A DNA stretch of 64,000 bases from Hemileia vastatrix. Lineage: Eukaryota > Basidiomycota > Pucciniomycetes > Pucciniales > Zaghouaniaceae. Below the pieces are notes generated by a model. The model made no database searches. It saw only the letters and a program-made list of their open reading frames with translations, and was not told the DNA's origin. Shown one piece after another: positions 1 to 64,000 of this stretch (its first letter is position 1; each line of letters starts with the position of its first letter). The translations under genes and the position numbers were made by a program. The stretch lies in NCBI GenBank assembly GCA_030280995.1, contig JASXTE010000008.1:2995001-3059000 (forward strand), read 5' to 3'.

Positions 1-248
1 AAGAAACTAATTTTAATATATTGGCACAAAACTTAGGCTCTAAAATAATGCACTTTTTTAATTATTTATCTGTATTTAGTTATTATTAAAATGTGAGTCA
101 ACATTAATTATTAACATACATGAAAAATTCAATTTTGAATATTCATCCAATATTATATATATTCTCTACTTTATTCTCTTTCAAAACTTTGCTCTCACCC
201 TCTCTTTCTTTAAACTACCACCATCACCATAAAATTCATTTAATTAAA
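1..248. other. AT-rich leader before the helicase pseudogene
   Basis: AT-rich sequence without a recognisable gene. It holds an in-frame ATG at 120 that would add 43 residues to the helicase, but that stretch is low-complexity (a run of four His) and does not look like part of the protein, so it is treated as 5' untranslated or flanking DNA. The left edge of the window may cut off promoter sequence. Confidence 0.5.
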
Positions 249-2678
249 ATGTCAAATTTAAGATGCATTGGACAATTATCTTTAAATTTTAAACCTATTT
301 TTCCAAAAGAAAGATCTGTATTTGATGAAGTATACACTCCAGTTATTATGCAACAAGGAAGATCTTTAGTTCATGTTTTTGGATTATTCAAAGAAAGAGA
401 AGCAAAACCTATTGGTGATCTTTCTAACGAACAGAGAAGCCAAATTGGACAACTACTTGGAGAAATTGGATCTGGATCTCAAATTTTAACTGAGGAAAGG
501 GCTTTAAATCCCCAAATACCTTATTATTTTTGCTCTTACTTGGTTCTACAATTAAACAGGCAGTATAGAATTTGTGGCCTCCTTTTTTGTTTGACTGATT
601 TTATTATTCATGCTAAAGAAGTATTTCTAAATGCTCAAATTGATTTGACACCAATTCCACACTACAATCCAACCATATTCTTCAATATTCCTCATTCTTG
701 TATTCACACAACTTCTAAAATTTCTGGGACAAGGGATAATCAAATGGCAAATCTATCTATACGTGGTATGAAAACAACTCTGAAAACGCATCAGATTCAA
801 GCTATCAATTTTATGATAGAAAATGAAAATAACTTATCTGAAAAGTTAGAAAACCTGTGGAGGCATGCAGACAACAGCTGGCTGAGAGTGGGTTTTAATA
901 ATTATTATGAACAATTTCTTGAAGAAAAGTTATCCTCTGCAGGAATTGGTTCAATTCTAGCTGATGATATGGGCTTGGGAAAGACCCTCTCAACTCTTGG
1001 CCTAATTACTGCAACTCAAAGTGAAGCCAGACAATTCCAACTCTTGGGTGGTGGACAAGAGAAAGATAGGACATCAGCAACTCTCATCATTTGCCCACTT
1101 GCAAAATTATCAAACTGGGTCAATGAAATAAGAATTTACTTTGAAGATAATGAACTACCCTTCAAGGTTCTTTATGGGAAGGATTCAAAGAAAATTAATT
1201 TTGAGGAGCTTCAGAACCAACTAGTTGTTTTGACTACCTATGAGACAGCAAGTCCATTTTCTTCAAAGAAAAATACTCAACCTATTCCGCCAGTAACTCA
1301 TAAACTCATTTGGTACAGAATAGTTTTAGATGAGGCTCAGTAAGCATTCATTTGAATTACTAATAATTTTGAACATAATATTATAAAATCTGATGAAATG
1401 TTTAACATAATTTAAAATTTTAATCAAGAATCCCCAGTTTCACAAGAATCAGAATATATCGGCATTGGAGGCTGAGTATCGACTATGCTTGACAGGAACA
1501 CCACTTCAGAACCGGACAACTGATCTTCAAAGCCTTATATCATTCTTCAGAATTGAAAGATGGCAAGAAAACTGGTTGTGGATTAATTTTCTTATGAATG
1601 GCTTAAACAGAGGAAGCTCTAGCTCAATAAAATTGATAAATACTCTCATGAATGTCATATGGCTGCGGAGGACAAAAGAAGCAATCTTATCACTTCCTCA
1701 AAAAATTGAGCAAGGAATATCTGTAGAATTATCAGAACCTTGGCACTCAAAACTTACAAAGCTTCAAGAACGTTTTTCTGAGTATTATGGGCCTTCTTGA
1801 AACACCAACCTCCCTTAGGACTCAGCTGAGTTTCTCCGAGAACTGTCAATTTTACGGCAATTTTGTAACCACCCTGTCTACAAAAACCCAGATCAACCTC
1901 CAACATTTCCTTTCACATGGAAACATTCAGCAAAGATTATAAATCTAATCAGTCATTTAGAAATTTTTTTAAGGGGAGAACGGGGGATAATTTTTCCCAA
2001 GGCTGTTATATTTTCAGAATATGCGGACTTTTTGGAAATGTAAGGAATTCTATTAATTATCTCAATAACTTATTTTTAGCTTAAACAACATTTCAATATT
2101 CTATCCATTGAAACAGTATAAAAAAGGCTTTAGATGACCATGGAATTAGCTACACAGAACTTGTAGGAAAGTTGAGCATGAAAAAAAGGGATGAAAGTGT
2201 GGACAAATTCAAAAATGATGAAAGATGTCAAGTTTTGCTTGGTACAATCAAGGCTGCAGGAGTTGGAATAGACTTGAGGTGTGCACAAAATTTATATATA
2301 ATGGTAAGTCAAAGAGTCTTATATTGAAATAGAAAAGGTTGAAAAGAGAATTTGTTTAAAATATTGAAACAGGAGCCTAATTGGAATCCAGCAGTTGAAC
2401 AGCAAGCAGTTGATCGTCTGTATAGAATGAGCCAACAAAATGAAGTTCATGTACTCAAGTATTTTGTAAGCAGGAGTATTGAATTCAGCATTTATTAGAT
2501 ACAAAGAAAAAAGATTGAGCTATCAATGTATGTGAAATTTTCTTTACATAAAGTTGCATCATAGCAAAAAATATTTATCTGTTCTAATTTTTTAAGGTTA
2601 AGTGTCCCAAACATTGGAAACGAGGAATATGAGTCTGCTAGATTATTGATTAGGGAATTCATCAATAACTCACATTAG
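249..2678 (+). pseudogene. SNF2-family (Ris1/RAD5-like) DNA-dependent ATPase, decayed
   Basis: Spliced SNF2 helicase-like gene; intact members remodel chromatin or translocate on DNA in the nucleus. Visible motifs in order: Walker A DDMGLGKT (about 960-985), ICPLAKL motif Ia (about 1090), DEAQ box (1330-1340), LTGTPLQN motif III (about 1490), RQFCNHP (about 1855), VIFSEYADFLE (about 2010), GTIKAAGVGIDL (about 2240) and NPAVEQQAVDRLYRMSQ (about 2385-2430). Introns fit at 2040-2116, 2304-2372 and 2528-2596; the last exon ends at TAG 2676. Start taken at ATG 249 because the upstream extension is low-complexity. Damage: in-frame stops at 1798 (TGA), about 1816 (TAG) and 2496 (TAG), while homology continues past each. 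The first intron (donor at 1340) cannot be joined in frame with GT-AG ends and looks one base short at the donor. DEAQ rather than DEAH is usual in Ris1-like proteins. Subfamily is less certain than SNF2 membership. Confidence 0.88.
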
Positions 2679-2721
2679 AATTTGAAATTTGTTCAAGTAT
2701 GTAGGAAATGTTTATTGGGGC

Positions 2722-3782
2722 TTAACTATTAAGAAGTCTTAATTGTTGAGGATTAAGAGAAGCGAGATATAAAAAAGAATAGCATTCACTTGGCAAACCC
2801 CTGGGGACTGGAAAAGAATTAAAGTGAGTCTTGATTAAGGATACCAAATTTAATCTATCATATAATGCCAAGTTCTTAAGTATTTCTCCTGAATAAGAGG
2901 AAGATTCTTGGATTTGAATGTGTCTCTGGTAGAGATTTCGTGAAAGTATTGATAATTCTTCAGTTCTCCATGGCAATAAAATGCGCTTAAAAGAACCTTC
3001 ATCATCAATTTTGGTGTCTGAGCAACATTTGATGTTTTTGAAAAGATTCTCATACGTTTCACCACTTGGAAGTTGTTTAAGAAGGTGAGTTCGGTTAAAA
3101 GAATTCTGAAAAAGATTGTCAAATTTATATAAGCTTGTGTAAAAAAAAAGATAAAAATATTAGTTCTTACTTTCTTTTTTATTTTATATTTATACTTTCT
3201 TATTTTAACTATTTCACGGAAACTATCAGAATCTTTTCCGAGTCGTAATTTATCAGCATAACCTATAAACCAGCGGTGAAGAACACCCATTTGATTTATG
3301 TAGGAAATATGAGTAGAGTCCATTTAATAAGAAACCAAATAATTATTTTCCAAAGCTTTATCCCAGTGCTTAATGATAATTTTTGCCAAAACTTGATTCC
3401 ACTCGTGAAACCAATCAAGATTCCAAGCAAACATTTTTCCAGGAAAGTTGCATTGAAGAAGAAAGTGGATAAAAGCATTGTAGAATATAGCAGGGATTTG
3501 TTCAGAAACACGATAATTTCGTTCGGGATATTGCAAATTAATATCAATGTTGAGAGAGCTTATATTGAACAATGAAAACCTATGTAGTTGTTCTTCGGTG
3601 GGGTTCAGCTTCCATTCATTAGACTGAGGTGAAATATTCAAAAGCACATGACAGAAATTGTAAATAGACCTGCAAAAATGAGAAGTTGATCGAGGGAGTA
3701 TCTCATTGAATCTTTTATTTAGTACACGTGTATTAGTAGGTATTTTTCCCTGACGAAAATAAGAACAACTAGAGCTCATCAT
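2722..3782 (-). pseudogene. Uncharacterised rust-type protein, one stop
   Basis: Two-exon gene on the minus strand. Exon 1 runs from ATG 3782 or 3779; one intron at 3106-3170 has a clean GTAAG donor and CAG acceptor; exon 2 continues in frame to a stop at 2722. A single in-frame TAA at 3324-3326 (after residues LVSY) interrupts an otherwise continuous frame, with clear coding character on both sides (MDSTHISYINQMGVLHRWF follows directly). Visible features: YPERNYRVSE followed by a hydrophobic, Trp-rich block (WNLDWFHEWN, about residue 130), a short Lys-rich linker, and a C-terminal WRTEEL and PRGLPSECY segment. From memory, proteins with this order of blocks are numerous in Puccinia-type rusts. 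I know no function and see no catalytic motif. It lies between the helicase and the transposase in the opposite orientation, so it may be cargo of the same mobile block. Confidence 0.65.
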
Positions 3783-4812
3783 ATACTTTATGAAAAGCAA
3801 AATGAACAAAAATATAAAATTTTGAAAGGATATGGCAACAAAAACACTACTATAATAAATTTTTTATTTTAAAAATAGTTAATAATGAAGTGTTGAGTGG
3901 ACGGACAGATGAGCTTTCTCATGAATATCTTTCTCTATAAAATATGGATAACTATGTATGTTCATAATTAATTTAAAAGGAAATAACTCAGCTGTAATAG
4001 AAAATTATTGCATGATAAACGGGTAAAAATATAATGCAGAATCATTTTGATTTTCCAACTTATTTTGATAATATTTTAATGCAAATAATGACCTTATTTG
4101 AGCTTGTTGATTGTGCTGAAAAACTTATTTTAAAAATTTAGATTAACACCTTATTAGTATGTATATATTTTATTTACCAAGATTACTTGGAAACCATACC
4201 AATTTTTCAGAGTTTGGAATAAGCAACTTAATGTAAAAATTCTGTTTTATGGATTCTGGAAGCTTTACTTTGATGACCTCTTAGATTTGAAAATTTTAAA
4301 ATAATATATTTTGTTGAAAAAATATTTTTTTTTTCAGACTGTAATTCTATATTGTGAAAAATAAATATTATAGATTTTTTTATATCTTGTAGTGATTATT
4401 AGTGAAAACCCTTCTGTTACTTGGCAGAATTTTATTAATTCAGGTGATTGCAGAAAAAAAAACGGCAACACTTAAATAACTTTATTATTATAAATTAAAT
4501 GGTATTATTTTGATTCAAGTTATATCATAGTTTCTCCTATATTTAAAAATGTGATCAATTTGTATTCTCTTATAGTATTATGCTTTGTGCAAAATAAGCT
4601 GTTTGATAAACATGTATGCAACATTGTAAAATGTAGCGAGTCTGAAACATTTTTCTGATGCACAGTATGGATACCTACTTAATGCATGGTTGATCTGCAT
4701 GAAAAAAAAATTCAAAGAAATCCATGGTAACCAACTTGTTGATAAACTTCTTGAGACGTAAAAATTAGCTTATTTTAGTAAGTGCTTCACAATAAATAAA
4801 TAGTTTGTATGA
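3783..4812. other. Intergenic AT-rich stretch, nothing recognised
   Basis: About 1 kb between the minus-strand gene and the transposase, rich in A/T runs. I see no open frame of interest, no repeat shared with the rest of the window and no terminal inverted repeat. Confidence 0.5.
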
Positions 4813-7800
4813 TTGCTACCATCCAGTAACATATTTCTTATATCCAGAAGTCTTAAAACGACACCATTTTTTCATGTTTGTAAATGTGAAGAGCTTGGAT
4901 GTTCATCAAGAAAGCATCAGACCTCATTGGGAAGCTTTGAAGTTGGTGTAGATTTCAAAACATCTCAGTCATACTCCAAACATGAAGAGGAAAGAAATCG
5001 CAAAGCAAAGATGGTTGGTACATCCAGCGCTTCACCTAACTTAGGATCCAACATCCCAGATCTTGTAAGACATCAATATTTGATAAATAAAGAGAAATTA
5101 TGTTTCAATTAATCTCTATTTTTTTTCTTTTCTTAGGGGCAGCCTGTTTTGGAAACAATTCAATCTCTACCACGGTCAAACAATTTGAATTTGGAAGAGC
5201 CTTATAGCCAAAAGATAATGTGGCAAGCAGCGAAACTTTCTCTTATCCATCATTTAAGCAAAGAAGGTTGTGCTGAATTTTTGCATGATGAAGTCAACAA
5301 ACTCCAACTTCTTAGTGACATAGGCAAACTAGATGCTAGCAGAATCATCAGCCTGATTCCCCTTTCTATAGAGACAGTTTTTAGTTGATTGCAACTCAAT
5401 CCATTATTTGTCACCAAGACATGCTGTGCTAAGTGCTTTACTCTTTATGAGTATATCCCCAAACACCAACCATCGATCTTATCTTGTACTCAACCTTTTT
5501 ATTCATCCTCAAAGCACTATTTGAAAGATTTAGGACAGAGAGAAGAAACTGTCAATTGTGATGAAAATTTGTATTTGGCTAAGTACAAACAAGGAGAAGC
5601 AATCTACCATCCTTGTAAAACATTTCATCACAACAGTTTGGTTGAATGGCTTTCAGGAAAGTTTAAACTAATCAAATTCGAGACACTGATTGATAAAAAA
5701 TGATTTTCTAGAAAACATGGAAAGGGATGTCATGAAAGATGTATATGATGGTTTTGTATGGAAAAATTTTCCAGATATTTCTACGACTCGAAATAGAAGT
5801 GTCGATGGATATACAAAAATCCAAGGTAATTTAATGTTTAGTTTATATGTTGACTGGTTTAGGCCGGGTGGCAATCGTATTGGAGGTCATCAGAAATCTG
5901 TGGGTAATATCTTGTTGGTGTGTATGAACTTGTCTACAGAAGATCGATACAAAACCGAAAATCTATTTTCGTATGCTATTATTCTCAGTCCAACTGAGCC
6001 AGCGAGTGAACAAATAAATCATAATCAGAATCCTCTTGTCGATGAACTAAAGACTCTATGGGATGGCATATTTATTGAAAAATCACCTCACTATCCACAG
6101 GGCCAAAAAATAAGGGCTGCATTATTCTCTTTAATAGGAGACATTCCAGCGATGCGAAAGATTGCTGGTTTTGCAAGTCACTCAGCCACTAAGTTCTTCT
6201 CTGTCTGTCATATTTCAAAAGATGAAATTGGTGAGCATCAGGTCAAAAAATTTTCCTTATGTACTCATGAGGATCATATTCACTGGGCAGAGAAGTGGAA
6301 AAAGTGACAGTCACATTGGGAGCGGGTATCTATTGTTAGGAGTCATGGGGTTCGATGGAGCAAGCTAAATAACCTTGTATATTGGCAACCTACGGAATAT
6401 TGCTCAATTGACTTGATGCATTCACACATGCTTGGAAATCTTAAAGATCACAGTCTAACTTTTTATCTAATACAAAATGCCGCAATCAACCTAGAACAAA
6501 AGCTGACAAAGGAAAAAAATTGGCATGTAAGAAGAGAAGATGATGATGCACGTTCTGATATATTTATAAATAAGCAATATAAAAAACGTAGAAGCAGCTT
6601 AATCAGCACTGATGCCAATAATATTGAACCAGTGGGACGGCAAAAAAGACTACGATATACAAGTACAATGAGACGGTCACAAACATATCTTAGAATGGAT
6701 AGTGGAGGAGCTGAATCGGAAGGATAAAACAGCCAGACAAAGTCATCAAGTTCTGAACATCACTTTCAAACCTTAGAGTTTGTCTCCAAAAATTCTTCTG
6801 AAAGTGGAAGTCGAAATTCAACCTATAACTTAAGGCAAAAAAGTATCAGTATATCAGAAAGTGAAAGATCTAATTCATCCGTTGAGACTTTTAGAAGTAA
6901 GGAAGATAAAAAGAGGGGCAAAGAGAAAGAAAGTGAAAGAACTAGGAATCCACGATTGTCAGCCACTGAGCTAGAGGCAGTGTGGAATGTGATAGAGCAA
7001 ACAAAAAAACCTTCCTGGATTTCACGAGTTCCAAAACAAGTAGGATCTAAAAAGTCAGGTTCCCTCAAAGCTGCCGAGTGGCATGTACTTTATAGTGTTT
7101 ACTTTCCTTTGTCACTTATCCCCCTTTGGGTAGAAAAATTAAATCAAGCCGAGACATCCGTGACATCAGACCACAAACCTAGAGAATATTATCTTCTCAA
7201 ATCACTCACCACTTTAAGTTCAATTACCAACTTTTTGACTTTAAAAAATGTGTCTGCCAATGAAGTTGATGAATTAAAACAACTGCTATTGGAGTATTGT
7301 AACTGCTTGGAAGAAGGTTGGAAAAATATCAGCATTAAGCCAAATCTTCATTTCACTCAACATTTTCCAGAAATGATTAAATGTTTTGGTCCACCCGTAA
7401 GTATGGCTACTTGGGCTGCTGAAAGAGTTAATGGTATATTATTGGAAATTCCAAACAATCATCATCTAAGTATTTAATTTGGTATTTGGGCGCTTAAAAA
7501 TGCAAATGAGCTAATTTATTTTTATTGAACATAGAAGAAATACCACGGACCATACTCAAGCACTGGCATTGGAAGTCTAGGGTATTGGAACTAGGTGAAG
7601 CTGAAGATGATGCTCAGTATGGATATAATATTAAAAAAATTGAGTACGATACAAAAAAAAGACATTTCCATTTAACTGAGGCATTATTTACAAAATGGGT
7701 AAGGGCACGCTTAAGAAAAGAGACATCTAAACGGGCTTTGTTACCATCAGAGAAGGTAGGAGACAGGGTAGTTGAAAATATAGCAAGCATATTGGTCCAT

Positions 7801-8222
7801 GGAAAGCGTTATACGACTCATGAACAGAATCCTGGGAATTCTACCATTGAATTCTACTTTGGAAAAGATAGTCAGTTTGGGCATATTGATCAGCTTTTTA
7901 GTTCAAAGGACAATAATGAAAAAGTCTATCTAATTGTTAGTCCATTTAAAGAGCTTATACCAGAAGATAAAAAAAAGGATCCCTATGAGGCTTTTCCACA
8001 AGTGCATTGCCGTTTAGTAAGAGTAGAAAAAGCGACACAAATTGTGATAAATCAAGATTCAATTATTGGACATGCCACCACTTTACAGCACCAAAGGGGA
8101 ATGTTTGGAATAAAGTACCATGTTATCACTGCTGTTGGACTTCAGACTCTAGTAAGTAAAAAATTAAACAACATGGACATTTTATTTTTGTTAATATGGT
8201 TGAAATTATTTAGGATTGGTAA
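4813..8222 (+). pseudogene. Plavaka/tnp2-type DNA transposase, decayed
   Basis: Spliced transposase of the CACTA-like tnp2/Plavaka class that moves TIR DNA transposons in basidiomycetes. The N-terminus has a Cys cluster (VCKCEELGC, about 4880) and a second pair (CCAKC, about 5410). The core reads DVYDGFVWKNFPD, SLYVDWFRPGGNRIGGHQKS, CMNLS, LVDELKTLWDG, KIRAALFSLIGDIPAMRK and GFASHSATKFFSVC (5720-6210), then HGVRWSKLNNLVYW and DLMHSHMLGNLKDH (6340-6440). A Ser-rich linker precedes KPSWISRVPKQVGS and LKAAEWHVLYSVY (7010-7100). Introns fit at 5065-5136, 7470-7534 and 8152-8213. Damage: TGA 5386, a one-base frameshift in the A-run near 5697-5702, TGA 6305 and TAA 6725; no good ATG lies near the 5' end. 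Family assignment rests on recalled similarity to rust tnp2 proteins and the conserved D/MH context; no TIR pair was located. Confidence 0.85.
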
Positions 8223-8644
8223 GAATTTGGAGGATTTGGAAAGTTTGTAATAGATCTTTGGAACAGCTAGATGCAAGATTAATAAATAAAACCTTTTGAG
8301 ATGTTGCCTAAATGTTTAAGAAAACAATAACAAGGGCATTCTTTACGGTTTAGAAACCCTGCTATTAATGAGTGACATTTTATTGTAAATGTAATTTCAA
8401 CTAAAAGGAATTCAATGTTCTATACAAAGTCTACCTATACTTGAAAAATATTATAAATAGTTCAGAACCATGGTTGAAAAATCTAAGGACCATATTTTTC
8501 AAGCCAATAAAACTGAGTTTTCCACTAATTTTTTCGCTTGAATATTTTATTCATTAAACTCACAATTAAAATGTATAACTAATTTCTCTTTAATATTATC
8601 TTGTCTATATTCTGAAAGTTAATAATTTTTTTATAAAGCACAGA
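8223..8644. other. Intergenic stretch, nothing recognised
   Basis: About 420 AT-rich bases between the transposase and the next gene in the same orientation. It probably holds the transposase 3' end and the next promoter; no specific site can be supported. Confidence 0.4.
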
Positions 8645-10336
8645 ATGTCTAATACTGGTGATGCCATGCAGGTTGATACTCCATTAGAAAGTAATGTTGG
8701 AGTGCAAAATAATCCTCCCCCTCAAAATCCTAGAATGCCTCCATCGGGTCCTGCTCCCCCTGAAAGACCAAGTGAAAATCCAGGTAAACCCTAACCTCCT
8801 CCTCAGTATTCATCAGATCACCAAATTTGATCAACTGATTTCTCTTTTAATATCACAAATACAGATGGTCGATCCGCACCTGGTAATTTTCAGCAGGAAG
8901 AAGAAAGTGTAGGTAATGATTGGGCTAGTATGTTGTTGAATCAGTTTCTTGGAAGCGGTGGGGGATCCACTTCTACTAACCCAGCCACCAGTACCAGTGG
9001 AACTGGTGAGTAAACTTTTTCAACATGCTTTTATGTTTTAAAATAGGTTTACCAATTTTTATTTTCAAAAATTTGCAGTTAATCCCTCTCTCATAATTCG
9101 AGCTACTGATGAGCGCAGAATACTTGATGCTGAGTCACTTCAAAATGACCAAAACTTGAGAATGGTTAGAAGCATAGTTACGAGGTGTGATGTACCAAGG
9201 AGCTCAGATTCTATTAACCAAAATATCTATCACTTTTTGAAGTTCTGTCTTGGTGGACCCATTAATGTATCTGAGTTTCCTATAGGCCCAACAAATGAAG
9301 AAATTTCAGATTGGAAAAATTGGCATGATTACAAGCAATTGACAATTGAAACAGCATTAAAACAGGTTCAAAACGCACCGCAGGCAACTTCAGCTGCTGA
9401 TTGTCAATTTATTTTAACAAATACTGCTATATTCTTGCATTCCAAAATTCATCTACCAACTTTTATTTCAACACCTGAGCCCCAAGGACTAAAGGGAGGA
9501 GCTGCTGTACCGATCTCTGTAAAACAGCATTTTGAACGAGAGCTTCAAGAGAAAGGATTTCGTTGACTCACTTTTGATTAGAACTGTCAAAATTTTTCTG
9601 AGTCACTATGGAATAAAGTAATGGGGAGTGTAGTATCAGACCATTGTACTAAGTGGCTCTCAACATTGAAAAATATTGATTCAGAAAAACTCAGGTTTAC
9701 ACCAATCATCGTCGAGAAATGGGTGGTCAACAAGGGAAAGGAGATTCAAAAGGTGGCTGGTCAAAACTGTGAGGTGATTGAGGCAAGTAGAAAGGAAAAG
9801 AGATCAAGAGCACAGATAAAGCGTTATCAAACAAAGGTATTTATTCAAAGCATAATAATTAAAGAAAGTCTATTACTAATTTGATTTGATTTTAGATTTC
9901 AAAAAACCGCTACGACATTGCAAGAAAAAAGTGCTTTGATCAGCCAGGCTTTGTAGCAATTTTTCATGATACAAGTCTCATGTCTGATTTAGAAGAAGCC
10001 CCACCCGATCCAGAAGAGAATCGTCCTAAACGAGTAGTTACTGGATAGAGAAATACAAAACTCAATAAAATTTTAGATAAAATGGACAACTTGACTAAAA
10101 AGACGGCCCATTCAAATGTTGAAAAGGCTTCAATAAAGAAACTTTATGATTGCTCAACTAAAAAGACAGCTTCAACAGATGGTATCTTGAATGTGCCCAA
10201 ATTTCTGCCAAAAAACTGCTATTCCCCTGGATATTTAACAAATTTGTCGGTTAATGAGAGGGAGTTACTTGACGTTTGAGAAGATATAGATTTCGCCAAA
10301 GTTAATGAAGCACTAGATCGAGCAGCAGCACCTTAA
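8645..10336 (+). pseudogene. Uncharacterised rust-type protein, four stops
   Basis: Four-exon gene. ATG 8645 opens a Pro/Asn-rich low-complexity N-terminus (MSNTGDAMQVDTP). Introns fit at 8784-8864, 9006-9078 and 9837-9895 with GT-AG ends that keep the frame. The conserved body starts near 9080 (IIRATDERRILD) and includes SDWKNWHDYKQLTIETA, DCQFILTNTAIFLHSKIHLP and, after the third intron, NRYDIARKKCFD and MSDLEEAPPDPEENRPKRVV. Reading stays in one frame to TAA 10334, but is broken by TGA 9564, TAG 9579, TAG 10046 and TGA 10277. I recall similarly organised rust proteins of unknown function; no enzymatic motif is visible. Its position directly downstream of the transposase, same strand, suggests cargo of the same mobile block, now dead. 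Confidence 0.6.
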
Positions 10337-11074
10337 ATTTTTTACCCCACTGGTAACCATGTATATAGAGTGATAGTAATCATTTTTTAAATATAACATT
10401 ATTATTCTTTCTTATAAAAAATTCCAATTGATGTATAAGATAAACGAGAGCAAAAGAATTAAAGATTTTAAAATTATTGAGCATAGAAAAACATATATAT
10501 ATTTTTGTAAAACTTTAAGACATGATAAACATTTTGATTAAATAAATTTGAAATTTTTTTATGCACAATAAATGAACTTAAAATAAATGAAATTGAATCT
10601 CTTCTCAGATACTTATGACAAGATCAAATTAAAGCCTAAAACAAGAATAGAATTAGATTCTAAATCTCAATTTAGAATACCTGTTTTTCAATAATTATAA
10701 TTGCTTTTTTATTGACTAAACGCCACCAATGATTAGTATAAAAATGCACATGTGAAAAAAAAATGAAAGTGAACACCTTCCCTCACCAAAAACAAAAGAT
10801 CATTAAAGGCACTCAAAAATCCATTACCATAGTTAATAAACTAAATATATACAAAAAATTAAAGCATTCAAACGATGGGGATTTGTTTACACAAGGATCT
10901 TAAGAAATTTTTATTTTTAAAGTTCACTTTTTGCAACAATAATTGAAAATTATTAATCATTAAAAACCAAAAAATCATCAATTTATATTTGGTTTTCATG
11001 CCTTAAAAAATAAAAGAGGCTTTAATAACATGTAATTGATAAACATACTTCATTAGAATTTAAGTATTGTGCTA
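10337..11074. other. AT-rich spacer before the palindrome array
   Basis: About 740 bases of A/T-rich sequence without a supported gene or repeat. It separates the left gene block from the palindrome array that begins abruptly at about 11075. Confidence 0.5.
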
Positions 11075-13952
11075 TGAGTCCAGTACAAGTTCGGCCGAAC
11101 TTGTGCTGGACACTTTGGCCAAGACCAGTGAATAAATATTGCAAGGAAAACCAAAAATCAATAGGCTATAAAAGGAAGTTAATTGATGGCATCAAATTGT
11201 TTTTTGGTAAAAGTGTCCAGCACAAGCTCGGCCGAACTTATGCTGGACACTTTTCCAATTTGAAGTTAGTGAGGTGTTCCTCATAAAAGTGTCCAGCACA
11301 AGTTCGGCCGAACTTGTGATGGACACTTTTACCAAAAAAAAAAAAAATGATGCTATCAAATATGTTCATGTTATAGCCTAATTTTTTTTAATTTCCTTGA
11401 AGTAATAAGTTACTGTACATGACCAAAGTGTCCAGCACAAGTTCATCCAAACTTATGCTGGACACTTTTATAATTTGAAGTTGGTAAGGTGCATGTTTTT
11501 TTAAGAGAAGTGAGGTTTTCCTTATAAAAGTGTCCAGCACAAGTTTGGCCGAACTTGTGCTGGACACTTTTACCAAAGACATTAGATAGCATCAATTATC
11601 TTCATTATATGGGCTATTTTTATTGGTTTTCCTTGCAATTTATAGTCACTGTTCTTGGCCAAAGTGTCCAGCACAAGTTCGGCCAAACTTATGCTGGACA
11701 CTTTTATAATTTGAAGTTGGTGAGGTGTATGTTTTTTTAAGAGAAGTGAGGTGTTCCTCATAAAAGTGTCCAGCACAAGTTTGGCCGAACTTGTGATGGA
11801 CACTTTTACCAAAAAAAAAAAATGATGCTATCAAATATGTTCATGTTATAGCCTAATTTTTTTTTATTTCCTTGAAGTAATAAGTTACTCTCCATGACCA
11901 AAGTGTCCAGCACAAGTTCGGCCGAACTTATGCTGGACACTTTTATAATTTGAAGTTGGTAAGGTCCATGTTTTTTTAAGAGAAGTGAGGTTTTCTTTAT
12001 AAATTGGTCCAGCACAAGTTCGGCCGAACTTGTTCTGGACACTTTTACCAAAAAACAATTTGATGCCATCAATTAACTTCCTTTTATAGCCTATTGATTT
12101 TTGGTTTTCCTTGCAATTTTTATTCACTGGTCTTGGCCAAAGTGTCCAGCACAAGCTCGGCCAAACTTATGCTGGACACTTTATTAATTTGAAGTTGGGG
12201 AGGTGTATTTTTTTTTAGAGAAGTGAGGTTTTCCTTATAAAAGTGTCCAGCATAAGTTCGGCCAAACTTGTGCTGGACACTTTTACCAAAAAAAAAATAG
12301 ATGCCATCAAATATGTTCATGTTATAGCCTAATTTTTTTTAATTTCCTTGAAGTAATAAGTTACTGTCCATGACCAAAGTGTCCAGCACAAGTTTGGCCG
12401 AACTTATGCTGGACACTTTTATAAGGAAAACCTCACTTCTCCTAAAAAAACATGCACCTTACCAACTTCAAATTGGAAAAGTGTCCAGCATAAGTTCGGC
12501 CGAACTTGTGCTGGACACTTTGGCCAACACCAGTGACTAAAATTGCAAGAAAACCAAAAATCAATAGGCTATAAAAGGAAGTTAATTGATGGCATCTATT
12601 TTTTTTTTTGGTAAAAGTGTCAAGCACAAGTTTGGCCGAACTTGTGCTGGACACTTTTATGAGGAACATCTCACTTCTCTTAAAAAAACATGCACCTTAA
12701 CAACTTCAAATTATAAAAGTGTCCAGCATAAGTTCGGCTGAACTTGTACTGGACATATTTACCAACAAAAAATTTGATGCCATCAATTAACTTCCTTTTA
12801 TAGCCTATTGATTTTTGGTTTTCCTTGCAATTTTTAGTCACTGGTCTTGGCCAAAGTGTCCAGCACAAGTTCAGCCAAACTTATGCTGGACACTTTTCCG
12901 ATTTGAAGTTGGTAAGGTGCATGTTTTTTTATGAGAAGTGAGGTTTTCCTTATAAAAGTGTCCAGGATAAGTTTGGCCAAACTTGTGCTGGACACTTTGG
13001 TCATGGACAGTAACTTATTACTTCAAGGAAATTAAAAAAAATTAGGCTATAACATGAACATATTTGATGGAATCTATTTTTTTTTTTTGGTAAAAGTGTC
13101 CAGCACAAGTTTGGCTGAACTTATGCTGGACACTTTTATAAGGAAAACCTCACTTCTCTTAAAAAAACATGCACCTTACCAACTTCAAATTGGAAAAGTG
13201 TCCAGCATAAGTTCGGCCGAACTTGTGCTGGACACTTTGGCCAAGACCAGTGACTAAAAATTTCAAGGAAAACCAAAAATCAATAGGCTATAAAAGGAAG
13301 TTAATTGATGGCATCAAATTTTTTGTTGGTGAATATGTCCAGCACAAGTTTGGCCGAGCTTATTCTGGACACTTTTATGAAGAAAAACCTCACTTCTCTT
13401 AAAAAAACAAGCAACTTACCAACTTCAAATCATAAAAGTGTCCAGCATAAGTTTGGCCAAACTTGTGCTGGACACTTTTACCAAAAAACAATTTCATGCC
13501 ATCAATTAACTTCCTTTTATAGCCTATTGATTTTTGGTTTTCCTTGCAATTTTTAGTCACTGGTCTTGGCCAAAGTGTCCAGCATAAGTTTGGCCGAACT
13601 TGTGCTGGACACTTTTCCAATTTGAATTTGTTAAGTGCATGTTTTTTTAAGAGAAGTGAGGTGTTCCTCATAAAAGTGTCCAGCATAAGTTTGGCTGAAC
13701 TTGTGCAGGACACTTTTACCAAAAAACAATTTGATGCCATCAATTAACTTCCTTTTATAGCCTATTGATTTTTGGTTTTCCTCACAATTTTTAGTCACTG
13801 GTCTTGGCCAAAGTGTCCAGCACAAGTTTGGCTGAACTTGTGCTGGACACTTTTCCAATTTGAAGTTGGTAAGGTGTATATTTTTTTAAGAGAAGTGAGG
13901 TTTTCATCATAAAAGTGTCCAGCACAAGTTCAGCCAAACTTGTGCTGGACAC
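11075..13952. repeat. Array of 25 palindromes with alternating, flipped spacers
   Basis: Twenty-five copies of a 38-bp near-perfect palindrome, arm GTGTCCAGCACAAGTTCGG followed by its complement, first at about 11076 and last at 13915-13952. Other copies start at 11213, 11289, 11428, 11530, 11664, 11766, 11903, 12006, 12142, 12243, 12379, 12481, 12617, 12719, 12856, 12958, 13096, 13198, 13335, 13438, 13575, 13676 and 13813. Spacers alternate strictly between a long type (about 95-100 bp; variant A with CAATAGGCTATAAAAGG or variant C with AGGCTATAACATGAAC, or their complements) and a short type B (about 37-65 bp, with AATTTGAAGTTGG). A, B and C each occur in both orientations. Variation within palindromes is mostly C/T at two or three positions. 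It is not a CRISPR: spacers repeat, and open frames across it are by-products of the repeat. Confidence 0.97.
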
Positions 13953-15254
13953 TTTACTCAGAACAGTTTGATGGATTCAATTGTCTACATATTCCTTACC
14001 ATGGTCTTTTGGTAAAGAGGGAAACCTTTAGCTATTGGTAGTTGTTTTGAGTATATTATGAGTAGTTGATATTTCCATTTTAAGGTAAAAGAGTACAATA
14101 TTTTTTGTGATTACCAGTAATTTATTTCCCTCAATATTTCTAAGATATTGGTTATAATTTTTATAACACCTATTTCTAATATTCCTCTTTGATTTGACTA
14201 TTTTTTTAGTCCTAATTTAAAGGTTTTTACTATTTTATCAACCAAGCTTTACATCAATGTAAAAAATACCCTGATTAATCCTGCAATATTTTTTTGACTG
14301 TTACTATTCAATAATAGCTCAAGTTAGAAACATATATCCATTATCTACTTTCTTTTTCAACTTAGTTATCTCAGTGGAAAGTGTTCATCAATTACTATTG
14401 AATGATGTTTACAGTACGTAACGTTGTACAAATCTGTAAAATACTTTAAAAAAATTGTGACTTTGGTAGTTGGTTATTGGATTTTATATGGAAATAATTT
14501 CAAATAATTTTATACTTTATTCATATGCTAAGATTCTTAAGTGTTTCTATTTTTGATTTATTATATCAATTTAACTTTAACTAAGTTTAGACTAGGTTTG
14601 TGCCATGGGGTGTCAGCGCAGCCCAAACGAGCTCCTATCATAGAATAAATTAATTATTTTTAATAATTTTATATAATACTCTTTAGTGTTATCTTTTTTT
14701 ATCCCTTTTTTTTAAATTATCTTTTTCCTTTGTTTTTGTCCCCTATTTTTTATAACACATAAAGATGCCAAAATTTCCAATAATAGATCCCTTTGTCATA
14801 TTGCATGATGTTGATATTTAAAAATTAATTTAAATATTTAAATTAGTTAAACTTATATTCTCAACTATTTACCCTTTGCGATTATCAAATTGTAAATTGG
14901 ACATTTTCTTTGTTTGTCATCCTTCTAAGTTCCCAATGTTTATGTCTAGTTACTTCCCTTTTACTATTAACCCCATTATTATCATCAGACTATTCTACAA
15001 TATGCTCGCTAGCTTTATGCCATTGTAAAAGAACCCCTATCAAAAACCTGCTTCTGGTAATATATAAACCCTCTTGTTTAGTACCACATTTCTCAATTCG
15101 TTTATTTCTCTCAATTTTACTACTATTATCTTTTGGTTATCACATTTATCTGTGTTAGTACAGCTTGAAAATACAAATAGCAATATATATTTTTTATCTC
15201 TTTATTATCTTGATATAAGAATTTTTTATTTTTTTCAAGTAATAAGTCATTAAA
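13953..15254. other. Spacer between palindrome array and family X gene
   Basis: About 1.3 kb, AT-rich. A short GC-richer island at about 14600-14632 (GTGCCATGGGGTGTCAGCGC) stands out, but I cannot assign it. The 5' control region of the family X gene should lie here; no specific promoter motif is claimed. Confidence 0.5.
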
Positions 15255-17679
15255 ATGCCTCGTGATAAACAGACACCTCCTTTATGTAAGATCTATTGCT
15301 TTATCTCTTATATCTTCTTAGACTAACTTTTCTTTTCCATTAATATATTTGATATATTAGCACCAAGTAGTTATTTGACGAAAGCTCTTCAGCATCCTCG
15401 ATTCGAATCCTTCAAACTCAAGAAACAACCACCTCTAGGCATATCTCCAAACCCCCCTTCTCTTGCCAATGAAAGGACTGAAATTACCCGATCTTAATAT
15501 GGCAAGATACTTGAGTTTGCTAAAGGCAAAACTGAAGAACTACTGTCAACTCTTAGCGAGAAGCCTTTGCCATCTTATATTTTGAATGCCTACAACAATG
15601 TGCTTGAATACATTGATGACCTAGAAAAATGTAAGTAATTATTTTATATTAAATTCTTTAAACTCAGAACAATAAATTATGGAAAATTTTTCTTTAAAAC
15701 TTATTCAAATTCAGCTTATGAAAAAGGTATCATTCCTCCTGATGATTTCATTATCATCAAAGATGATGATGATAATGAAATACCTGACGCTGAAGGCTAT
15801 GCATCAACATCTCGAGGGGGAGATAAGACTATTCTTTGGCGTTCAAAAAGAATGAGACTTTCTAGGGGCTCTAGTTTTGTTAGTGCTACTAAAACTCCTC
15901 CTGCCAAGGATTCCTCTTACTCAGCATCTCAAAAATCCAAAAAAACTAGCCAAAATGTGTCGAAAGGGTATGTTATTTCTTTCATGAGTAATATAGCAAT
16001 TAATTTTATATTAGTGTTTAAAGCTATCTCCAAATTGTTTACTTTCTTATTTATAATTTCTTGTCTTTTTCTTATCTTTTAATCCAGCTCTAAAAATGAC
16101 AATCACTCCAAAGCATCAACTAATAGCGAATCTTGCTCTAATGAAGAAGAACTAGAAGAAGAAGATGATGATGAAGTTTCAAAATATGAAGCTTCTCTAA
16201 CTCAAAAAAATGATAAAGCTACTTCTGCTGATGAGGTTGAGAAAACTCTGAATGAAGAAATCGATCCACCTAGCCAGCCACAAAAAAATACTTCAAGTTC
16301 AAAGAAACAGCTTATAGTTTCTGTATCTTCAAAATCTAAAATTGAAATTCCCCAAATCCTACGGTCTCTATCATCATCAATAAAAATTTCTAATAACTCC
16401 CTTCCTTATACTCCAACAATGATTGGAAACTCAAAATTACAGAAGCAAATAGCTGAAATTCATCGATTTTTTGAAGGTAGAATCAATGGTCAAAAGGTAC
16501 TTAGGGCATGGCCAGAAATTGATCAGTTATTTGATATTGGTTTGTCTGCTTCTCTTGAAAAGCCACACGAAATTTCGCAAAAATTCAATTTTCTATGGAT
16601 GAAATCTGCTAATGACAAAATGCTTACAAAAATTAATGAACTCTGTATATATCACTTACTTGAAGTTTGATAATTTATTTTATGATAACTAATTTTTTTG
16701 TTATTTTTTTAGCTTTGGATTTTCTTAATGTTGACACTTTGCAGATCTGGGTGGTCAATAATTTGAACTTTGAAAATTTGGAAAATTTTTGTAACTCTGA
16801 AGAACCAAACTCAAATAATCTTTCTCCATTTAAGAAGACTGATCACCCTGAATCATCGATGATACGCATGCTATCAAGACTAGTTAGCCCAACTGCTCAC
16901 CAGCGTTCTTTTTGGACATCCTTCATCGCATCATCTCTTTATCTTGCTTCTCAAGAGTTTACACTTCCTGCTGAAGAATCCAACTTCAATCCAGATTTTC
17001 CTATTGAACGTGCCCTACATATTCTAGCCTGCCTTACAAATCTGAAAAGCAAAGTTCCCAATACATTCGACAGCTCAACATCACAGTTAATTGCTGAAAG
17101 TTTTTCAATCACTCCCCTATGCCAATTTAGAAACATAATAATCGACGTCATAATTTCAATAATTATTTTAAAATCTAGAGAGGCTGCTGCAAATATAACT
17201 CAAGCTGAAAGCAAGAAACGACAACGTTCGAGGAATAAAAAAAAACAACAGATATGCAGCAATTTGATGAGTCTCATAATGATTCTATTCAGAAGATGAA
17301 TCAAGAATAGGCACACCATAAATATCAATCATTTACTTTTTACTTGGTTGATGGTGTTTGTGGATTATTTCTTTCCTCACAGGACCACCGGCTTGTGTCA
17401 GCTTCAGACTGCTTAGAATTCATAACACAACTCGGCCTCCTTAGAAAATACTGTGATAATAATAATCTGGGTGGTGAAAAAATCTGGAAAAACCTTAATT
17501 TTTATATCTTTAATATTATCAAACCCTTAATAGATAATTCTGAGTCTATGCCACTTAATTTTAATACTCCCACCATGAGCCATATTTCTAAAGCAATGGC
17601 AGCTGATTTTCTTGATTATTGGAATCTTATTAAGCCGAATTCTTCATTTTTCTGTATTGTTGACATAATTAATACATAA
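15255..17679 (+). pseudogene. Family X copy 1, uncharacterised, decayed
   Basis: Five-exon gene whose paralogue lies at 62222-59792. ATG 15255; introns fit at 15286-15360, 15631-15714, 15968-16087 and 16645-16712. The N-terminal half is Ser/Lys/acid-rich and probably disordered (YEKGIIPPDDF, then RGSSFV). The C-terminal half is the conserved part: KIHRF-like helix (EIHRFFEGRINGQKVLRAW), KTDHPESSMIRMLSRL, SLYLASQEF, and GLFLSSQDHRLVSASDCLEF after about 17365. Damage: in-frame TAA 15495, a one-base shift in the A-run near 17237-17245, and TAG about 17310; homology to copy 2 continues past each. I see no known domain or catalytic motif. It is convergent with the TET/JBP-like gene at 20-21 kb, as its paralogue is with the other TET/JBP-like gene, so the pair probably travels together. 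Confidence 0.8.
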
Positions 17680-20178
17680 TCCTACTTCATGTAAATATAT
17701 ACTTTATCCTATTGCTACATTTTTTTGTGTAACTCAAATTATTTATTTATGTGAGATTTATTACCGAATCTGAATAAAGATGCTTAAACTATCAATAAAT
17801 ATTATTGTATAAATTTCTTACACCTTTTTGCTATTCAGTAAATATTATTGCAATAATAATAACTCAAAATCATGATGGATCAAAAATTTGAAGAAAGATT
17901 AAGAATACATTATAAGTCATTTTTCTCATAACACTATATATTTCTTTAAGATGGCAATACATCTTAGCATTTGTTGCAAATTTTAAGATAATTATTACAA
18001 AAAATGAAACATTTTTATATCAATTCTTTTCAGCATGTTAAAAAGTTAAAAATATTAAGTGTAATGAATATTTGCTCACAATTCATCAAAGATTTTTCTT
18101 AAGTAGACTTTTCTTAATCTAATTTCTATAATTTCTAGGTGCATAATTATCTTAATTATACTAAGTATTCTCTATGAAAAACTCCTGGAAATAATATTCA
18201 ATTCATTTAATAATAGTAACATATATATGTACCATGATAAAATAATATCTAGACATTTGAATAATGAGAAGCCATCATATTGGTATGAAATCATATTAAA
18301 GTGTCTTTGAAAAACTAGTTAAATTTAAAAAATATCTTTTTATCAGTGTCAATTATTTTGAAAAATAAAATTTACTCTACATTTTGATGATCTATAATTT
18401 ACCTTGCTGTATTTTGATTCATATTTTATATTGATTATTTTTTACACTTACAGATTCATGTATAGATATCAAATTTTGTTCAATAATTTGGTAAAAAAGA
18501 TATTTAATTCTTTCTATGAAAGCAAAAAAAAGAAAAGAAAGCAACTAGGGTACTCCTTATTAAGAACTTAAAAATATTATTTCTATAAATATTAAAACAA
18601 ACCCTTTTTAGATTTCCATCCTTCTTGTTCATCCTTAAATGTCAATAATAAGTTATTGAAATATTATTTTTCAAGTAGAATTTCATATGAATCAAATTCT
18701 ACTTACATCTACCTGAATAGATCAAGGTCAACAAAAATATATCTACAATCTTTTTCTAGGATTTTAAGATTCATTCAACTCCAAGAAAAAAGAAATATTC
18801 ATCCCAAACTCTAAAAATCAATTCAATGAATAAATATTCAAACACTTCAAAATAAATTTCAATTTGATTGCTTTATATTTATCTTTAAATATATTGAGGT
18901 CCACTCTCTCACAAAAGTAAAAGCCCTTTCATAATTATTAATATTTTATTATAATATAATAAAATTTACTTAAAAATGAAGTAGTAGTTTCTATTTTACA
19001 TACCTTGTTTTATGAATTTTTAAAAAAAATTCAATTAGATATATAGAAATATCATCATATAATTCAGCTTTTTGAACTCTGCACCTTAATTAAAGATAGA
19101 TGATAAAGGCTAAGTCAAGATCTACAAGGAAATTTAAATTCATATTAATTAAATATTCCTCTTGTACAAGGCAATTTTTAAAATTAGAATTAATTTTTAT
19201 TGGAGATCTAAATTGATTGTTAGATTCATTATTCTTAATATATCTCATTTCCTTTTATTGATTATTTCAATTCTACTTTTGCAGTTATATGCTTCAATAA
19301 AATATAATTATGTGATGAAAAATATTCAATTTATCAAAAATAAAATCACAAGTCACACTAGTGTACAAATTTCAGTATATTTAAGATTAAGTAATGCCAC
19401 TAAATTAATTCAAGTTAGATATGAAAGCAAATAATGAATGACTCAAAGAAAAAAATTAATATTTAATTTTACTTTAATTTATTTTTTATTTTTATTTTTA
19501 CTTAAATAAAAATAAAATAATACATGGTTTTACTTTATTTATTAATAAGAAAAAACTTATTGCAAAAATTAGCAAATTTTTAATATTTTTAAAAATAATA
19601 TTAATAGTACAGATCTATTTATGTTGATGCATATGATCTTTTAGGAAGGATTTGTAAGATATTTTTTATTTTTAGTTTCCATTTGCAATAATTAAGCAAG
19701 TTACAAAGCTATATTTTGTTTCTTATATTATATTTTATTATATTTTATTTTACTTGTAGCAATGATAATTTTTTATTGTAACATGGTTTTTAATTTTTAC
19801 ATCCATTTTTTTTGATACTTTTATTGTTTTATGTTTTTCACCAGATTATACATAATCATCAGCTTCATAAAAGGTTTTTTTAGACATGTGTGTAAATATA
19901 TCATTCTACCACTAAACTAAAACTATACCTGTACAATAAAATCACATTTTTACCTATCACTATTTAATGGTCTTTTACTTTTTTTATTAACATGTATATA
20001 AGAATCATTTTCTGTATTTAATTTTTCAATATCTTTAGTAGCATTAAATATATAGTGATTCACTAACTTTCTTTTTTTTTGTTAAATCAGTCTTTTCATT
20101 GTACTTAGAAAGTTTCATCATAAGAAAATTACATCTTTCTAACTCTTCATTTATATTTAAGTACTCAGAAATATCTAT
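17680..20178. other. AT-rich gap between convergent genes
   Basis: About 2.5 kb between the 3' ends of family X copy 1 and the TET/JBP-like copy 1. Very AT-rich; I see no gene, TIR or tandem repeat. The matching gap in the mirrored unit (58994-59791) is only 0.8 kb, so this one may hold an unrecognised insertion. Confidence 0.45.
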
Positions 20179-21238
20179 TTAAAACTCTTGGAGTTTTTTA
20201 AATGTATTGAAAAGTCTTGTACTAACTTGAATAGAAGAGCCAAGGCTAGTGAATCCACCAATTTCATAACATCGTGAAGTGAAATGTTTAAGAAGGTTTG
20301 CTGGCCATAGAATCGGTGTGATGCCATTAGTGGCCTCCATGTCTATTTTGCAAGCTATTTCAGGAAAATGAAGCTCTCCGCCTTTTTGACGTGGTTGATT
20401 TGAGTCATAAGATTGATGAAGAGAATTTTTCTCAGTGTCTTTAGGTATGAAAAGTCCAAATGTATACTCGCTACGGTCTGAGTCACAGTGAGAACTATTC
20501 GAAAACCTGTTTCCATTTGAGCCTGTTGTCCAAGTAACATTGCCAGCAAATGGTTCAATTTCTTCATTGTTAAAATATTCTCCAAACCCAGGAATCCCAA
20601 GCTTTTGACAGAGTTTTACTGCTTCTTGATACTTAACATTAGATATATTTTGATAAAAAAATTTAAAGAATAACTCTTTTCGCTTCATGCAACAAACATA
20701 CTCTGCCAAATCTAAGGGCTTAGAAGCATATTTACCTAAAAAAGTAATTAAAATAATAATAGATTAAAACTATTCATAAATAAAACTATATAATACTTAC
20801 CAATTAATAGAGACTTTTTCCATCTAAACAATGATCACCAACAAACATATTACCAAATCCACCACCATTTTTATGAGCTTTATTTTGCAAAACTCGATGT
20901 TCACAATACGAAAAGTCTTTGATGCACTGAATTGTTGCTTCAAGCATGTTTAATCAAATGAGATCTTCAATAGAAAATGTTTTCACTATAACACTTGGAA
21001 TTGAGGAGCAGATCGGATGGAAAATATAACAGCTAGAATTTGAAATCAAATACCGTTCTGGATTAACTAAATTTTTTACAAAACTCCTAGAAAAATATTT
21101 TGCCCTCTTCCCATCTGTCTCAACACCATAATTTTCAACCATAAGTAATGCATTCTCGATGTTTTTCACATGCTTGTTGTTTGATTTTTTTCCTCGGTGG
21201 TGATTTTTCTTTATAAAAAAACTTTGTGAAGCCTGCAT
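20179..21238 (-). pseudogene. TET/JBP-like 2OG-Fe(II) dioxygenase copy 1, decayed
   Basis: Paralogue of the gene at 57.1-59.0 kb. Exon 1 begins at ATG 21238 and runs to about 20805; the intron (GTAAGTATT donor) ends near 20739; exon 2 runs to 20179. The double-stranded beta-helix core keeps the HxD iron ligands in SSHCDSDRSEYTFGLF (about 20490-20445), GGELHFPEI, then ILWPANLLKHFTSRC with the distal His, and GSSIQVSTRL with a possible 2-oxoglutarate Arg. Intact members oxidise 5-methylcytosine in DNA or RNA. Damage against copy 2: in-frame TGA at 20954, a one-base loss near 20822 before the splice donor, and TAA 20179, after which IDISEYL-type homology still continues to about 20090. Assignment rests on motif order and on known expansions of TET/JBP genes in rusts; overall divergence is high. 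Confidence 0.75.
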
Positions 21239-23097
21239 CTTGTTGTGTAGTAAATAGGAAATTAATTTAATTCAAAAATAAATAAATAAAAAGTGAAAAA
21301 TAATGCAATGGTTAAAAATAAGGCCTCCAAAATAATCATTATATTCTTAATATTAAATAAAAAATCATATCCAACATGCATGTAGAAAACATCAGTATTA
21401 GCTGAATTTAAAATATTAATCAAGTATTTCGAATTAAAGCTTCATTTTATTGCTTACAAGTATAGTATTCTGCCATATGCATTTGGCACACGAGATTCAA
21501 CTATTCCCTAAACATAAACAATTAAATGTGAAGCTTAAATCCAATGCCCAATTATTATGATAAATACAGCAATAATACATAAGTATCTGTTGATGCTTTA
21601 TTTAATTTTTCTCCATATATCAATAATATATCAAACCGCCAGATATCCATAATTTATAATGTTGAAAGGTATAGTTTCCTTAAACAAGAATCAACTATAC
21701 CTCTACCATTAATAGAATTACAGGAGGCCAATACAATAAATTATTGATATGTAGAAAAAAATTGATCACATACACATGTGGATACTATGATATTTTATTT
21801 TATTTAATTATTTAATATATAATGATTGAGAATAATAAAAAGTTTAAAATGAAATAGTGAAAAAAAGATATTTTTACTTGAAATTTAAAAAAAATCCTTT
21901 GGTAGGAGTTGATTGATTGATAAATGGACAACTAATCTGTTAATTATAATTTTTAGGAATAGATTATTGTAGAAAAATAAGTAGCATTTTTATTGAATGA
22001 AAAAAATAAAAAGAGAAAGACAAACCAAAATAAAATTTGGATGCTAACCAAAAATTAGCTTTTTGATGATACTATGACAAGTTAGAGATCAAGCTGCCAA
22101 GAGTTAAAAACAATCATCAGTTCTAATGTTTTTTTAAAGGGATTAAAAAGGAGAGTAAAATACTAAAAATCCAAGTTAGTAATCTTTAAACAAGTTAATT
22201 TGGTGGCAAACCTAATGATTGAGAAAAATGGATTCCCTAAAAGTTGAACTTATATTTAAAGTGAAATTAATATTTTTACTTAAGAAAAAAGTATAAGGGA
22301 CAAACCAAAATAAAAAACTCTTAAGTGAAACAGATGAAAAGCTAATAATTATAATAACCTGTCTCTTCTAAGTTGAAGGAGAGAAGTAGAAAATTTGCCA
22401 CTCAGATGAAAATTTGCTTACAGTTATGCGTATAGAAACATGCAAGTTACTGAAGCCGGTTGCATGGCATGCAGTGACTTGCATAAGGCGTATATGCAAC
22501 AGGTTTTTACACAGCAATATATTGTACAAATGATGACTAAACATTTTTACATGCTTTTAATTAAAACTTACATATTGTTTTTACAGCTTATTTTTATAGG
22601 GTTTCACAAAGTATAATTCGAGGAACCAAAGCCTCGGATAGTTTCACACGGATGCAATTAATATTTACATTCACTTATTTTACAAAATCAATCCACTTAT
22701 CCATATTATTTGTTCACATAAGGTTGGAAAACTAACCTTCAGATGTTATGGACCAATTTTTTATCACTTATTATTTTTTTTGCCACTAAGTTGACATTTG
22801 GCTACAAAAGAGTTAACAACCAAGTATGCATTTCTGAAAAACAACCTACACACAAAATCAGTATTCTGATATTTCAAACATTTTAAACCTGGGCATATAA
22901 GTTTTGGCATTTAAAAATATCCAATACCTCTTTTTTTGGCTTTGATTTTTTATTATACACATATACATTTCACACTGTCAAAAAACTAATGGAAAATGGC
23001 ATGTAAAAGAGTAGCGCAAATTTAAATGTATATCAACTTTAATCTTATTTCTTATTAATTCAAACCAGTCAGGCTCACCCTTACTGGTAGTTTATTT
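21239..23097. other. Upstream region of TET/JBP copy 1
   Basis: About 1.9 kb, AT-rich, without a supported gene. At 22439-22482 there is an imperfect foldback with 12-base arms around TGCAAGTTACTG and CAGTGACTTGCA. The rest shows no shared repeats. The mirrored unit has a similar 1.75-kb gap between hairpin cluster and dioxygenase. Confidence 0.45.
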
Positions 23098-23745
23098 TTA
23101 TAGTAGCCAATGTTACTTTAAGCAACATTGGCTGCTCAAATCTCACCATCAAACCTCCCAGCCAGTGTTATCTGGCTGGGAGATGCAAAAAACAGTTTTC
23201 AATGAAAGTCGCTTGTAGCGACTTTGGTTGCTTTAAAAAAAGTCTTGCAGCCAGTTTATTACTGGCTGCAAGTCAATAATATAAAAAAAAAGCGAGTGAA
23301 GTTGCTGCATGCAACTTTGCTCGCTTTTAAACACAAAATCTTGTTCCTTAAAGCAACATTGGCTGATTGTTCACCTTAAGACCTCCCAGCCAGTGTTATC
23401 TGGCTGAGAGATGAAAAAAAAGTTATTGCAACCAAAGTCGCTTGTAGCAACTTTGGTTGCTTTAAAAAAAGACTTGCAGCCAGTTTATTACTGGCTGCAA
23501 GTCAATAATATAAAAAAAAAGCAAGCAAAGTTGCTGCATGCAACTTCTCTTGCTTTTAAACACAAAATCTTGCAGGAAGTTTTAAACTGCCTGCAAGATG
23601 TATTATAAAATTGGCCAAAGCCACTTTTAGTGGCTTTGGCCAATTTTTTTTTTATTTTTTATTAAACGCTGCCAGCTTAAAGCTGGCAGCAATTTTTTTT
23701 ATTTCAATCCTGAGCCACTTCCTGTGGCTTGGGTTCTTTTTTTTT
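23098..23745. repeat. Hairpin cluster A (about 10 stem-loops, partly duplicated)
   Basis: A run of closely spaced stem-loops, each with 9-16-bp arms, a 3-9-base loop and a different sequence: GCCAATGTT..AACATTGGC (23106), CCCAGCCAG..CTGGCTGGG (23157), AAGTCGC..GCGACTT (23206), TTGCAGCCAG..CTGGCTGCAA (23246), AAGCGAG..CTCGCTT (23290), CTTGCAGG..CCTGCAAG (23570), TTGGCCAAAGCCAC..GTGGCTTTGGCCAA (23612), GCTGCCAGC..GCTGGCAGC (23667) and GAGCCAC..GTGGCTT (23711). The first half is tandemly duplicated with a period of 228-229. It is clearly GC-richer than its surroundings. Cluster B near 55.3-56.0 kb has the same design and shares stem words such as AGCCAG/CTGGCT and AAGTCGCTT. Function unknown. 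Confidence 0.92.
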
Positions 23746-25007
23746 TATGTAATTATAAATTACTACAAGCTAGGCTTCATCTTTATGGTAGTGTTATCTG
23801 ACATTTGAAAGCTTGAAAAAACATTATATGAAATAAAAAAAGCATATTCTTTGATATATTAAGAATTATGAGTTGTAAAGGATTGATGAAGGGATTAATG
23901 GCTCAAAAATAAAATTGGCCATTGCTGATAAGGAGAGTTCTAGAACAATAGAGATTATCTATGAAAATTAGATGGGATGGAGTACATTAGGGCATCTCAA
24001 ACTTGATCAAATACGCCACATAAACACACCACAAAAAAAGTACCAAACACACCATCAGAAAATGAAATACACCTGCCATGGACAGGTGTATTTTGATGGT
24101 GTGTTTTGCCTCAAACAAACCTTCTTTTGGTAAAAAAAGCCATCAAAACACTTTTCTCCTTCATCTTGATTAGTCAGCAATAGGTACAGACAAGCCATCT
24201 CTTTAGATTCTTTTCCGCCTAATTCTTAAGGGCTTATTATTCAACATGTGAAAAACATGACTTCCCACCACTTAAGCAGCCACTTCATCATACACTCACC
24301 CTTAGTCTTAATCACCATTCACTAAAATTCCTCTTTCAGTCCATTGTAAACTAGAAATAACTGCTACCACTCTAGCCCTGGATCTATTGGTTAACTCAGA
24401 TACCAACTCCAATGCTGAAATTGACTTGGCTTACATGTGTGACATGCTGAAGAATCACTACTTATATTCCAGAACACTTTCCATACAACACCAACCACAA
24501 TTTAACCTTGAGGTTCTTTAAAGCATTCCTTAAATTAGCTTTAAACAGATATTTTGCACAACCTTGCCTCAATTTCTCAGTTACTTGAACTGATAAAATA
24601 TCACTCAATTTTCAGAAATGATTCTTGTTGTTCATAAAGAGATCCTCCTATTCAAATCTGTGTTGCACTTTGTAATTTTAGTTTAAATTGAAATGGTGGC
24701 ACATTTACCCATCTTGAAAACCTCTTCCAGATCAGAGATGGAAATAAATATTTTGATTGTAAAAAAAGGCTTTGTATCTCTCTTATATACATTGCATGCT
24801 TCTACTCTTGCTATTTTTTAGGATTCCAGTTAATTAAATGTTTTGTATTTAAATTATAAGAAATGTTTTTCTCCATATCTACTTGACTAAAATTCATTCT
24901 GGATTTCTATTAATAATTTGGTTAAATATGGTTTTTCAACAGCTTCATTAATCAGCACTTATGCACAAGATACATAAATTAACAAATTTTATTTTTCTAA
25001 ATCTAGA

Positions 25008-25250
25008 AATTTGGCAATACCCTCCCCTGAATTTCATTATATTAGGGGTTGGTGATTGCCATTTTTTCATGTCAAAAAATTTCTTTATGTCTGAAAAAAA
25101 AAATGGCAATACCTCATCCTGAATTTTACTGTGGGAGGGGGTGGAAATTGCCATTTTTTTTCATGTCAAAAAATATTTATGTAAGAAAAAAAAATTTACA
25201 ATACCTCCTCCTGCAACTTACTGTGGGAGGGGGTAAAGATTACCAAATTT
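25008..25250. repeat. Three tandem imperfect hairpins inside the TIR element
   Basis: Three units of about 95 bp, each with a left arm like GGCAATACC(T)CNTCCTG and a right arm like GGGAGGGGGTnnnnATTGCC, separated by an A/T-rich linker containing TTTCATGTCAAAAAAT. Arms start near 25013, 25103 and 25197. The arms pair only imperfectly. Confidence 0.7.
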
Positions 25251-26261
25251 TCATTTTAATTTCATAAATTCTTATATAAATCAATAAAAAAATATAATCA
25301 ACCAAGTAAAAGTAATGGGATTCACAATTCCACCTGCTAATGATTTCAGATGTGACCAAAGCCAAATAAATCATATGACAAGCAATGTATTGACAATTCA
25401 TCCATTCAATACAAATAAATAAGTAAATGAACAAATTTATACAGAAGCAAGGCTCAATTGCACAAACGTTTTATTTGATTGATTATATTTAATAATTGAT
25501 AATTTAAAAATTTATGAAATAAAAAAAATGGAAAATCTTCTAATTACCCTATTTGGAACCCCTCCTTAAAGATTTAGTATAAGTAGGGCCCTTCCTTCTT
25601 TCTTTACTTACCTGGTTTATCAGACCTTGGTTGATCTGGAATGAAAAACAAAAATGAGTAAGTGCTTCACAAGATTCCGAAAAAATGAGAAATCTTTTTA
25701 CAAGATATCAAACCAGGAGTTTCCTTGGTAGTTTGATGATTATCTCTTGGATTTTTGATTGATGATTATGCTGAGAAGAGTTCCAAATAGATTTGATGAT
25801 ACCATCTCCTGAAAAAAATCCAAAACATCAACAAATCAGGGAAAAAATGATTTATAAAGAAGAAAAATTGAGGAAACAAATGATAAAAAACAGTTGAGGA
25901 ATTGACATACCTTGGGAGTGGTACAATGAAAAGTATCAGAAAAAACATGCATATTACAGAATATCAAAATTCAAAAATTTAAATTAGTTTACATAAAAAG
26001 ACTCAACTTTAAAAGTAGATATCTCAGAAATTTCTGAGCCAAAATTGATTATGCTTTCTGGAAATGAAATTCATGACTATAGAGAACCTGTAATCAAAAT
26101 AATGTGGGATTTGAATGAGCTAAAATTCATCAAATGTTAATATTCACCTCATAAAAAAATTACAAAATAGGAAGGACTCATCCAAAACTGATATTTAGCT
26201 GATCAAATCAGAGCCAAAAGCCTGAAGTATTATTTGAAATAGATTGCATAAGCCCTATATG

Positions 26262-27396
26262 TGTCAGTCAGTTGTCTAGAAGAAGGTAAGAAAAATAGGA
26301 GAAAAGGAGGAGAGAAGGGGGAGGACAAGGGAAAATAAAAGAAATAAATTACAATAATATATTTAATTTATTTAAGAGGGAAAAAACGGCGAGCAACTTT
26401 GAGAGATGACAAAAACTTAGAATTTATTAATAATAATACTATTTAATGTAAGGGTTCTGCGCGGCAAACACTTTTAATTACTATCAGACTTAAAGCAACC
26501 TTTAATTTGTTATATAGACTTTTAATTAGAATTGTATTACTAATAAAAAAAATATAAATGTAGTAAAATATTATTTAATTTGTTGAGTGTATAATAAGTG
26601 ATGAGGCTACAGGGGATTATCCAAGGCCCTTTTATAGGCAATAGGTCCTCTGAAGCGCTACTATATTTGTAAATACAATGATTAGAATAGAATAAAACAA
26701 ATATATCAAAGAGTAAATGAAACATAACAATATAGAGAAAAACATGAAACAATTAATTAAAACCCCAATTAAGAATCCAATTTTCCCGTCATTAATTCCC
26801 AAATCAGTAAGTGAAAATAGTGAATAACTAAACAAGATTGGAACATAGGAACTATGAGAAAAATAATTCCAAACAGATGGTACAGTCTGATTAAAGGATA
26901 TTTTAAGTGAAACAAAAAATACTTTGACACAACAAAACATGTAATTAATCTCAATTTAGGATAAGTTAATTTATTTGTTTTTTCTAACACAATTAAGGGT
27001 CAAAAGAAGCGTCATTAATTATTGTTTAGTATTATATGAGAGGTATTATTTAATATATAAATTTAAGTAATTAATTTAAATATATTATAAGTCAATTTTA
27101 CACTTATAATTATAATATATGTTTTTCAATTAATTAAATATAAATTTATAATTATTAAATACATAAAAATGCGCCATTATTTGTAGAATATACTATATTA
27201 TTTTCAATTTAACTGAATATAAAAATTTATATAACCAATAAATTTTATGTAACACTTGTATATAATAAAATACTTATATAATTTCATTATGCAATAAAAT
27301 ATTAAGTTATATTCATTAAATACAATTCTTACCCACTTTTTAAGGTTTTATAAGTTATATATCATTTACTGGACTCCTGGAACAGCCTGGCTGACA
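26262..27396 (-). repeat. 3' LTR of gypsy element 1
   Basis: 1135 bp, plus-strand ends TGTCAGTCAG and CTGGCTGACA; near-identical to 34287-35420 with scattered single-base differences. Preceded by the 5-bp duplication ATATG at 26257-26261. The polypurine tract (complement of CTCCCTCACTCT, 27397-27408) abuts it on the pol side. Confidence 0.95.
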
Positions 27397-27429
27397 CTCC
27401 CTCACTCTAAAAAAACAATAAAAAAAATG

Positions 27430-30402
27430 CTAAGATTTTTTCTTTTTGTATTTTTTCAACAGAGCAGGCAGATTTGAAATTTCCTTGCCAGGTATCCATG
27501 CATCATTTTCAGATGATTTGTTCTTATATCTCAATAAATATTCAGTACCTCTTTCAGAAGTGATAATTCTATCATTGAGAATTTTATCAATTTCTGCTGT
27601 TTCTGTGACTTCCTGAGGGTTCTTCTTAGGTCTTCCTCTTCTTTTTGGAAATAAGTCACTGTTGGATGTATAAGGTTTAAGCGAAGAAATGGGAAAGACA
27701 GGATGTTTCCTATCATATGGAGAATACAATACAACTTCTACTGCATTATCACCAACCATTCTTTTAACAACAAATGGTCCTACAAAAGGATCTTTTAATT
27801 TGTGGTTACCTTGTAAATTGAAATGTACAGTAGAGATCAACACTTCATCACCCTTGTTAAATGTGTATTCTTTATGGGATTTATCCCATCGTTTCTTTTC
27901 ATATTCAAATGCTTTATCAATACAACTCTGAGCATGTTTCCTGCATAGCTGTTGCATTTGCATAAAAGATTTAACACCAGGGTGTAGTTCCAACTTAGGC
28001 AATTTATTATTGAGAATATGAGCAGGAGTGTTTGGGACATAACCTAACCAAAGCTCAAAAGGCTTTTTCTCAGTGACAGAATGAACAGTGCTATTATATG
28101 CAAATTCAAGACCAGGCAAAAGAGTGACCCAATCATGAGTAAATCTGTCATTGTCTTTATATTCTAAACCAAAGGCACAATACCTTCTAATCATATCTTC
28201 TAGAGTTTGAATCATTCTTTCAGCTAGACCATCAGTCTGAGGATGGTGAGCTGTAGACAATTTTAACTCACAGCCACAAATATCCATCAAAGAGGTCCAA
28301 AACTCAGAAGTGAATTTTGGATCCCTATCAGAGATAATGGCTTTTGGAAAACCAATAATATTAAACATGTAAGACCACCATAAGAAAGCTAATTCTTTGG
28401 TGGATACATCTTTGTGGGTTGGAATAAATTTGCACATTTTTGTGAATCTATCCACTATTACCCAACAAGAGTTAAAGCTGTCTTTACCTGCAACAGGAAG
28501 ACCAGTGACAAAATCCATATTAATGATTTGCCAGGGAGCACTAGGTGCTTCAATATGTTGTAATAACCCTGCTCTCTTACCTGTTAACCTTTTAGATTTT
28601 TGGCAGGAATCACAAGATTCAACATATAATTTTGTGTCTTCAGACATATTAGCCCACCATGCAGTTTTTTTGATTCTAATCAATGTTTTTTCAAGATCAA
28701 AATGACCAGCTAATATGTCATCATGACAAAGTTTGAGGATAGTTTCTTTCATTGAAGGAGGAATAACAATTACATTGGTAAGCTTCCTCCTATAATATAT
28801 ATAACCATCTTCAATAGAAAACTTTCCTTTATTTACAGCATTTTGGTACTTTGCAGGAAGAGTTTTTATTAATGCTTGAATTGAAGCATTCTTAGGATCA
28901 TTCAAAATAGTAACTAATTTATTTAAATCAGAATCTTTATCATATGAATCCAGTATTAACTGTAATAACTCTTCTTCCATATCAACTATAAATATACCAT
29001 GTATATGAACAGTATCATCTTCAGGTACATAAGCAGGATTTGAGTCATTATTTGGCAGAGGCAATCTGGAGAGCATATCAACATTAGAGTGAACATTTCC
29101 AGCTCTATGGATAATAGTCATCCTTCCTCTGTATTCTTGGACAGCAAGTTGTCACCTGAACATATGTCTGTTAGGTGTTTTGAGGTTTAAGAGAGATTTC
29201 ACAGCACTACAGTCAGTTACCAACTCAAATTTTTGGTCATCCAAGTAGTAATGAAGTTTCTCAAGAGCCCAAACAACTGCTAAGCACTCCAATTGAGTGG
29301 CACCATATTTAAATTCACTATTTCTTAAGGTTCTTGAAATATAACAAATTACAACCTCTGAGGATTTATCATTAATAATTTTCTTTTGGTGAAGGGCAGC
29401 ACCCAGACCAATAAAGCTAGCATCTGTATAAAGGACAAATGGCTTGTTAAAATCTGGAAGAGCCAATATAGGGGCTGTCATTAAGCAACTTTTCAATGTA
29501 TCAAAAGCTTTCTGACAGTCATTATTCCAGAGAAAAGCAACATCTTTTCTGGTCAGTTTTGTAAGAGGCAAGGCTATGACCTGATAATTTTTAATATATT
29601 GTCTATAATAGCCACACATACCCAAAAAACTTTGGATTTCTCTTACAGAAGTTGGTGCTTTCACATTTTGAATGGCAGCAACTTTATTATGGTCTACACA
29701 AATTTGTAAGCCTGACACAACATGGCCAAGGACTTTCAAAGATTGAAAACCAAATTTACACTTTTTTAAAGATAAGGTCATATTGATTTCATCCATTTTT
29801 TGGAAAACTCTATTCAAGTGAATCATATGTTCATCAAAAGTTTTAGAAAAAACAATAATATCATCAATATAAACCATGAGCCAACCCTCAATAATTTCTA
29901 GATGGAAGGTGTTATCCATGACTTTCTGGAAAACTGAAGGAGCATTTTTAGGGCCAAATGGCATCCTAACATACTTATATATTCCCATATGAGTAGCAAT
30001 AAGCAAAAAATTTTGAGAATTTTTCTCAACTGGAACTTGATGATAACCTTTATTACCATCCAGACAACTAATAAATTTTGCACCTTGCAAGGTAGCATGT
30101 ATTGAATTAATTCTGGGTAAAGGATAAATATCATCAACAGTATAAGTATTCAAAGCTCTGTAATCCCCACATAATCTAGCTTTATCTTTTTCATATGAAA
30201 TCAAGACTGGGGAGATGACACAATATTTGGGGGTGACATACACTTTCTCAATGATATTCGTTTTCAATAATGTTTCAATATTATCTTCAATATCTTTTCT
30301 TTTTAATGGAGAAGCAGGATATGGTTTTTTCTTAAGGGAAGGAGGAATATCACTCAAATTACAGGATAAGGTAATTTTCATCTCTTCCTGAACAATTCCC
30401 AA
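27430..30402 (-). pseudogene. pol: gypsy pol: RT, RNase H, integrase, chromodomain (one stop)
   Basis: Reverse transcriptase with VISPVLISYEKDKARLCGDY, MPFGPKNAPSVFQ and the YIDD active site (29871-29860); RNase H with YTDAS and QLECLAVVWAL; integrase with an HHCC-type finger (GHFDLEKT, CDSCQKSK) and the D,D,E residues in NMDFVTGLP, ISDRDPKF and DGLAERMIQTLED. The C-terminus (EIDKILNDRI, GTEYLLRYK, DAWIPGKEI) is a chromodomain-like module that in chromoviruses directs integration to modified chromatin. An in-frame TGA at 29152-29154 lies between RNase H and integrase, where the related copy at 46.5 kb has TGG (Trp). The frame also joins the upstream gag-protease through a one-base loss near 30425, so pol is probably no longer made at full length. 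Confidence 0.93.
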
Positions 30403-32921
30403 GACATGAGAACCATGAGCAAAGCCATAGGGAAAGAGGTAATAGAGGCAACAATAGAATCCTTTTGTTCACTAGTCAAATGATCACCAAAAGAAGCAGT
30501 ATTTATTTCATGTAATAAATCATCCATTTCAGTTGTTGTTATACCTTTACATTGGGTCAGTGAGTTACAATATTTCAACAAATTCCCAGAAGGTCTAGGA
30601 GAAGTAATTTTGAATTTTCTTTTCCCATTCATTCCTAAGGTAAAGCAATTATTTGCTGGGTCCAGTTTCACACCAAACATGGTTAAAATATCATTTCCCA
30701 TAATAAACCAATTGCTCAAATTATCATTTTTCATGACAACAAACTCACAAATAGCTCTGACAAAACCACCATTATATTTGAAGAATACAGAGGTTTTGTA
30801 TTTGCCAATAGGAAATAAGGTAGAACCATACCCTCTCCATTTTTCAGAAGTTATAGGTAATAATTTACTCAAATATTCATTATCCACTGAAGCCAAAGCT
30901 TTTTCAGATACTACACTTCCTCCAGCACCAGAATCAAGAACTACATCAACATTTTTACCATTAATGATAACAGGTGCCTTTAAAGGGGATATAGGAATAG
31001 AATTGTTAGTAATATCTTTAATTATCTCAGCATTTTCTACTGAAGATAAATCCAATACACAATCTTCAGATATATTATTTAAATAATGGACATCATGTTC
31101 CAACATTAAAACATCTTTAACAGATTCATTGTCATAGGAGATATTACTTTCACAGTCACTGGAAGAATTATTGACATCAAGTTCAACTTCATCAGTGTCT
31201 TCATTTTGTTCAACAAGATGAATTTTCTTGTCACAAACATGACCCTTCTGCCACGGTTTGTTACATTTATAACAAGTATTTGTTGCATATTTTTTAGGTG
31301 CAACTGGGGCAGATGGTTTACCAGATTTTTCTGGGAGCTTTATAGAAGGTTTATTCTGATCATTAGAAGATTTACCAAGGTAATTCTTTGGTTCATATCT
31401 ATGGTTGAGTAGTACTTCATTACAGATATTGATGAAAGAAGAATTTTCCCTTACATGCTCAGTTCTAGCAAAAATCAAATCCCTAAGAGAATTTGGTAAT
31501 TTATACAAGATTTTATCTCTCCAAATATCATAATCCATCTTTGGATCAATTGCTCTAAGGATTTTAGTTATTTTCATCAGAAAAACAATGGGTTTTTCAA
31601 CAGAGGAGGATACATATCTGGTATTCTCATACAGTCTCTGCTGAGCTAACCTGAATTTTGAACCACCAATCTGATTCTCAATCAAGGATTTCCAATCATT
31701 CCATGTATAATGATTGTTATCTAAAAGGACAGATTCATACCACATCAAGGCTACATTGGAAAATAAAGAAATGAGCTTGGAAACAATTTCCTCATCAGGT
31801 AGTTTATAATATCTCTTTAAATTATCAATTCTTTGGATAAAGTGTTGCCAATCAGAGGAAGAATCACCATCAAAGGTAGGATATTGGTCTAACTTAGGCC
31901 AATTTTTCTGACTACTGGGATGGTCCATTTTTTGGTTTGAATTATTCATTATTAATAATTCCTGAAGTTTAGCCAGGTGTTCAGAAATTTCATTATTTAC
32001 AGAGACAGCTGGTGCATGACCATCACAAGATTTTTTGCTAGTAGCAAAAGATTTTACAGACTCATTGTCAGTTTGTTTAATGGTTGAAATATGAGGAAGA
32101 AAGGATGAACTTTTCTCAGGTTTTTTCCCTTTATTTTTATGCAGTTTATTTACAGAAATCTCATTTAATTCATTATTGATGGTTAAGGTTGAGAACTTTT
32201 CCTGTAGGTCAGACACATAGTTTCTTATTCTTGGAATTTCAGACATCTGGTCATTTACTTTTGCAAGAGATAGAACATTTCTGTCCTCAGAAACTGAGTG
32301 TTTGGTACTTAGTGCATGGAAATCATTTTTTAGCTTCTTAAACTCATTTTGCAGAGATTTTATTTCATTCTTGAATGAATAATTTTCCTCAATAAGGGGT
32401 TTCAATTCACTCAAGGTCTTATGTAGACTGATATTTCTATCTGAGATAGCTCTATGGTCACTTCTTATTTGTTTTTGTTGACTAAGAACAATATTCAAGG
32501 TTTCTTTGATTTTTAAATAAGCTGTATCTTGTACAGAAGAACTCACTTTACATTGCAAGTGTAAATTATTTAATCTATCATTTTCATGGATTAACACATC
32601 TCTCACATGTTTGTCTTTCACAATATTAAAATCAAGGGTATCTTTCAATATTTCCTCAGAAGTTTTTTCAATTAAGGTATAGATTTCAGGGGGAACAGAA
32701 TCATTTTTAATTGCAAGAGAAGGATTAATTAAAGATGTAGAAGTTAAATGTAAAGGTTCATCAAATGACAATTTGCTAATTACATCAATAGGGCTACTAG
32801 TTACAGGAAGCTGTCTTTTAACAGGTTTAACTGTTCTTTCACCATGTTCAATAATATTACCTGCAGAAGAAGATTTATTAGAAAACATACCCAAGTGACT
32901 ATCAACCAAATTACTTACCAT
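30378..32921 (-). CDS. gag: gypsy gag-protease polyprotein
   Basis: An open frame of 847 residues. The N-terminal third is coiled-coil-like (KLKNDFHALSTK, LQEKFSTL), then a retrotransposon gag domain (YPTFDGDSSSDWQHFIQRID at about residue 355, WYESVLLDN, LAQQRLYENTRY), a zinc knuckle of the CX2CX7HXC form (CYKCNKPWQKGHVC at about 558) and an aspartic protease with DSGAGGSVVS (about 682). Its end, ALLMVLMSWELFRKR, is an out-of-frame tail: the related copy at 45.26 kb reads AFAHGSHELG there, so a base was lost near 30425 and the original frame ran on into reverse transcriptase. Its start overlaps the end of ORF1 by seven bases, which is compatible with re-initiation or -1 type coupling. Confidence 0.88.
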   Translation of the reverse strand: MVSNLVDSHLGMFSNKSSSAGNIIEHGERTVKPVKRQLPVTSSPIDVISKLSFDEPLHLTSTSLINPSLAIKNDSVPPEIYTLIEKTSEEILKDTLDFNIVKDKHVRDVLIHENDRLNNLHLQCKVSSSVQDTAYLKIKETLNIVLSQQKQIRSDHRAISDRNISLHKTLSELKPLIEENYSFKNEIKSLQNEFKKLKNDFHALSTKHSVSEDRNVLSLAKVNDQMSEIPRIRNYVSDLQEKFSTLTINNELNEISVNKLHKNKGKKPEKSSSFLPHISTIKQTDNESVKSFATSKKSCDGHAPAVSVNNEISEHLAKLQELLIMNNSNQKMDHPSSQKNWPKLDQYPTFDGDSSSDWQHFIQRIDNLKRYYKLPDEEIVSKLISLFSNVALMWYESVLLDNNHYTWNDWKSLIENQIGGSKFRLAQQRLYENTRYVSSSVEKPIVFLMKITKILRAIDPKMDYDIWRDKILYKLPNSLRDLIFARTEHVRENSSFINICNEVLLNHRYEPKNYLGKSSNDQNKPSIKLPEKSGKPSAPVAPKKYATNTCYKCNKPWQKGHVCDKKIHLVEQNEDTDEVELDVNNSSSDCESNISYDNESVKDVLMLEHDVHYLNNISEDCVLDLSSVENAEIIKDITNNSIPISPLKAPVIINGKNVDVVLDSGAGGSVVSEKALASVDNEYLSKLLPITSEKWRGYGSTLFPIGKYKTSVFFKYNGGFVRAICEFVVMKNDNLSNWFIMGNDILTMFGVKLDPANNCFTLGMNGKRKFKITSPRPSGNLLKYCNSLTQCKGITTTEMDDLLHEINTASFGDHLTSEQKDSIVASITSFPMALLMVLMSWELFRKR

Positions 32922-33448
32922 GGAAGAGGAGGAAACTTCCCCTGGGACAGGGTTTGGGATTGTGCTTGGGCCTTCTTTCTCCTGCCTTGTTGGTAGGGAT
33001 GAGTAGGTGGATGGAAATTGGGTGTTCTGGATGGGCCAGGCTGATGATGAGGAGGGTGTTGCACATTCTTTTGGTAGTGACTCATTAGATAATCACATTT
33101 CCATTGCTCTACTTCCATAGTATTTGGATTTTGGATGGTTGAGCTGGGTGGCTGTGAAGGTTGAGCCTGAAACTGAGGCTGATTGGGAGGCAACTGAGGA
33201 GGGGCCTGGGCCTGAATCTGGTTCCTGAGTTCTTTGACCTGATCCCACAATGTGTCTACCTTTGCTTTGTACGTCATATTTTCTGTCTTCAACTCTTTTA
33301 TATGACTGGATAGGTTGCTGATTTGTTGTGGCAGAGGAAGCTTTTTTATTTTGAAGCCTTTTGGAAGACCTTCTTGAGGCACTAGAGGCTTTACTTCCTT
33401 CAGTGGTACTGGGGGAAGGGGGTTTGGTTTGTTTGCATTTCCCGTCAT
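32915..33448 (-). CDS. gypsy ORF1, small coiled-coil/Pro-Gln-rich protein
   Basis: ATG 33448 is chosen because the same start region and the following LPKGFKIKK, SSHIKELKTEN and VEQWKCDYLMS blocks are conserved in the two decayed copies (42.5 kb and 37.6-38.1 kb). A predicted coiled coil is followed by a Pro/Gln-rich tail ending GKFPPLPW. It probably represents an N-terminal gag-like or accessory protein. A second frame, from ATG 33596 (EIEIDYDADTVSS), overlaps it for over 350 bases and its first 30 codons are also conserved in the copies. The two may be linked by splicing or frameshifting; I cannot tell which. Confidence 0.6.
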   Translation of the reverse strand: MTGNANKPNPLPPVPLKEVKPLVPQEGLPKGFKIKKLPLPQQISNLSSHIKELKTENMTYKAKVDTLWDQVKELRNQIQAQAPPQLPPNQPQFQAQPSQPPSSTIQNPNTMEVEQWKCDYLMSHYQKNVQHPPHHQPGPSRTPNFHPPTHPYQQGRRKKAQAQSQTLSQGKFPPLPW

Positions 33449-33596
33449 TTCCACATCCTGCAGTATGTGAATTCTTTGTGTTAGCATAAGATTTTTTATG
33501 ACCAACTTTAGAAGAACTTACAGTGTCAGCATCATAGTCAATTTCTATTTCATCCACTTGCATGTTATCCATTTTTTCTGCCAAATTGTTGGACAT

Positions 33597-34286
33597 ACTA
33601 GTGGGAAGATTTATAATTTACTTTTTATTTTATAAAAAAATAATAAAAGTTAGTCAATAACTGCTCCAAAAAAAAAATTTAATTAATTAAATTATAGAAA
33701 AAATAATTTTCAATATAAAGTAATAATTAAAAAAATTAATTTTTATTTAAAAAAAATGGATTGCAAGGTTAAATTGGGAATAAAAATTAAGTTAATTTCA
33801 ACCAATTAATTACCAATATTAAATATGGCAATATATTTGGGACCAAGCACAATGTACTTTTAAGTCAACCAAAATTAACAATAATTAATAATAATAAAAA
33901 ATTAAATTAATAATTCAATTTGTATTAATAAAAAAATGTCAATTCTTCTAGGACTAAGAGGATTTAACACTCTATAATGGTCAACTAGGAAAAAAAAAAT
34001 TTTAAAAATTGAACACTTACACTCAGTGAATCAGCAATTAAGCCACAATCACTGTTATTGCAATAAAAATATAGTAATATGAGTGAGAGGCGCAAAGGTG
34101 AACTTACTATAGTGATCGAAAAATCACTTCAAAATAATATAAAAATTAATATTATATAAACCTAAGATGTCAAACCCAAGTTCGAAACACAGTTGCGGCA
34201 AAAGTTTTGTTTTTGCTAGGTGGTCCATGCGTTTTGTCGTTCATCACCAGGCTCGATCGTCCTCGTTGTTTGGAAAGGCCCTCAGT
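33597..34286 (-). other. Untranslated leader of gypsy element 1
   Basis: About 690 AT-rich bases between the 5' LTR and ORF1. Its counterpart is recognisable at 38280-38965 (for example GGTCAACTAG, CACTTACACTCAGTGA and AACACAGTTG), so it is a real, conserved part of the family. A TGGAAAGG(C/T)CC block adjoins the LTR in all three copies. Confidence 0.7.
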
Positions 34287-35420
34287 TGTCGGTCAGTTGT
34301 CTAGAAGAAGGTAAGAGAAATAGGAGAAAAGGAGGAGAGAAGGGGGAGGACAAGGGAAAATAAAAGAAATAAATTACAATAATATATTTAATTTATTTAA
34401 GAGGGAAGCAACGGCGAGCAACTTTGAGAGATGACAAAAACTTAGAATTTATTAATAATAATACTATTTAATGTAAGGGTTCTGCGCGGCAAACAATTTT
34501 AATTACTATCAGACTTAAAGAAACCTTTAATTTTTTATATAGACTTTTAATTAGAATTGTATTACTAATAAAAAAATATAAATGTAGTAAAATAGTATTT
34601 AATTTGTTGAGTGTATAATAAGTGATGAGGCTACAGGGGATTATCCAAGGCCCTTTTATAGGCAATGGGTCCTCTGAAGCGCTACTATATTTGTAAATAC
34701 AATGATTAGAATAGAATAAAAAAAATATATCAAAGAGTAAATGAAACATAACAATATAGAGAAAAACATGAAACAATTAATTAAAACCCCAATTAAGAAT
34801 CCAATTTTCCCATCATTGATTCCCAAATCAGTAAGTGAAAATAGTGAATAACTAAACAAGATTGGAACATAGGAACTATGAGAAAAATAATTCCAAACAG
34901 ATGGTACAGTCTGATTAAAGGATATTTTAAGTGAAACAAAAAATACTTTGACGCAACAAAACATGTAATTAATCTCAATTTAGTATAAGTTAATTTATTT
35001 GTTTTTTCTAACACAATTAAGGGTCAAAATAAGCGTCATTAATTATTGTTTAGTATTATATGAGAGGTATTATTTAATATATAAATTTAAGTAATTAATT
35101 TAAATATATTATGAGTCAATTTTACACTTATAATTATAATATATGTTTTTCAATTAATTAAATATAAATTTATAATTATTAAATACATAAAAATGCGCCA
35201 TTATTTGTAGAATATATTATATTATGTTCAATTTAACTGTATATAAAAATTTATATAACCAATAAATTTTATGTAACACTTGTATATAATAAAATACTTA
35301 TATAATTTCATTATGCAATAAAATATTAAGTTATATTCATTAAATACAATTCTTACCCACTTTTTAAGGTTTTATAAGTTATATATCATTTACTGGACTC
35401 CTGGAATAGCCTGGCTGACA
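34287..35420 (-). repeat. 5' LTR of gypsy element 1
   Basis: 1134 bp, plus-strand ends TGTCGGTCAG and CTGGCTGACA, followed by ATATG (35421-35425), the copy of the duplication on the other side. Open frames of about 100 codons in both LTRs are repeated by-products and are not annotated as genes. Confidence 0.95.
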
Positions 35421-36667
35421 ATATGCATATTATGCAACATTGAACTTAAAAAATGTAAATTAGTCTATGAAAAAAGATTCAACTTTGGAAGAAGTTATCT
35501 CAGCAACCACTAGACCAAATTCAACACCATTTGCTGTAAATAAAATAAATGATTCTTGAGATTCTTCCTAAAAAAGTATATTTCATTTAAAAAACCCCAA
35601 TCCTATTTCTGACCTTTTATTTTTGACTTAAAAGAAAATCAAAAAAGGGTTATAAAAATTAAAGTCAGGTATTATCAATGGTCTAAAAAGATCTATTTTA
35701 GCTACCTATGTTATTTATAAGTATTATATTTGTTCCAGAGTAAGACCTACTTGAGAAGATTAAAATAAAGTTGATGAAAGTTTGAGCCAAGTAAATAATA
35801 AATATCTCATTAACCAGTGAGCCAAATCAGATGTTGCTTGGTGGATATGAGAGCTAGGCTTCTGTAGAACCTTCTTAAAAGTGGAAATGTGATTTGAGAA
35901 AACAAAAAAAGAAATAGAAAAAAAAAACAAATTCAGAAAAAGAACTTCAGTTAAAATTGAAAAAAATATGGTGGGAGGATGACTTACCTGATGAGATGTC
36001 TTCAAAGATGTAAAAGGACCAGATAGAAGTTCAGGAAGTGATGGATAAAAAAATAGAAGAAGAGTTAAGGAAGTGAGAAAAGATGAATAAAAGGATATGA
36101 GGGATCATTGAAAAACAGAAAGAATGAAAAATTATGCAATTTCTGAAATATCCAACTTCATGTTGAGATGCTTAACCAAAATGAATCAGGAAGGGAAAAA
36201 TTATGCTTTCAGTGAAAATTCAAAATAAAAGTTAATATGCAAAAATAAAACAAAACCAAGTGGAAAGTACATGCAACTTGATCATTTTGAGAGCATGAAA
36301 AAAGGATTTAAAAGGGTTGTGTTGAAAATTTTGTAGTGTTCTTGGCATGATGACTGAGTTTTGAGGATATAAATTTGTTCAGGAATTGTTGATAAAGAAA
36401 GTAATGAAAAGCTCAAAATTTACTGAGGCACCATGTGTAAAAATTTGTTTCAAAAAAGTGGGTTGGGAAAGATGTGATGTGTGGTGAATTGGGAGGATCT
36501 TTAGATTGGTTGACTGTGCTGTGGTTGGAAAATTTTCACTAAAGTAGGACATATTTTACCCCATGTTTATAATCTCATGTACCAAATCAGCCATGTTTCA
36601 TGGTGTGTTTATGTGGTGGTTTTCAAATGAAATCCACCAGGCATATTTGTTCAAGTTTGAGACCCCC

Positions 36668-37329
36668 TATTAAAAAGTAGATGGGTAGAGGAGGATGAAG
36701 AGATCCTTAAGAAGATGAATAAAATATTACTTTCAAAATTTTTTACAGATAAATATTAAATTGAAATAAATTTTGTAAATATTTTTGTCATTATATTGGT
36801 TTCCACTTTTAAATGCAGTTACTATTTCACATGTACTCATAACAAAACTTGGTAAAGTGATTTATATAAGCATTAAATATTTAAAAAGGAAAACTTGCAT
36901 ATTAATTTCCATAAAAACCTTTCATGTTATACACTTTAAGGACTATTTTTATTTTTATTTAAATATAAATATTTCTTTTAGTTGAGTAACTGAAGATTTT
37001 ATTTTCAATAGCCTGTAGGTCTTATATTTTTGGTTAAATTTAAAAAATTATACAAAATTTAGTTTCACAAAGACTTAACAGATTAGAAGTGAGAAGTGAC
37101 TATAATCTTTTTAAATTTTGAAAATAGGAATGGCATTAGTTATTTCAATTCCTATAGTTATTAATATTTTTGATCAAAAAATTTGCTAAATTTATTTATT
37201 GTTACAATTATGTAGTAAAAGATATTATTATTGTAAATTAAATTTACTTTCATAATTTTATTGTTTATTTTTTGAATGCAAAGTAATGATTAGGTATGTT
37301 AAAGAATAATTTTCTTCCTCTAAATTGAT
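36668..37329. other. AT-rich gap, nothing recognised
   Basis: About 660 bases of AT-rich sequence between the TIR element and the inverted transposon end at 37.3-37.6 kb. No gene or repeat supported. Confidence 0.4.
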
Positions 37330-37595
37330 AAAAATATTGTATATTCAAAAGCTTATGTTGGATCAATGTGTGCTCAATGTGTGCTCAATGAAGGATAAAA
37401 TCATTGTTATAGTTGATCAACTTATGCATAACTTGAGATCAGTTGAGGTTCATTTTTGGACCAATCTTAGAATAAATGTAAATCCAACTCTAATTTACTT
37501 ATGTTTATAAAGTATTCATAAACCTGGCATAATTAAGGGACACTCTAAATTTCAGGAGAGGGGATTGCTAGTAATTCACCCCTAGATTTCTCATG
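37330..37595 (-). mobile_element. End of a CACCA-type DNA transposon, inverted copy of 48.62 kb
   Basis: The plus strand ends ...GGGGATTGCTAGTAATTCACCCC...CATGGTG at 37595. Its complement starts CACCATGAG and matches CACCACAGA...GGTATTGCTAGCAATACCCC at 48622. Further in, the complement of 37340-37470 (TTGATCCAACATAAGCTTTTG) matches 48770-48880. So this is a terminal fragment whose body extends to the left. No partner terminus was found on that side. Confidence 0.65.
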
Positions 37596-38965
37596 GTGAT
37601 ACCAACATGTTTATCAAACAAATTAATTACCATGTCAAGGGAGGAAATTTCCCCTGTGCCTTTTTTCTTCTGCCTCCCTGATAAGGATGGGCATGAGGAG
37701 ATTTATGGTAGATTTGTGTCCTGGATGGGCCAGGGTGTTGAGCTGATGGCTGCGGAAAATTTTGTTGGTAAGGGCTCATCAGGTAGTCCCATTTCCACTG
37801 TTCCACTTGTAGATTGTTTTGACTTTGAGTGAAAGAGCTGGGTGCCTGATAAGGCTGAGTCTGAGGCTGAAATTGAGGCTGTGAAGCTGGGAAAGGAGGA
37901 GGTTGAGCCTGTATGTGATTTAAGAGCTCCTACATCTGTTTCCAGAGTGTGTCTATTCTTTCCTTTTACTTCATGCTTTCTGCCTTCAGTTTTTTTATAT
38001 GGCTGGAAAGATTGTTTATTTGTTGCATCAGAAGGATATTTTTTATTTTTATACCCTTTAGAGGATTTTCATGATTGATCTGAGCATTTACTTCTTTCAG
38101 AGTAGTTTGGTGAAGTGGGTTTGTCACACCTCCTGACATTTATATGTCCAGAGGAATATGAAGATTTTTTGTTAACTGAAAAATTCTAGTAAGTTAATTT
38201 TGAAGAAAATACAGATTCATTATCAACATTTACATCAATTTCATCTACATGAAGGTTATCTATGCTGTTTTCCAAACCACTGGTCATGAAACTGTGAATA
38301 AAAAATCAAATGGTTTTAATGATTTAAATTTATATTTTCAATCAAAAAATAAACAAATTATTTCTTAAAGATTTTTTTTTTAATTTTATTTAAAAATTAA
38401 TTAATTAAAAAAAATATGATACAAAAATAGGTAATTAAAAGTGATATTATTAAGAAATAACAATAATTATTAAGGGACCAACCAAAAAGGTTTAATAATT
38501 CAACAAAAATAATTATTACCAAAAACATCTTGGTAATATTGGGACTAACTACTGAGTACAATTAATGTCAACCAATAAATCAAAACAAAATTTTCAATAA
38601 AATTAATTTAATAATTAATTTAAAAAATTTTAATGATCCTCTAGGACTAAGAGTATAACTCTATTATGGTCAACTAGAAAAAAAAATTAAAAATTAATGA
38701 TCACTTACACTCAGTGATTCAGAAATTATGCCAAAAACACTGTTATTGCAATAAAAATTTAATAATATATTTGAGAGGTGCAAAGGTTTACTTACTATAG
38801 TGATTGAGAAATCACTTTTAAATATATATAATTTAACATAATGTTAACTACAAAGTGTGAATCCAAGTTTGAAACACAGTTGTGGAAAAATTATCTGTTT
38901 TGCGCTAGGTGGTCTGTGCATAATGACACTAATAAAAAAAGGTTGTTGTTTTTTGGAAAGGTCCT
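37596..38965 (-). mobile_element. 5' fragment of a gypsy element (element 3), decayed
   Basis: Matches element 1 from the end of ORF1 (GKFPPLTW-like, about 37640) through the leader (38280-38965), same strand and order. The ORF1 frame is broken by stops (e.g. near 37970) yet keeps QVEQWKWDYLMSPYQ- and GRRKKAQGKFPP-like blocks. Gag-protease and pol are missing: the copy stops at about 37596 where the CACCA-type end begins. It faces element 2 head to head across the LTR-like block. Confidence 0.75.
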
Positions 38966-41250
38966 TGTCATCCAGGCTGCTAGACTTACCCAGTAAAATA
39001 ATTAATTATCTACTGGGATGAGGCCGTACCTTATTATTTTAATTTTATTAATTATAATTTATTTACAATAAATTTACCTATAACAAATTAACTAATTACC
39101 AAATGGTAAAGTTTTTGAATAATGAAAATTAATATTAAATTTACCTTATATTTCTATGTTCTAACACCTTGCTCAATGACAGGTTAAAATAAATAGAAAT
39201 TAATATTAAAATAAATAAAAATAAAAATTTAATATTCAAATAAAATTAACTACCTACAAAAAATTCAAATTAACTATTTAAAATTGACATTTACAGTAAA
39301 TTTTAAATACATTAATTTATTTCTGTCATATACAGTAAGTACACTCTTCTGAAACCTTCTTTTTAGAACATCCTTATTAATTGAAAATATTTTTCTGGAA
39401 TATTCTTTTCTTCTCTCAGACTACTGTATTTAGGATTTTAACACCGTGGTTTGTCTATCCTTTGCCTATATATGGCCTTTCTTTCTGGTTGTTTTTGAAT
39501 CATTCCTTACTTACTTGCATTTAACAAAAAATTTATTTAATTTAGATACTTATTGCTATCTATTATTGTTTATAGTAATTTCATTTTTGTAGTACTATCT
39601 CACTAATTCATAATAATAATTAAACTTCTTACCTCTTATATTTGAGTAAAATAAATAAAAGATATAAAAATGTACTCTACACTTTGAAATCAGAAATTTC
39701 CACTGTTACCGCAGTTGGACTACCATTAAAAACCTTCTAGACATAAAAGACCCCGTGTAAGCCTTTATATCCCCAGGACTGAGTAAAAAGTGCTTATAAG
39801 TTATGTTAAAAACACATTAACTATACATGGGAAAAATAAATGAGAGTACACAAACAGTATACATAAGTAAAATTATGATAATGCCATTATAACACCTTAT
39901 ATACACGCATATATCAGCCTTTTATAAGTCTTATGTACTTAATATTAAGTTGGAATATGTTAGGGTAATCTTAAGAACCTTAAGTATAAGGCTAAATAAT
40001 TTTTAAGTACCGTTAAAGCTGTTATATTCATTGTTTTACACAAAAAACAAGAAATGCGCTTTATTTCACTTAAAAGTTGACTATATGCGCTATAAAATTG
40101 AGAATATCAAAATTGCGCTTTGACAGATCAATTGGGCTCATTGAGGACTATTGATTTGGCTATTTAAATGCATAAAAATAACACTTTTCAAAATTGGTGT
40201 TTTTTATGCCAGAAATGGCTTCTGTGTACTAGCTACATACTGCCTGCTTTTTTCCCATGTGAATAGCTTCATTTTTAGCAAAGTTAGCTTTTTCACACTA
40301 TAATTACCCCACATTCTACGCCCACTGTGGGGAAACACACTAAAATAGGCAACAGGCTCTTATTTAGTGTCCTAGCTTAATTAATAATGCATTGACCTTG
40401 TTTATATGCACTAATTTCATTAATAACCTCACTCTTGGCACCTTATTTCATCACCACGCTTAAATTCGCCTAATTTTAGTCAAGGATTTACCCGTGCAAG
40501 CGCCTGCCAAGGACTGCATGTAGTTACCCCACATCTCACACTCTTTTTTAAGTTTTTGGGTGGTTTCTCAGTCAATTTTGGTTATTTTTGGATGGGAATT
40601 TCACGTAGTATAATTTCAGGATTAGCCTCTCCATTTCTACTGTAGATCCACCTTATTATTAAACTATAATTAACCTTAAAAAGTCTCCTTTAACCTTTTT
40701 ATAATATTGTTTTCCACGCATATACTCTCTTTTTGTCTTTTCTTTAATTTTGATGGATCTCCCTTATTATTAATAGGATTTTAGTGGTTGTTGCTTGTCT
40801 AATTATGTTATTTGTCACTAGGGGAGTTGATGGAGAGGTCTATTACTTGTTTGAAGGCGTCATTAACATTGTATTGGATGGTACATCAAGTTGTTTATTG
40901 GGGAACTTAGTGTGTATAAAAGAAGGAGGTTTTGGGTCTTGTTTTCTGCATTCTTTATCATTTAAAATTTAACAAATATAACCAAACAAATTACAATACA
41001 TATCAATTAGTACTTTTATAAGACTTTTGAATAGTATTTGTATTATAAAATCTATTTTTCTAAAAACTACAAATATTGTAAGCCATATATAAAAAATAGT
41101 GAGAATTATATTACTGAGACCTTTAATTTTGATTATATTTTACTATTCATTGGATTTATACTACAGTATTCATTTAGGACCATTTAAATCTTCTAGACAA
41201 CTGACCATTTCAAGCTAGTTCACATTCTTGTACTTGACCTTAGCCTGACA
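38966..41250. repeat. LTR-like block between two head-to-head gypsy copies
   Basis: Begins TGTCATCCAGGCTG directly after element 3's leader and contains CTTCTAGACAACTGACC at about 41190-41206, the mirror of the LTR edge GTTGTCTAGAAG. It ends GCCTGACA at 41250, directly before element 2's leader. At 2.3 kb it is twice as long as the element 1 LTR, so it may hold two partial LTRs or an insertion (a GC-richer, TACCCCACA-containing part lies at 40300-40530). The exact LTR borders are inferred. Confidence 0.45.
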
Positions 41251-44200
41251 CCCCTTGAAAATTGAGGCCCTTTCCAAATAGTCAATGGCACATCAATATC
41301 TTGAAGCTGGAGAACAAGGGAGTATAAACAACAAGGTGCCAATAGGATGAGTATACGACAAAGACAAAAAATGTCATCAGCCACATGACTTACTTTTTTC
41401 TGCAACCTGGAATTGAACCGCCCTCCAAAAATTAGGTTCATATATTGACAATAGTCATATATATTTGTGGTAATTTTTTGATTACTAATTGTGTGTCATT
41501 TTACACAAATCATTGCACAAGTACATCTTTTGTTACTCAGCACTCTGTAAAGTGGCATTAACCTGCTCATTTTACAGGGGGAGGTGTCTGGCAAAATAAA
41601 ATAAAATTTTTTCCTAGTTGACAAAGATAGAACTATATTGTTCTTAGTCCTAGAAGTGATATAAGAATTAAATTAATTATATATTTTTTAATTATTTCAG
41701 TTGACTTCTGTCCTGATAATTAGAAATTTATATTATTGTTTCAGTTAACAAATTGTCCTGGAAGTTAAATTTAAAAATAATATAAATTAATTAAATTATA
41801 TCAAATTAATTCAGTTGACAATAAAGTCCTGGTAATTAAAATTATTTCAAATGACAATAAGTCCTGGTAATCAAATTATTTCAGTTGACATAATACCTGG
41901 TAAACAAATCATCTCAGTTGACATAAGTCCTGGTAATTAAAATTATGTCAGTTGACAATAAGTACTGGTAATTAAATTATTTCAGTTGACAATAAGTCCT
42001 AGTAATTAAATTATTTTTCAGTTGACTTCTATTCCTGATAATTATCAAAATATTACTAATTATTAAATAATTTCATTATTTCAGTTGATTTATGTTAAAT
42101 CCTGGTTATAAAAATACCTTAAAATTAATAAAATTGTGATTATTATTTCAGTTGATTTTTTGTCCTGATAAACATTATATTTTAATTATTCCAGTTGACT
42201 ACAAGGTCCTAATAATTAGTTATATAATATTTTTTTCTTTATTTTTCTTTAATTAAAAGTAAGAGTAATAACTAATTAAATATTATTTTTCTCTCAGTTC
42301 AGGTTAATAACAACTATGACAGATCAAGGTGATTCTGCTGGCCATGTGAGGAAATAGATTTAATTGACTATGATTAAGCCTCTTCTGTAAGTTCTCCTTT
42401 GACTACAAAACTGGCTCAAATTAATCAATTACTGGACCAATCAGGATGTAGAAATGCAGGAGATGGAAATAATAGTGGAGACAACTGCTCAAGAGCAAAA
42501 GCCTTCTAATAACCCTCCAGAAGAGCTTCCCAAAGGCTTCAAGATAAAAAAGATGCCCTTAAACCAGCAGGTAAAAATTCTATCCACTCACATCAAGGAG
42601 TTGAAGACAGAAAACCTCAAGCTGAGGTCAATAGTAGACTGTCTAGAAGACAAGGTAAGAAATATAGAGTCTTTTTTTCAAGAGAAGAAAAATCCTCCTC
42701 CTCCAAAAGCCCTTCCACAACAGGCCCCCCAGTAACAAGAAAAAGTGGAAGTCTCAAAGTGGCAGTGGTATTGGCTGAACACCCAGTGGGATTATCTGTC
42801 CCAACAACAACAGCAACATGTACCTCAGGCAGGTCTTTCAAGAACAAATCAGTTCAACCCAACACCTCCTCATCCATACCAAGGAGAAAGAAGAAGAAAA
42901 AACAACCACATTTAAGTCTTTCCCAAGCCATGGTAAGCCCCTCTATTGAATCTGAAGTGCCATTTCTTGTAACTGATTCAGTTCCTTCAGGTAATTCTGG
43001 AAGAGGTGATGAAACAGTGAGACCAGTAGAGGCTGATAAAAGTTGAAAAATCACTCAATATTCTAATGTATCTTATCCTTTACTTTTAATTGCTACTTAA
43101 ATGATAAATCTTGATATGGATATTATTTATGAAACACTTTATCCTGAGTTTTATGAGAATCTGGAAATTTACTCTATTTCTTTATTGAGAAACACTTCAG
43201 ATGTAGCAAAAATTAATGATGAATATTTGAGGGATATTATTCCTAAACAAAATCATATAATAAAAAACATTCAATTGACTCAGAAATATAATAGTTTGTT
43301 AACTGAACAGGGTTATTTAGCATTGAGGAGTGTCTTAATTAAAAGATACTGTGTCCATCTGTTGCCAGGAGCTAAAGGGAAACAAGATGAACTTAGAAAG
43401 ATTGAGTAACCATTATTCATCTTTAAAAAATAAGAATCAATTATCTTTTGCAACCATCAATGAGAATTTATCTTGTATTCCAAGAGTAAAAACTAGGTTA
43501 ACAATTATTGAGGAGAAATTGAATTCATTGTTACATGATCAAAAATTATCTGAAATTTCTTGAAAAGAACCTTTTGTGCAGGATATCCAAATTGTACCTG
43601 TTCCTAGTTCATCCACAGTAAAATTAGTGCCAGAAATATCTGTTGATATCACTGAGTTTCTATCAAAGATTAATTATGTAACTGTAAAATCCACAGAAGG
43701 ATTAAACAATGAAATTACTTCCCAATTGGAGAAGTTACAGCTCCTTCTCACTCAGAAACAAGCTTGTAATAAGGAGACTACTTCAAATTAAAAGAATTGA
43801 CCAAAACTTAACCAGTATCCAACATTTGATGGTGATTCTTCTTCTGATTGGCAGAAATTCATTTGCAGAATTGATCATCTAAAAAATTCTTACAAACTCC
43901 CAGATGATGAAATTGTGTCTAAGTGAATTTCTTTGTTTACTAATGTAGCCCTAATGTGGTATGAATCTGTTCTCTTGAATAGGAATGATTACTCATGGGA
44001 AGATTGGAAGAAATTGATTAAAGCACAATTTGGTGGCTAGAATTTTAGGATGGCTCAACAAAGGCAGTATGAGGAAACTAGATATAGCTCTTCTACTGAT
44101 AAAACTATTAAGTTCTTGATAAACTTGTTAAAATCTTGAGAACAATGGACCCAAATATGGAGTTTGAATTATGGAAGGACAGGATCCTTTATAAATTACC

Positions 44201-47200
44201 AATGTCTTTGAGAGACTTGATAGTGGCTAGGACTGAGTTCTCCAGAGAAAATTCTTCTTTCATCAATACTTGTAATAAGATCCTTCTAAACAACTAGTAT
44301 GATGCCAGAAGATTCATTCCTAGAACCCCTTTTGAGAAACCCTCCACTTACCAACAGAAACCTCTGGAAAAGGTTGGTAAACCTTCTGCCCCTGTTGCAA
44401 CTAAAAAGTATGCAACAAACACTTGATTCAAGTGCAATAAGCCTTGGAAGAAAGGCCATGTATGAGACAAGAAGATAAATCTTGTTGAACAAACTGAGAA
44501 TCAGGCTGATTACACAATAGCACTGGATGATACTTCAAGTGATTGTTCCAGCAATATTTCATATGAATCTCAACAAGAAATCTTGATGCTGGAAGAGGAT
44601 ATTCATTATTTATATACAATTGATATTGATAATAATGATTTATCTAATGTTGAGAATGCTGAGTTCATAAAGAAAATTGAGGATACTTCAATTGTTATTG
44701 TCCCTCTCAAGGCACCAGTCTTGATCAATGGAACCAGAATTGAAGTTGTTCTGGATTCCAGAGCTGGAGGAAGTGTAGTATCTGAAAAAGCACTTGCTTT
44801 AGTGGATTAAAACTACAAATCAAAACTTATGCCTATCATTTCTGAAAATTGGAGAGGTTATGGCTCTTTTTTTTCCCCATTGGTAAATACAAAGCCACAG
44901 TTTTTTTAAATATAACCATGGTTTTGTAAGAACTATTTGTGATTTTGTTGTCATGAAAAATGATAAATTCAGCAGTTGATTTATTTTATGAAATGATATT
45001 TAAACCAAGTATGGCATAAAATTGGATCCTTCAAACCAATGTTTCACAATGGGGATTAATGGGAAGAGAAGATTTAAGATTTCCTCCCCCAAAAAATTAT
45101 TAAAACCAGAATTGAACACATGTAATTTTGTGGTTAAATATAAAGGAAGATCTACAAAAGAAATGCATGCCCTTGTTTCTGAAATTGAAAATTCTTCTTT
45201 TGGAGAAAAACTATCTGGTGAAGATAAAGATTCCATCATTAAATTGATAAAATCTTTTCCTATGGCCTTTGCTCATGGGTCACATGAACTAGGATTAGTT
45301 AAAGAGGAAATTAAACTTTCATTATCTTTTCCATTTCCTGACATACCACCTGGTTTAAAGAAGAAGCCTTATCCTTCTTCTTTCACAAAGAGGAAAGATA
45401 TTGAAGACAATATCTCTACCCTTTTAAAAATGAATATTATTGAAAAGGTACTTGAAAAACATAAAAATTGCGTTATCTCACCTGTCTTAATTTCTTATGA
45501 GAAAGATAAAGCCAGGTTATGTGGTGATTATTGAGCATTAAATACTTATACTGTTGATGATATCTATCCTTTACCTAGAATTTTCTCTATACATGCTACC
45601 TTAAAAGGTGCTAAATATATCAGCTGTCTTGATGGTAACAAGGGATATCACCAGGTACCTGTTGAGAAGAATTCCAAGAATTTTCTGATGAGTGCTACTC
45701 ATAAGGGTATTTATAAGTATGTTAGGATTCCATTTGGCACTAAAAATGCCCTTTCAGTTTTTCAAAAAGTTATGGACAACACATTCCATCAAGAGATAAT
45801 TAAGGGATGGCTGATGGTTTATATTGATGATATCATCATATTCTCAAAAAAATTTAAGGACAATCTTAACCACCTGTGTAAAGTGTTCCACAAAATGGAT
45901 AAAATATATATGACACTTTCTTTGAAGAAATGTAAATTTTGTTTTCATTCTTTAAAAGTACTTGGTCATTTTATTTCAGGGTTACAGATATGTGTTGCCC
46001 AAAACAAAGTGGCAGCCATAGAACAGATGAAGGCTCCTACCACAGTTAGAGAGCTCCAGAGTTTTTTGGGAATGTGTGGATAATATAGACATTATAATAG
46101 AAATTACCAAGTCATAGCTTTACCCCTTACCCAATTGACTAGAAATGATTTCGCTTTTGTCTGGAATTGTGAAAGGCAGAGAGCTTTTGACACTATGAAT
46201 CACTGTTTGATGTTAGAACCAATTCTTGCTTTACCTGACTTTAATCAAACATTTATTTTGTACACTGATTTCAGTTTTATTGATATTGGTGCTACCCTCT
46301 ATCAAAAAAAAGTGATGAATGATAAAGTATAAGAATCAGTAATGTGTTATATATCAAGAACCTTGATAAATAGTGAATTGAAATATGGTGCCACTAAGCT
46401 TGAATGTTTAGACGTAGTGTGGGCTCTAGAAAATCTAAATTATTACCTAGAGGACCAGAAATTTGAACTTTTTACTGACTGCAGTGCAGTTAAATTCATT
46501 TTAAACTTGAAAACACCTAACAGACATATCTTCAGATGGCAGTTAGAAGTTCAGAAATACAGAGGGAGAATGACAATTATTCATAGGGCTGGTATTTTTC
46601 ACTCAAATTTGGATATCTTATCAAGGTTACCTTTACCAAATTATGACTCAAATCCTGCTTATGATCCTGAGGATGAAATTATTCATATTCATGGGATATA
46701 TGTAGTTGATATGGAAGAAGAGCTATTACAGCTTATTCTGGATTCATATGATAAGGACACTGACTAAAAAATGTTATTCACCATATTAAATGATCCAAAG
46801 AGTGCTTCAATGCAAGCATTAATTAAAACCCTACCAAAAAAGTACCAAAAGGCTTTGGAAAAAAGTAAATTTTCAATTGTTGAAGGATTTCTATATTTTA
46901 GAAGAAATTAAGTAAAGTCATTGGTATTCCTCCTTCTATGAAAGAAATCATCTTGAAAATTTGTCATGATAACATATTAGCTGGACATTTTGATCTTGAA
47001 AAAACAATGATCAGAATTAAAAACACTGCTTGGTGGGTTAATATGTCTGAAGACACCAAATTATATGTTGAATCTTGTGAATCTTGTCAAAAATCAAAAA
47101 TATTGACTGGTAAGAGAGCTGGATTAATGAAACATTTTGAATCTCCTGATGGACCATGGCAGATAATAAACATGGATTTTGTAACAGGATTACTGATTGT

Positions 47201-48286
47201 GGAAAAGACAGTTATAACTCTTGTTGGGTTATTGTGGACAGATTCACAAAAATGTGTAAGTTTATCCCTACTCACAAGAATGTTTCCACTAAAGAATTAG
47301 CTTTATTATGGTGGTCTCATATTTTTAATACTGCTGGTTTTCCTAAAGCCATAATCTCTGACAGAGACCCTAAATTTATTTCTGAATTTTGGATGTCTCT
47401 GATAGATGTTTGTGGTCTTGATTTGAAACTTTCTACTGCCCATCACCCTAAGACTGATGGATTATCTGAATGAATGATTCAGACTTTAGAGGGAATGATA
47501 AGAAGGTATTGGCCTTGAGTATAAAGACAATGACAGATTCACTCAAGATTGGGTTACCTTACTTCCTGGGTTGGAATTTACTTTTTATAGCACTGTTCAT
47601 TCTGTTACTCAAAGAAAGCCTTTTGAGCTCTGGCTTAGATATGTTCCAAAAAATCCTGCCCAAATTCTCAATAATAAAATACCTAAATTAGATTTAAATC
47701 CTGGTGTAAAATATTTTCTTCAAATGAAACAACTTTTCATGAGTCATGCTCAAAAATTTATTGAAAAATCATTTGAATTTGAGAAGAAGAGATGGGACAA
47801 ATCCCATAAAGAATACCCTTTTAAAAAGGGTGATGAAGTGTTGATTTCTACAGTCCACTTCAATTTACAAAGTAATAACAAATTGAAAGACCCCATTTTT
47901 TGTCCATTTGTTGTCAGAAGAATGGTTGGTGATAATGCAGTTGAAGTTATTTTGTATTCTCCATATGACAGAAAACATCTTGTTTTTCCATCAGCTCTTT
48001 TGAAACCTTACACATCCAATAGTGATTTATATCTCAAAAGGAGGGGAAGGCCAAAAAAACCCCCTAATAAAATCACTGAGACAGCAGAAATTGATAAGAT
48101 TCTAAATGACAGAATAGTTACTGCTGAAAAAGGTACAGAATAATTATTGAGATTCAAGAATAAATCTTCTGAATATGATTCTTGGATACCTGGGAAAGAG
48201 ATATCTAATCTTCCTACTCTGCCACAGAAATATAATAAGAAAAAATCATAGAATTTCTTAATTGTTCTTTTTTTAGAGTAAGGGAG
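41251..48286 (+). mobile_element. Decayed gypsy element 2, internal region
   Basis: Plus-strand relative of element 1: leader with TTGAGGCCCTTTCCAAATAG (41253), ORF1 from 42454 (ELPKGFKIKKMP, HIKELKTEN), a gag-like region 43101-44480, protease with VVLDSRAGGSVVS (about 44740; DSG altered to DSR), RT with VYIDDII (about 45825), RNase H (46250-46500), integrase (46940-47500) and the polypurine tract AGAGTAAGGGAG at 48275-48286. Many stops and shifts break every domain, for example TGA 43561, TAA 44807, TGA 45533, TAA 46082, TAA 46330, TAA 46765 and TGA 47471. Leader repeats at 41690-42200 carry 11 variants of TCAGTTGAC(A/T) with TCCTGGTAAT. Confidence 0.9.
41690..42215 (+). repeat. Short degenerate tandem repeat in the element 2 leader
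   Basis: About eleven units of 35-60 bases built on TTTCAGTTGACAATAAGTCC followed by TGGTAATTAAATTA. It lies where element 1 has the complement of similar words (GGACTAAGAGG, GGTCAACTAGG), so it is an expansion specific to this copy or subfamily. Confidence 0.8.
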
Positions 48287-48615
48287 TGTATCGGCAGTTT
48301 GTCTAGAAGATGAATGAAAGGAGGGAAAAAGGAGGAAATAGAAGGGGAAAATAAAAAAGACTATTGTAATAATAAATGAGAGATGGAATTAAATTAAGTT
48401 AATGGAGAGTAATACAACAACACTTTATGAGTAATAACACTATAGTAGATTTAAATGATATATAATATTATTAATAAGTTATATCTCAATGTGTGGCAAT
48501 CATTTATTGTTATTAATAGACTTATGGCAACCTTGTAATTATATAAGATTTATATTAGAACTGTAAGACTAATAAAAATAATAATTTGTATGATATTGAA
48601 AAAATATAATAAAGC
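48287..48615 (+). repeat. 3' LTR fragment of element 2, inverted relative to element 1
   Basis: Starts TGTATCGGCAGTTTGTCTAG directly after the polypurine tract and aligns for about 330 bases with the plus strand of 26262-26600 (shared words TCTAGAAGA, GACTTA..GCAACCTT, ACTAATAAAA). Element 1's pol is on the minus strand, so its LTR after the same polypurine tract starts at the opposite end (TGTCAGCCAGGCTG). The copy is cut off where the CACCA-type transposon end begins. Confidence 0.8.
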
Positions 48616-48621
48616 ACCACA

Positions 48622-48900
48622 GAAAAAATGGGGGGGTATTGCTAGCAATACCCCTTGCTTGAGCTCCGTTGAGCCACAAATCTATGCTTGAATTATGCAG
48701 ACATCATCACCATGTAGGAAATTGTTTGGCCTTACATTTAGTCAGAGATTTGTCACAGATTGAGCTCAAGATGAACCTACATTGATCACCGTTTGATCTT
48801 GTAAAATCCTAATTTGATCATCAGTTAAGCTCCCTTTGATCTCACTTTGATCTAACATAAGCTTTTGCATATCCAATATGTCAACTATTCACTTTCAAAA
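48622..48900 (+). mobile_element. End of a CACCA-type DNA transposon
   Basis: CACCACAGA, then GGGGGGGTATTGCTAGCAAT (contains the palindrome GGTATTGCTAGCAATACC), then sequence homologous to the complement of 37330-37470. The body runs to the right; the other terminus was not found. The MITE at 53047-53877 has related ends with a GGACTTGCTAGCAAGTCC palindrome. Confidence 0.6.
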
Positions 48901-50558
48901 AGATTCATAATGAATTTCACATGGAATATTAGAAACGAAACCAGTAATTTTGAGTAAATGTCTCATCAAAATGATTAATCTACAACAAAATACCATCAAA
49001 ATTCAATCTGATTACTGAAAACTTTTGTTAAAATGACTAATAGATATTTAAATTGGAAAATAATATTCCATTTCTCAATTTCAAATTCAAAATATAAATC
49101 CTCGTTTGAAATGTGAATTTTGTAGATTCCTTGCCTTCCTATATTATGAGTAATATTTGAGGTATTTTACACCTTTGTAAATATGGTGTTGTGCTGCTAG
49201 AAATTATCTCTGTTTCAATTCAACTTTATTGAAGCTTGAGTCCAGAATGATAAATATTTTATAACTATTTTGAGAAAAAAGTCACTAGTAATGAATTTAG
49301 CCTTTTATCTGTCCTTTATTAAACCTCACTTAATCCTACTTAAATCCAAATTGACCCACAAAAACCTTATTTGGGATATTTTTAGCCCAGGATGATTCAA
49401 GATTGGAGCAAAATATTATTTTAAATATCCAATATGCCTATTGATTAAATTTCTTCAAGCTTACTTTAAATTCACATTAACATTAACTTTCACAGGAAAT
49501 ATTAAACACAAATCTTGAAAATATAGTATTTAAAATCATAATAAATATAATATAATATGCTTACAACAAAATTTTCTTTCTGGATTAATTGAAACAAAAA
49601 ATTGTTCATTTGTGAAAATAGAAAAAATACTATCCATCCTGAATTTAGAATTCATTTTTAAAAATTTAATGCCCCCTCACTTTCAAGTTTATCATGTATT
49701 TCGAAAATTATATTTTTAATAATTTTGTGAATAGTACACCTGAGATATAAACTTGGGGATATCAAAAACTAAAACATCAGCAAATTGAAATGTTTTTTAT
49801 TGTTATGAATGGAAATAATGATTGAAAAACACCATTAGAGCAAGTTTGATTTTGAATAATAGGCATACTTTCTCATGTAAATCTCAATAAAAATAATTTT
49901 TATTCTTACTTAAGTTGCAGTGGATACATTTGAGCTCAAAAAGAATTAAAATTGATAAAATAAGACTTCTATAGTTCATATTCAAAAATGAAATCACCCT
50001 TCATTATCTACCTGTAAACTATTTTAAATTGAATAATTTCAAAGTCAGTATATACTGATGTTATTTTTTCTTCTAAAAAATTTATTATATAGATTAATAG
50101 TCATAAACAGTTGACATAGATGTTAAATTTATATAAGCAATCTTTAATTCATAAAATGATAAAACTATCTTTTATGTAAAAAGTGATGAAGGAAAAAAAT
50201 ATTATTAAATTTTTGATGCACTATCAATAAAATTGAAGATAGAGCATATCAAAAGTTTAAACTTAATTTCAATTTTGATATCATCATTTTATTTTATTTT
50301 ACTTGAGTAGAAAACAGATTTTAAATCTCAATATAATTTTAAATCCCATTAGTTTGTAGATTTCAACATTTGAAACTATGAAATAAATATTTATGAAAGA
50401 ATTTTACAATATTTGCCCTTCTAAAAACTCATAAATCCAACTTCAAATCTTCTAACCTTCACAAGTAACCACAATGCATTCTGAAAATACTCTATATTTA
50501 AATAATTAAAGGTAAATAAAATTATGTTTTTATTCTTTATTTCAATTTTTGATAAATA

Positions 50559-50589
<31 letters not shown>

Positions 50590-52297
50590 ATTTCTTAAAA
50601 AGTCTAAGAGGGAACTTAATAGTGGTTTTGGCATTAGATATATAGATTCAACTTTCAAAAAATTTGTTTGGAATAAATTACAAAGACAAAAAGGATATAT
50701 TTTGATGAAAGAATACTGATTTAGGTTCTCTTAAAATATTATTAACCATTTTTATGGAATATTAATCCATGGTTATCATTCTTTATGATATTATCATAGA
50801 ATTTTTTCCTTTTTTAATATAATGATTTTCTATTGTGTGGTATGTAGGCTAAGATAAGTTTAAAAGATTTATTGAAGATATATATACCAGAAACAGTATA
50901 ATCTGTAGATTTATAACTATAACTTACTTTTCTGATGTTTTACATCATTGATAAGTAGCTCATGCATTACACAAGTAAATAATTATAGTCTCTGGAAATA
51001 ATTCCTTGTGAATTTCAAATTTTTTGTTATTCTTAAAATCATTACTCAAATAAACTAAAATTTCTTCAAATATTGATTGAAAGAAGGAGTTACAAAATCT
51101 TATTTGGTAGTTATAAAAGTTTGAGTTATTTTTCATATTATCAAGTATAATGAACATTTGTAAATTTTAACTTGAAAACTAGTGATCATAGCAAAGTAAT
51201 ACTGGAAGAATCAGATAAAAAGGGTGGAATAAAGTCATAGCACAACAGGAAATGATACAAAATTGTTGATTTTTATCTCATAAAATTCAACTTATTTTTA
51301 ACATATTTTACCACCTTTAGATAATGTTTAGTGGATTTTAACATTATTATAACAAGCAAACTTAACAATGTTTTGATTTTTTTAACAAAAATAAATATTG
51401 TTAGATCATTTTTTTAAAAAATATGACTTATTTTTATGCTTTATCTACAATAGTTAGTAGTTTTTTTTGCAGAAATTACTTGTTTTGATATTCTATTTTT
51501 GAATTTTTTAAGAGACTTCATTGCATTAAAGTTTTGTAATAATTTTTCATTAAAGCATCATATTTTAAATCTAGAGAATTGGTTTTGAAATAATATATAT
51601 TTTCATGTTAATTGACTCATTATTTTTGGATTGATAAATTATGTTAAAATTGGGATTGCTTATTTCTAGTGAGTGTACATCATAGTTTGTTTTCAAATCA
51701 AAGATTAATAAATGGTGAAATTTGGTAAAATTCTAAATATCTTTTAAACCTTTTTGATTTAAATAATGTTTAATGTTATGTAATCATTCTATAAGTAGAA
51801 CACAGTTAAAATCTGATAATGGTACATTGCTTTCAATTTATAATACTAAAATTCTATTCTACTTGAAACAATGTAAACTAAAGCTTGGTATCTCATAAGA
51901 AACTCACAATTTTCAAAAATCATATTTCCAACTTTTTAAACATGATACACATTAAAATATATTTTTAGAATAATTTCCTAATTAGTTTCAAATACTAGAA
52001 AATAATGACCTCAATTTATTTTAATACTTAAACCATTCTGATGAGTGAATTTCACAATCCTCTAAGTAACATATGGTTACCATTTATACACATATGCATG
52101 ATTTCTCCTTTTGTTTAATTTTAGCTGAATCTAAAAAGTAAAATCACATGTTGAATATCATCTATAGATAAACTTCTTATATTAGAAGCTAATATTTCAT
52201 ATGAGAAATTTGTTATTGAGTTTGGGAAACATTAATAAGTGTTGGGTATTATAATTGAGCCATTTATTCAAGTAAATAAAAAAGGATGACGTTCTAA

Positions 52298-52346
<49 letters not shown>

Positions 52347-53046
52347 AAAATTAATTATATAGTAGCATTTAACCATGTTTTTATACTAATGTCATATAAA
52401 AAAAGGGATTGAACTAAAACTTTCAGTAACGAAAATAAAAATAAGATAAGTTAATATTCTTGTTTATATTCTCATATTTTTGAAATGGCTTACTTAAGGG
52501 AGAAAATTATTTGGTTTTAGAGTACAAGAATTTCTAGATAAAAATCTTCACAATATAGTTTGACCCTCTCAAAAAGAAAATTCCTCAAATTTTACTATCA
52601 CATTTTATATATTTGTTAAGTAATAGAAAATGGAGTTGTGTCTTTGACAATGAAGCTTTAGAAAATGAAATAAATGATTTAAATTTATAATATAATTTTT
52701 GAAACAATAAATCATGTATTCAAAAAAAATTATATATCTTACAATCAAGATAACAGTATTAATTAAGCAACTCTAACAACTTTGGAAAGAAACAAGAAAA
52801 AAATAATTAGTAAAATGCATAAGTTATTTTTGGAATTTAAGGAAACTTAATAGCTCTACCTGTAAACTAGCCTTAAAGCAGGTTTGGATTTAACATGTGG
52901 AAATTCATACATAGTACCCTTCCATCATTAGAGCAGAATAAAATTTATGTAGTTTTATTTTTTTAATTTATAATAGTATTTTTATTTTTGGCTTTTTCAT
53001 TAGTATAACTATATATTTTTTAACTTTTTTGTTTTTCATAACATAA
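48901..53046. other. Long AT-rich gene-poor stretch
   Basis: About 4.1 kb without a supported gene. Two AT dinucleotide tracts lie here (about 50559-50590 and 52304-52343). Part of it may be the body of the CACCA-type element that starts at 48622, but no coding or right terminus is visible. Confidence 0.5.
52304..52343. repeat. (AT)n microsatellite
   Basis: An uninterrupted AT dinucleotide run of roughly 38 bases, self-complementary. Confidence 0.97.
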
Positions 53047-53877
53047 CACCACGCAATATGGGGGGCGGACTTGCTAGCAAGTCCACAACCTTGAACCCTA
53101 ATTCATATCTTTTTGAGCACACATTGAGGAAGTGATGAAACCATCATGAAGAAGTATTGAATTTACTTTGAACACAAATGGGGCTACAAGGGCCGGAAAG
53201 GCTGGAGAGAGGGGTGAGGAAGGGTGTATGGGGTAGCGAAAAGGTTGGGAAAGAGTTGGAAGGGAAGATTAAGGGTTCCGAGGCATTTTAAATGAAGAAA
53301 AGGGTCTGGGAGAGGTTGAGAGGGGTGAAATGGGGATCAAAAGAGGATGGCATACAATGGGGCTGGGAGGATAGCGAAAGGCATGGGAAGGGAAGACAAG
53401 CATGTGTTGATAGAATTGAAAGGGATGGAGATTGGTGCAAACAGAGTGTGAAAATAGGAGGATGAACTCTGTTCTTTGGGCAAAGAACAGAGTTCACTTC
53501 CATAAAATATTAGCTGAAACAAAACAGAGTGTGAAAATAGGAGGATGAACTCTGTTCTTCGGGCGAAGAACAGAGTTCACTTCCATAAAATAGTAGCTGA
53601 AACATAGTTTTCAATTCTGTAAAAACAGTTGTAGGTAATAGAAAAAGTCACTGATCTTCAAAAAATACTTTGCATTGAGTAGACTCATGGAATGATTTTT
53701 TCTGGCTTCCATTCAGTTATCCTCACACTTTCACTATGTTTTCAATATAGATCCATTGTTATTTGTGTGATACTTCAAGTGAAAGTTCAGTATTACTTCA
53801 GTCTGAGTTCCATCTGATTTCCATCTGACTTCAAGTTGCGGACTTGCTAGCAAGTCCTCCCCCTATATTGCGTGGTG
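53047..53877. mobile_element. 831-bp MITE with CACCAC termini and TAA duplication
   Basis: Left end CACCACGCAATATGGGGGGC then GGACTTGCTAGCAAGTCC; right end is the complement with two or three differences (GGACTTGCTAGCAAGTCC, then CCCCCTATATTGCGTGGTG). TAA stands directly outside both ends (53044-53046 and 53878-53880), a 3-bp duplication as made by PIF/Harbinger-like and some other transposases. No transposase inside; a GGG-rich segment at 53160-53420 and a tandem hairpin repeat at 53441-53603 fill it. Family is inferred only from the TSD length. Confidence 0.88.
53441..53603. repeat. Tandem 83-bp repeat, each with a 34-nt hairpin
   Basis: Two copies with an 83-bp period. Each holds a hairpin with arm TGAACTCTGTTCTT (53463-53496 and 53546-53579) around a GGGC loop. 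The base pair next to the loop is T-A in copy 1 and C-G in copy 2, so both arms changed together. Confidence 0.93.
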
Positions 53878-53880
53878 TAA

Positions 53881-55334
53881 GTTCAAAGCTGCACATCACT
53901 ACTTCAAGATGAAACTCCATATAATGTAATCAATGAATGATATATTATAATGAATTTTACTAGAGACTTTTCAAAAATGGTGATTAAGAATACTTATTAT
54001 AATTTTTTAAATTTTTATTATTATTCTATCTCTTGAAAGGAGATGGCCATATCTCAATTTAATTAGTTTTTCCTCAGAAAAATTTATTCTTGATATAAAT
54101 AAAATTGCATCACTATTAACTAGATGTTATTATACAATTTTAACAATTTTTTTATCTGAACATAGTTGAAAGTATGTATAAATTAAAGTGTTTCCACATA
54201 GTCTTACTATTATCCCACCATTATTTTCACATTTAGATTTCATTATAACTGTAAAATAAGTTTTTCAATAATTTTAATAATACCTTAATATTTAATAATT
54301 TAGTTACATAGTAGATTTTTTATCCTTTTTTTTTATGAGGCTTATTATATAAACACTACTTTTAGATTTTATCCATTTTGATGTCTGATAATTTAAATTT
54401 TCATTTAACTACCCAAATTATATCAAAAAAAATTCAAAAGTATATTTTTTTAATGTACTCTTTTTGATAAACTTATCATTTCTTATAGGTTATTCTTCAA
54501 CTATTTATTGTAATTAACTACCCACTCATTTATGGTCTGTTATTGTTGTTCATTAAATACAGACAAAATAAGGATACTCTCATATTATATTGGAGTTTTA
54601 AATTAAAAAGTAAATACTAGTGGCTGGTATTAAATATGAAGTTGTTATAACTAAGTTGAACATTAATTAATTATTAAATGGCATTTTATATTACAAATTT
54701 TATTGAATGTATATAAAAATAACACTCAAGAAATATATATAAGATATATATATAACCATTGTATATCAAAAATGAAGTACTTATCAACATGGTCTTTTTA
54801 AATGATTTTCAAATTTACTTAAAGAGACATTAATATTACCAATTCAAATTTTATATCAAATACAACAATATTATTATTTCATTTTTAATTATTTTACAAA
54901 AAATTTGAGTTTCAAAGTAATTTAATTCAGTATTTAATGAATGTTTTTGAAAAATATTTTTAAAAATAGAAATAACCCCTCACAAAAAAAAATATAATTT
55001 TTTTTACTTACAATTTGCACCATATTTCTACCCTTAAAATATTTGTATTCTTCTAACAAAAATATTTTTTAAATAAATTTAAAAATTTTTTCATTATTCA
55101 ATTACAAAATGTCAAATTTATAATTTATTTTACCTTACTAAAAAATTTAGTTGAAAATTTAATTTTGTATTTCCAAAAAATAAACTTAAATGTCAAAAAT
55201 TAAAAAAACAAAATTATAAATATAATTATGAGAAAGAGGTAGATTAAATTTATAATATTCATATAAAAAAAATTCATATATTTTATGGTGTTTGAATTTT
55301 AAATTTAATGTATTAAAAATTAATTATTAAATAA
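53881..55334. other. AT-rich stretch, nothing recognised
   Basis: About 1.45 kb, extremely A/T-rich, no gene or repeat supported. It ends abruptly at the GC-richer hairpin cluster. Confidence 0.5.
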
Positions 55335-56037
55335 CCAAGCCAAATGAAATTGGCTTGGATTTTTGGTATCACTAGAACTTATTTTTTTTCTTATACTCAC
55401 ATTTTAATTTTTAATTTTTTTTTTCTACATTTCTCATTTTTTTTTTATGATTTTTAATGTTTTTAAGACCGAAGTTGCTTTCAAACAACTTCGGTCTAAC
55501 GTTTCTCTCACTTTCCCACCAGATTGCACCTGGTAGGGAAAGTCGCTTCCATTTTAGAGACCAAAGTCCCTTGCAGGGACTTTGGTTTCTCTGTGTGCAT
55601 TGCACAGCCAGAAAAAAACTGGCTGTGCAATGCACTGCATGCAGCACATGCAACACGCATCGCTGCTGCAAGTAATGCGCATTGCATGCAGCAGAAATGC
55701 GCGTTGCACATGCTGCGCATATCTCATGCAGCTGACTTGATATCAGCTGCATGAAATATGGTAGCGATTGTGCAACGCGCGTTACTTGCAGCAGCAACGC
55801 GCGTTGCACACTGCTTTGGCCACCTCCCAGCCTAGTAAATTAGATGGGAGGGTGGCAAACATAACAGCAAGCAATCGAAGTCGCTTTTAGCGACTTCGAT
55901 TGCTTGAAAGAGACACTTCCAGCCAGGGGAAACCTGGCTGGAAGTACTAAATTGCAATGTAAGGGACCCAAGCCAATTTCAAAGGCTTGGGTCATAAATT
56001 AAGGTTTCTAAAAAGCAGCCAGTATAAATCTGGCTGC
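55335..56037. repeat. Hairpin cluster B (about 11 stem-loops, GC-rich core)
   Basis: Consecutive unrelated stem-loops: CCAAGCCAA..TTGGCTTGG (55335), GACCGAAGTTG..CAACTTCGGTC (55468), GACCAAAGTCCC..GGGACTTTGGTT (55559), TTGCACAGCCAG..CTGGCTGTGCAA (55599), CATGCAGCTGA..TCAGCTGCATG (55724), GTGCAACGCGCGTT..AACGCGCGTTGCAC (55769), CCTCCCAGCC..GGGAGG (55826), CAATCGAAGTCGC..GCGACTTCGATTG (55873), CTTCCAGCCAGG..CCTGGCTGGAAG (55917), GACCCAAGCC..GGCTTGGGTC (55966) and GCAGCCAG..CTGGCTGC (56015). The core 55625-55810 is a dense nest of GCATGC, TGCAGC and GCGCGTTGCAC words. Same design as cluster A and at the same place relative to the neighbouring dioxygenase gene. Confidence 0.92.
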
Positions 56038-57081
56038 AATAAAAAGTAAATTTTTTAAATAAAATACATAAAAAAATAAAAATTTGTTCAAATAAAATAT
56101 ACAACACTCTTTCTCCAGTAAGAAACAGCCTTCCATTGTTACACATAGAAACAAAATCAAATGTTTCTTTCATCAACATTGGCCATGTTTCAATATTTTG
56201 AACCAAGTAAGATCAGGAAAAAGGTCACAGCAAAAAAATTGCATAATTAAAAGTCTCCCAATTTAATATGGTGCGGAGGTTCATATTTTAGAAATAGGTG
56301 GTGCACATTATAGTTTCCTTTAAAAAAATTCAAAAATGAATTAATTTTGGCGCAATGTAAATTTAAATGTGATGAGTGTATGTTTTTTAGCTACGTGAAA
56401 CATGGTAGCTAGAATTATGTGGCGTCAATTTTTTTTAGATGTGAAATTCAGTGTTCCACAAATGTGCATCTGTACAACATGCAGCCAAGTAAATTCTAGC
56501 TGGAATTAGTATATGCATGGGAAAAAATGATCATGCTGTGTACAGTGCCTTGGCAACATCATTCTTGGAATTTAGATGAAGTTTATCATATGACTTGGTG
56601 AGCTGCATTTTTTTGAAAATGTGATCAGTGAAAATTCATGATATATACATCTGTTTGCCACCCGATTTATTTTTCCTTTCTCTTTCTCACTTACCTTTTT
56701 CAAAAATTATCAATCATATTTTTGCTTTATCATTTTGAATTATTGGTACTATTTTCTTGACCTTATCTGATTACCGGTAAGCAAATTTTTCTTGCTATTG
56801 CATTTCATATCATTTTGGTTTGTTACACTTTTTTACACTTTTGACAAGTTAATCTAATGATTCTAATTCTGAATTTATTTTTATGGTATCTTTTACTGTA
56901 CCCTTTCGATTCATTATAAAATAATTCTTTTTCAGTTAACTTAAAGTTTTTTTATTTGTTTGTCAATTTACTTTTCTTTATTCCTTATCAAAAATGTTCA
57001 ATTTATTTATCTAACCATTTATTTTTTAAAACAGTGATTATAAAATAAACTTTATAATTAATTTTGATCAATCAGCTACAA
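56038..57081. other. Upstream region of TET/JBP copy 2
   Basis: About 1 kb, AT-rich, probably promoter and 5' untranslated sequence of the dioxygenase gene. No specific site supported. Confidence 0.4.
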
Positions 57082-58993
57082 ATGGAAGAAGATTTTATAG
57101 ACATGTAAGTTCATGTTTTGCTTATCATTTTTCTATATTTCTTTAATACTTTCTCAACCATTATATTATTAATATGAAAAGTAAAACATCATCTCGTACT
57201 TGCTGAAAGCATACAGGATAATGTTTTGCTTTTCATAATAATAATTAGATTGTTTGTACTTTACCTTTAATTTATTGATTTTTAAGTTGTTTCAAAGTCT
57301 CGTACTTGCTGAAAGCATACAGGACAATGCTACAATTTAAAAATTAATAATTTTTTGAAGTATAACTTTCTAAGTCAATATATTGATCAGAGCAAGATTT
57401 TTCATTTTATATATGTGGATATCATAATTCCGTAAATTTTTTAATATTACTAGTGTATTGGAGTTATACTTTCATTATATTATTAATATTAAGTGTAGAG
57501 CCAAATCTCGTACTTGCTGAATGCATACAGGATAAAGCTATACTCTTTATATGTATAATTTAATAAAGTATACCTTTGAAACGCTTTCTTAATATTTGAA
57601 ATAAAGAAAAAGTATATAAATTTACTAATATGTAGATATGCTAACTTTTGTATTTCTAATATTGAAGATATGATAAAGTTAAAGGTATCATTGACTGATA
57701 ATTGAAATTATGTTACTATTTTCTAATTTTTGATTTTTTTCTATTTTAAATCAAAATTGAATTCTCTTAGGATTGAACCATCAATGAGTAACGATTTGAA
57801 AAAAAAAAACGGCCAGGGAAGAACTCTAACAATAGGTGGGCGAAAGACATTGATACTGGAATGAAACTTGTAAACGCTCTTGGAATGGATACAAACGGGA
57901 AGAAGCCACATTTCTATGCACGATCTTATGCAAATAATATGACAGATTGCAATAATTATTACAATTTTTTTCCTGGATGTAGTATTTATAAACCAAAAGG
58001 TGTCTTAATACCTAATGTTCTTGTGCAGACTTTTGAAATTCATGAGCTCAAAGAACTAGATATGTTAGAAGCTACGGTGCGATGCATTAAGGATCTTTCT
58101 TACTGCGAACATGAAATTAAAAATAATGGTTATCATCAAAGAGCTGGTGGTTTTGGAAAAATGTTTGGTGGTGGCTTTATTTTAGATAGAAAGAAATCTT
58201 TACATATTCGTAAGTATCACTTTTTTTAATTTAAATACTGAATTTTTGAATGCTTTTCCTTGCAGATGAATACACTGATGATATTGTAAAAACGGATGAA
58301 TATAAAAAACGAATGAAGAGGATTGCAATGTACTTTGAATATTTTTTTAAAAAAATATCATATGTAAAGTACAATGAGGCAACTAATCTTTGCGCAAAAC
58401 TTGGTATTCCTGGATTTTCAAAAGTTTCTAGTGAAGAAGAGGGTGTACCGTTTGCTAGTAATTTAACTTGGACATCTGGAGGGAATGGTAATGGGTTCTC
58501 TAATGAGGTTCATCTCGATAAGGATGCAAGTGAGTATACTTTAGGAATATTTTTTCCTAAAGATACAGAAAAAAACACCATTCATATGAAGTATGATAAG
58601 ACCCAACCACGACAAATAGGTGGAGAACTTATGTTTCCCGAAATTCGAAGTAAAATCAACTTTGAAGCAACTAATGGAATAACAGTGACATTATGGCCTG
58701 CCAATCAACTAAGGCATTTTACCTCAAGATGTCATGAAATTCCTGGCTTCACTAGGATAGGTTCTTCTATTCAAATCAGCACTAGACTTTTTCATGCTAT
58801 AGAAAAGCTTAATGTTTTTGATATTGATATTTCAGAATACTTAGAAATTAAAAAAGAAAAATTTAGGTTAGAATATTTGATTAGTGCTTTGAGAGTTTTT
58901 TTGAAAAGAGATGACTTAATAGAGGAAGAAATAGAATCAGCAAAGTATTATTTATCTAATGTTAAGACAAATCTAAAAAATCTAGATATATAA
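57082..58993 (+). CDS. TET/JBP-like 2OG-Fe(II) dioxygenase copy 2
   Basis: Predicted iron- and 2-oxoglutarate-dependent dioxygenase; TET/JBP enzymes oxidise 5-methylcytosine or thymine in DNA. Exons 57082-57104, 57771-58209 and 58266-58993 (introns 57105-57770 and 58210-58265, GTAAG donors, AG acceptors), about 395 residues. Exon 2 has a basic start, then MKLVNALGMDTNGKKPHFYARSY and LEATVRCIKDLSYCEHEI. The catalytic part, in exon 3, shows NLTWTSGGNGNGF, the HxD ligands HLD at 58511-58519 (HLDKDASEYTLGIF), GGELMFPEI, LWPANQLRHFT with the distal His, and GSSIQISTRLF with a candidate 2OG Arg. A Lys/Glu-rich helical tail follows. The A-run at 57799-57809 has 11 A; 12 would restore the frame from ATG 57082, so this is either a sequencing slip or a one-base lesion. 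Otherwise intact, unlike its paralogue at 20-21 kb. Confidence 0.75.
57192..57535 (+). repeat. Three copies of a 29-bp motif in the first intron
   Basis: TCTCGTACTTGCTGAAAGCA followed by TACAGGA occurs at 57192, 57298 and 57506, all in the same orientation and almost unchanged (one A/T and one T/C difference), while the sequence between them is unrelated AT-rich DNA. The motif was not seen elsewhere in the window. Confidence 0.93.
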
Positions 58994-59791
58994 ATATTAA
59001 AAATTTATATTATATATACACAACTTAATGCAAATTTAAACATGATAAATACTGGGAGTAGCTGTAACATTTTCAGTTTTGATAATTATAGTATTATCTA
59101 TTTTTTTTATTTGTGAAATAAAATAATTTTTTTTCATAATATTATAAGAAAATTTGATTTACTTTTGAGGAAATATATAAGTTGTGAAATCTTTAAATGT
59201 CATTTTTATTAAATTGGTAGCAAAGGTTCTAAAATAAAAAAACTATAATAAAGAATTTGAAATATATTAGCCATAAAAATGTGCATTTAATGCTACCAAA
59301 TTAACTGTATAGTATTTTAGGTCAAACAGGCTTATTAATAAAAAAGGTAATAATAAAGAGTTGAAGAAAGAATTTTGAATCAATAATAGATTAAATTGTA
59401 TTTTTTTAAGAATGTACTCATTTAATTATTTAAATTGTTCTACTTCTGATTAAAAATGTTACAATCAACGAAAATATTTGTAATAAATAATAGATTATAT
59501 AATATTAAAGGTAAAGTAACAAAACTAGAGCAGTTATCATATTTTTATATAAACAATAAAATATTTAAGAATTTAATACAAGTATTTGAAATCATATAAG
59601 TAGATTTTAAAATCTTTGTTATTGCTGGACTTACAATAATTTTTTTTAATAATTAATTTAGAAAATCATGTCAAAGGTTACTTAATAAATTTCAAAGATG
59701 GTCACATTTTTGACGTATTTGAAGGAAAATAACTTGAATTATACAAGATATATCATATAGACAGAACTTTATCTATTTACATGTTGGAATA
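58994..59791. other. Gap between convergent TET/JBP copy 2 and family X copy 2
   Basis: About 800 AT-rich bases between two converging 3' ends; no terminator motif or gene can be supported. Confidence 0.5.
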
Positions 59792-62222
59792 TTAATTTAT
59801 TGAAAGGCTATGTTTAGCAAAAAAAGGTGATACTGGCTGAATGGAGCTCCAGTGATTAAAAAAATCTGCAGAAATAGCCCTAGCAATTCCCGGAGGACTT
59901 GGGGTATCAAATTTTAAAGGAAATGGATCACACTTGCCTATAAAAGGTTTTATTAATGTTAAAATATAGTTATTTAAATTTTTCCAAATTATTTCTTCCA
60001 TCAAATGATTTTTTTTTTCATGTAAATTAAGAAACTTAACTTCTGATATTACCTCCAAGCAATCAGCTGCTGAAGCCAATCTATGATCTTGAGAGCTCAG
60101 AAATAAACCACGGACACCATCAATTATATAGAATGTGAAAGATTGATATCGGTGGTGGGAGTATTCAGAATTTATTTTGTTTAGTGCAGCCTTTTGTTTC
60201 TCTCTCATTATAGTCAGTTCAGTATTTTCGTTTTTCTCACTTGATTGTTGAGCTTCACTAGTCTTGCCACTTGATATTGTTGCAGCACAATATTTTGATT
60301 TAAGAATGATAATTGACATAATTATATCAATGATAATATTGCTGATTTGAAGAAGAGTTGACATTGATATATCACGGGTTTGAAGTGCAGTGGGACCAAC
60401 TTCTAAGCCATCAGAAATCGGACTCTTCAGATTTGAAAGGTGAGCTAGAAGCTGAAGACCACGTTCAATTGGACAATCTGAGTTAATGTTTTGATGTGAT
60501 GGAAGCTGGCTGAATTCATGTGCGGTCAGATAAAGTGAAGATGATATAAGAGATACCCATGAAGAATGGCAGTGGTCACTTGGGATCATTAATCTCATGA
60601 GCATTCGGATAAGATTGGATTCAGGGTGATCCGTTTTCTTTGTTGAGGAAAGAATTTCAGTATTTAAACCATCAGGATCACATAAATCTTCCATTTTTTT
60701 GAAATCAATATTATCGAGTACCCATAGCTGTGAGCTATCAATCTCTAAAAAAATATTTGCTACAAAAGGAAAAAAAAAATAAGTAAAAGAACAAAAGTCA
60801 AGACTAAAAATTATGGTAACTTACATAACTCAGTAAGTTTTGAAAGCCAATCTTCTCCACAAGATTTTTCCCAATGAAAAGTAAACATTGGAATATTTGA
60901 CATGGGTTCTTGGGAATAAGTAGAAGAGCGTAATTCGAGGAGAGTAACAATTTCCAACCACGACCTGAGCACCTTTGCCGTGCTGATTCTACCTTTATAA
61001 AAATTATGAATTTTACAGAATTCCTCCTGCAAATCAGATTCTTTTAGAACTGAGGGTGAATAAGTTAGAGGTTTTTTCGATATCTTGATTGGAGTTGATT
61101 TCATTGGTAGAGAAGCTTTCAGAATGGTCAAAGTAGGTAATTTAGGAGGTGATGGGTATTGCTTCTTAGAAATGAAAGAATTTGGTGATGAGCTGTTTGA
61201 ATCATCATCTTTATCAAACATATCAACATGTCTTGAAGAAGATTTTAAACTTTGCTTTTTTTGATGAACAAGCATAGCTTCATATTCTGATAGTTGATCA
61301 TCGCTATTTTCATTGCTCTTTTCATCATCTTCATCAGGGAGAGGGCGTTTATGGATGGAACAATCTACAGCAGGTGAGTTTCTGGTACAAAATATCAAAA
61401 GAAAGATAAAAAGTACAATATGTAAGCAATAAAAGAGATATATGATTGAATTTTAAAGATAAAAGAATAACAATAAAAAAAAAGGAAACAAGAATATACT
61501 CATTATCAAAACCTTTGCTTTTTTTTTGAGATTTATTATTTGATACATCAGAAAATTCATTAGCAGAAGCCGGTTTAATACGTCGAACAAAAGAGGAGCC
61601 TTGGGATAATCTCTTTTTCTTGGAGCGGATAACAGGTGTTTCAAGATTTTCCTTAGAAGTTGAAGCATGAGTTGAAGCTGATGGTTCATCTGTCTCATCA
61701 TCATCCCTAATGACAATGACTTCATCAGGAGGAATCATACCCTCCTCATAAGCTACAAATATATATGAAGAAAAAAAAATATTAATAATCTTATCTACTA
61801 ATTTAAAAGGAGACAAAAAAGGTGATGAACATACATTTTTCAAGGCTTTTCACATATTGGAGTAATTTATTACAAGGGTTAGATAAATATGAAGGAGAAG
61901 GATTATTGTTAAGGATCTTGACAAGCTAATCTGTTTTATCTCTAGCCAATTCAAGTAAATTGTGATACTTAACTCTTGTTATTTCCTGCCTCTCATTGCT
62001 AAGTACAGGAGGGTTAGGTGCCATGCCATGTGGCAGACATGGTGCAAGCTCAAAAGCTTCAAAGCGAGTATCAATCAGAGAGTGGGATGAAACACATTTG
62101 GGTGCTGGAAAATCAAATTTTTGAAAAAAAAAGATATAGAACATAAGTGAAATATATAAATTAAGAGAGAGGAACATGATATACATACAAAGTGGAGGTG
62201 TAGGATTTTGTATACTAGACAT
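59792..62222 (-). pseudogene. Family X copy 2, uncharacterised, one stop
   Basis: Minus-strand paralogue of 15255-17679 with the same exon layout. ATG 62222; exon blocks near 62222-62189, 62105-61890, 61755-61500, 61375-60830 and 60757-59792. Blocks shared with copy 1: NERxEITR, YEEGMIPPDEV, LSQGSSFV, KIHNFYKGRISTAKVLRSW, KTDHPESNLIRMLMRL, SSLYLTAHEF, GLFLSSQDHRLASAADCLE and a C-terminal ADFFNHWSSIQP. The N-terminal half is Ser/acid-rich and likely disordered; the C-terminal 300 residues look globular and helical. The only lesion I see is TAG 61926-61928, where copy 1 reads GAA (Glu) at the matching place. Function unknown; no motif of a nuclease, helicase or transposase is recognised. It converges with the TET/JBP-like gene at 57-59 kb. 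Confidence 0.8.
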
Positions 62223-63254
62223 ATTGATTAATGAATATTAAAAAAAAGTATTCGATATCAAAAAATTATGATGTAATATGATGAATAATTATAAGAAACT
62301 CTATTCTAGAAAATTGAAGTTGATATTTTAATAGGATAAAAAATTGAATAAGATTAAAATTAAAGTGAGGATGAAAGAAACAGAAAACATAAAGAGGGGG
62401 ATTTTATATTATTTGAGCTTTTTTTAACATGTATTATTCATAGTGGGGTAAACTGAGTAACATGCTAAATCACAATCTGTTTATATTGAAGCGAAATTTG
62501 ATGTAGCTAACAGAAAATACTAGTAATTCTTTGGGGACTTTTAGTGTGAAAAACAAATAATAACAAATTTATATCCCATATTCAAATTGCCACGGGTAAA
62601 TACAAAATTTTTTAAATTAGAATTTACTCCTAAACAATGGAGATACACTTAATTAGTATATTATATGAAAAAAAGGATAATCCTTTATGAATATTTGTTA
62701 AATTTAATTTCAGATGACAATGCGAGATTCACATATATACTGATATGCCTCATCAAACAAGAAATGAATTATAAATATAAAATTGGTAACATTAGAATTT
62801 AAGATAAGAATTTGTTTTTTAAGTGACAGGAGGAGTGTCAGGCTAGGGTGTTGGCACCGTGACCAAACCTTTGATAAACTTGGATACAACTAAGGGAAAA
62901 AAAAATTGAATAGTTTTATTTTGCAATATATCTTAGTCTGCACAAGATATTGCATTGTTGTCCCTAACTATACCAAAATTGTTACTTTTCAAAAGTTATA
63001 GGACTACTAAGTTGATAAAATATTATTATGAATCACTTAATGAAATACCTTAAGCAACATTCAAAATTATTAAAATATTAATATTCAATTTGAGATTTGG
63101 ATTAGCTAATTTTTCACAACTTACCACAGTTTTGATTAATATAATAAAACTTGAAAAAAATTGTTGAGATAACCTAGAAATGGGTGCAAGAAAATGATGA
63201 AACATATGACTTGAAACTTAACTCATACACTATTGATAAACTTCATGGATCCTG
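62223..63254. other. Spacer between family X copy 2 and palindrome array 2
   Basis: About 1 kb AT-rich, holding the presumed promoter of family X copy 2. TGTCAGGCTAGGGTGTTGGC at 62838 resembles an LTR edge (compare the complement of TTAGCCTGACA at 41240), a possible solo-LTR remnant. Confidence 0.4.
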
Positions 63255-64000
63255 ATTAATTTCTATCGAAATTAATTTTGAGACTAGCATATTGAATTTT
63301 AGCTATGACCAAGTACCGTAAGTGCCATGGTTTGTATTCAATATATTGGTGTTGAAATTAATTTTGATAGGAATCAACAAGTATCAGATGGCACCATGCA
63401 TGAAACACTGACAGAAACCATCAAATTTATGAGGCAATGAACCTCATAATTTCGATCGAAATTAATATAGACCCCTGCATATTGAATACAAGCCATTTCA
63501 CATGGACTACACAGACATAGATAAAATTCAACATGCATGGCTTAATATTAATTTTGATCGAAATTAACCAAGGCATTAAAACATCAATTTTTATATGGTG
63601 TACTTGATCAAACCAGTTTATCTAACTGCTTAGCTTACCTATACTTATAGGAATTTTATGCATAGTCCATGTCCATATTAATTTCAATCGAAATTAATGT
63701 TGACTAATACATAATGAATACATGCTATGCCACTTACACTTTCCAGGCATAGCTACCATTAAATATGCCAGTATCAAAAATTAATTTCGATTGAAATTAA
63801 TGAGCATGATAATCATGAATTTCTGGAGTCAACTGCTTATTTTTATGCATGGTGCCTTGCCAACATTAATTTCGATCGAAATTACTTTTGATACTGGCAT
63901 ATTGCATGTATATATGCCTGGAAAGTGTAAGTGGCATAGTGTGTATTCATTATGTATTGGTCAACATTAATTTTGATCGAATTTAATGTTGACATTTGCA
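63255..64000. repeat. Palindrome array 2 (22-bp cores), runs off the window
   Basis: Eight copies of the palindrome ATTAATTTCG followed by ATCGAAATTAAT, starting at about 63255, 63355, 63446, 63547, 63677, 63780, 63865 and 63966. Two spacer types alternate. The spacer 63887-63965 is the complement of 63699-63779 (shared words GTAAGTGGCATAG and complement CTATGCCACTTAC), and the spacer 63802-63864 is partly the complement of 63375-63445 (GCACCATGCAT). So spacers again flip at the palindromes, as in the 11-14 kb array, though no sequence is shared between arrays. Confidence 0.92.

What the first reader, a model, noticed from the sequence alone, without database searches (positions are those of the whole stretch)
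11075..64000. Mirrored four-part unit: palindrome array, family X gene, TET/JBP gene, hairpin cluster
The same order occurs twice in opposite orientation. Left: palindrome array (11.07-13.95), family X (15.3-17.7, +), TET/JBP-like (21.2-20.2, -), hairpin cluster (23.1-23.75). Right: hairpin cluster (55.3-56.0), TET/JBP-like (57.1-59.0, +), family X (62.2-59.8, -), palindrome array (63.25 onward). Distances match: array to X start 1.3 and 1.0 kb; dioxygenase to hairpins 1.9 and 1.0-1.75 kb. The proteins are clearly homologous but well diverged, and the palindromes differ completely, so this is not an assembly duplicate. I infer a composite mobile or selfish unit in which a predicted methyl-cytosine dioxygenase and an unknown partner are kept between two kinds of foldback DNA. 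TET/JBP genes linked to KDZ transposons are known in basidiomycetes; this arrangement with palindrome arrays and no KDZ transposase in between is not one I know.
Basis: partly seen in the sequence, partly recalled or inferred. Interest (0 to 1): 0.88.

Follow-up and report, generated by a model that had tools for sequence, protein, structure and literature searches.

The report
Giant jumping gene with DNA demethylase
The mirrored units are the inner parts of two complete, oppositely placed copies of a very large six-gene jumping element in an AT-rich, fungus-like genome; it carries its own TET-type methyl-cytosine oxidase, and the right-hand kind has recently spread into more than a hundred nearly identical copies.

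Summary
The mirrored order is real, but it is the inner part of something larger. Beyond each palindrome array lie four more genes, in the same order in both copies: B, a tnp2 (CACTA/EnSpm) transposase, A and an SNF2 helicase. Both units are complete CACTA-type transposons with CACC...GGTG ends and 3-bp target duplications. Right: 28,595 bp, window 48615 to extended coordinate 77209, AAG. Left: -648 to 37598, ATA, split by nested elements. They are two independent insertions of two old families. The right family is young: at least 118 X and 150 TET copies at 99-100% (capped lists). Of 13 copies checked, 12 showed both ends and 11 matching duplications. Copies decay by C-to-T at CpG, above all TCG, which suggests cytosine methylation. 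TET-bearing rust DNA transposons, EnSpm included, are published (PMC12730594), so this is a variant of a known kind. That X and the array steer TET to the element is plausible but untested.

The parts
1..37598 (+). Left CACTA-type element (starts off the window at coordinate -648, L062 position 1852; ends here), old and broken, target duplication ATA
   Evidence: 5' terminus and 3' terminus with matching ATA flanks
249..2690 (+). Left SNF2 helicase gene, apparently broken (frames read by eye)
   Evidence: PF00176 E 7e-26 and 1e-17; 52-69% identical to right copy
2668..3782 (-). Left gene A (unknown; shares a C-terminal stretch with gene B)
   Evidence: 55-62% identical to right copy; A/B similarity E 1e-6 for the right copies
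4850..8280 (+). Left tnp2 (Transposase_21) CACTA transposase, frame apparently broken
   Evidence: PF02992 E 1.1e-10; 60-63% identical to right copy
8594..10340 (+). Left gene B (unknown)
   Evidence: 29-60% identical to right copy by frame
11073..13955 (.). Left palindrome array, 25 copies of a 44-bp palindrome, core AAGTTCGGCCGAACTT
   Evidence: 24 of 25 CpGs lie in the cores
15255..17679 (+). Left family X gene, broken by an in-frame stop and a frameshift
20047..21241 (-). Left TET/JBP dioxygenase gene, with an in-frame stop
   Evidence: PF20515 E 1.2e-20
23105..23750 (.). Left hairpin cluster
   Evidence: z -22
37560..37598 (.). Left element 3' inverted terminus with near-palindrome, followed by ATA
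48615..64000 (-). Right CACTA-type element (continues off the window to extended coordinate 77209; 28,595 bp), target duplication AAG
48615..48655 (+). Right element terminal inverted repeat (41 bp, 95% identical to the other end), holding the palindrome GGGGTATTGCTAGCAATACCCC
53047..53877 (.). Small non-autonomous CACTA-like element nested in the right element, target duplication TAA
   Evidence: empty site in the L030 copy
55324..56045 (.). Right hairpin cluster
   Evidence: (z -27)
57083..58993 (+). Right TET/JBP dioxygenase gene (three exons by eye, open)
   Evidence: PF20515 E 2.5e-22; at least 150 genomic copies of the last exon at 99-100%
59792..62223 (-). Right family X gene; this copy has a stop in exon 2 that the other 29 of the 30 loci lack
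63250..64000 (.). Right palindrome array (continues to about 65195), core AATTTCGATCGAAATT; beyond it off-window lie gene B, tnp2, gene A and SNF2

Best explanation
Each unit is the 3' half of a 25-29 kb CACTA/EnSpm-type DNA transposon with six genes, in the order SNF2, A (opposite strand), tnp2 transposase, B, palindrome array, X, TET (opposite strand), hairpin cluster, then an AT-rich tail. Shown: both inserted as whole elements with 3-bp target duplications; the right family spread recently to more than a hundred places; its copies decay by C-to-T at CpG. Inferred: the tnp2 protein cuts and pastes the element at its CACC...GGTG ends, the host methylates its CpGs, and the TET enzyme oxidises 5-methylcytosine on the element so that its genes stay on. 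Inferred more weakly (about 0.35): X binds the palindrome array, a run of CpG-bearing sites just upstream of its own gene, and brings TET (perhaps with the SNF2 remodeller) to it, so that each family un-silences its own copies.
For: Same six-gene order in both copies, the right one's other half lying off the window. Right tnp2 PF02992 E 2.8e-14, SNF2 PF00176 E 1e-25, Helicase_C E 5e-9, TET PF20515. Ends, inverted repeats and target duplications: matching duplications in 11 of the 12 copies in which both ends were found, of 13 examined; left copy ATA/ATA. Copy number at least 118 (X, all 118 listed frames open) and 150 (TET, 148 of 150 listed without stops); lists capped. Mean pairwise divergence 0.5% in 30 loci; 30 transition events at 70 CpG positions against 34 at 1131 other C/G positions (odds ratio 24, p 4e-23, variants present in at most 8 loci); TCG 20 of 26 against 10 of 44 other NCG (p 1.4e-5). 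CpGs gathered in palindrome cores, 18 of 23 right and 24 of 25 left. X is among the most diverged genes between the families (39-46% by frame, against 60-63% for tnp2), as expected if it tracks a changing target.
Against: No methylation, expression or binding data. X has no Pfam match above cut-off, only one hit in the protein search, 99% identical and from an unnamed source, and no usable structure model (mean pLDDT 33.5). X is not alone in its divergence: one B frame is 29% and the first TET frame 41% identical. The palindrome CpGs are not protected: between two full copies 8 of 28 CpG dyads in the array are decayed against 20 of 195 in genes, and the array differs at 38 of 1944 bases against 72 of 15246 in genes. 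In the left array 17 of the 21 non-CpG transitions fall in two mirror-image columns outside CpG, so not all its variation is CpG decay. The array lies in the middle of the element, not near its ends. A third TET family has neither X nor array in the 8.5 kb read.
Confidence: 0.85

Rival explanations
1. A composite unit whose ends are the foldback structures themselves (array at one end, hairpin cluster at the other).
For: Both structures flank X and TET in both copies.
Against: Other copies stay homologous far past both structures, to 48615 and 77209, where inverted repeats and matching 3-bp duplications sit.
Confidence: 0.02
2. One locus duplicated in inverted orientation (segmental duplication or large inverted repeat), later diverged.
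For: Mirror order in one window.
Against: Different target duplications (AAG and ATA), each family dispersed over many contigs, and protein identities of only 29-69% between the copies while right-family copies differ by 0.5%.
Confidence: 0.02
3. The array is a binding platform for the transposition machinery (transposase or the A/B proteins), like the subterminal repeats of Spm bound by TnpA (recalled), and X is only a neighbour.
For: Arrays of short repeated sites are usual in CACTA elements (recalled); the ends also hold a palindrome.
Against: The array is about 12 kb from the 5' end and 14.6 kb from the 3' end of the right element, next to X; the small element at 53047-53877, which shares the end design, has no such core.
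Confidence: 0.25
4. Array and hairpin cluster are upstream control regions of X and TET (enhancer, boundary or hairpin RNA), unrelated to where TET acts.
For: The array ends 1.0-1.3 kb upstream of X in both families and the hairpin cluster 1.0-1.9 kb upstream of TET; the hairpin scans show no such structure at the other four genes.
Against: Nothing direct; compatible with the addressing model.
Confidence: 0.35
5. TET, X, A, B and SNF2 are passive cargo picked up by a CACTA element.
For: TET genes move between unrelated rust transposons (PMC12730594).
Against: Same gene order kept in two families at mostly 40-69% protein identity; the listed X and TET copies are nearly all open, though the lists favour intact copies.
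Confidence: 0.1

Closest known systems
TET+ EnSpm DNA transposons of rust fungi (Kojima 2025, PMC12730594)
   Same: Tet-like dioxygenase inside a CACTA/EnSpm element with CAC...GTG ends and 3-bp target duplications; same proposed role, escape from methylation.
   Different: The parts of the paper that I read describe no SNF2 helicase, X, palindrome array or hairpin cluster in them (term searches 'SNF2' 0, 'hairpin' 0, 'palindrom' 1). Its supplement with consensus sequences and gene content could not be read, so a relative may already be there.
PHISTA (Harbinger-like) TET+ transposons, same paper
   Same: TET, transposase and a third, unexplained protein.
   Different: TA target duplications and a Harbinger-type transposase; here 3 bp and tnp2.
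KDZ (Kyakuja-Dileera-Zisupton) elements with TET/JBP genes (Iyer et al. 2014, recalled; not held)
   Same: Transposon-borne TET/JBP.
   Different: Different transposase; KDZ duplications are 7-8 bp per PMC12730594.
Arabidopsis VANDAL elements with VANC anti-silencing proteins (PMC5735166, PMC10398659; abstracts and outlines read)
   Same: An element-encoded protein acts on tandem repeats in the element's own noncoding DNA; repeats vary between related elements. The present layout (X beside a family-specific repeat array) looks alike.
   Different: Different host; here a TET enzyme is also encoded, the repeats are palindromes with CpG cores, and no binding is shown. Relation of X to VANC was not tested.

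Membership tests
CACTA/EnSpm superfamily | tnp2/Transposase_21-type transposase | tested here: met
   PF02992 in both copies, 781-aa open frame on the right
CACTA/EnSpm superfamily | CAC...GTG termini with inverted repeats | tested here: met
   CACCAC...GTGGTG, 41 bp at 95%; left CACCGAG...CATGGTG
CACTA/EnSpm superfamily | 3-bp target site duplication | tested here: met
   11 of 12 right-family copies with both ends located, 13 examined; left copy ATA
CACTA/EnSpm superfamily | DDE residues with C2C and H(3-4)H motifs of the CMCT clade | not tested
   Motifs known from PMC12730594; not aligned here
TET+ EnSpm of rusts (PU type) | Encodes a Tet-like 2OG dioxygenase with HxD...H | tested here: met
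   PF20515; HLD and HCD, then HFTSR, read by eye in the translations
TET+ EnSpm of rusts (PU type) | Dioxygenase falls in the PU clade | not testable with these tools
   No PU sequences at hand; the protein search gave no TET hit
TET+ EnSpm of rusts (PU type) | Host is a Pucciniomycete | tested here: inconclusive
   Genome unnamed; AT-rich, 748 Mb, TCG-biased mutation as described for Pucciniomycotina in PMC12730594
KDZ transposons | KDZ transposase | tested here: not met
   No KDZ match among the 40 frames scanned with Pfam (some scanned twice, not all frames of the elements); transposase is tnp2
VANC-type anti-silencing | Element's own noncoding DNA holds tandem repeats that differ between related families | tested here: met
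   Arrays of two families; 3 of 4 further left-type copies carry the left array
VANC-type anti-silencing | Protein is homologous to VANC | not tested
   X pieces have no Pfam match above cut-off; VANC itself was not compared
VANC-type anti-silencing | Protein binds the repeats and causes methylation loss | not testable with these tools
   Needs binding and methylation data

The most novel reading that the evidence does not exclude
X and its family-specific palindrome array are an address system: X reads a CpG-bearing palindrome that only its own family carries and brings the element's TET enzyme (and SNF2 remodeller) to it, so that a giant transposon erases methylation on itself and leaves the rest of the genome silent. 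X and palindrome would change together, which would explain why both are among the fastest-changing parts.
Probability: 0.3. Interest if true: 0.88.

Novelty: new variant of a known kind. Interest (0 to 1): 0.64.

Why it matters
Transposon-borne TET genes are known, but how they would find their own element is, as far as I know, open. Here a young family with more than a hundred near-identical copies sits beside old relatives in one genome, with a candidate targeting protein, a candidate target array and a mutational record that looks like methylation. That makes self-targeted demethylation directly testable. The element is also large (26.9 kb without and 28.6 kb with two nested small elements) and carries an SNF2 helicase.

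Tried and rejected
Foldback structures as element ends: rejected by the copy alignments. Inverted repeats within the window as ends of the left unit: none convincing; its 5' end lies off the window and its 3' end beyond the stretch searched. Dioxygenase and X homologues in the large protein database: none for TET, one 99% hit for X; the database may hold few rust proteomes (inference). Solved structures by sequence: none for X or TET. Rfam and tRNA scans of the window: nothing. AlphaFold model of X: mean pLDDT 33.5, so no fold search was made. Third TET family as a test of generality: no X and no array in the 8.5 kb read, a result against a general X-TET pairing. Transposase and terminal-repeat searches of the genome did not complete (129, 132, 133, 136). 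Paper searches for such an element listed, in the rows shown, nothing close but Kojima 2025; only open-licence papers are held. Passages of PMC12210899 were seen and not used.
Full report
Observation. The four parts exist at the stated coordinates in both halves and are far above chance. X right and left match over four stop-to-stop frames at 32-54% protein identity, and both dioxygenases match PF20515. The hairpin clusters share individual hairpins. The two arrays share a palindromic core, AAnTTCGnnCGAAnTT, which occurs in the window only there. By hand, the two 8-base half-sites agree at 6 of 8 positions, which I put at about 1% by chance; this is an estimate, not a tool result.

What lies beyond the unit. 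Left of the left array are gene B, a tnp2 transposase, gene A on the other strand and an SNF2 helicase. If these belong to the unit, the same genes should lie beyond the right array, off the window. They do: L031 and L032 (window coordinates 64001-84000) hold B, tnp2 with a 781-aa open frame, A and SNF2 in mirrored order. Protein identities between the two copies by frame: tnp2 60-63%, SNF2 52-69%, A 55-62%, B 29-60%, X 39-46%, TET 41-55%. A and B share a C-terminal stretch (24% over 98 residues, E 1e-6 for that one comparison). X, A and B have no Pfam match above cut-off in the frames scanned.

Ends. Comparing the right copy with other copies gives common limits at 48615 and 77209, with CACCACAGAAAA...GTGGTG ends, a 41-bp inverted repeat (95%) that contains the palindrome GGGGTATTGCTAGCAATACCCC, and AAG on both sides. 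I examined 13 copies: window, L003, L005 and ten more that I picked from the listed loci. Both ends were located in 12 and the duplications match in 11; in L017 they differ, and for L012 only one end was found. For four of the ten neither end was where first predicted. One of these (L030) was read in full and lacks two 831-bp nested elements; the other three were then found with the corresponding shift. L030 gives clean empty sites for both nested elements, with TAA and ACA duplications. Its own length is 26,932 bp with AAT on both sides. The left copy begins at coordinate -648 and ends at 37598 with ATA on both sides and the same end design. It is interrupted by what looks like another element at 23988-36669 (30-nt inverted ends at 87%), which itself holds a Gypsy element at 26262-35420.

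Age and copy number. The genome is 747.6 Mb in 791 contigs. The last X frame of the right copy has at least 118 copies at 99-100%, all listed ones open, and the last TET exon at least 150 at 99-100%, 148 without stops; both lists are capped (118 scored of 4138 candidates, 150 of 8543) and favour intact copies. A left-type X frame has at least 150 copies, 82-94% identical apart from the window's own, many with stops. The 30 right-family X loci (the window's included) align over essentially all 4026 bases, TET 3' exon included, with mean pairwise divergence 0.5%. The window's right X carries a stop that the other 29 loci lack; intact copies exist. The left copy's X and TET are broken.

Mutation record. 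Among the 30 loci, 30 transition events were counted at 70 CpG positions against 34 at 1131 other C or G positions (variants in at most 8 loci, relatedness of the copies not modelled), mostly in TCG (20 of 26 sites against 10 of 44 other NCG). In the left array 26 of 100 CpG-position cells are transitions against 21 of 450 other C/G cells (p 1.6e-9); 17 of those 21 lie in two mirror-image columns, and the cells are not independent. PMC12730594 describes TCG hypermutation in Pucciniomycotina, and PMC8444563 (passages) CG methylation of young transposons in a rust. CpGs of the arrays lie mostly in the palindrome cores (18 of 23 right, 24 of 25 left). They are not protected: between two full copies 8 of 28 array dyads are decayed against 20 of 195 in genes, 1 of 21 in hairpins and 5 of 28 elsewhere, and the array differs at 38 of 1944 bases against 72 of 15246 in genes (nested elements left out).

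Mechanism. Shown: a six-gene CACTA-type transposon that moved as a whole and spread recently. Inferred from the families involved: tnp2 transposes it; TET oxidises 5-methylcytosine on it. Inferred from layout only: X, whose gene starts 1.0-1.3 kb from the array and which is among the fastest-changing genes, binds the palindromes and directs TET. The likeness to VANC proteins and their tandem-repeat targets is one of layout, not of membership. The hairpin cluster upstream of TET has no assigned role; a regulatory or RNA role is open.

Generality. In 3 of 4 further left-type X copies the array is present, with 15, 22 and 15 cores at up to two mismatches; in the fourth a right-family element is inserted at that place. 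A third TET family (at least 150 copies) has neither X nor array in the one 8.5-kb stretch read, on its 3' side.

Papers. PMC12730594: abstract, methods and results in part, section 3.4 and the first part of the discussion, figure legends and passages. PMC5735166 and PMC10398659: abstract and outline. PMC8444563 and PMC12210899: passages. Iyer et al. 2014 and Spm/TnpA are recalled.

Verdict. A real, mobile and recently active unit; a new variant of the known TET-bearing CACTA/EnSpm transposons, notable for size, six genes including SNF2, CpG-palindrome arrays and hairpin clusters.

Noticed in passing
window 23988-36669: What looks like an element with inverted ends (TAGGGCATCTCAAACTTGAT..., 30 nt at 87%) inserted in the left transposon and itself split by a Gypsy retrotransposon (26262-35420, LTRs 98% identical).
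   Followed up: partly
window 37655-38914 and L062 1-1852: The left transposon appears to have landed in an older Gypsy-like element: its flanks match 32967-34225 (67%) and 31039-32890 (80%) respectively.
   Followed up: partly
window 53047-53877 and extended 65266-66096: Two 831-bp non-autonomous elements with CACCACGCAATATGGGGGGCGGACTTGCTAGCAAGTCC ends, present in the window copy of the large transposon and absent from the L030 copy, so mobile recently.
   Followed up: partly
window 57159-57577: Three near-copies of a 55-88 nt sequence (TCTCGTACTTGCTGAAAGCATACAGG...) inside the first intron of the right TET gene.
   Followed up: no
G000:C194:26748445, 26785962, 26823479: Three hits of the third TET family at exactly equal 37,517-base steps, which suggests a tandem triplication of a 37.5-kb stretch.
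   Followed up: no
window 11073-13955: Segments between palindromes in the left array occur in both orientations (read by eye), as if palindromes had promoted inversions; spacing mostly alternates 102 and 137.
   Followed up: no
G000:C338:15674494 and 15686788: Two right-family X copies 12.3 kb apart in the same orientation; for the first only one element end was found at the predicted place.
   Followed up: no
extended 82489-82775 (L032 8488-8775): Fragment of a third TET family in at least 150 copies, the others 58-88% identical to it, without X or array in the one stretch read.
   Followed up: partly
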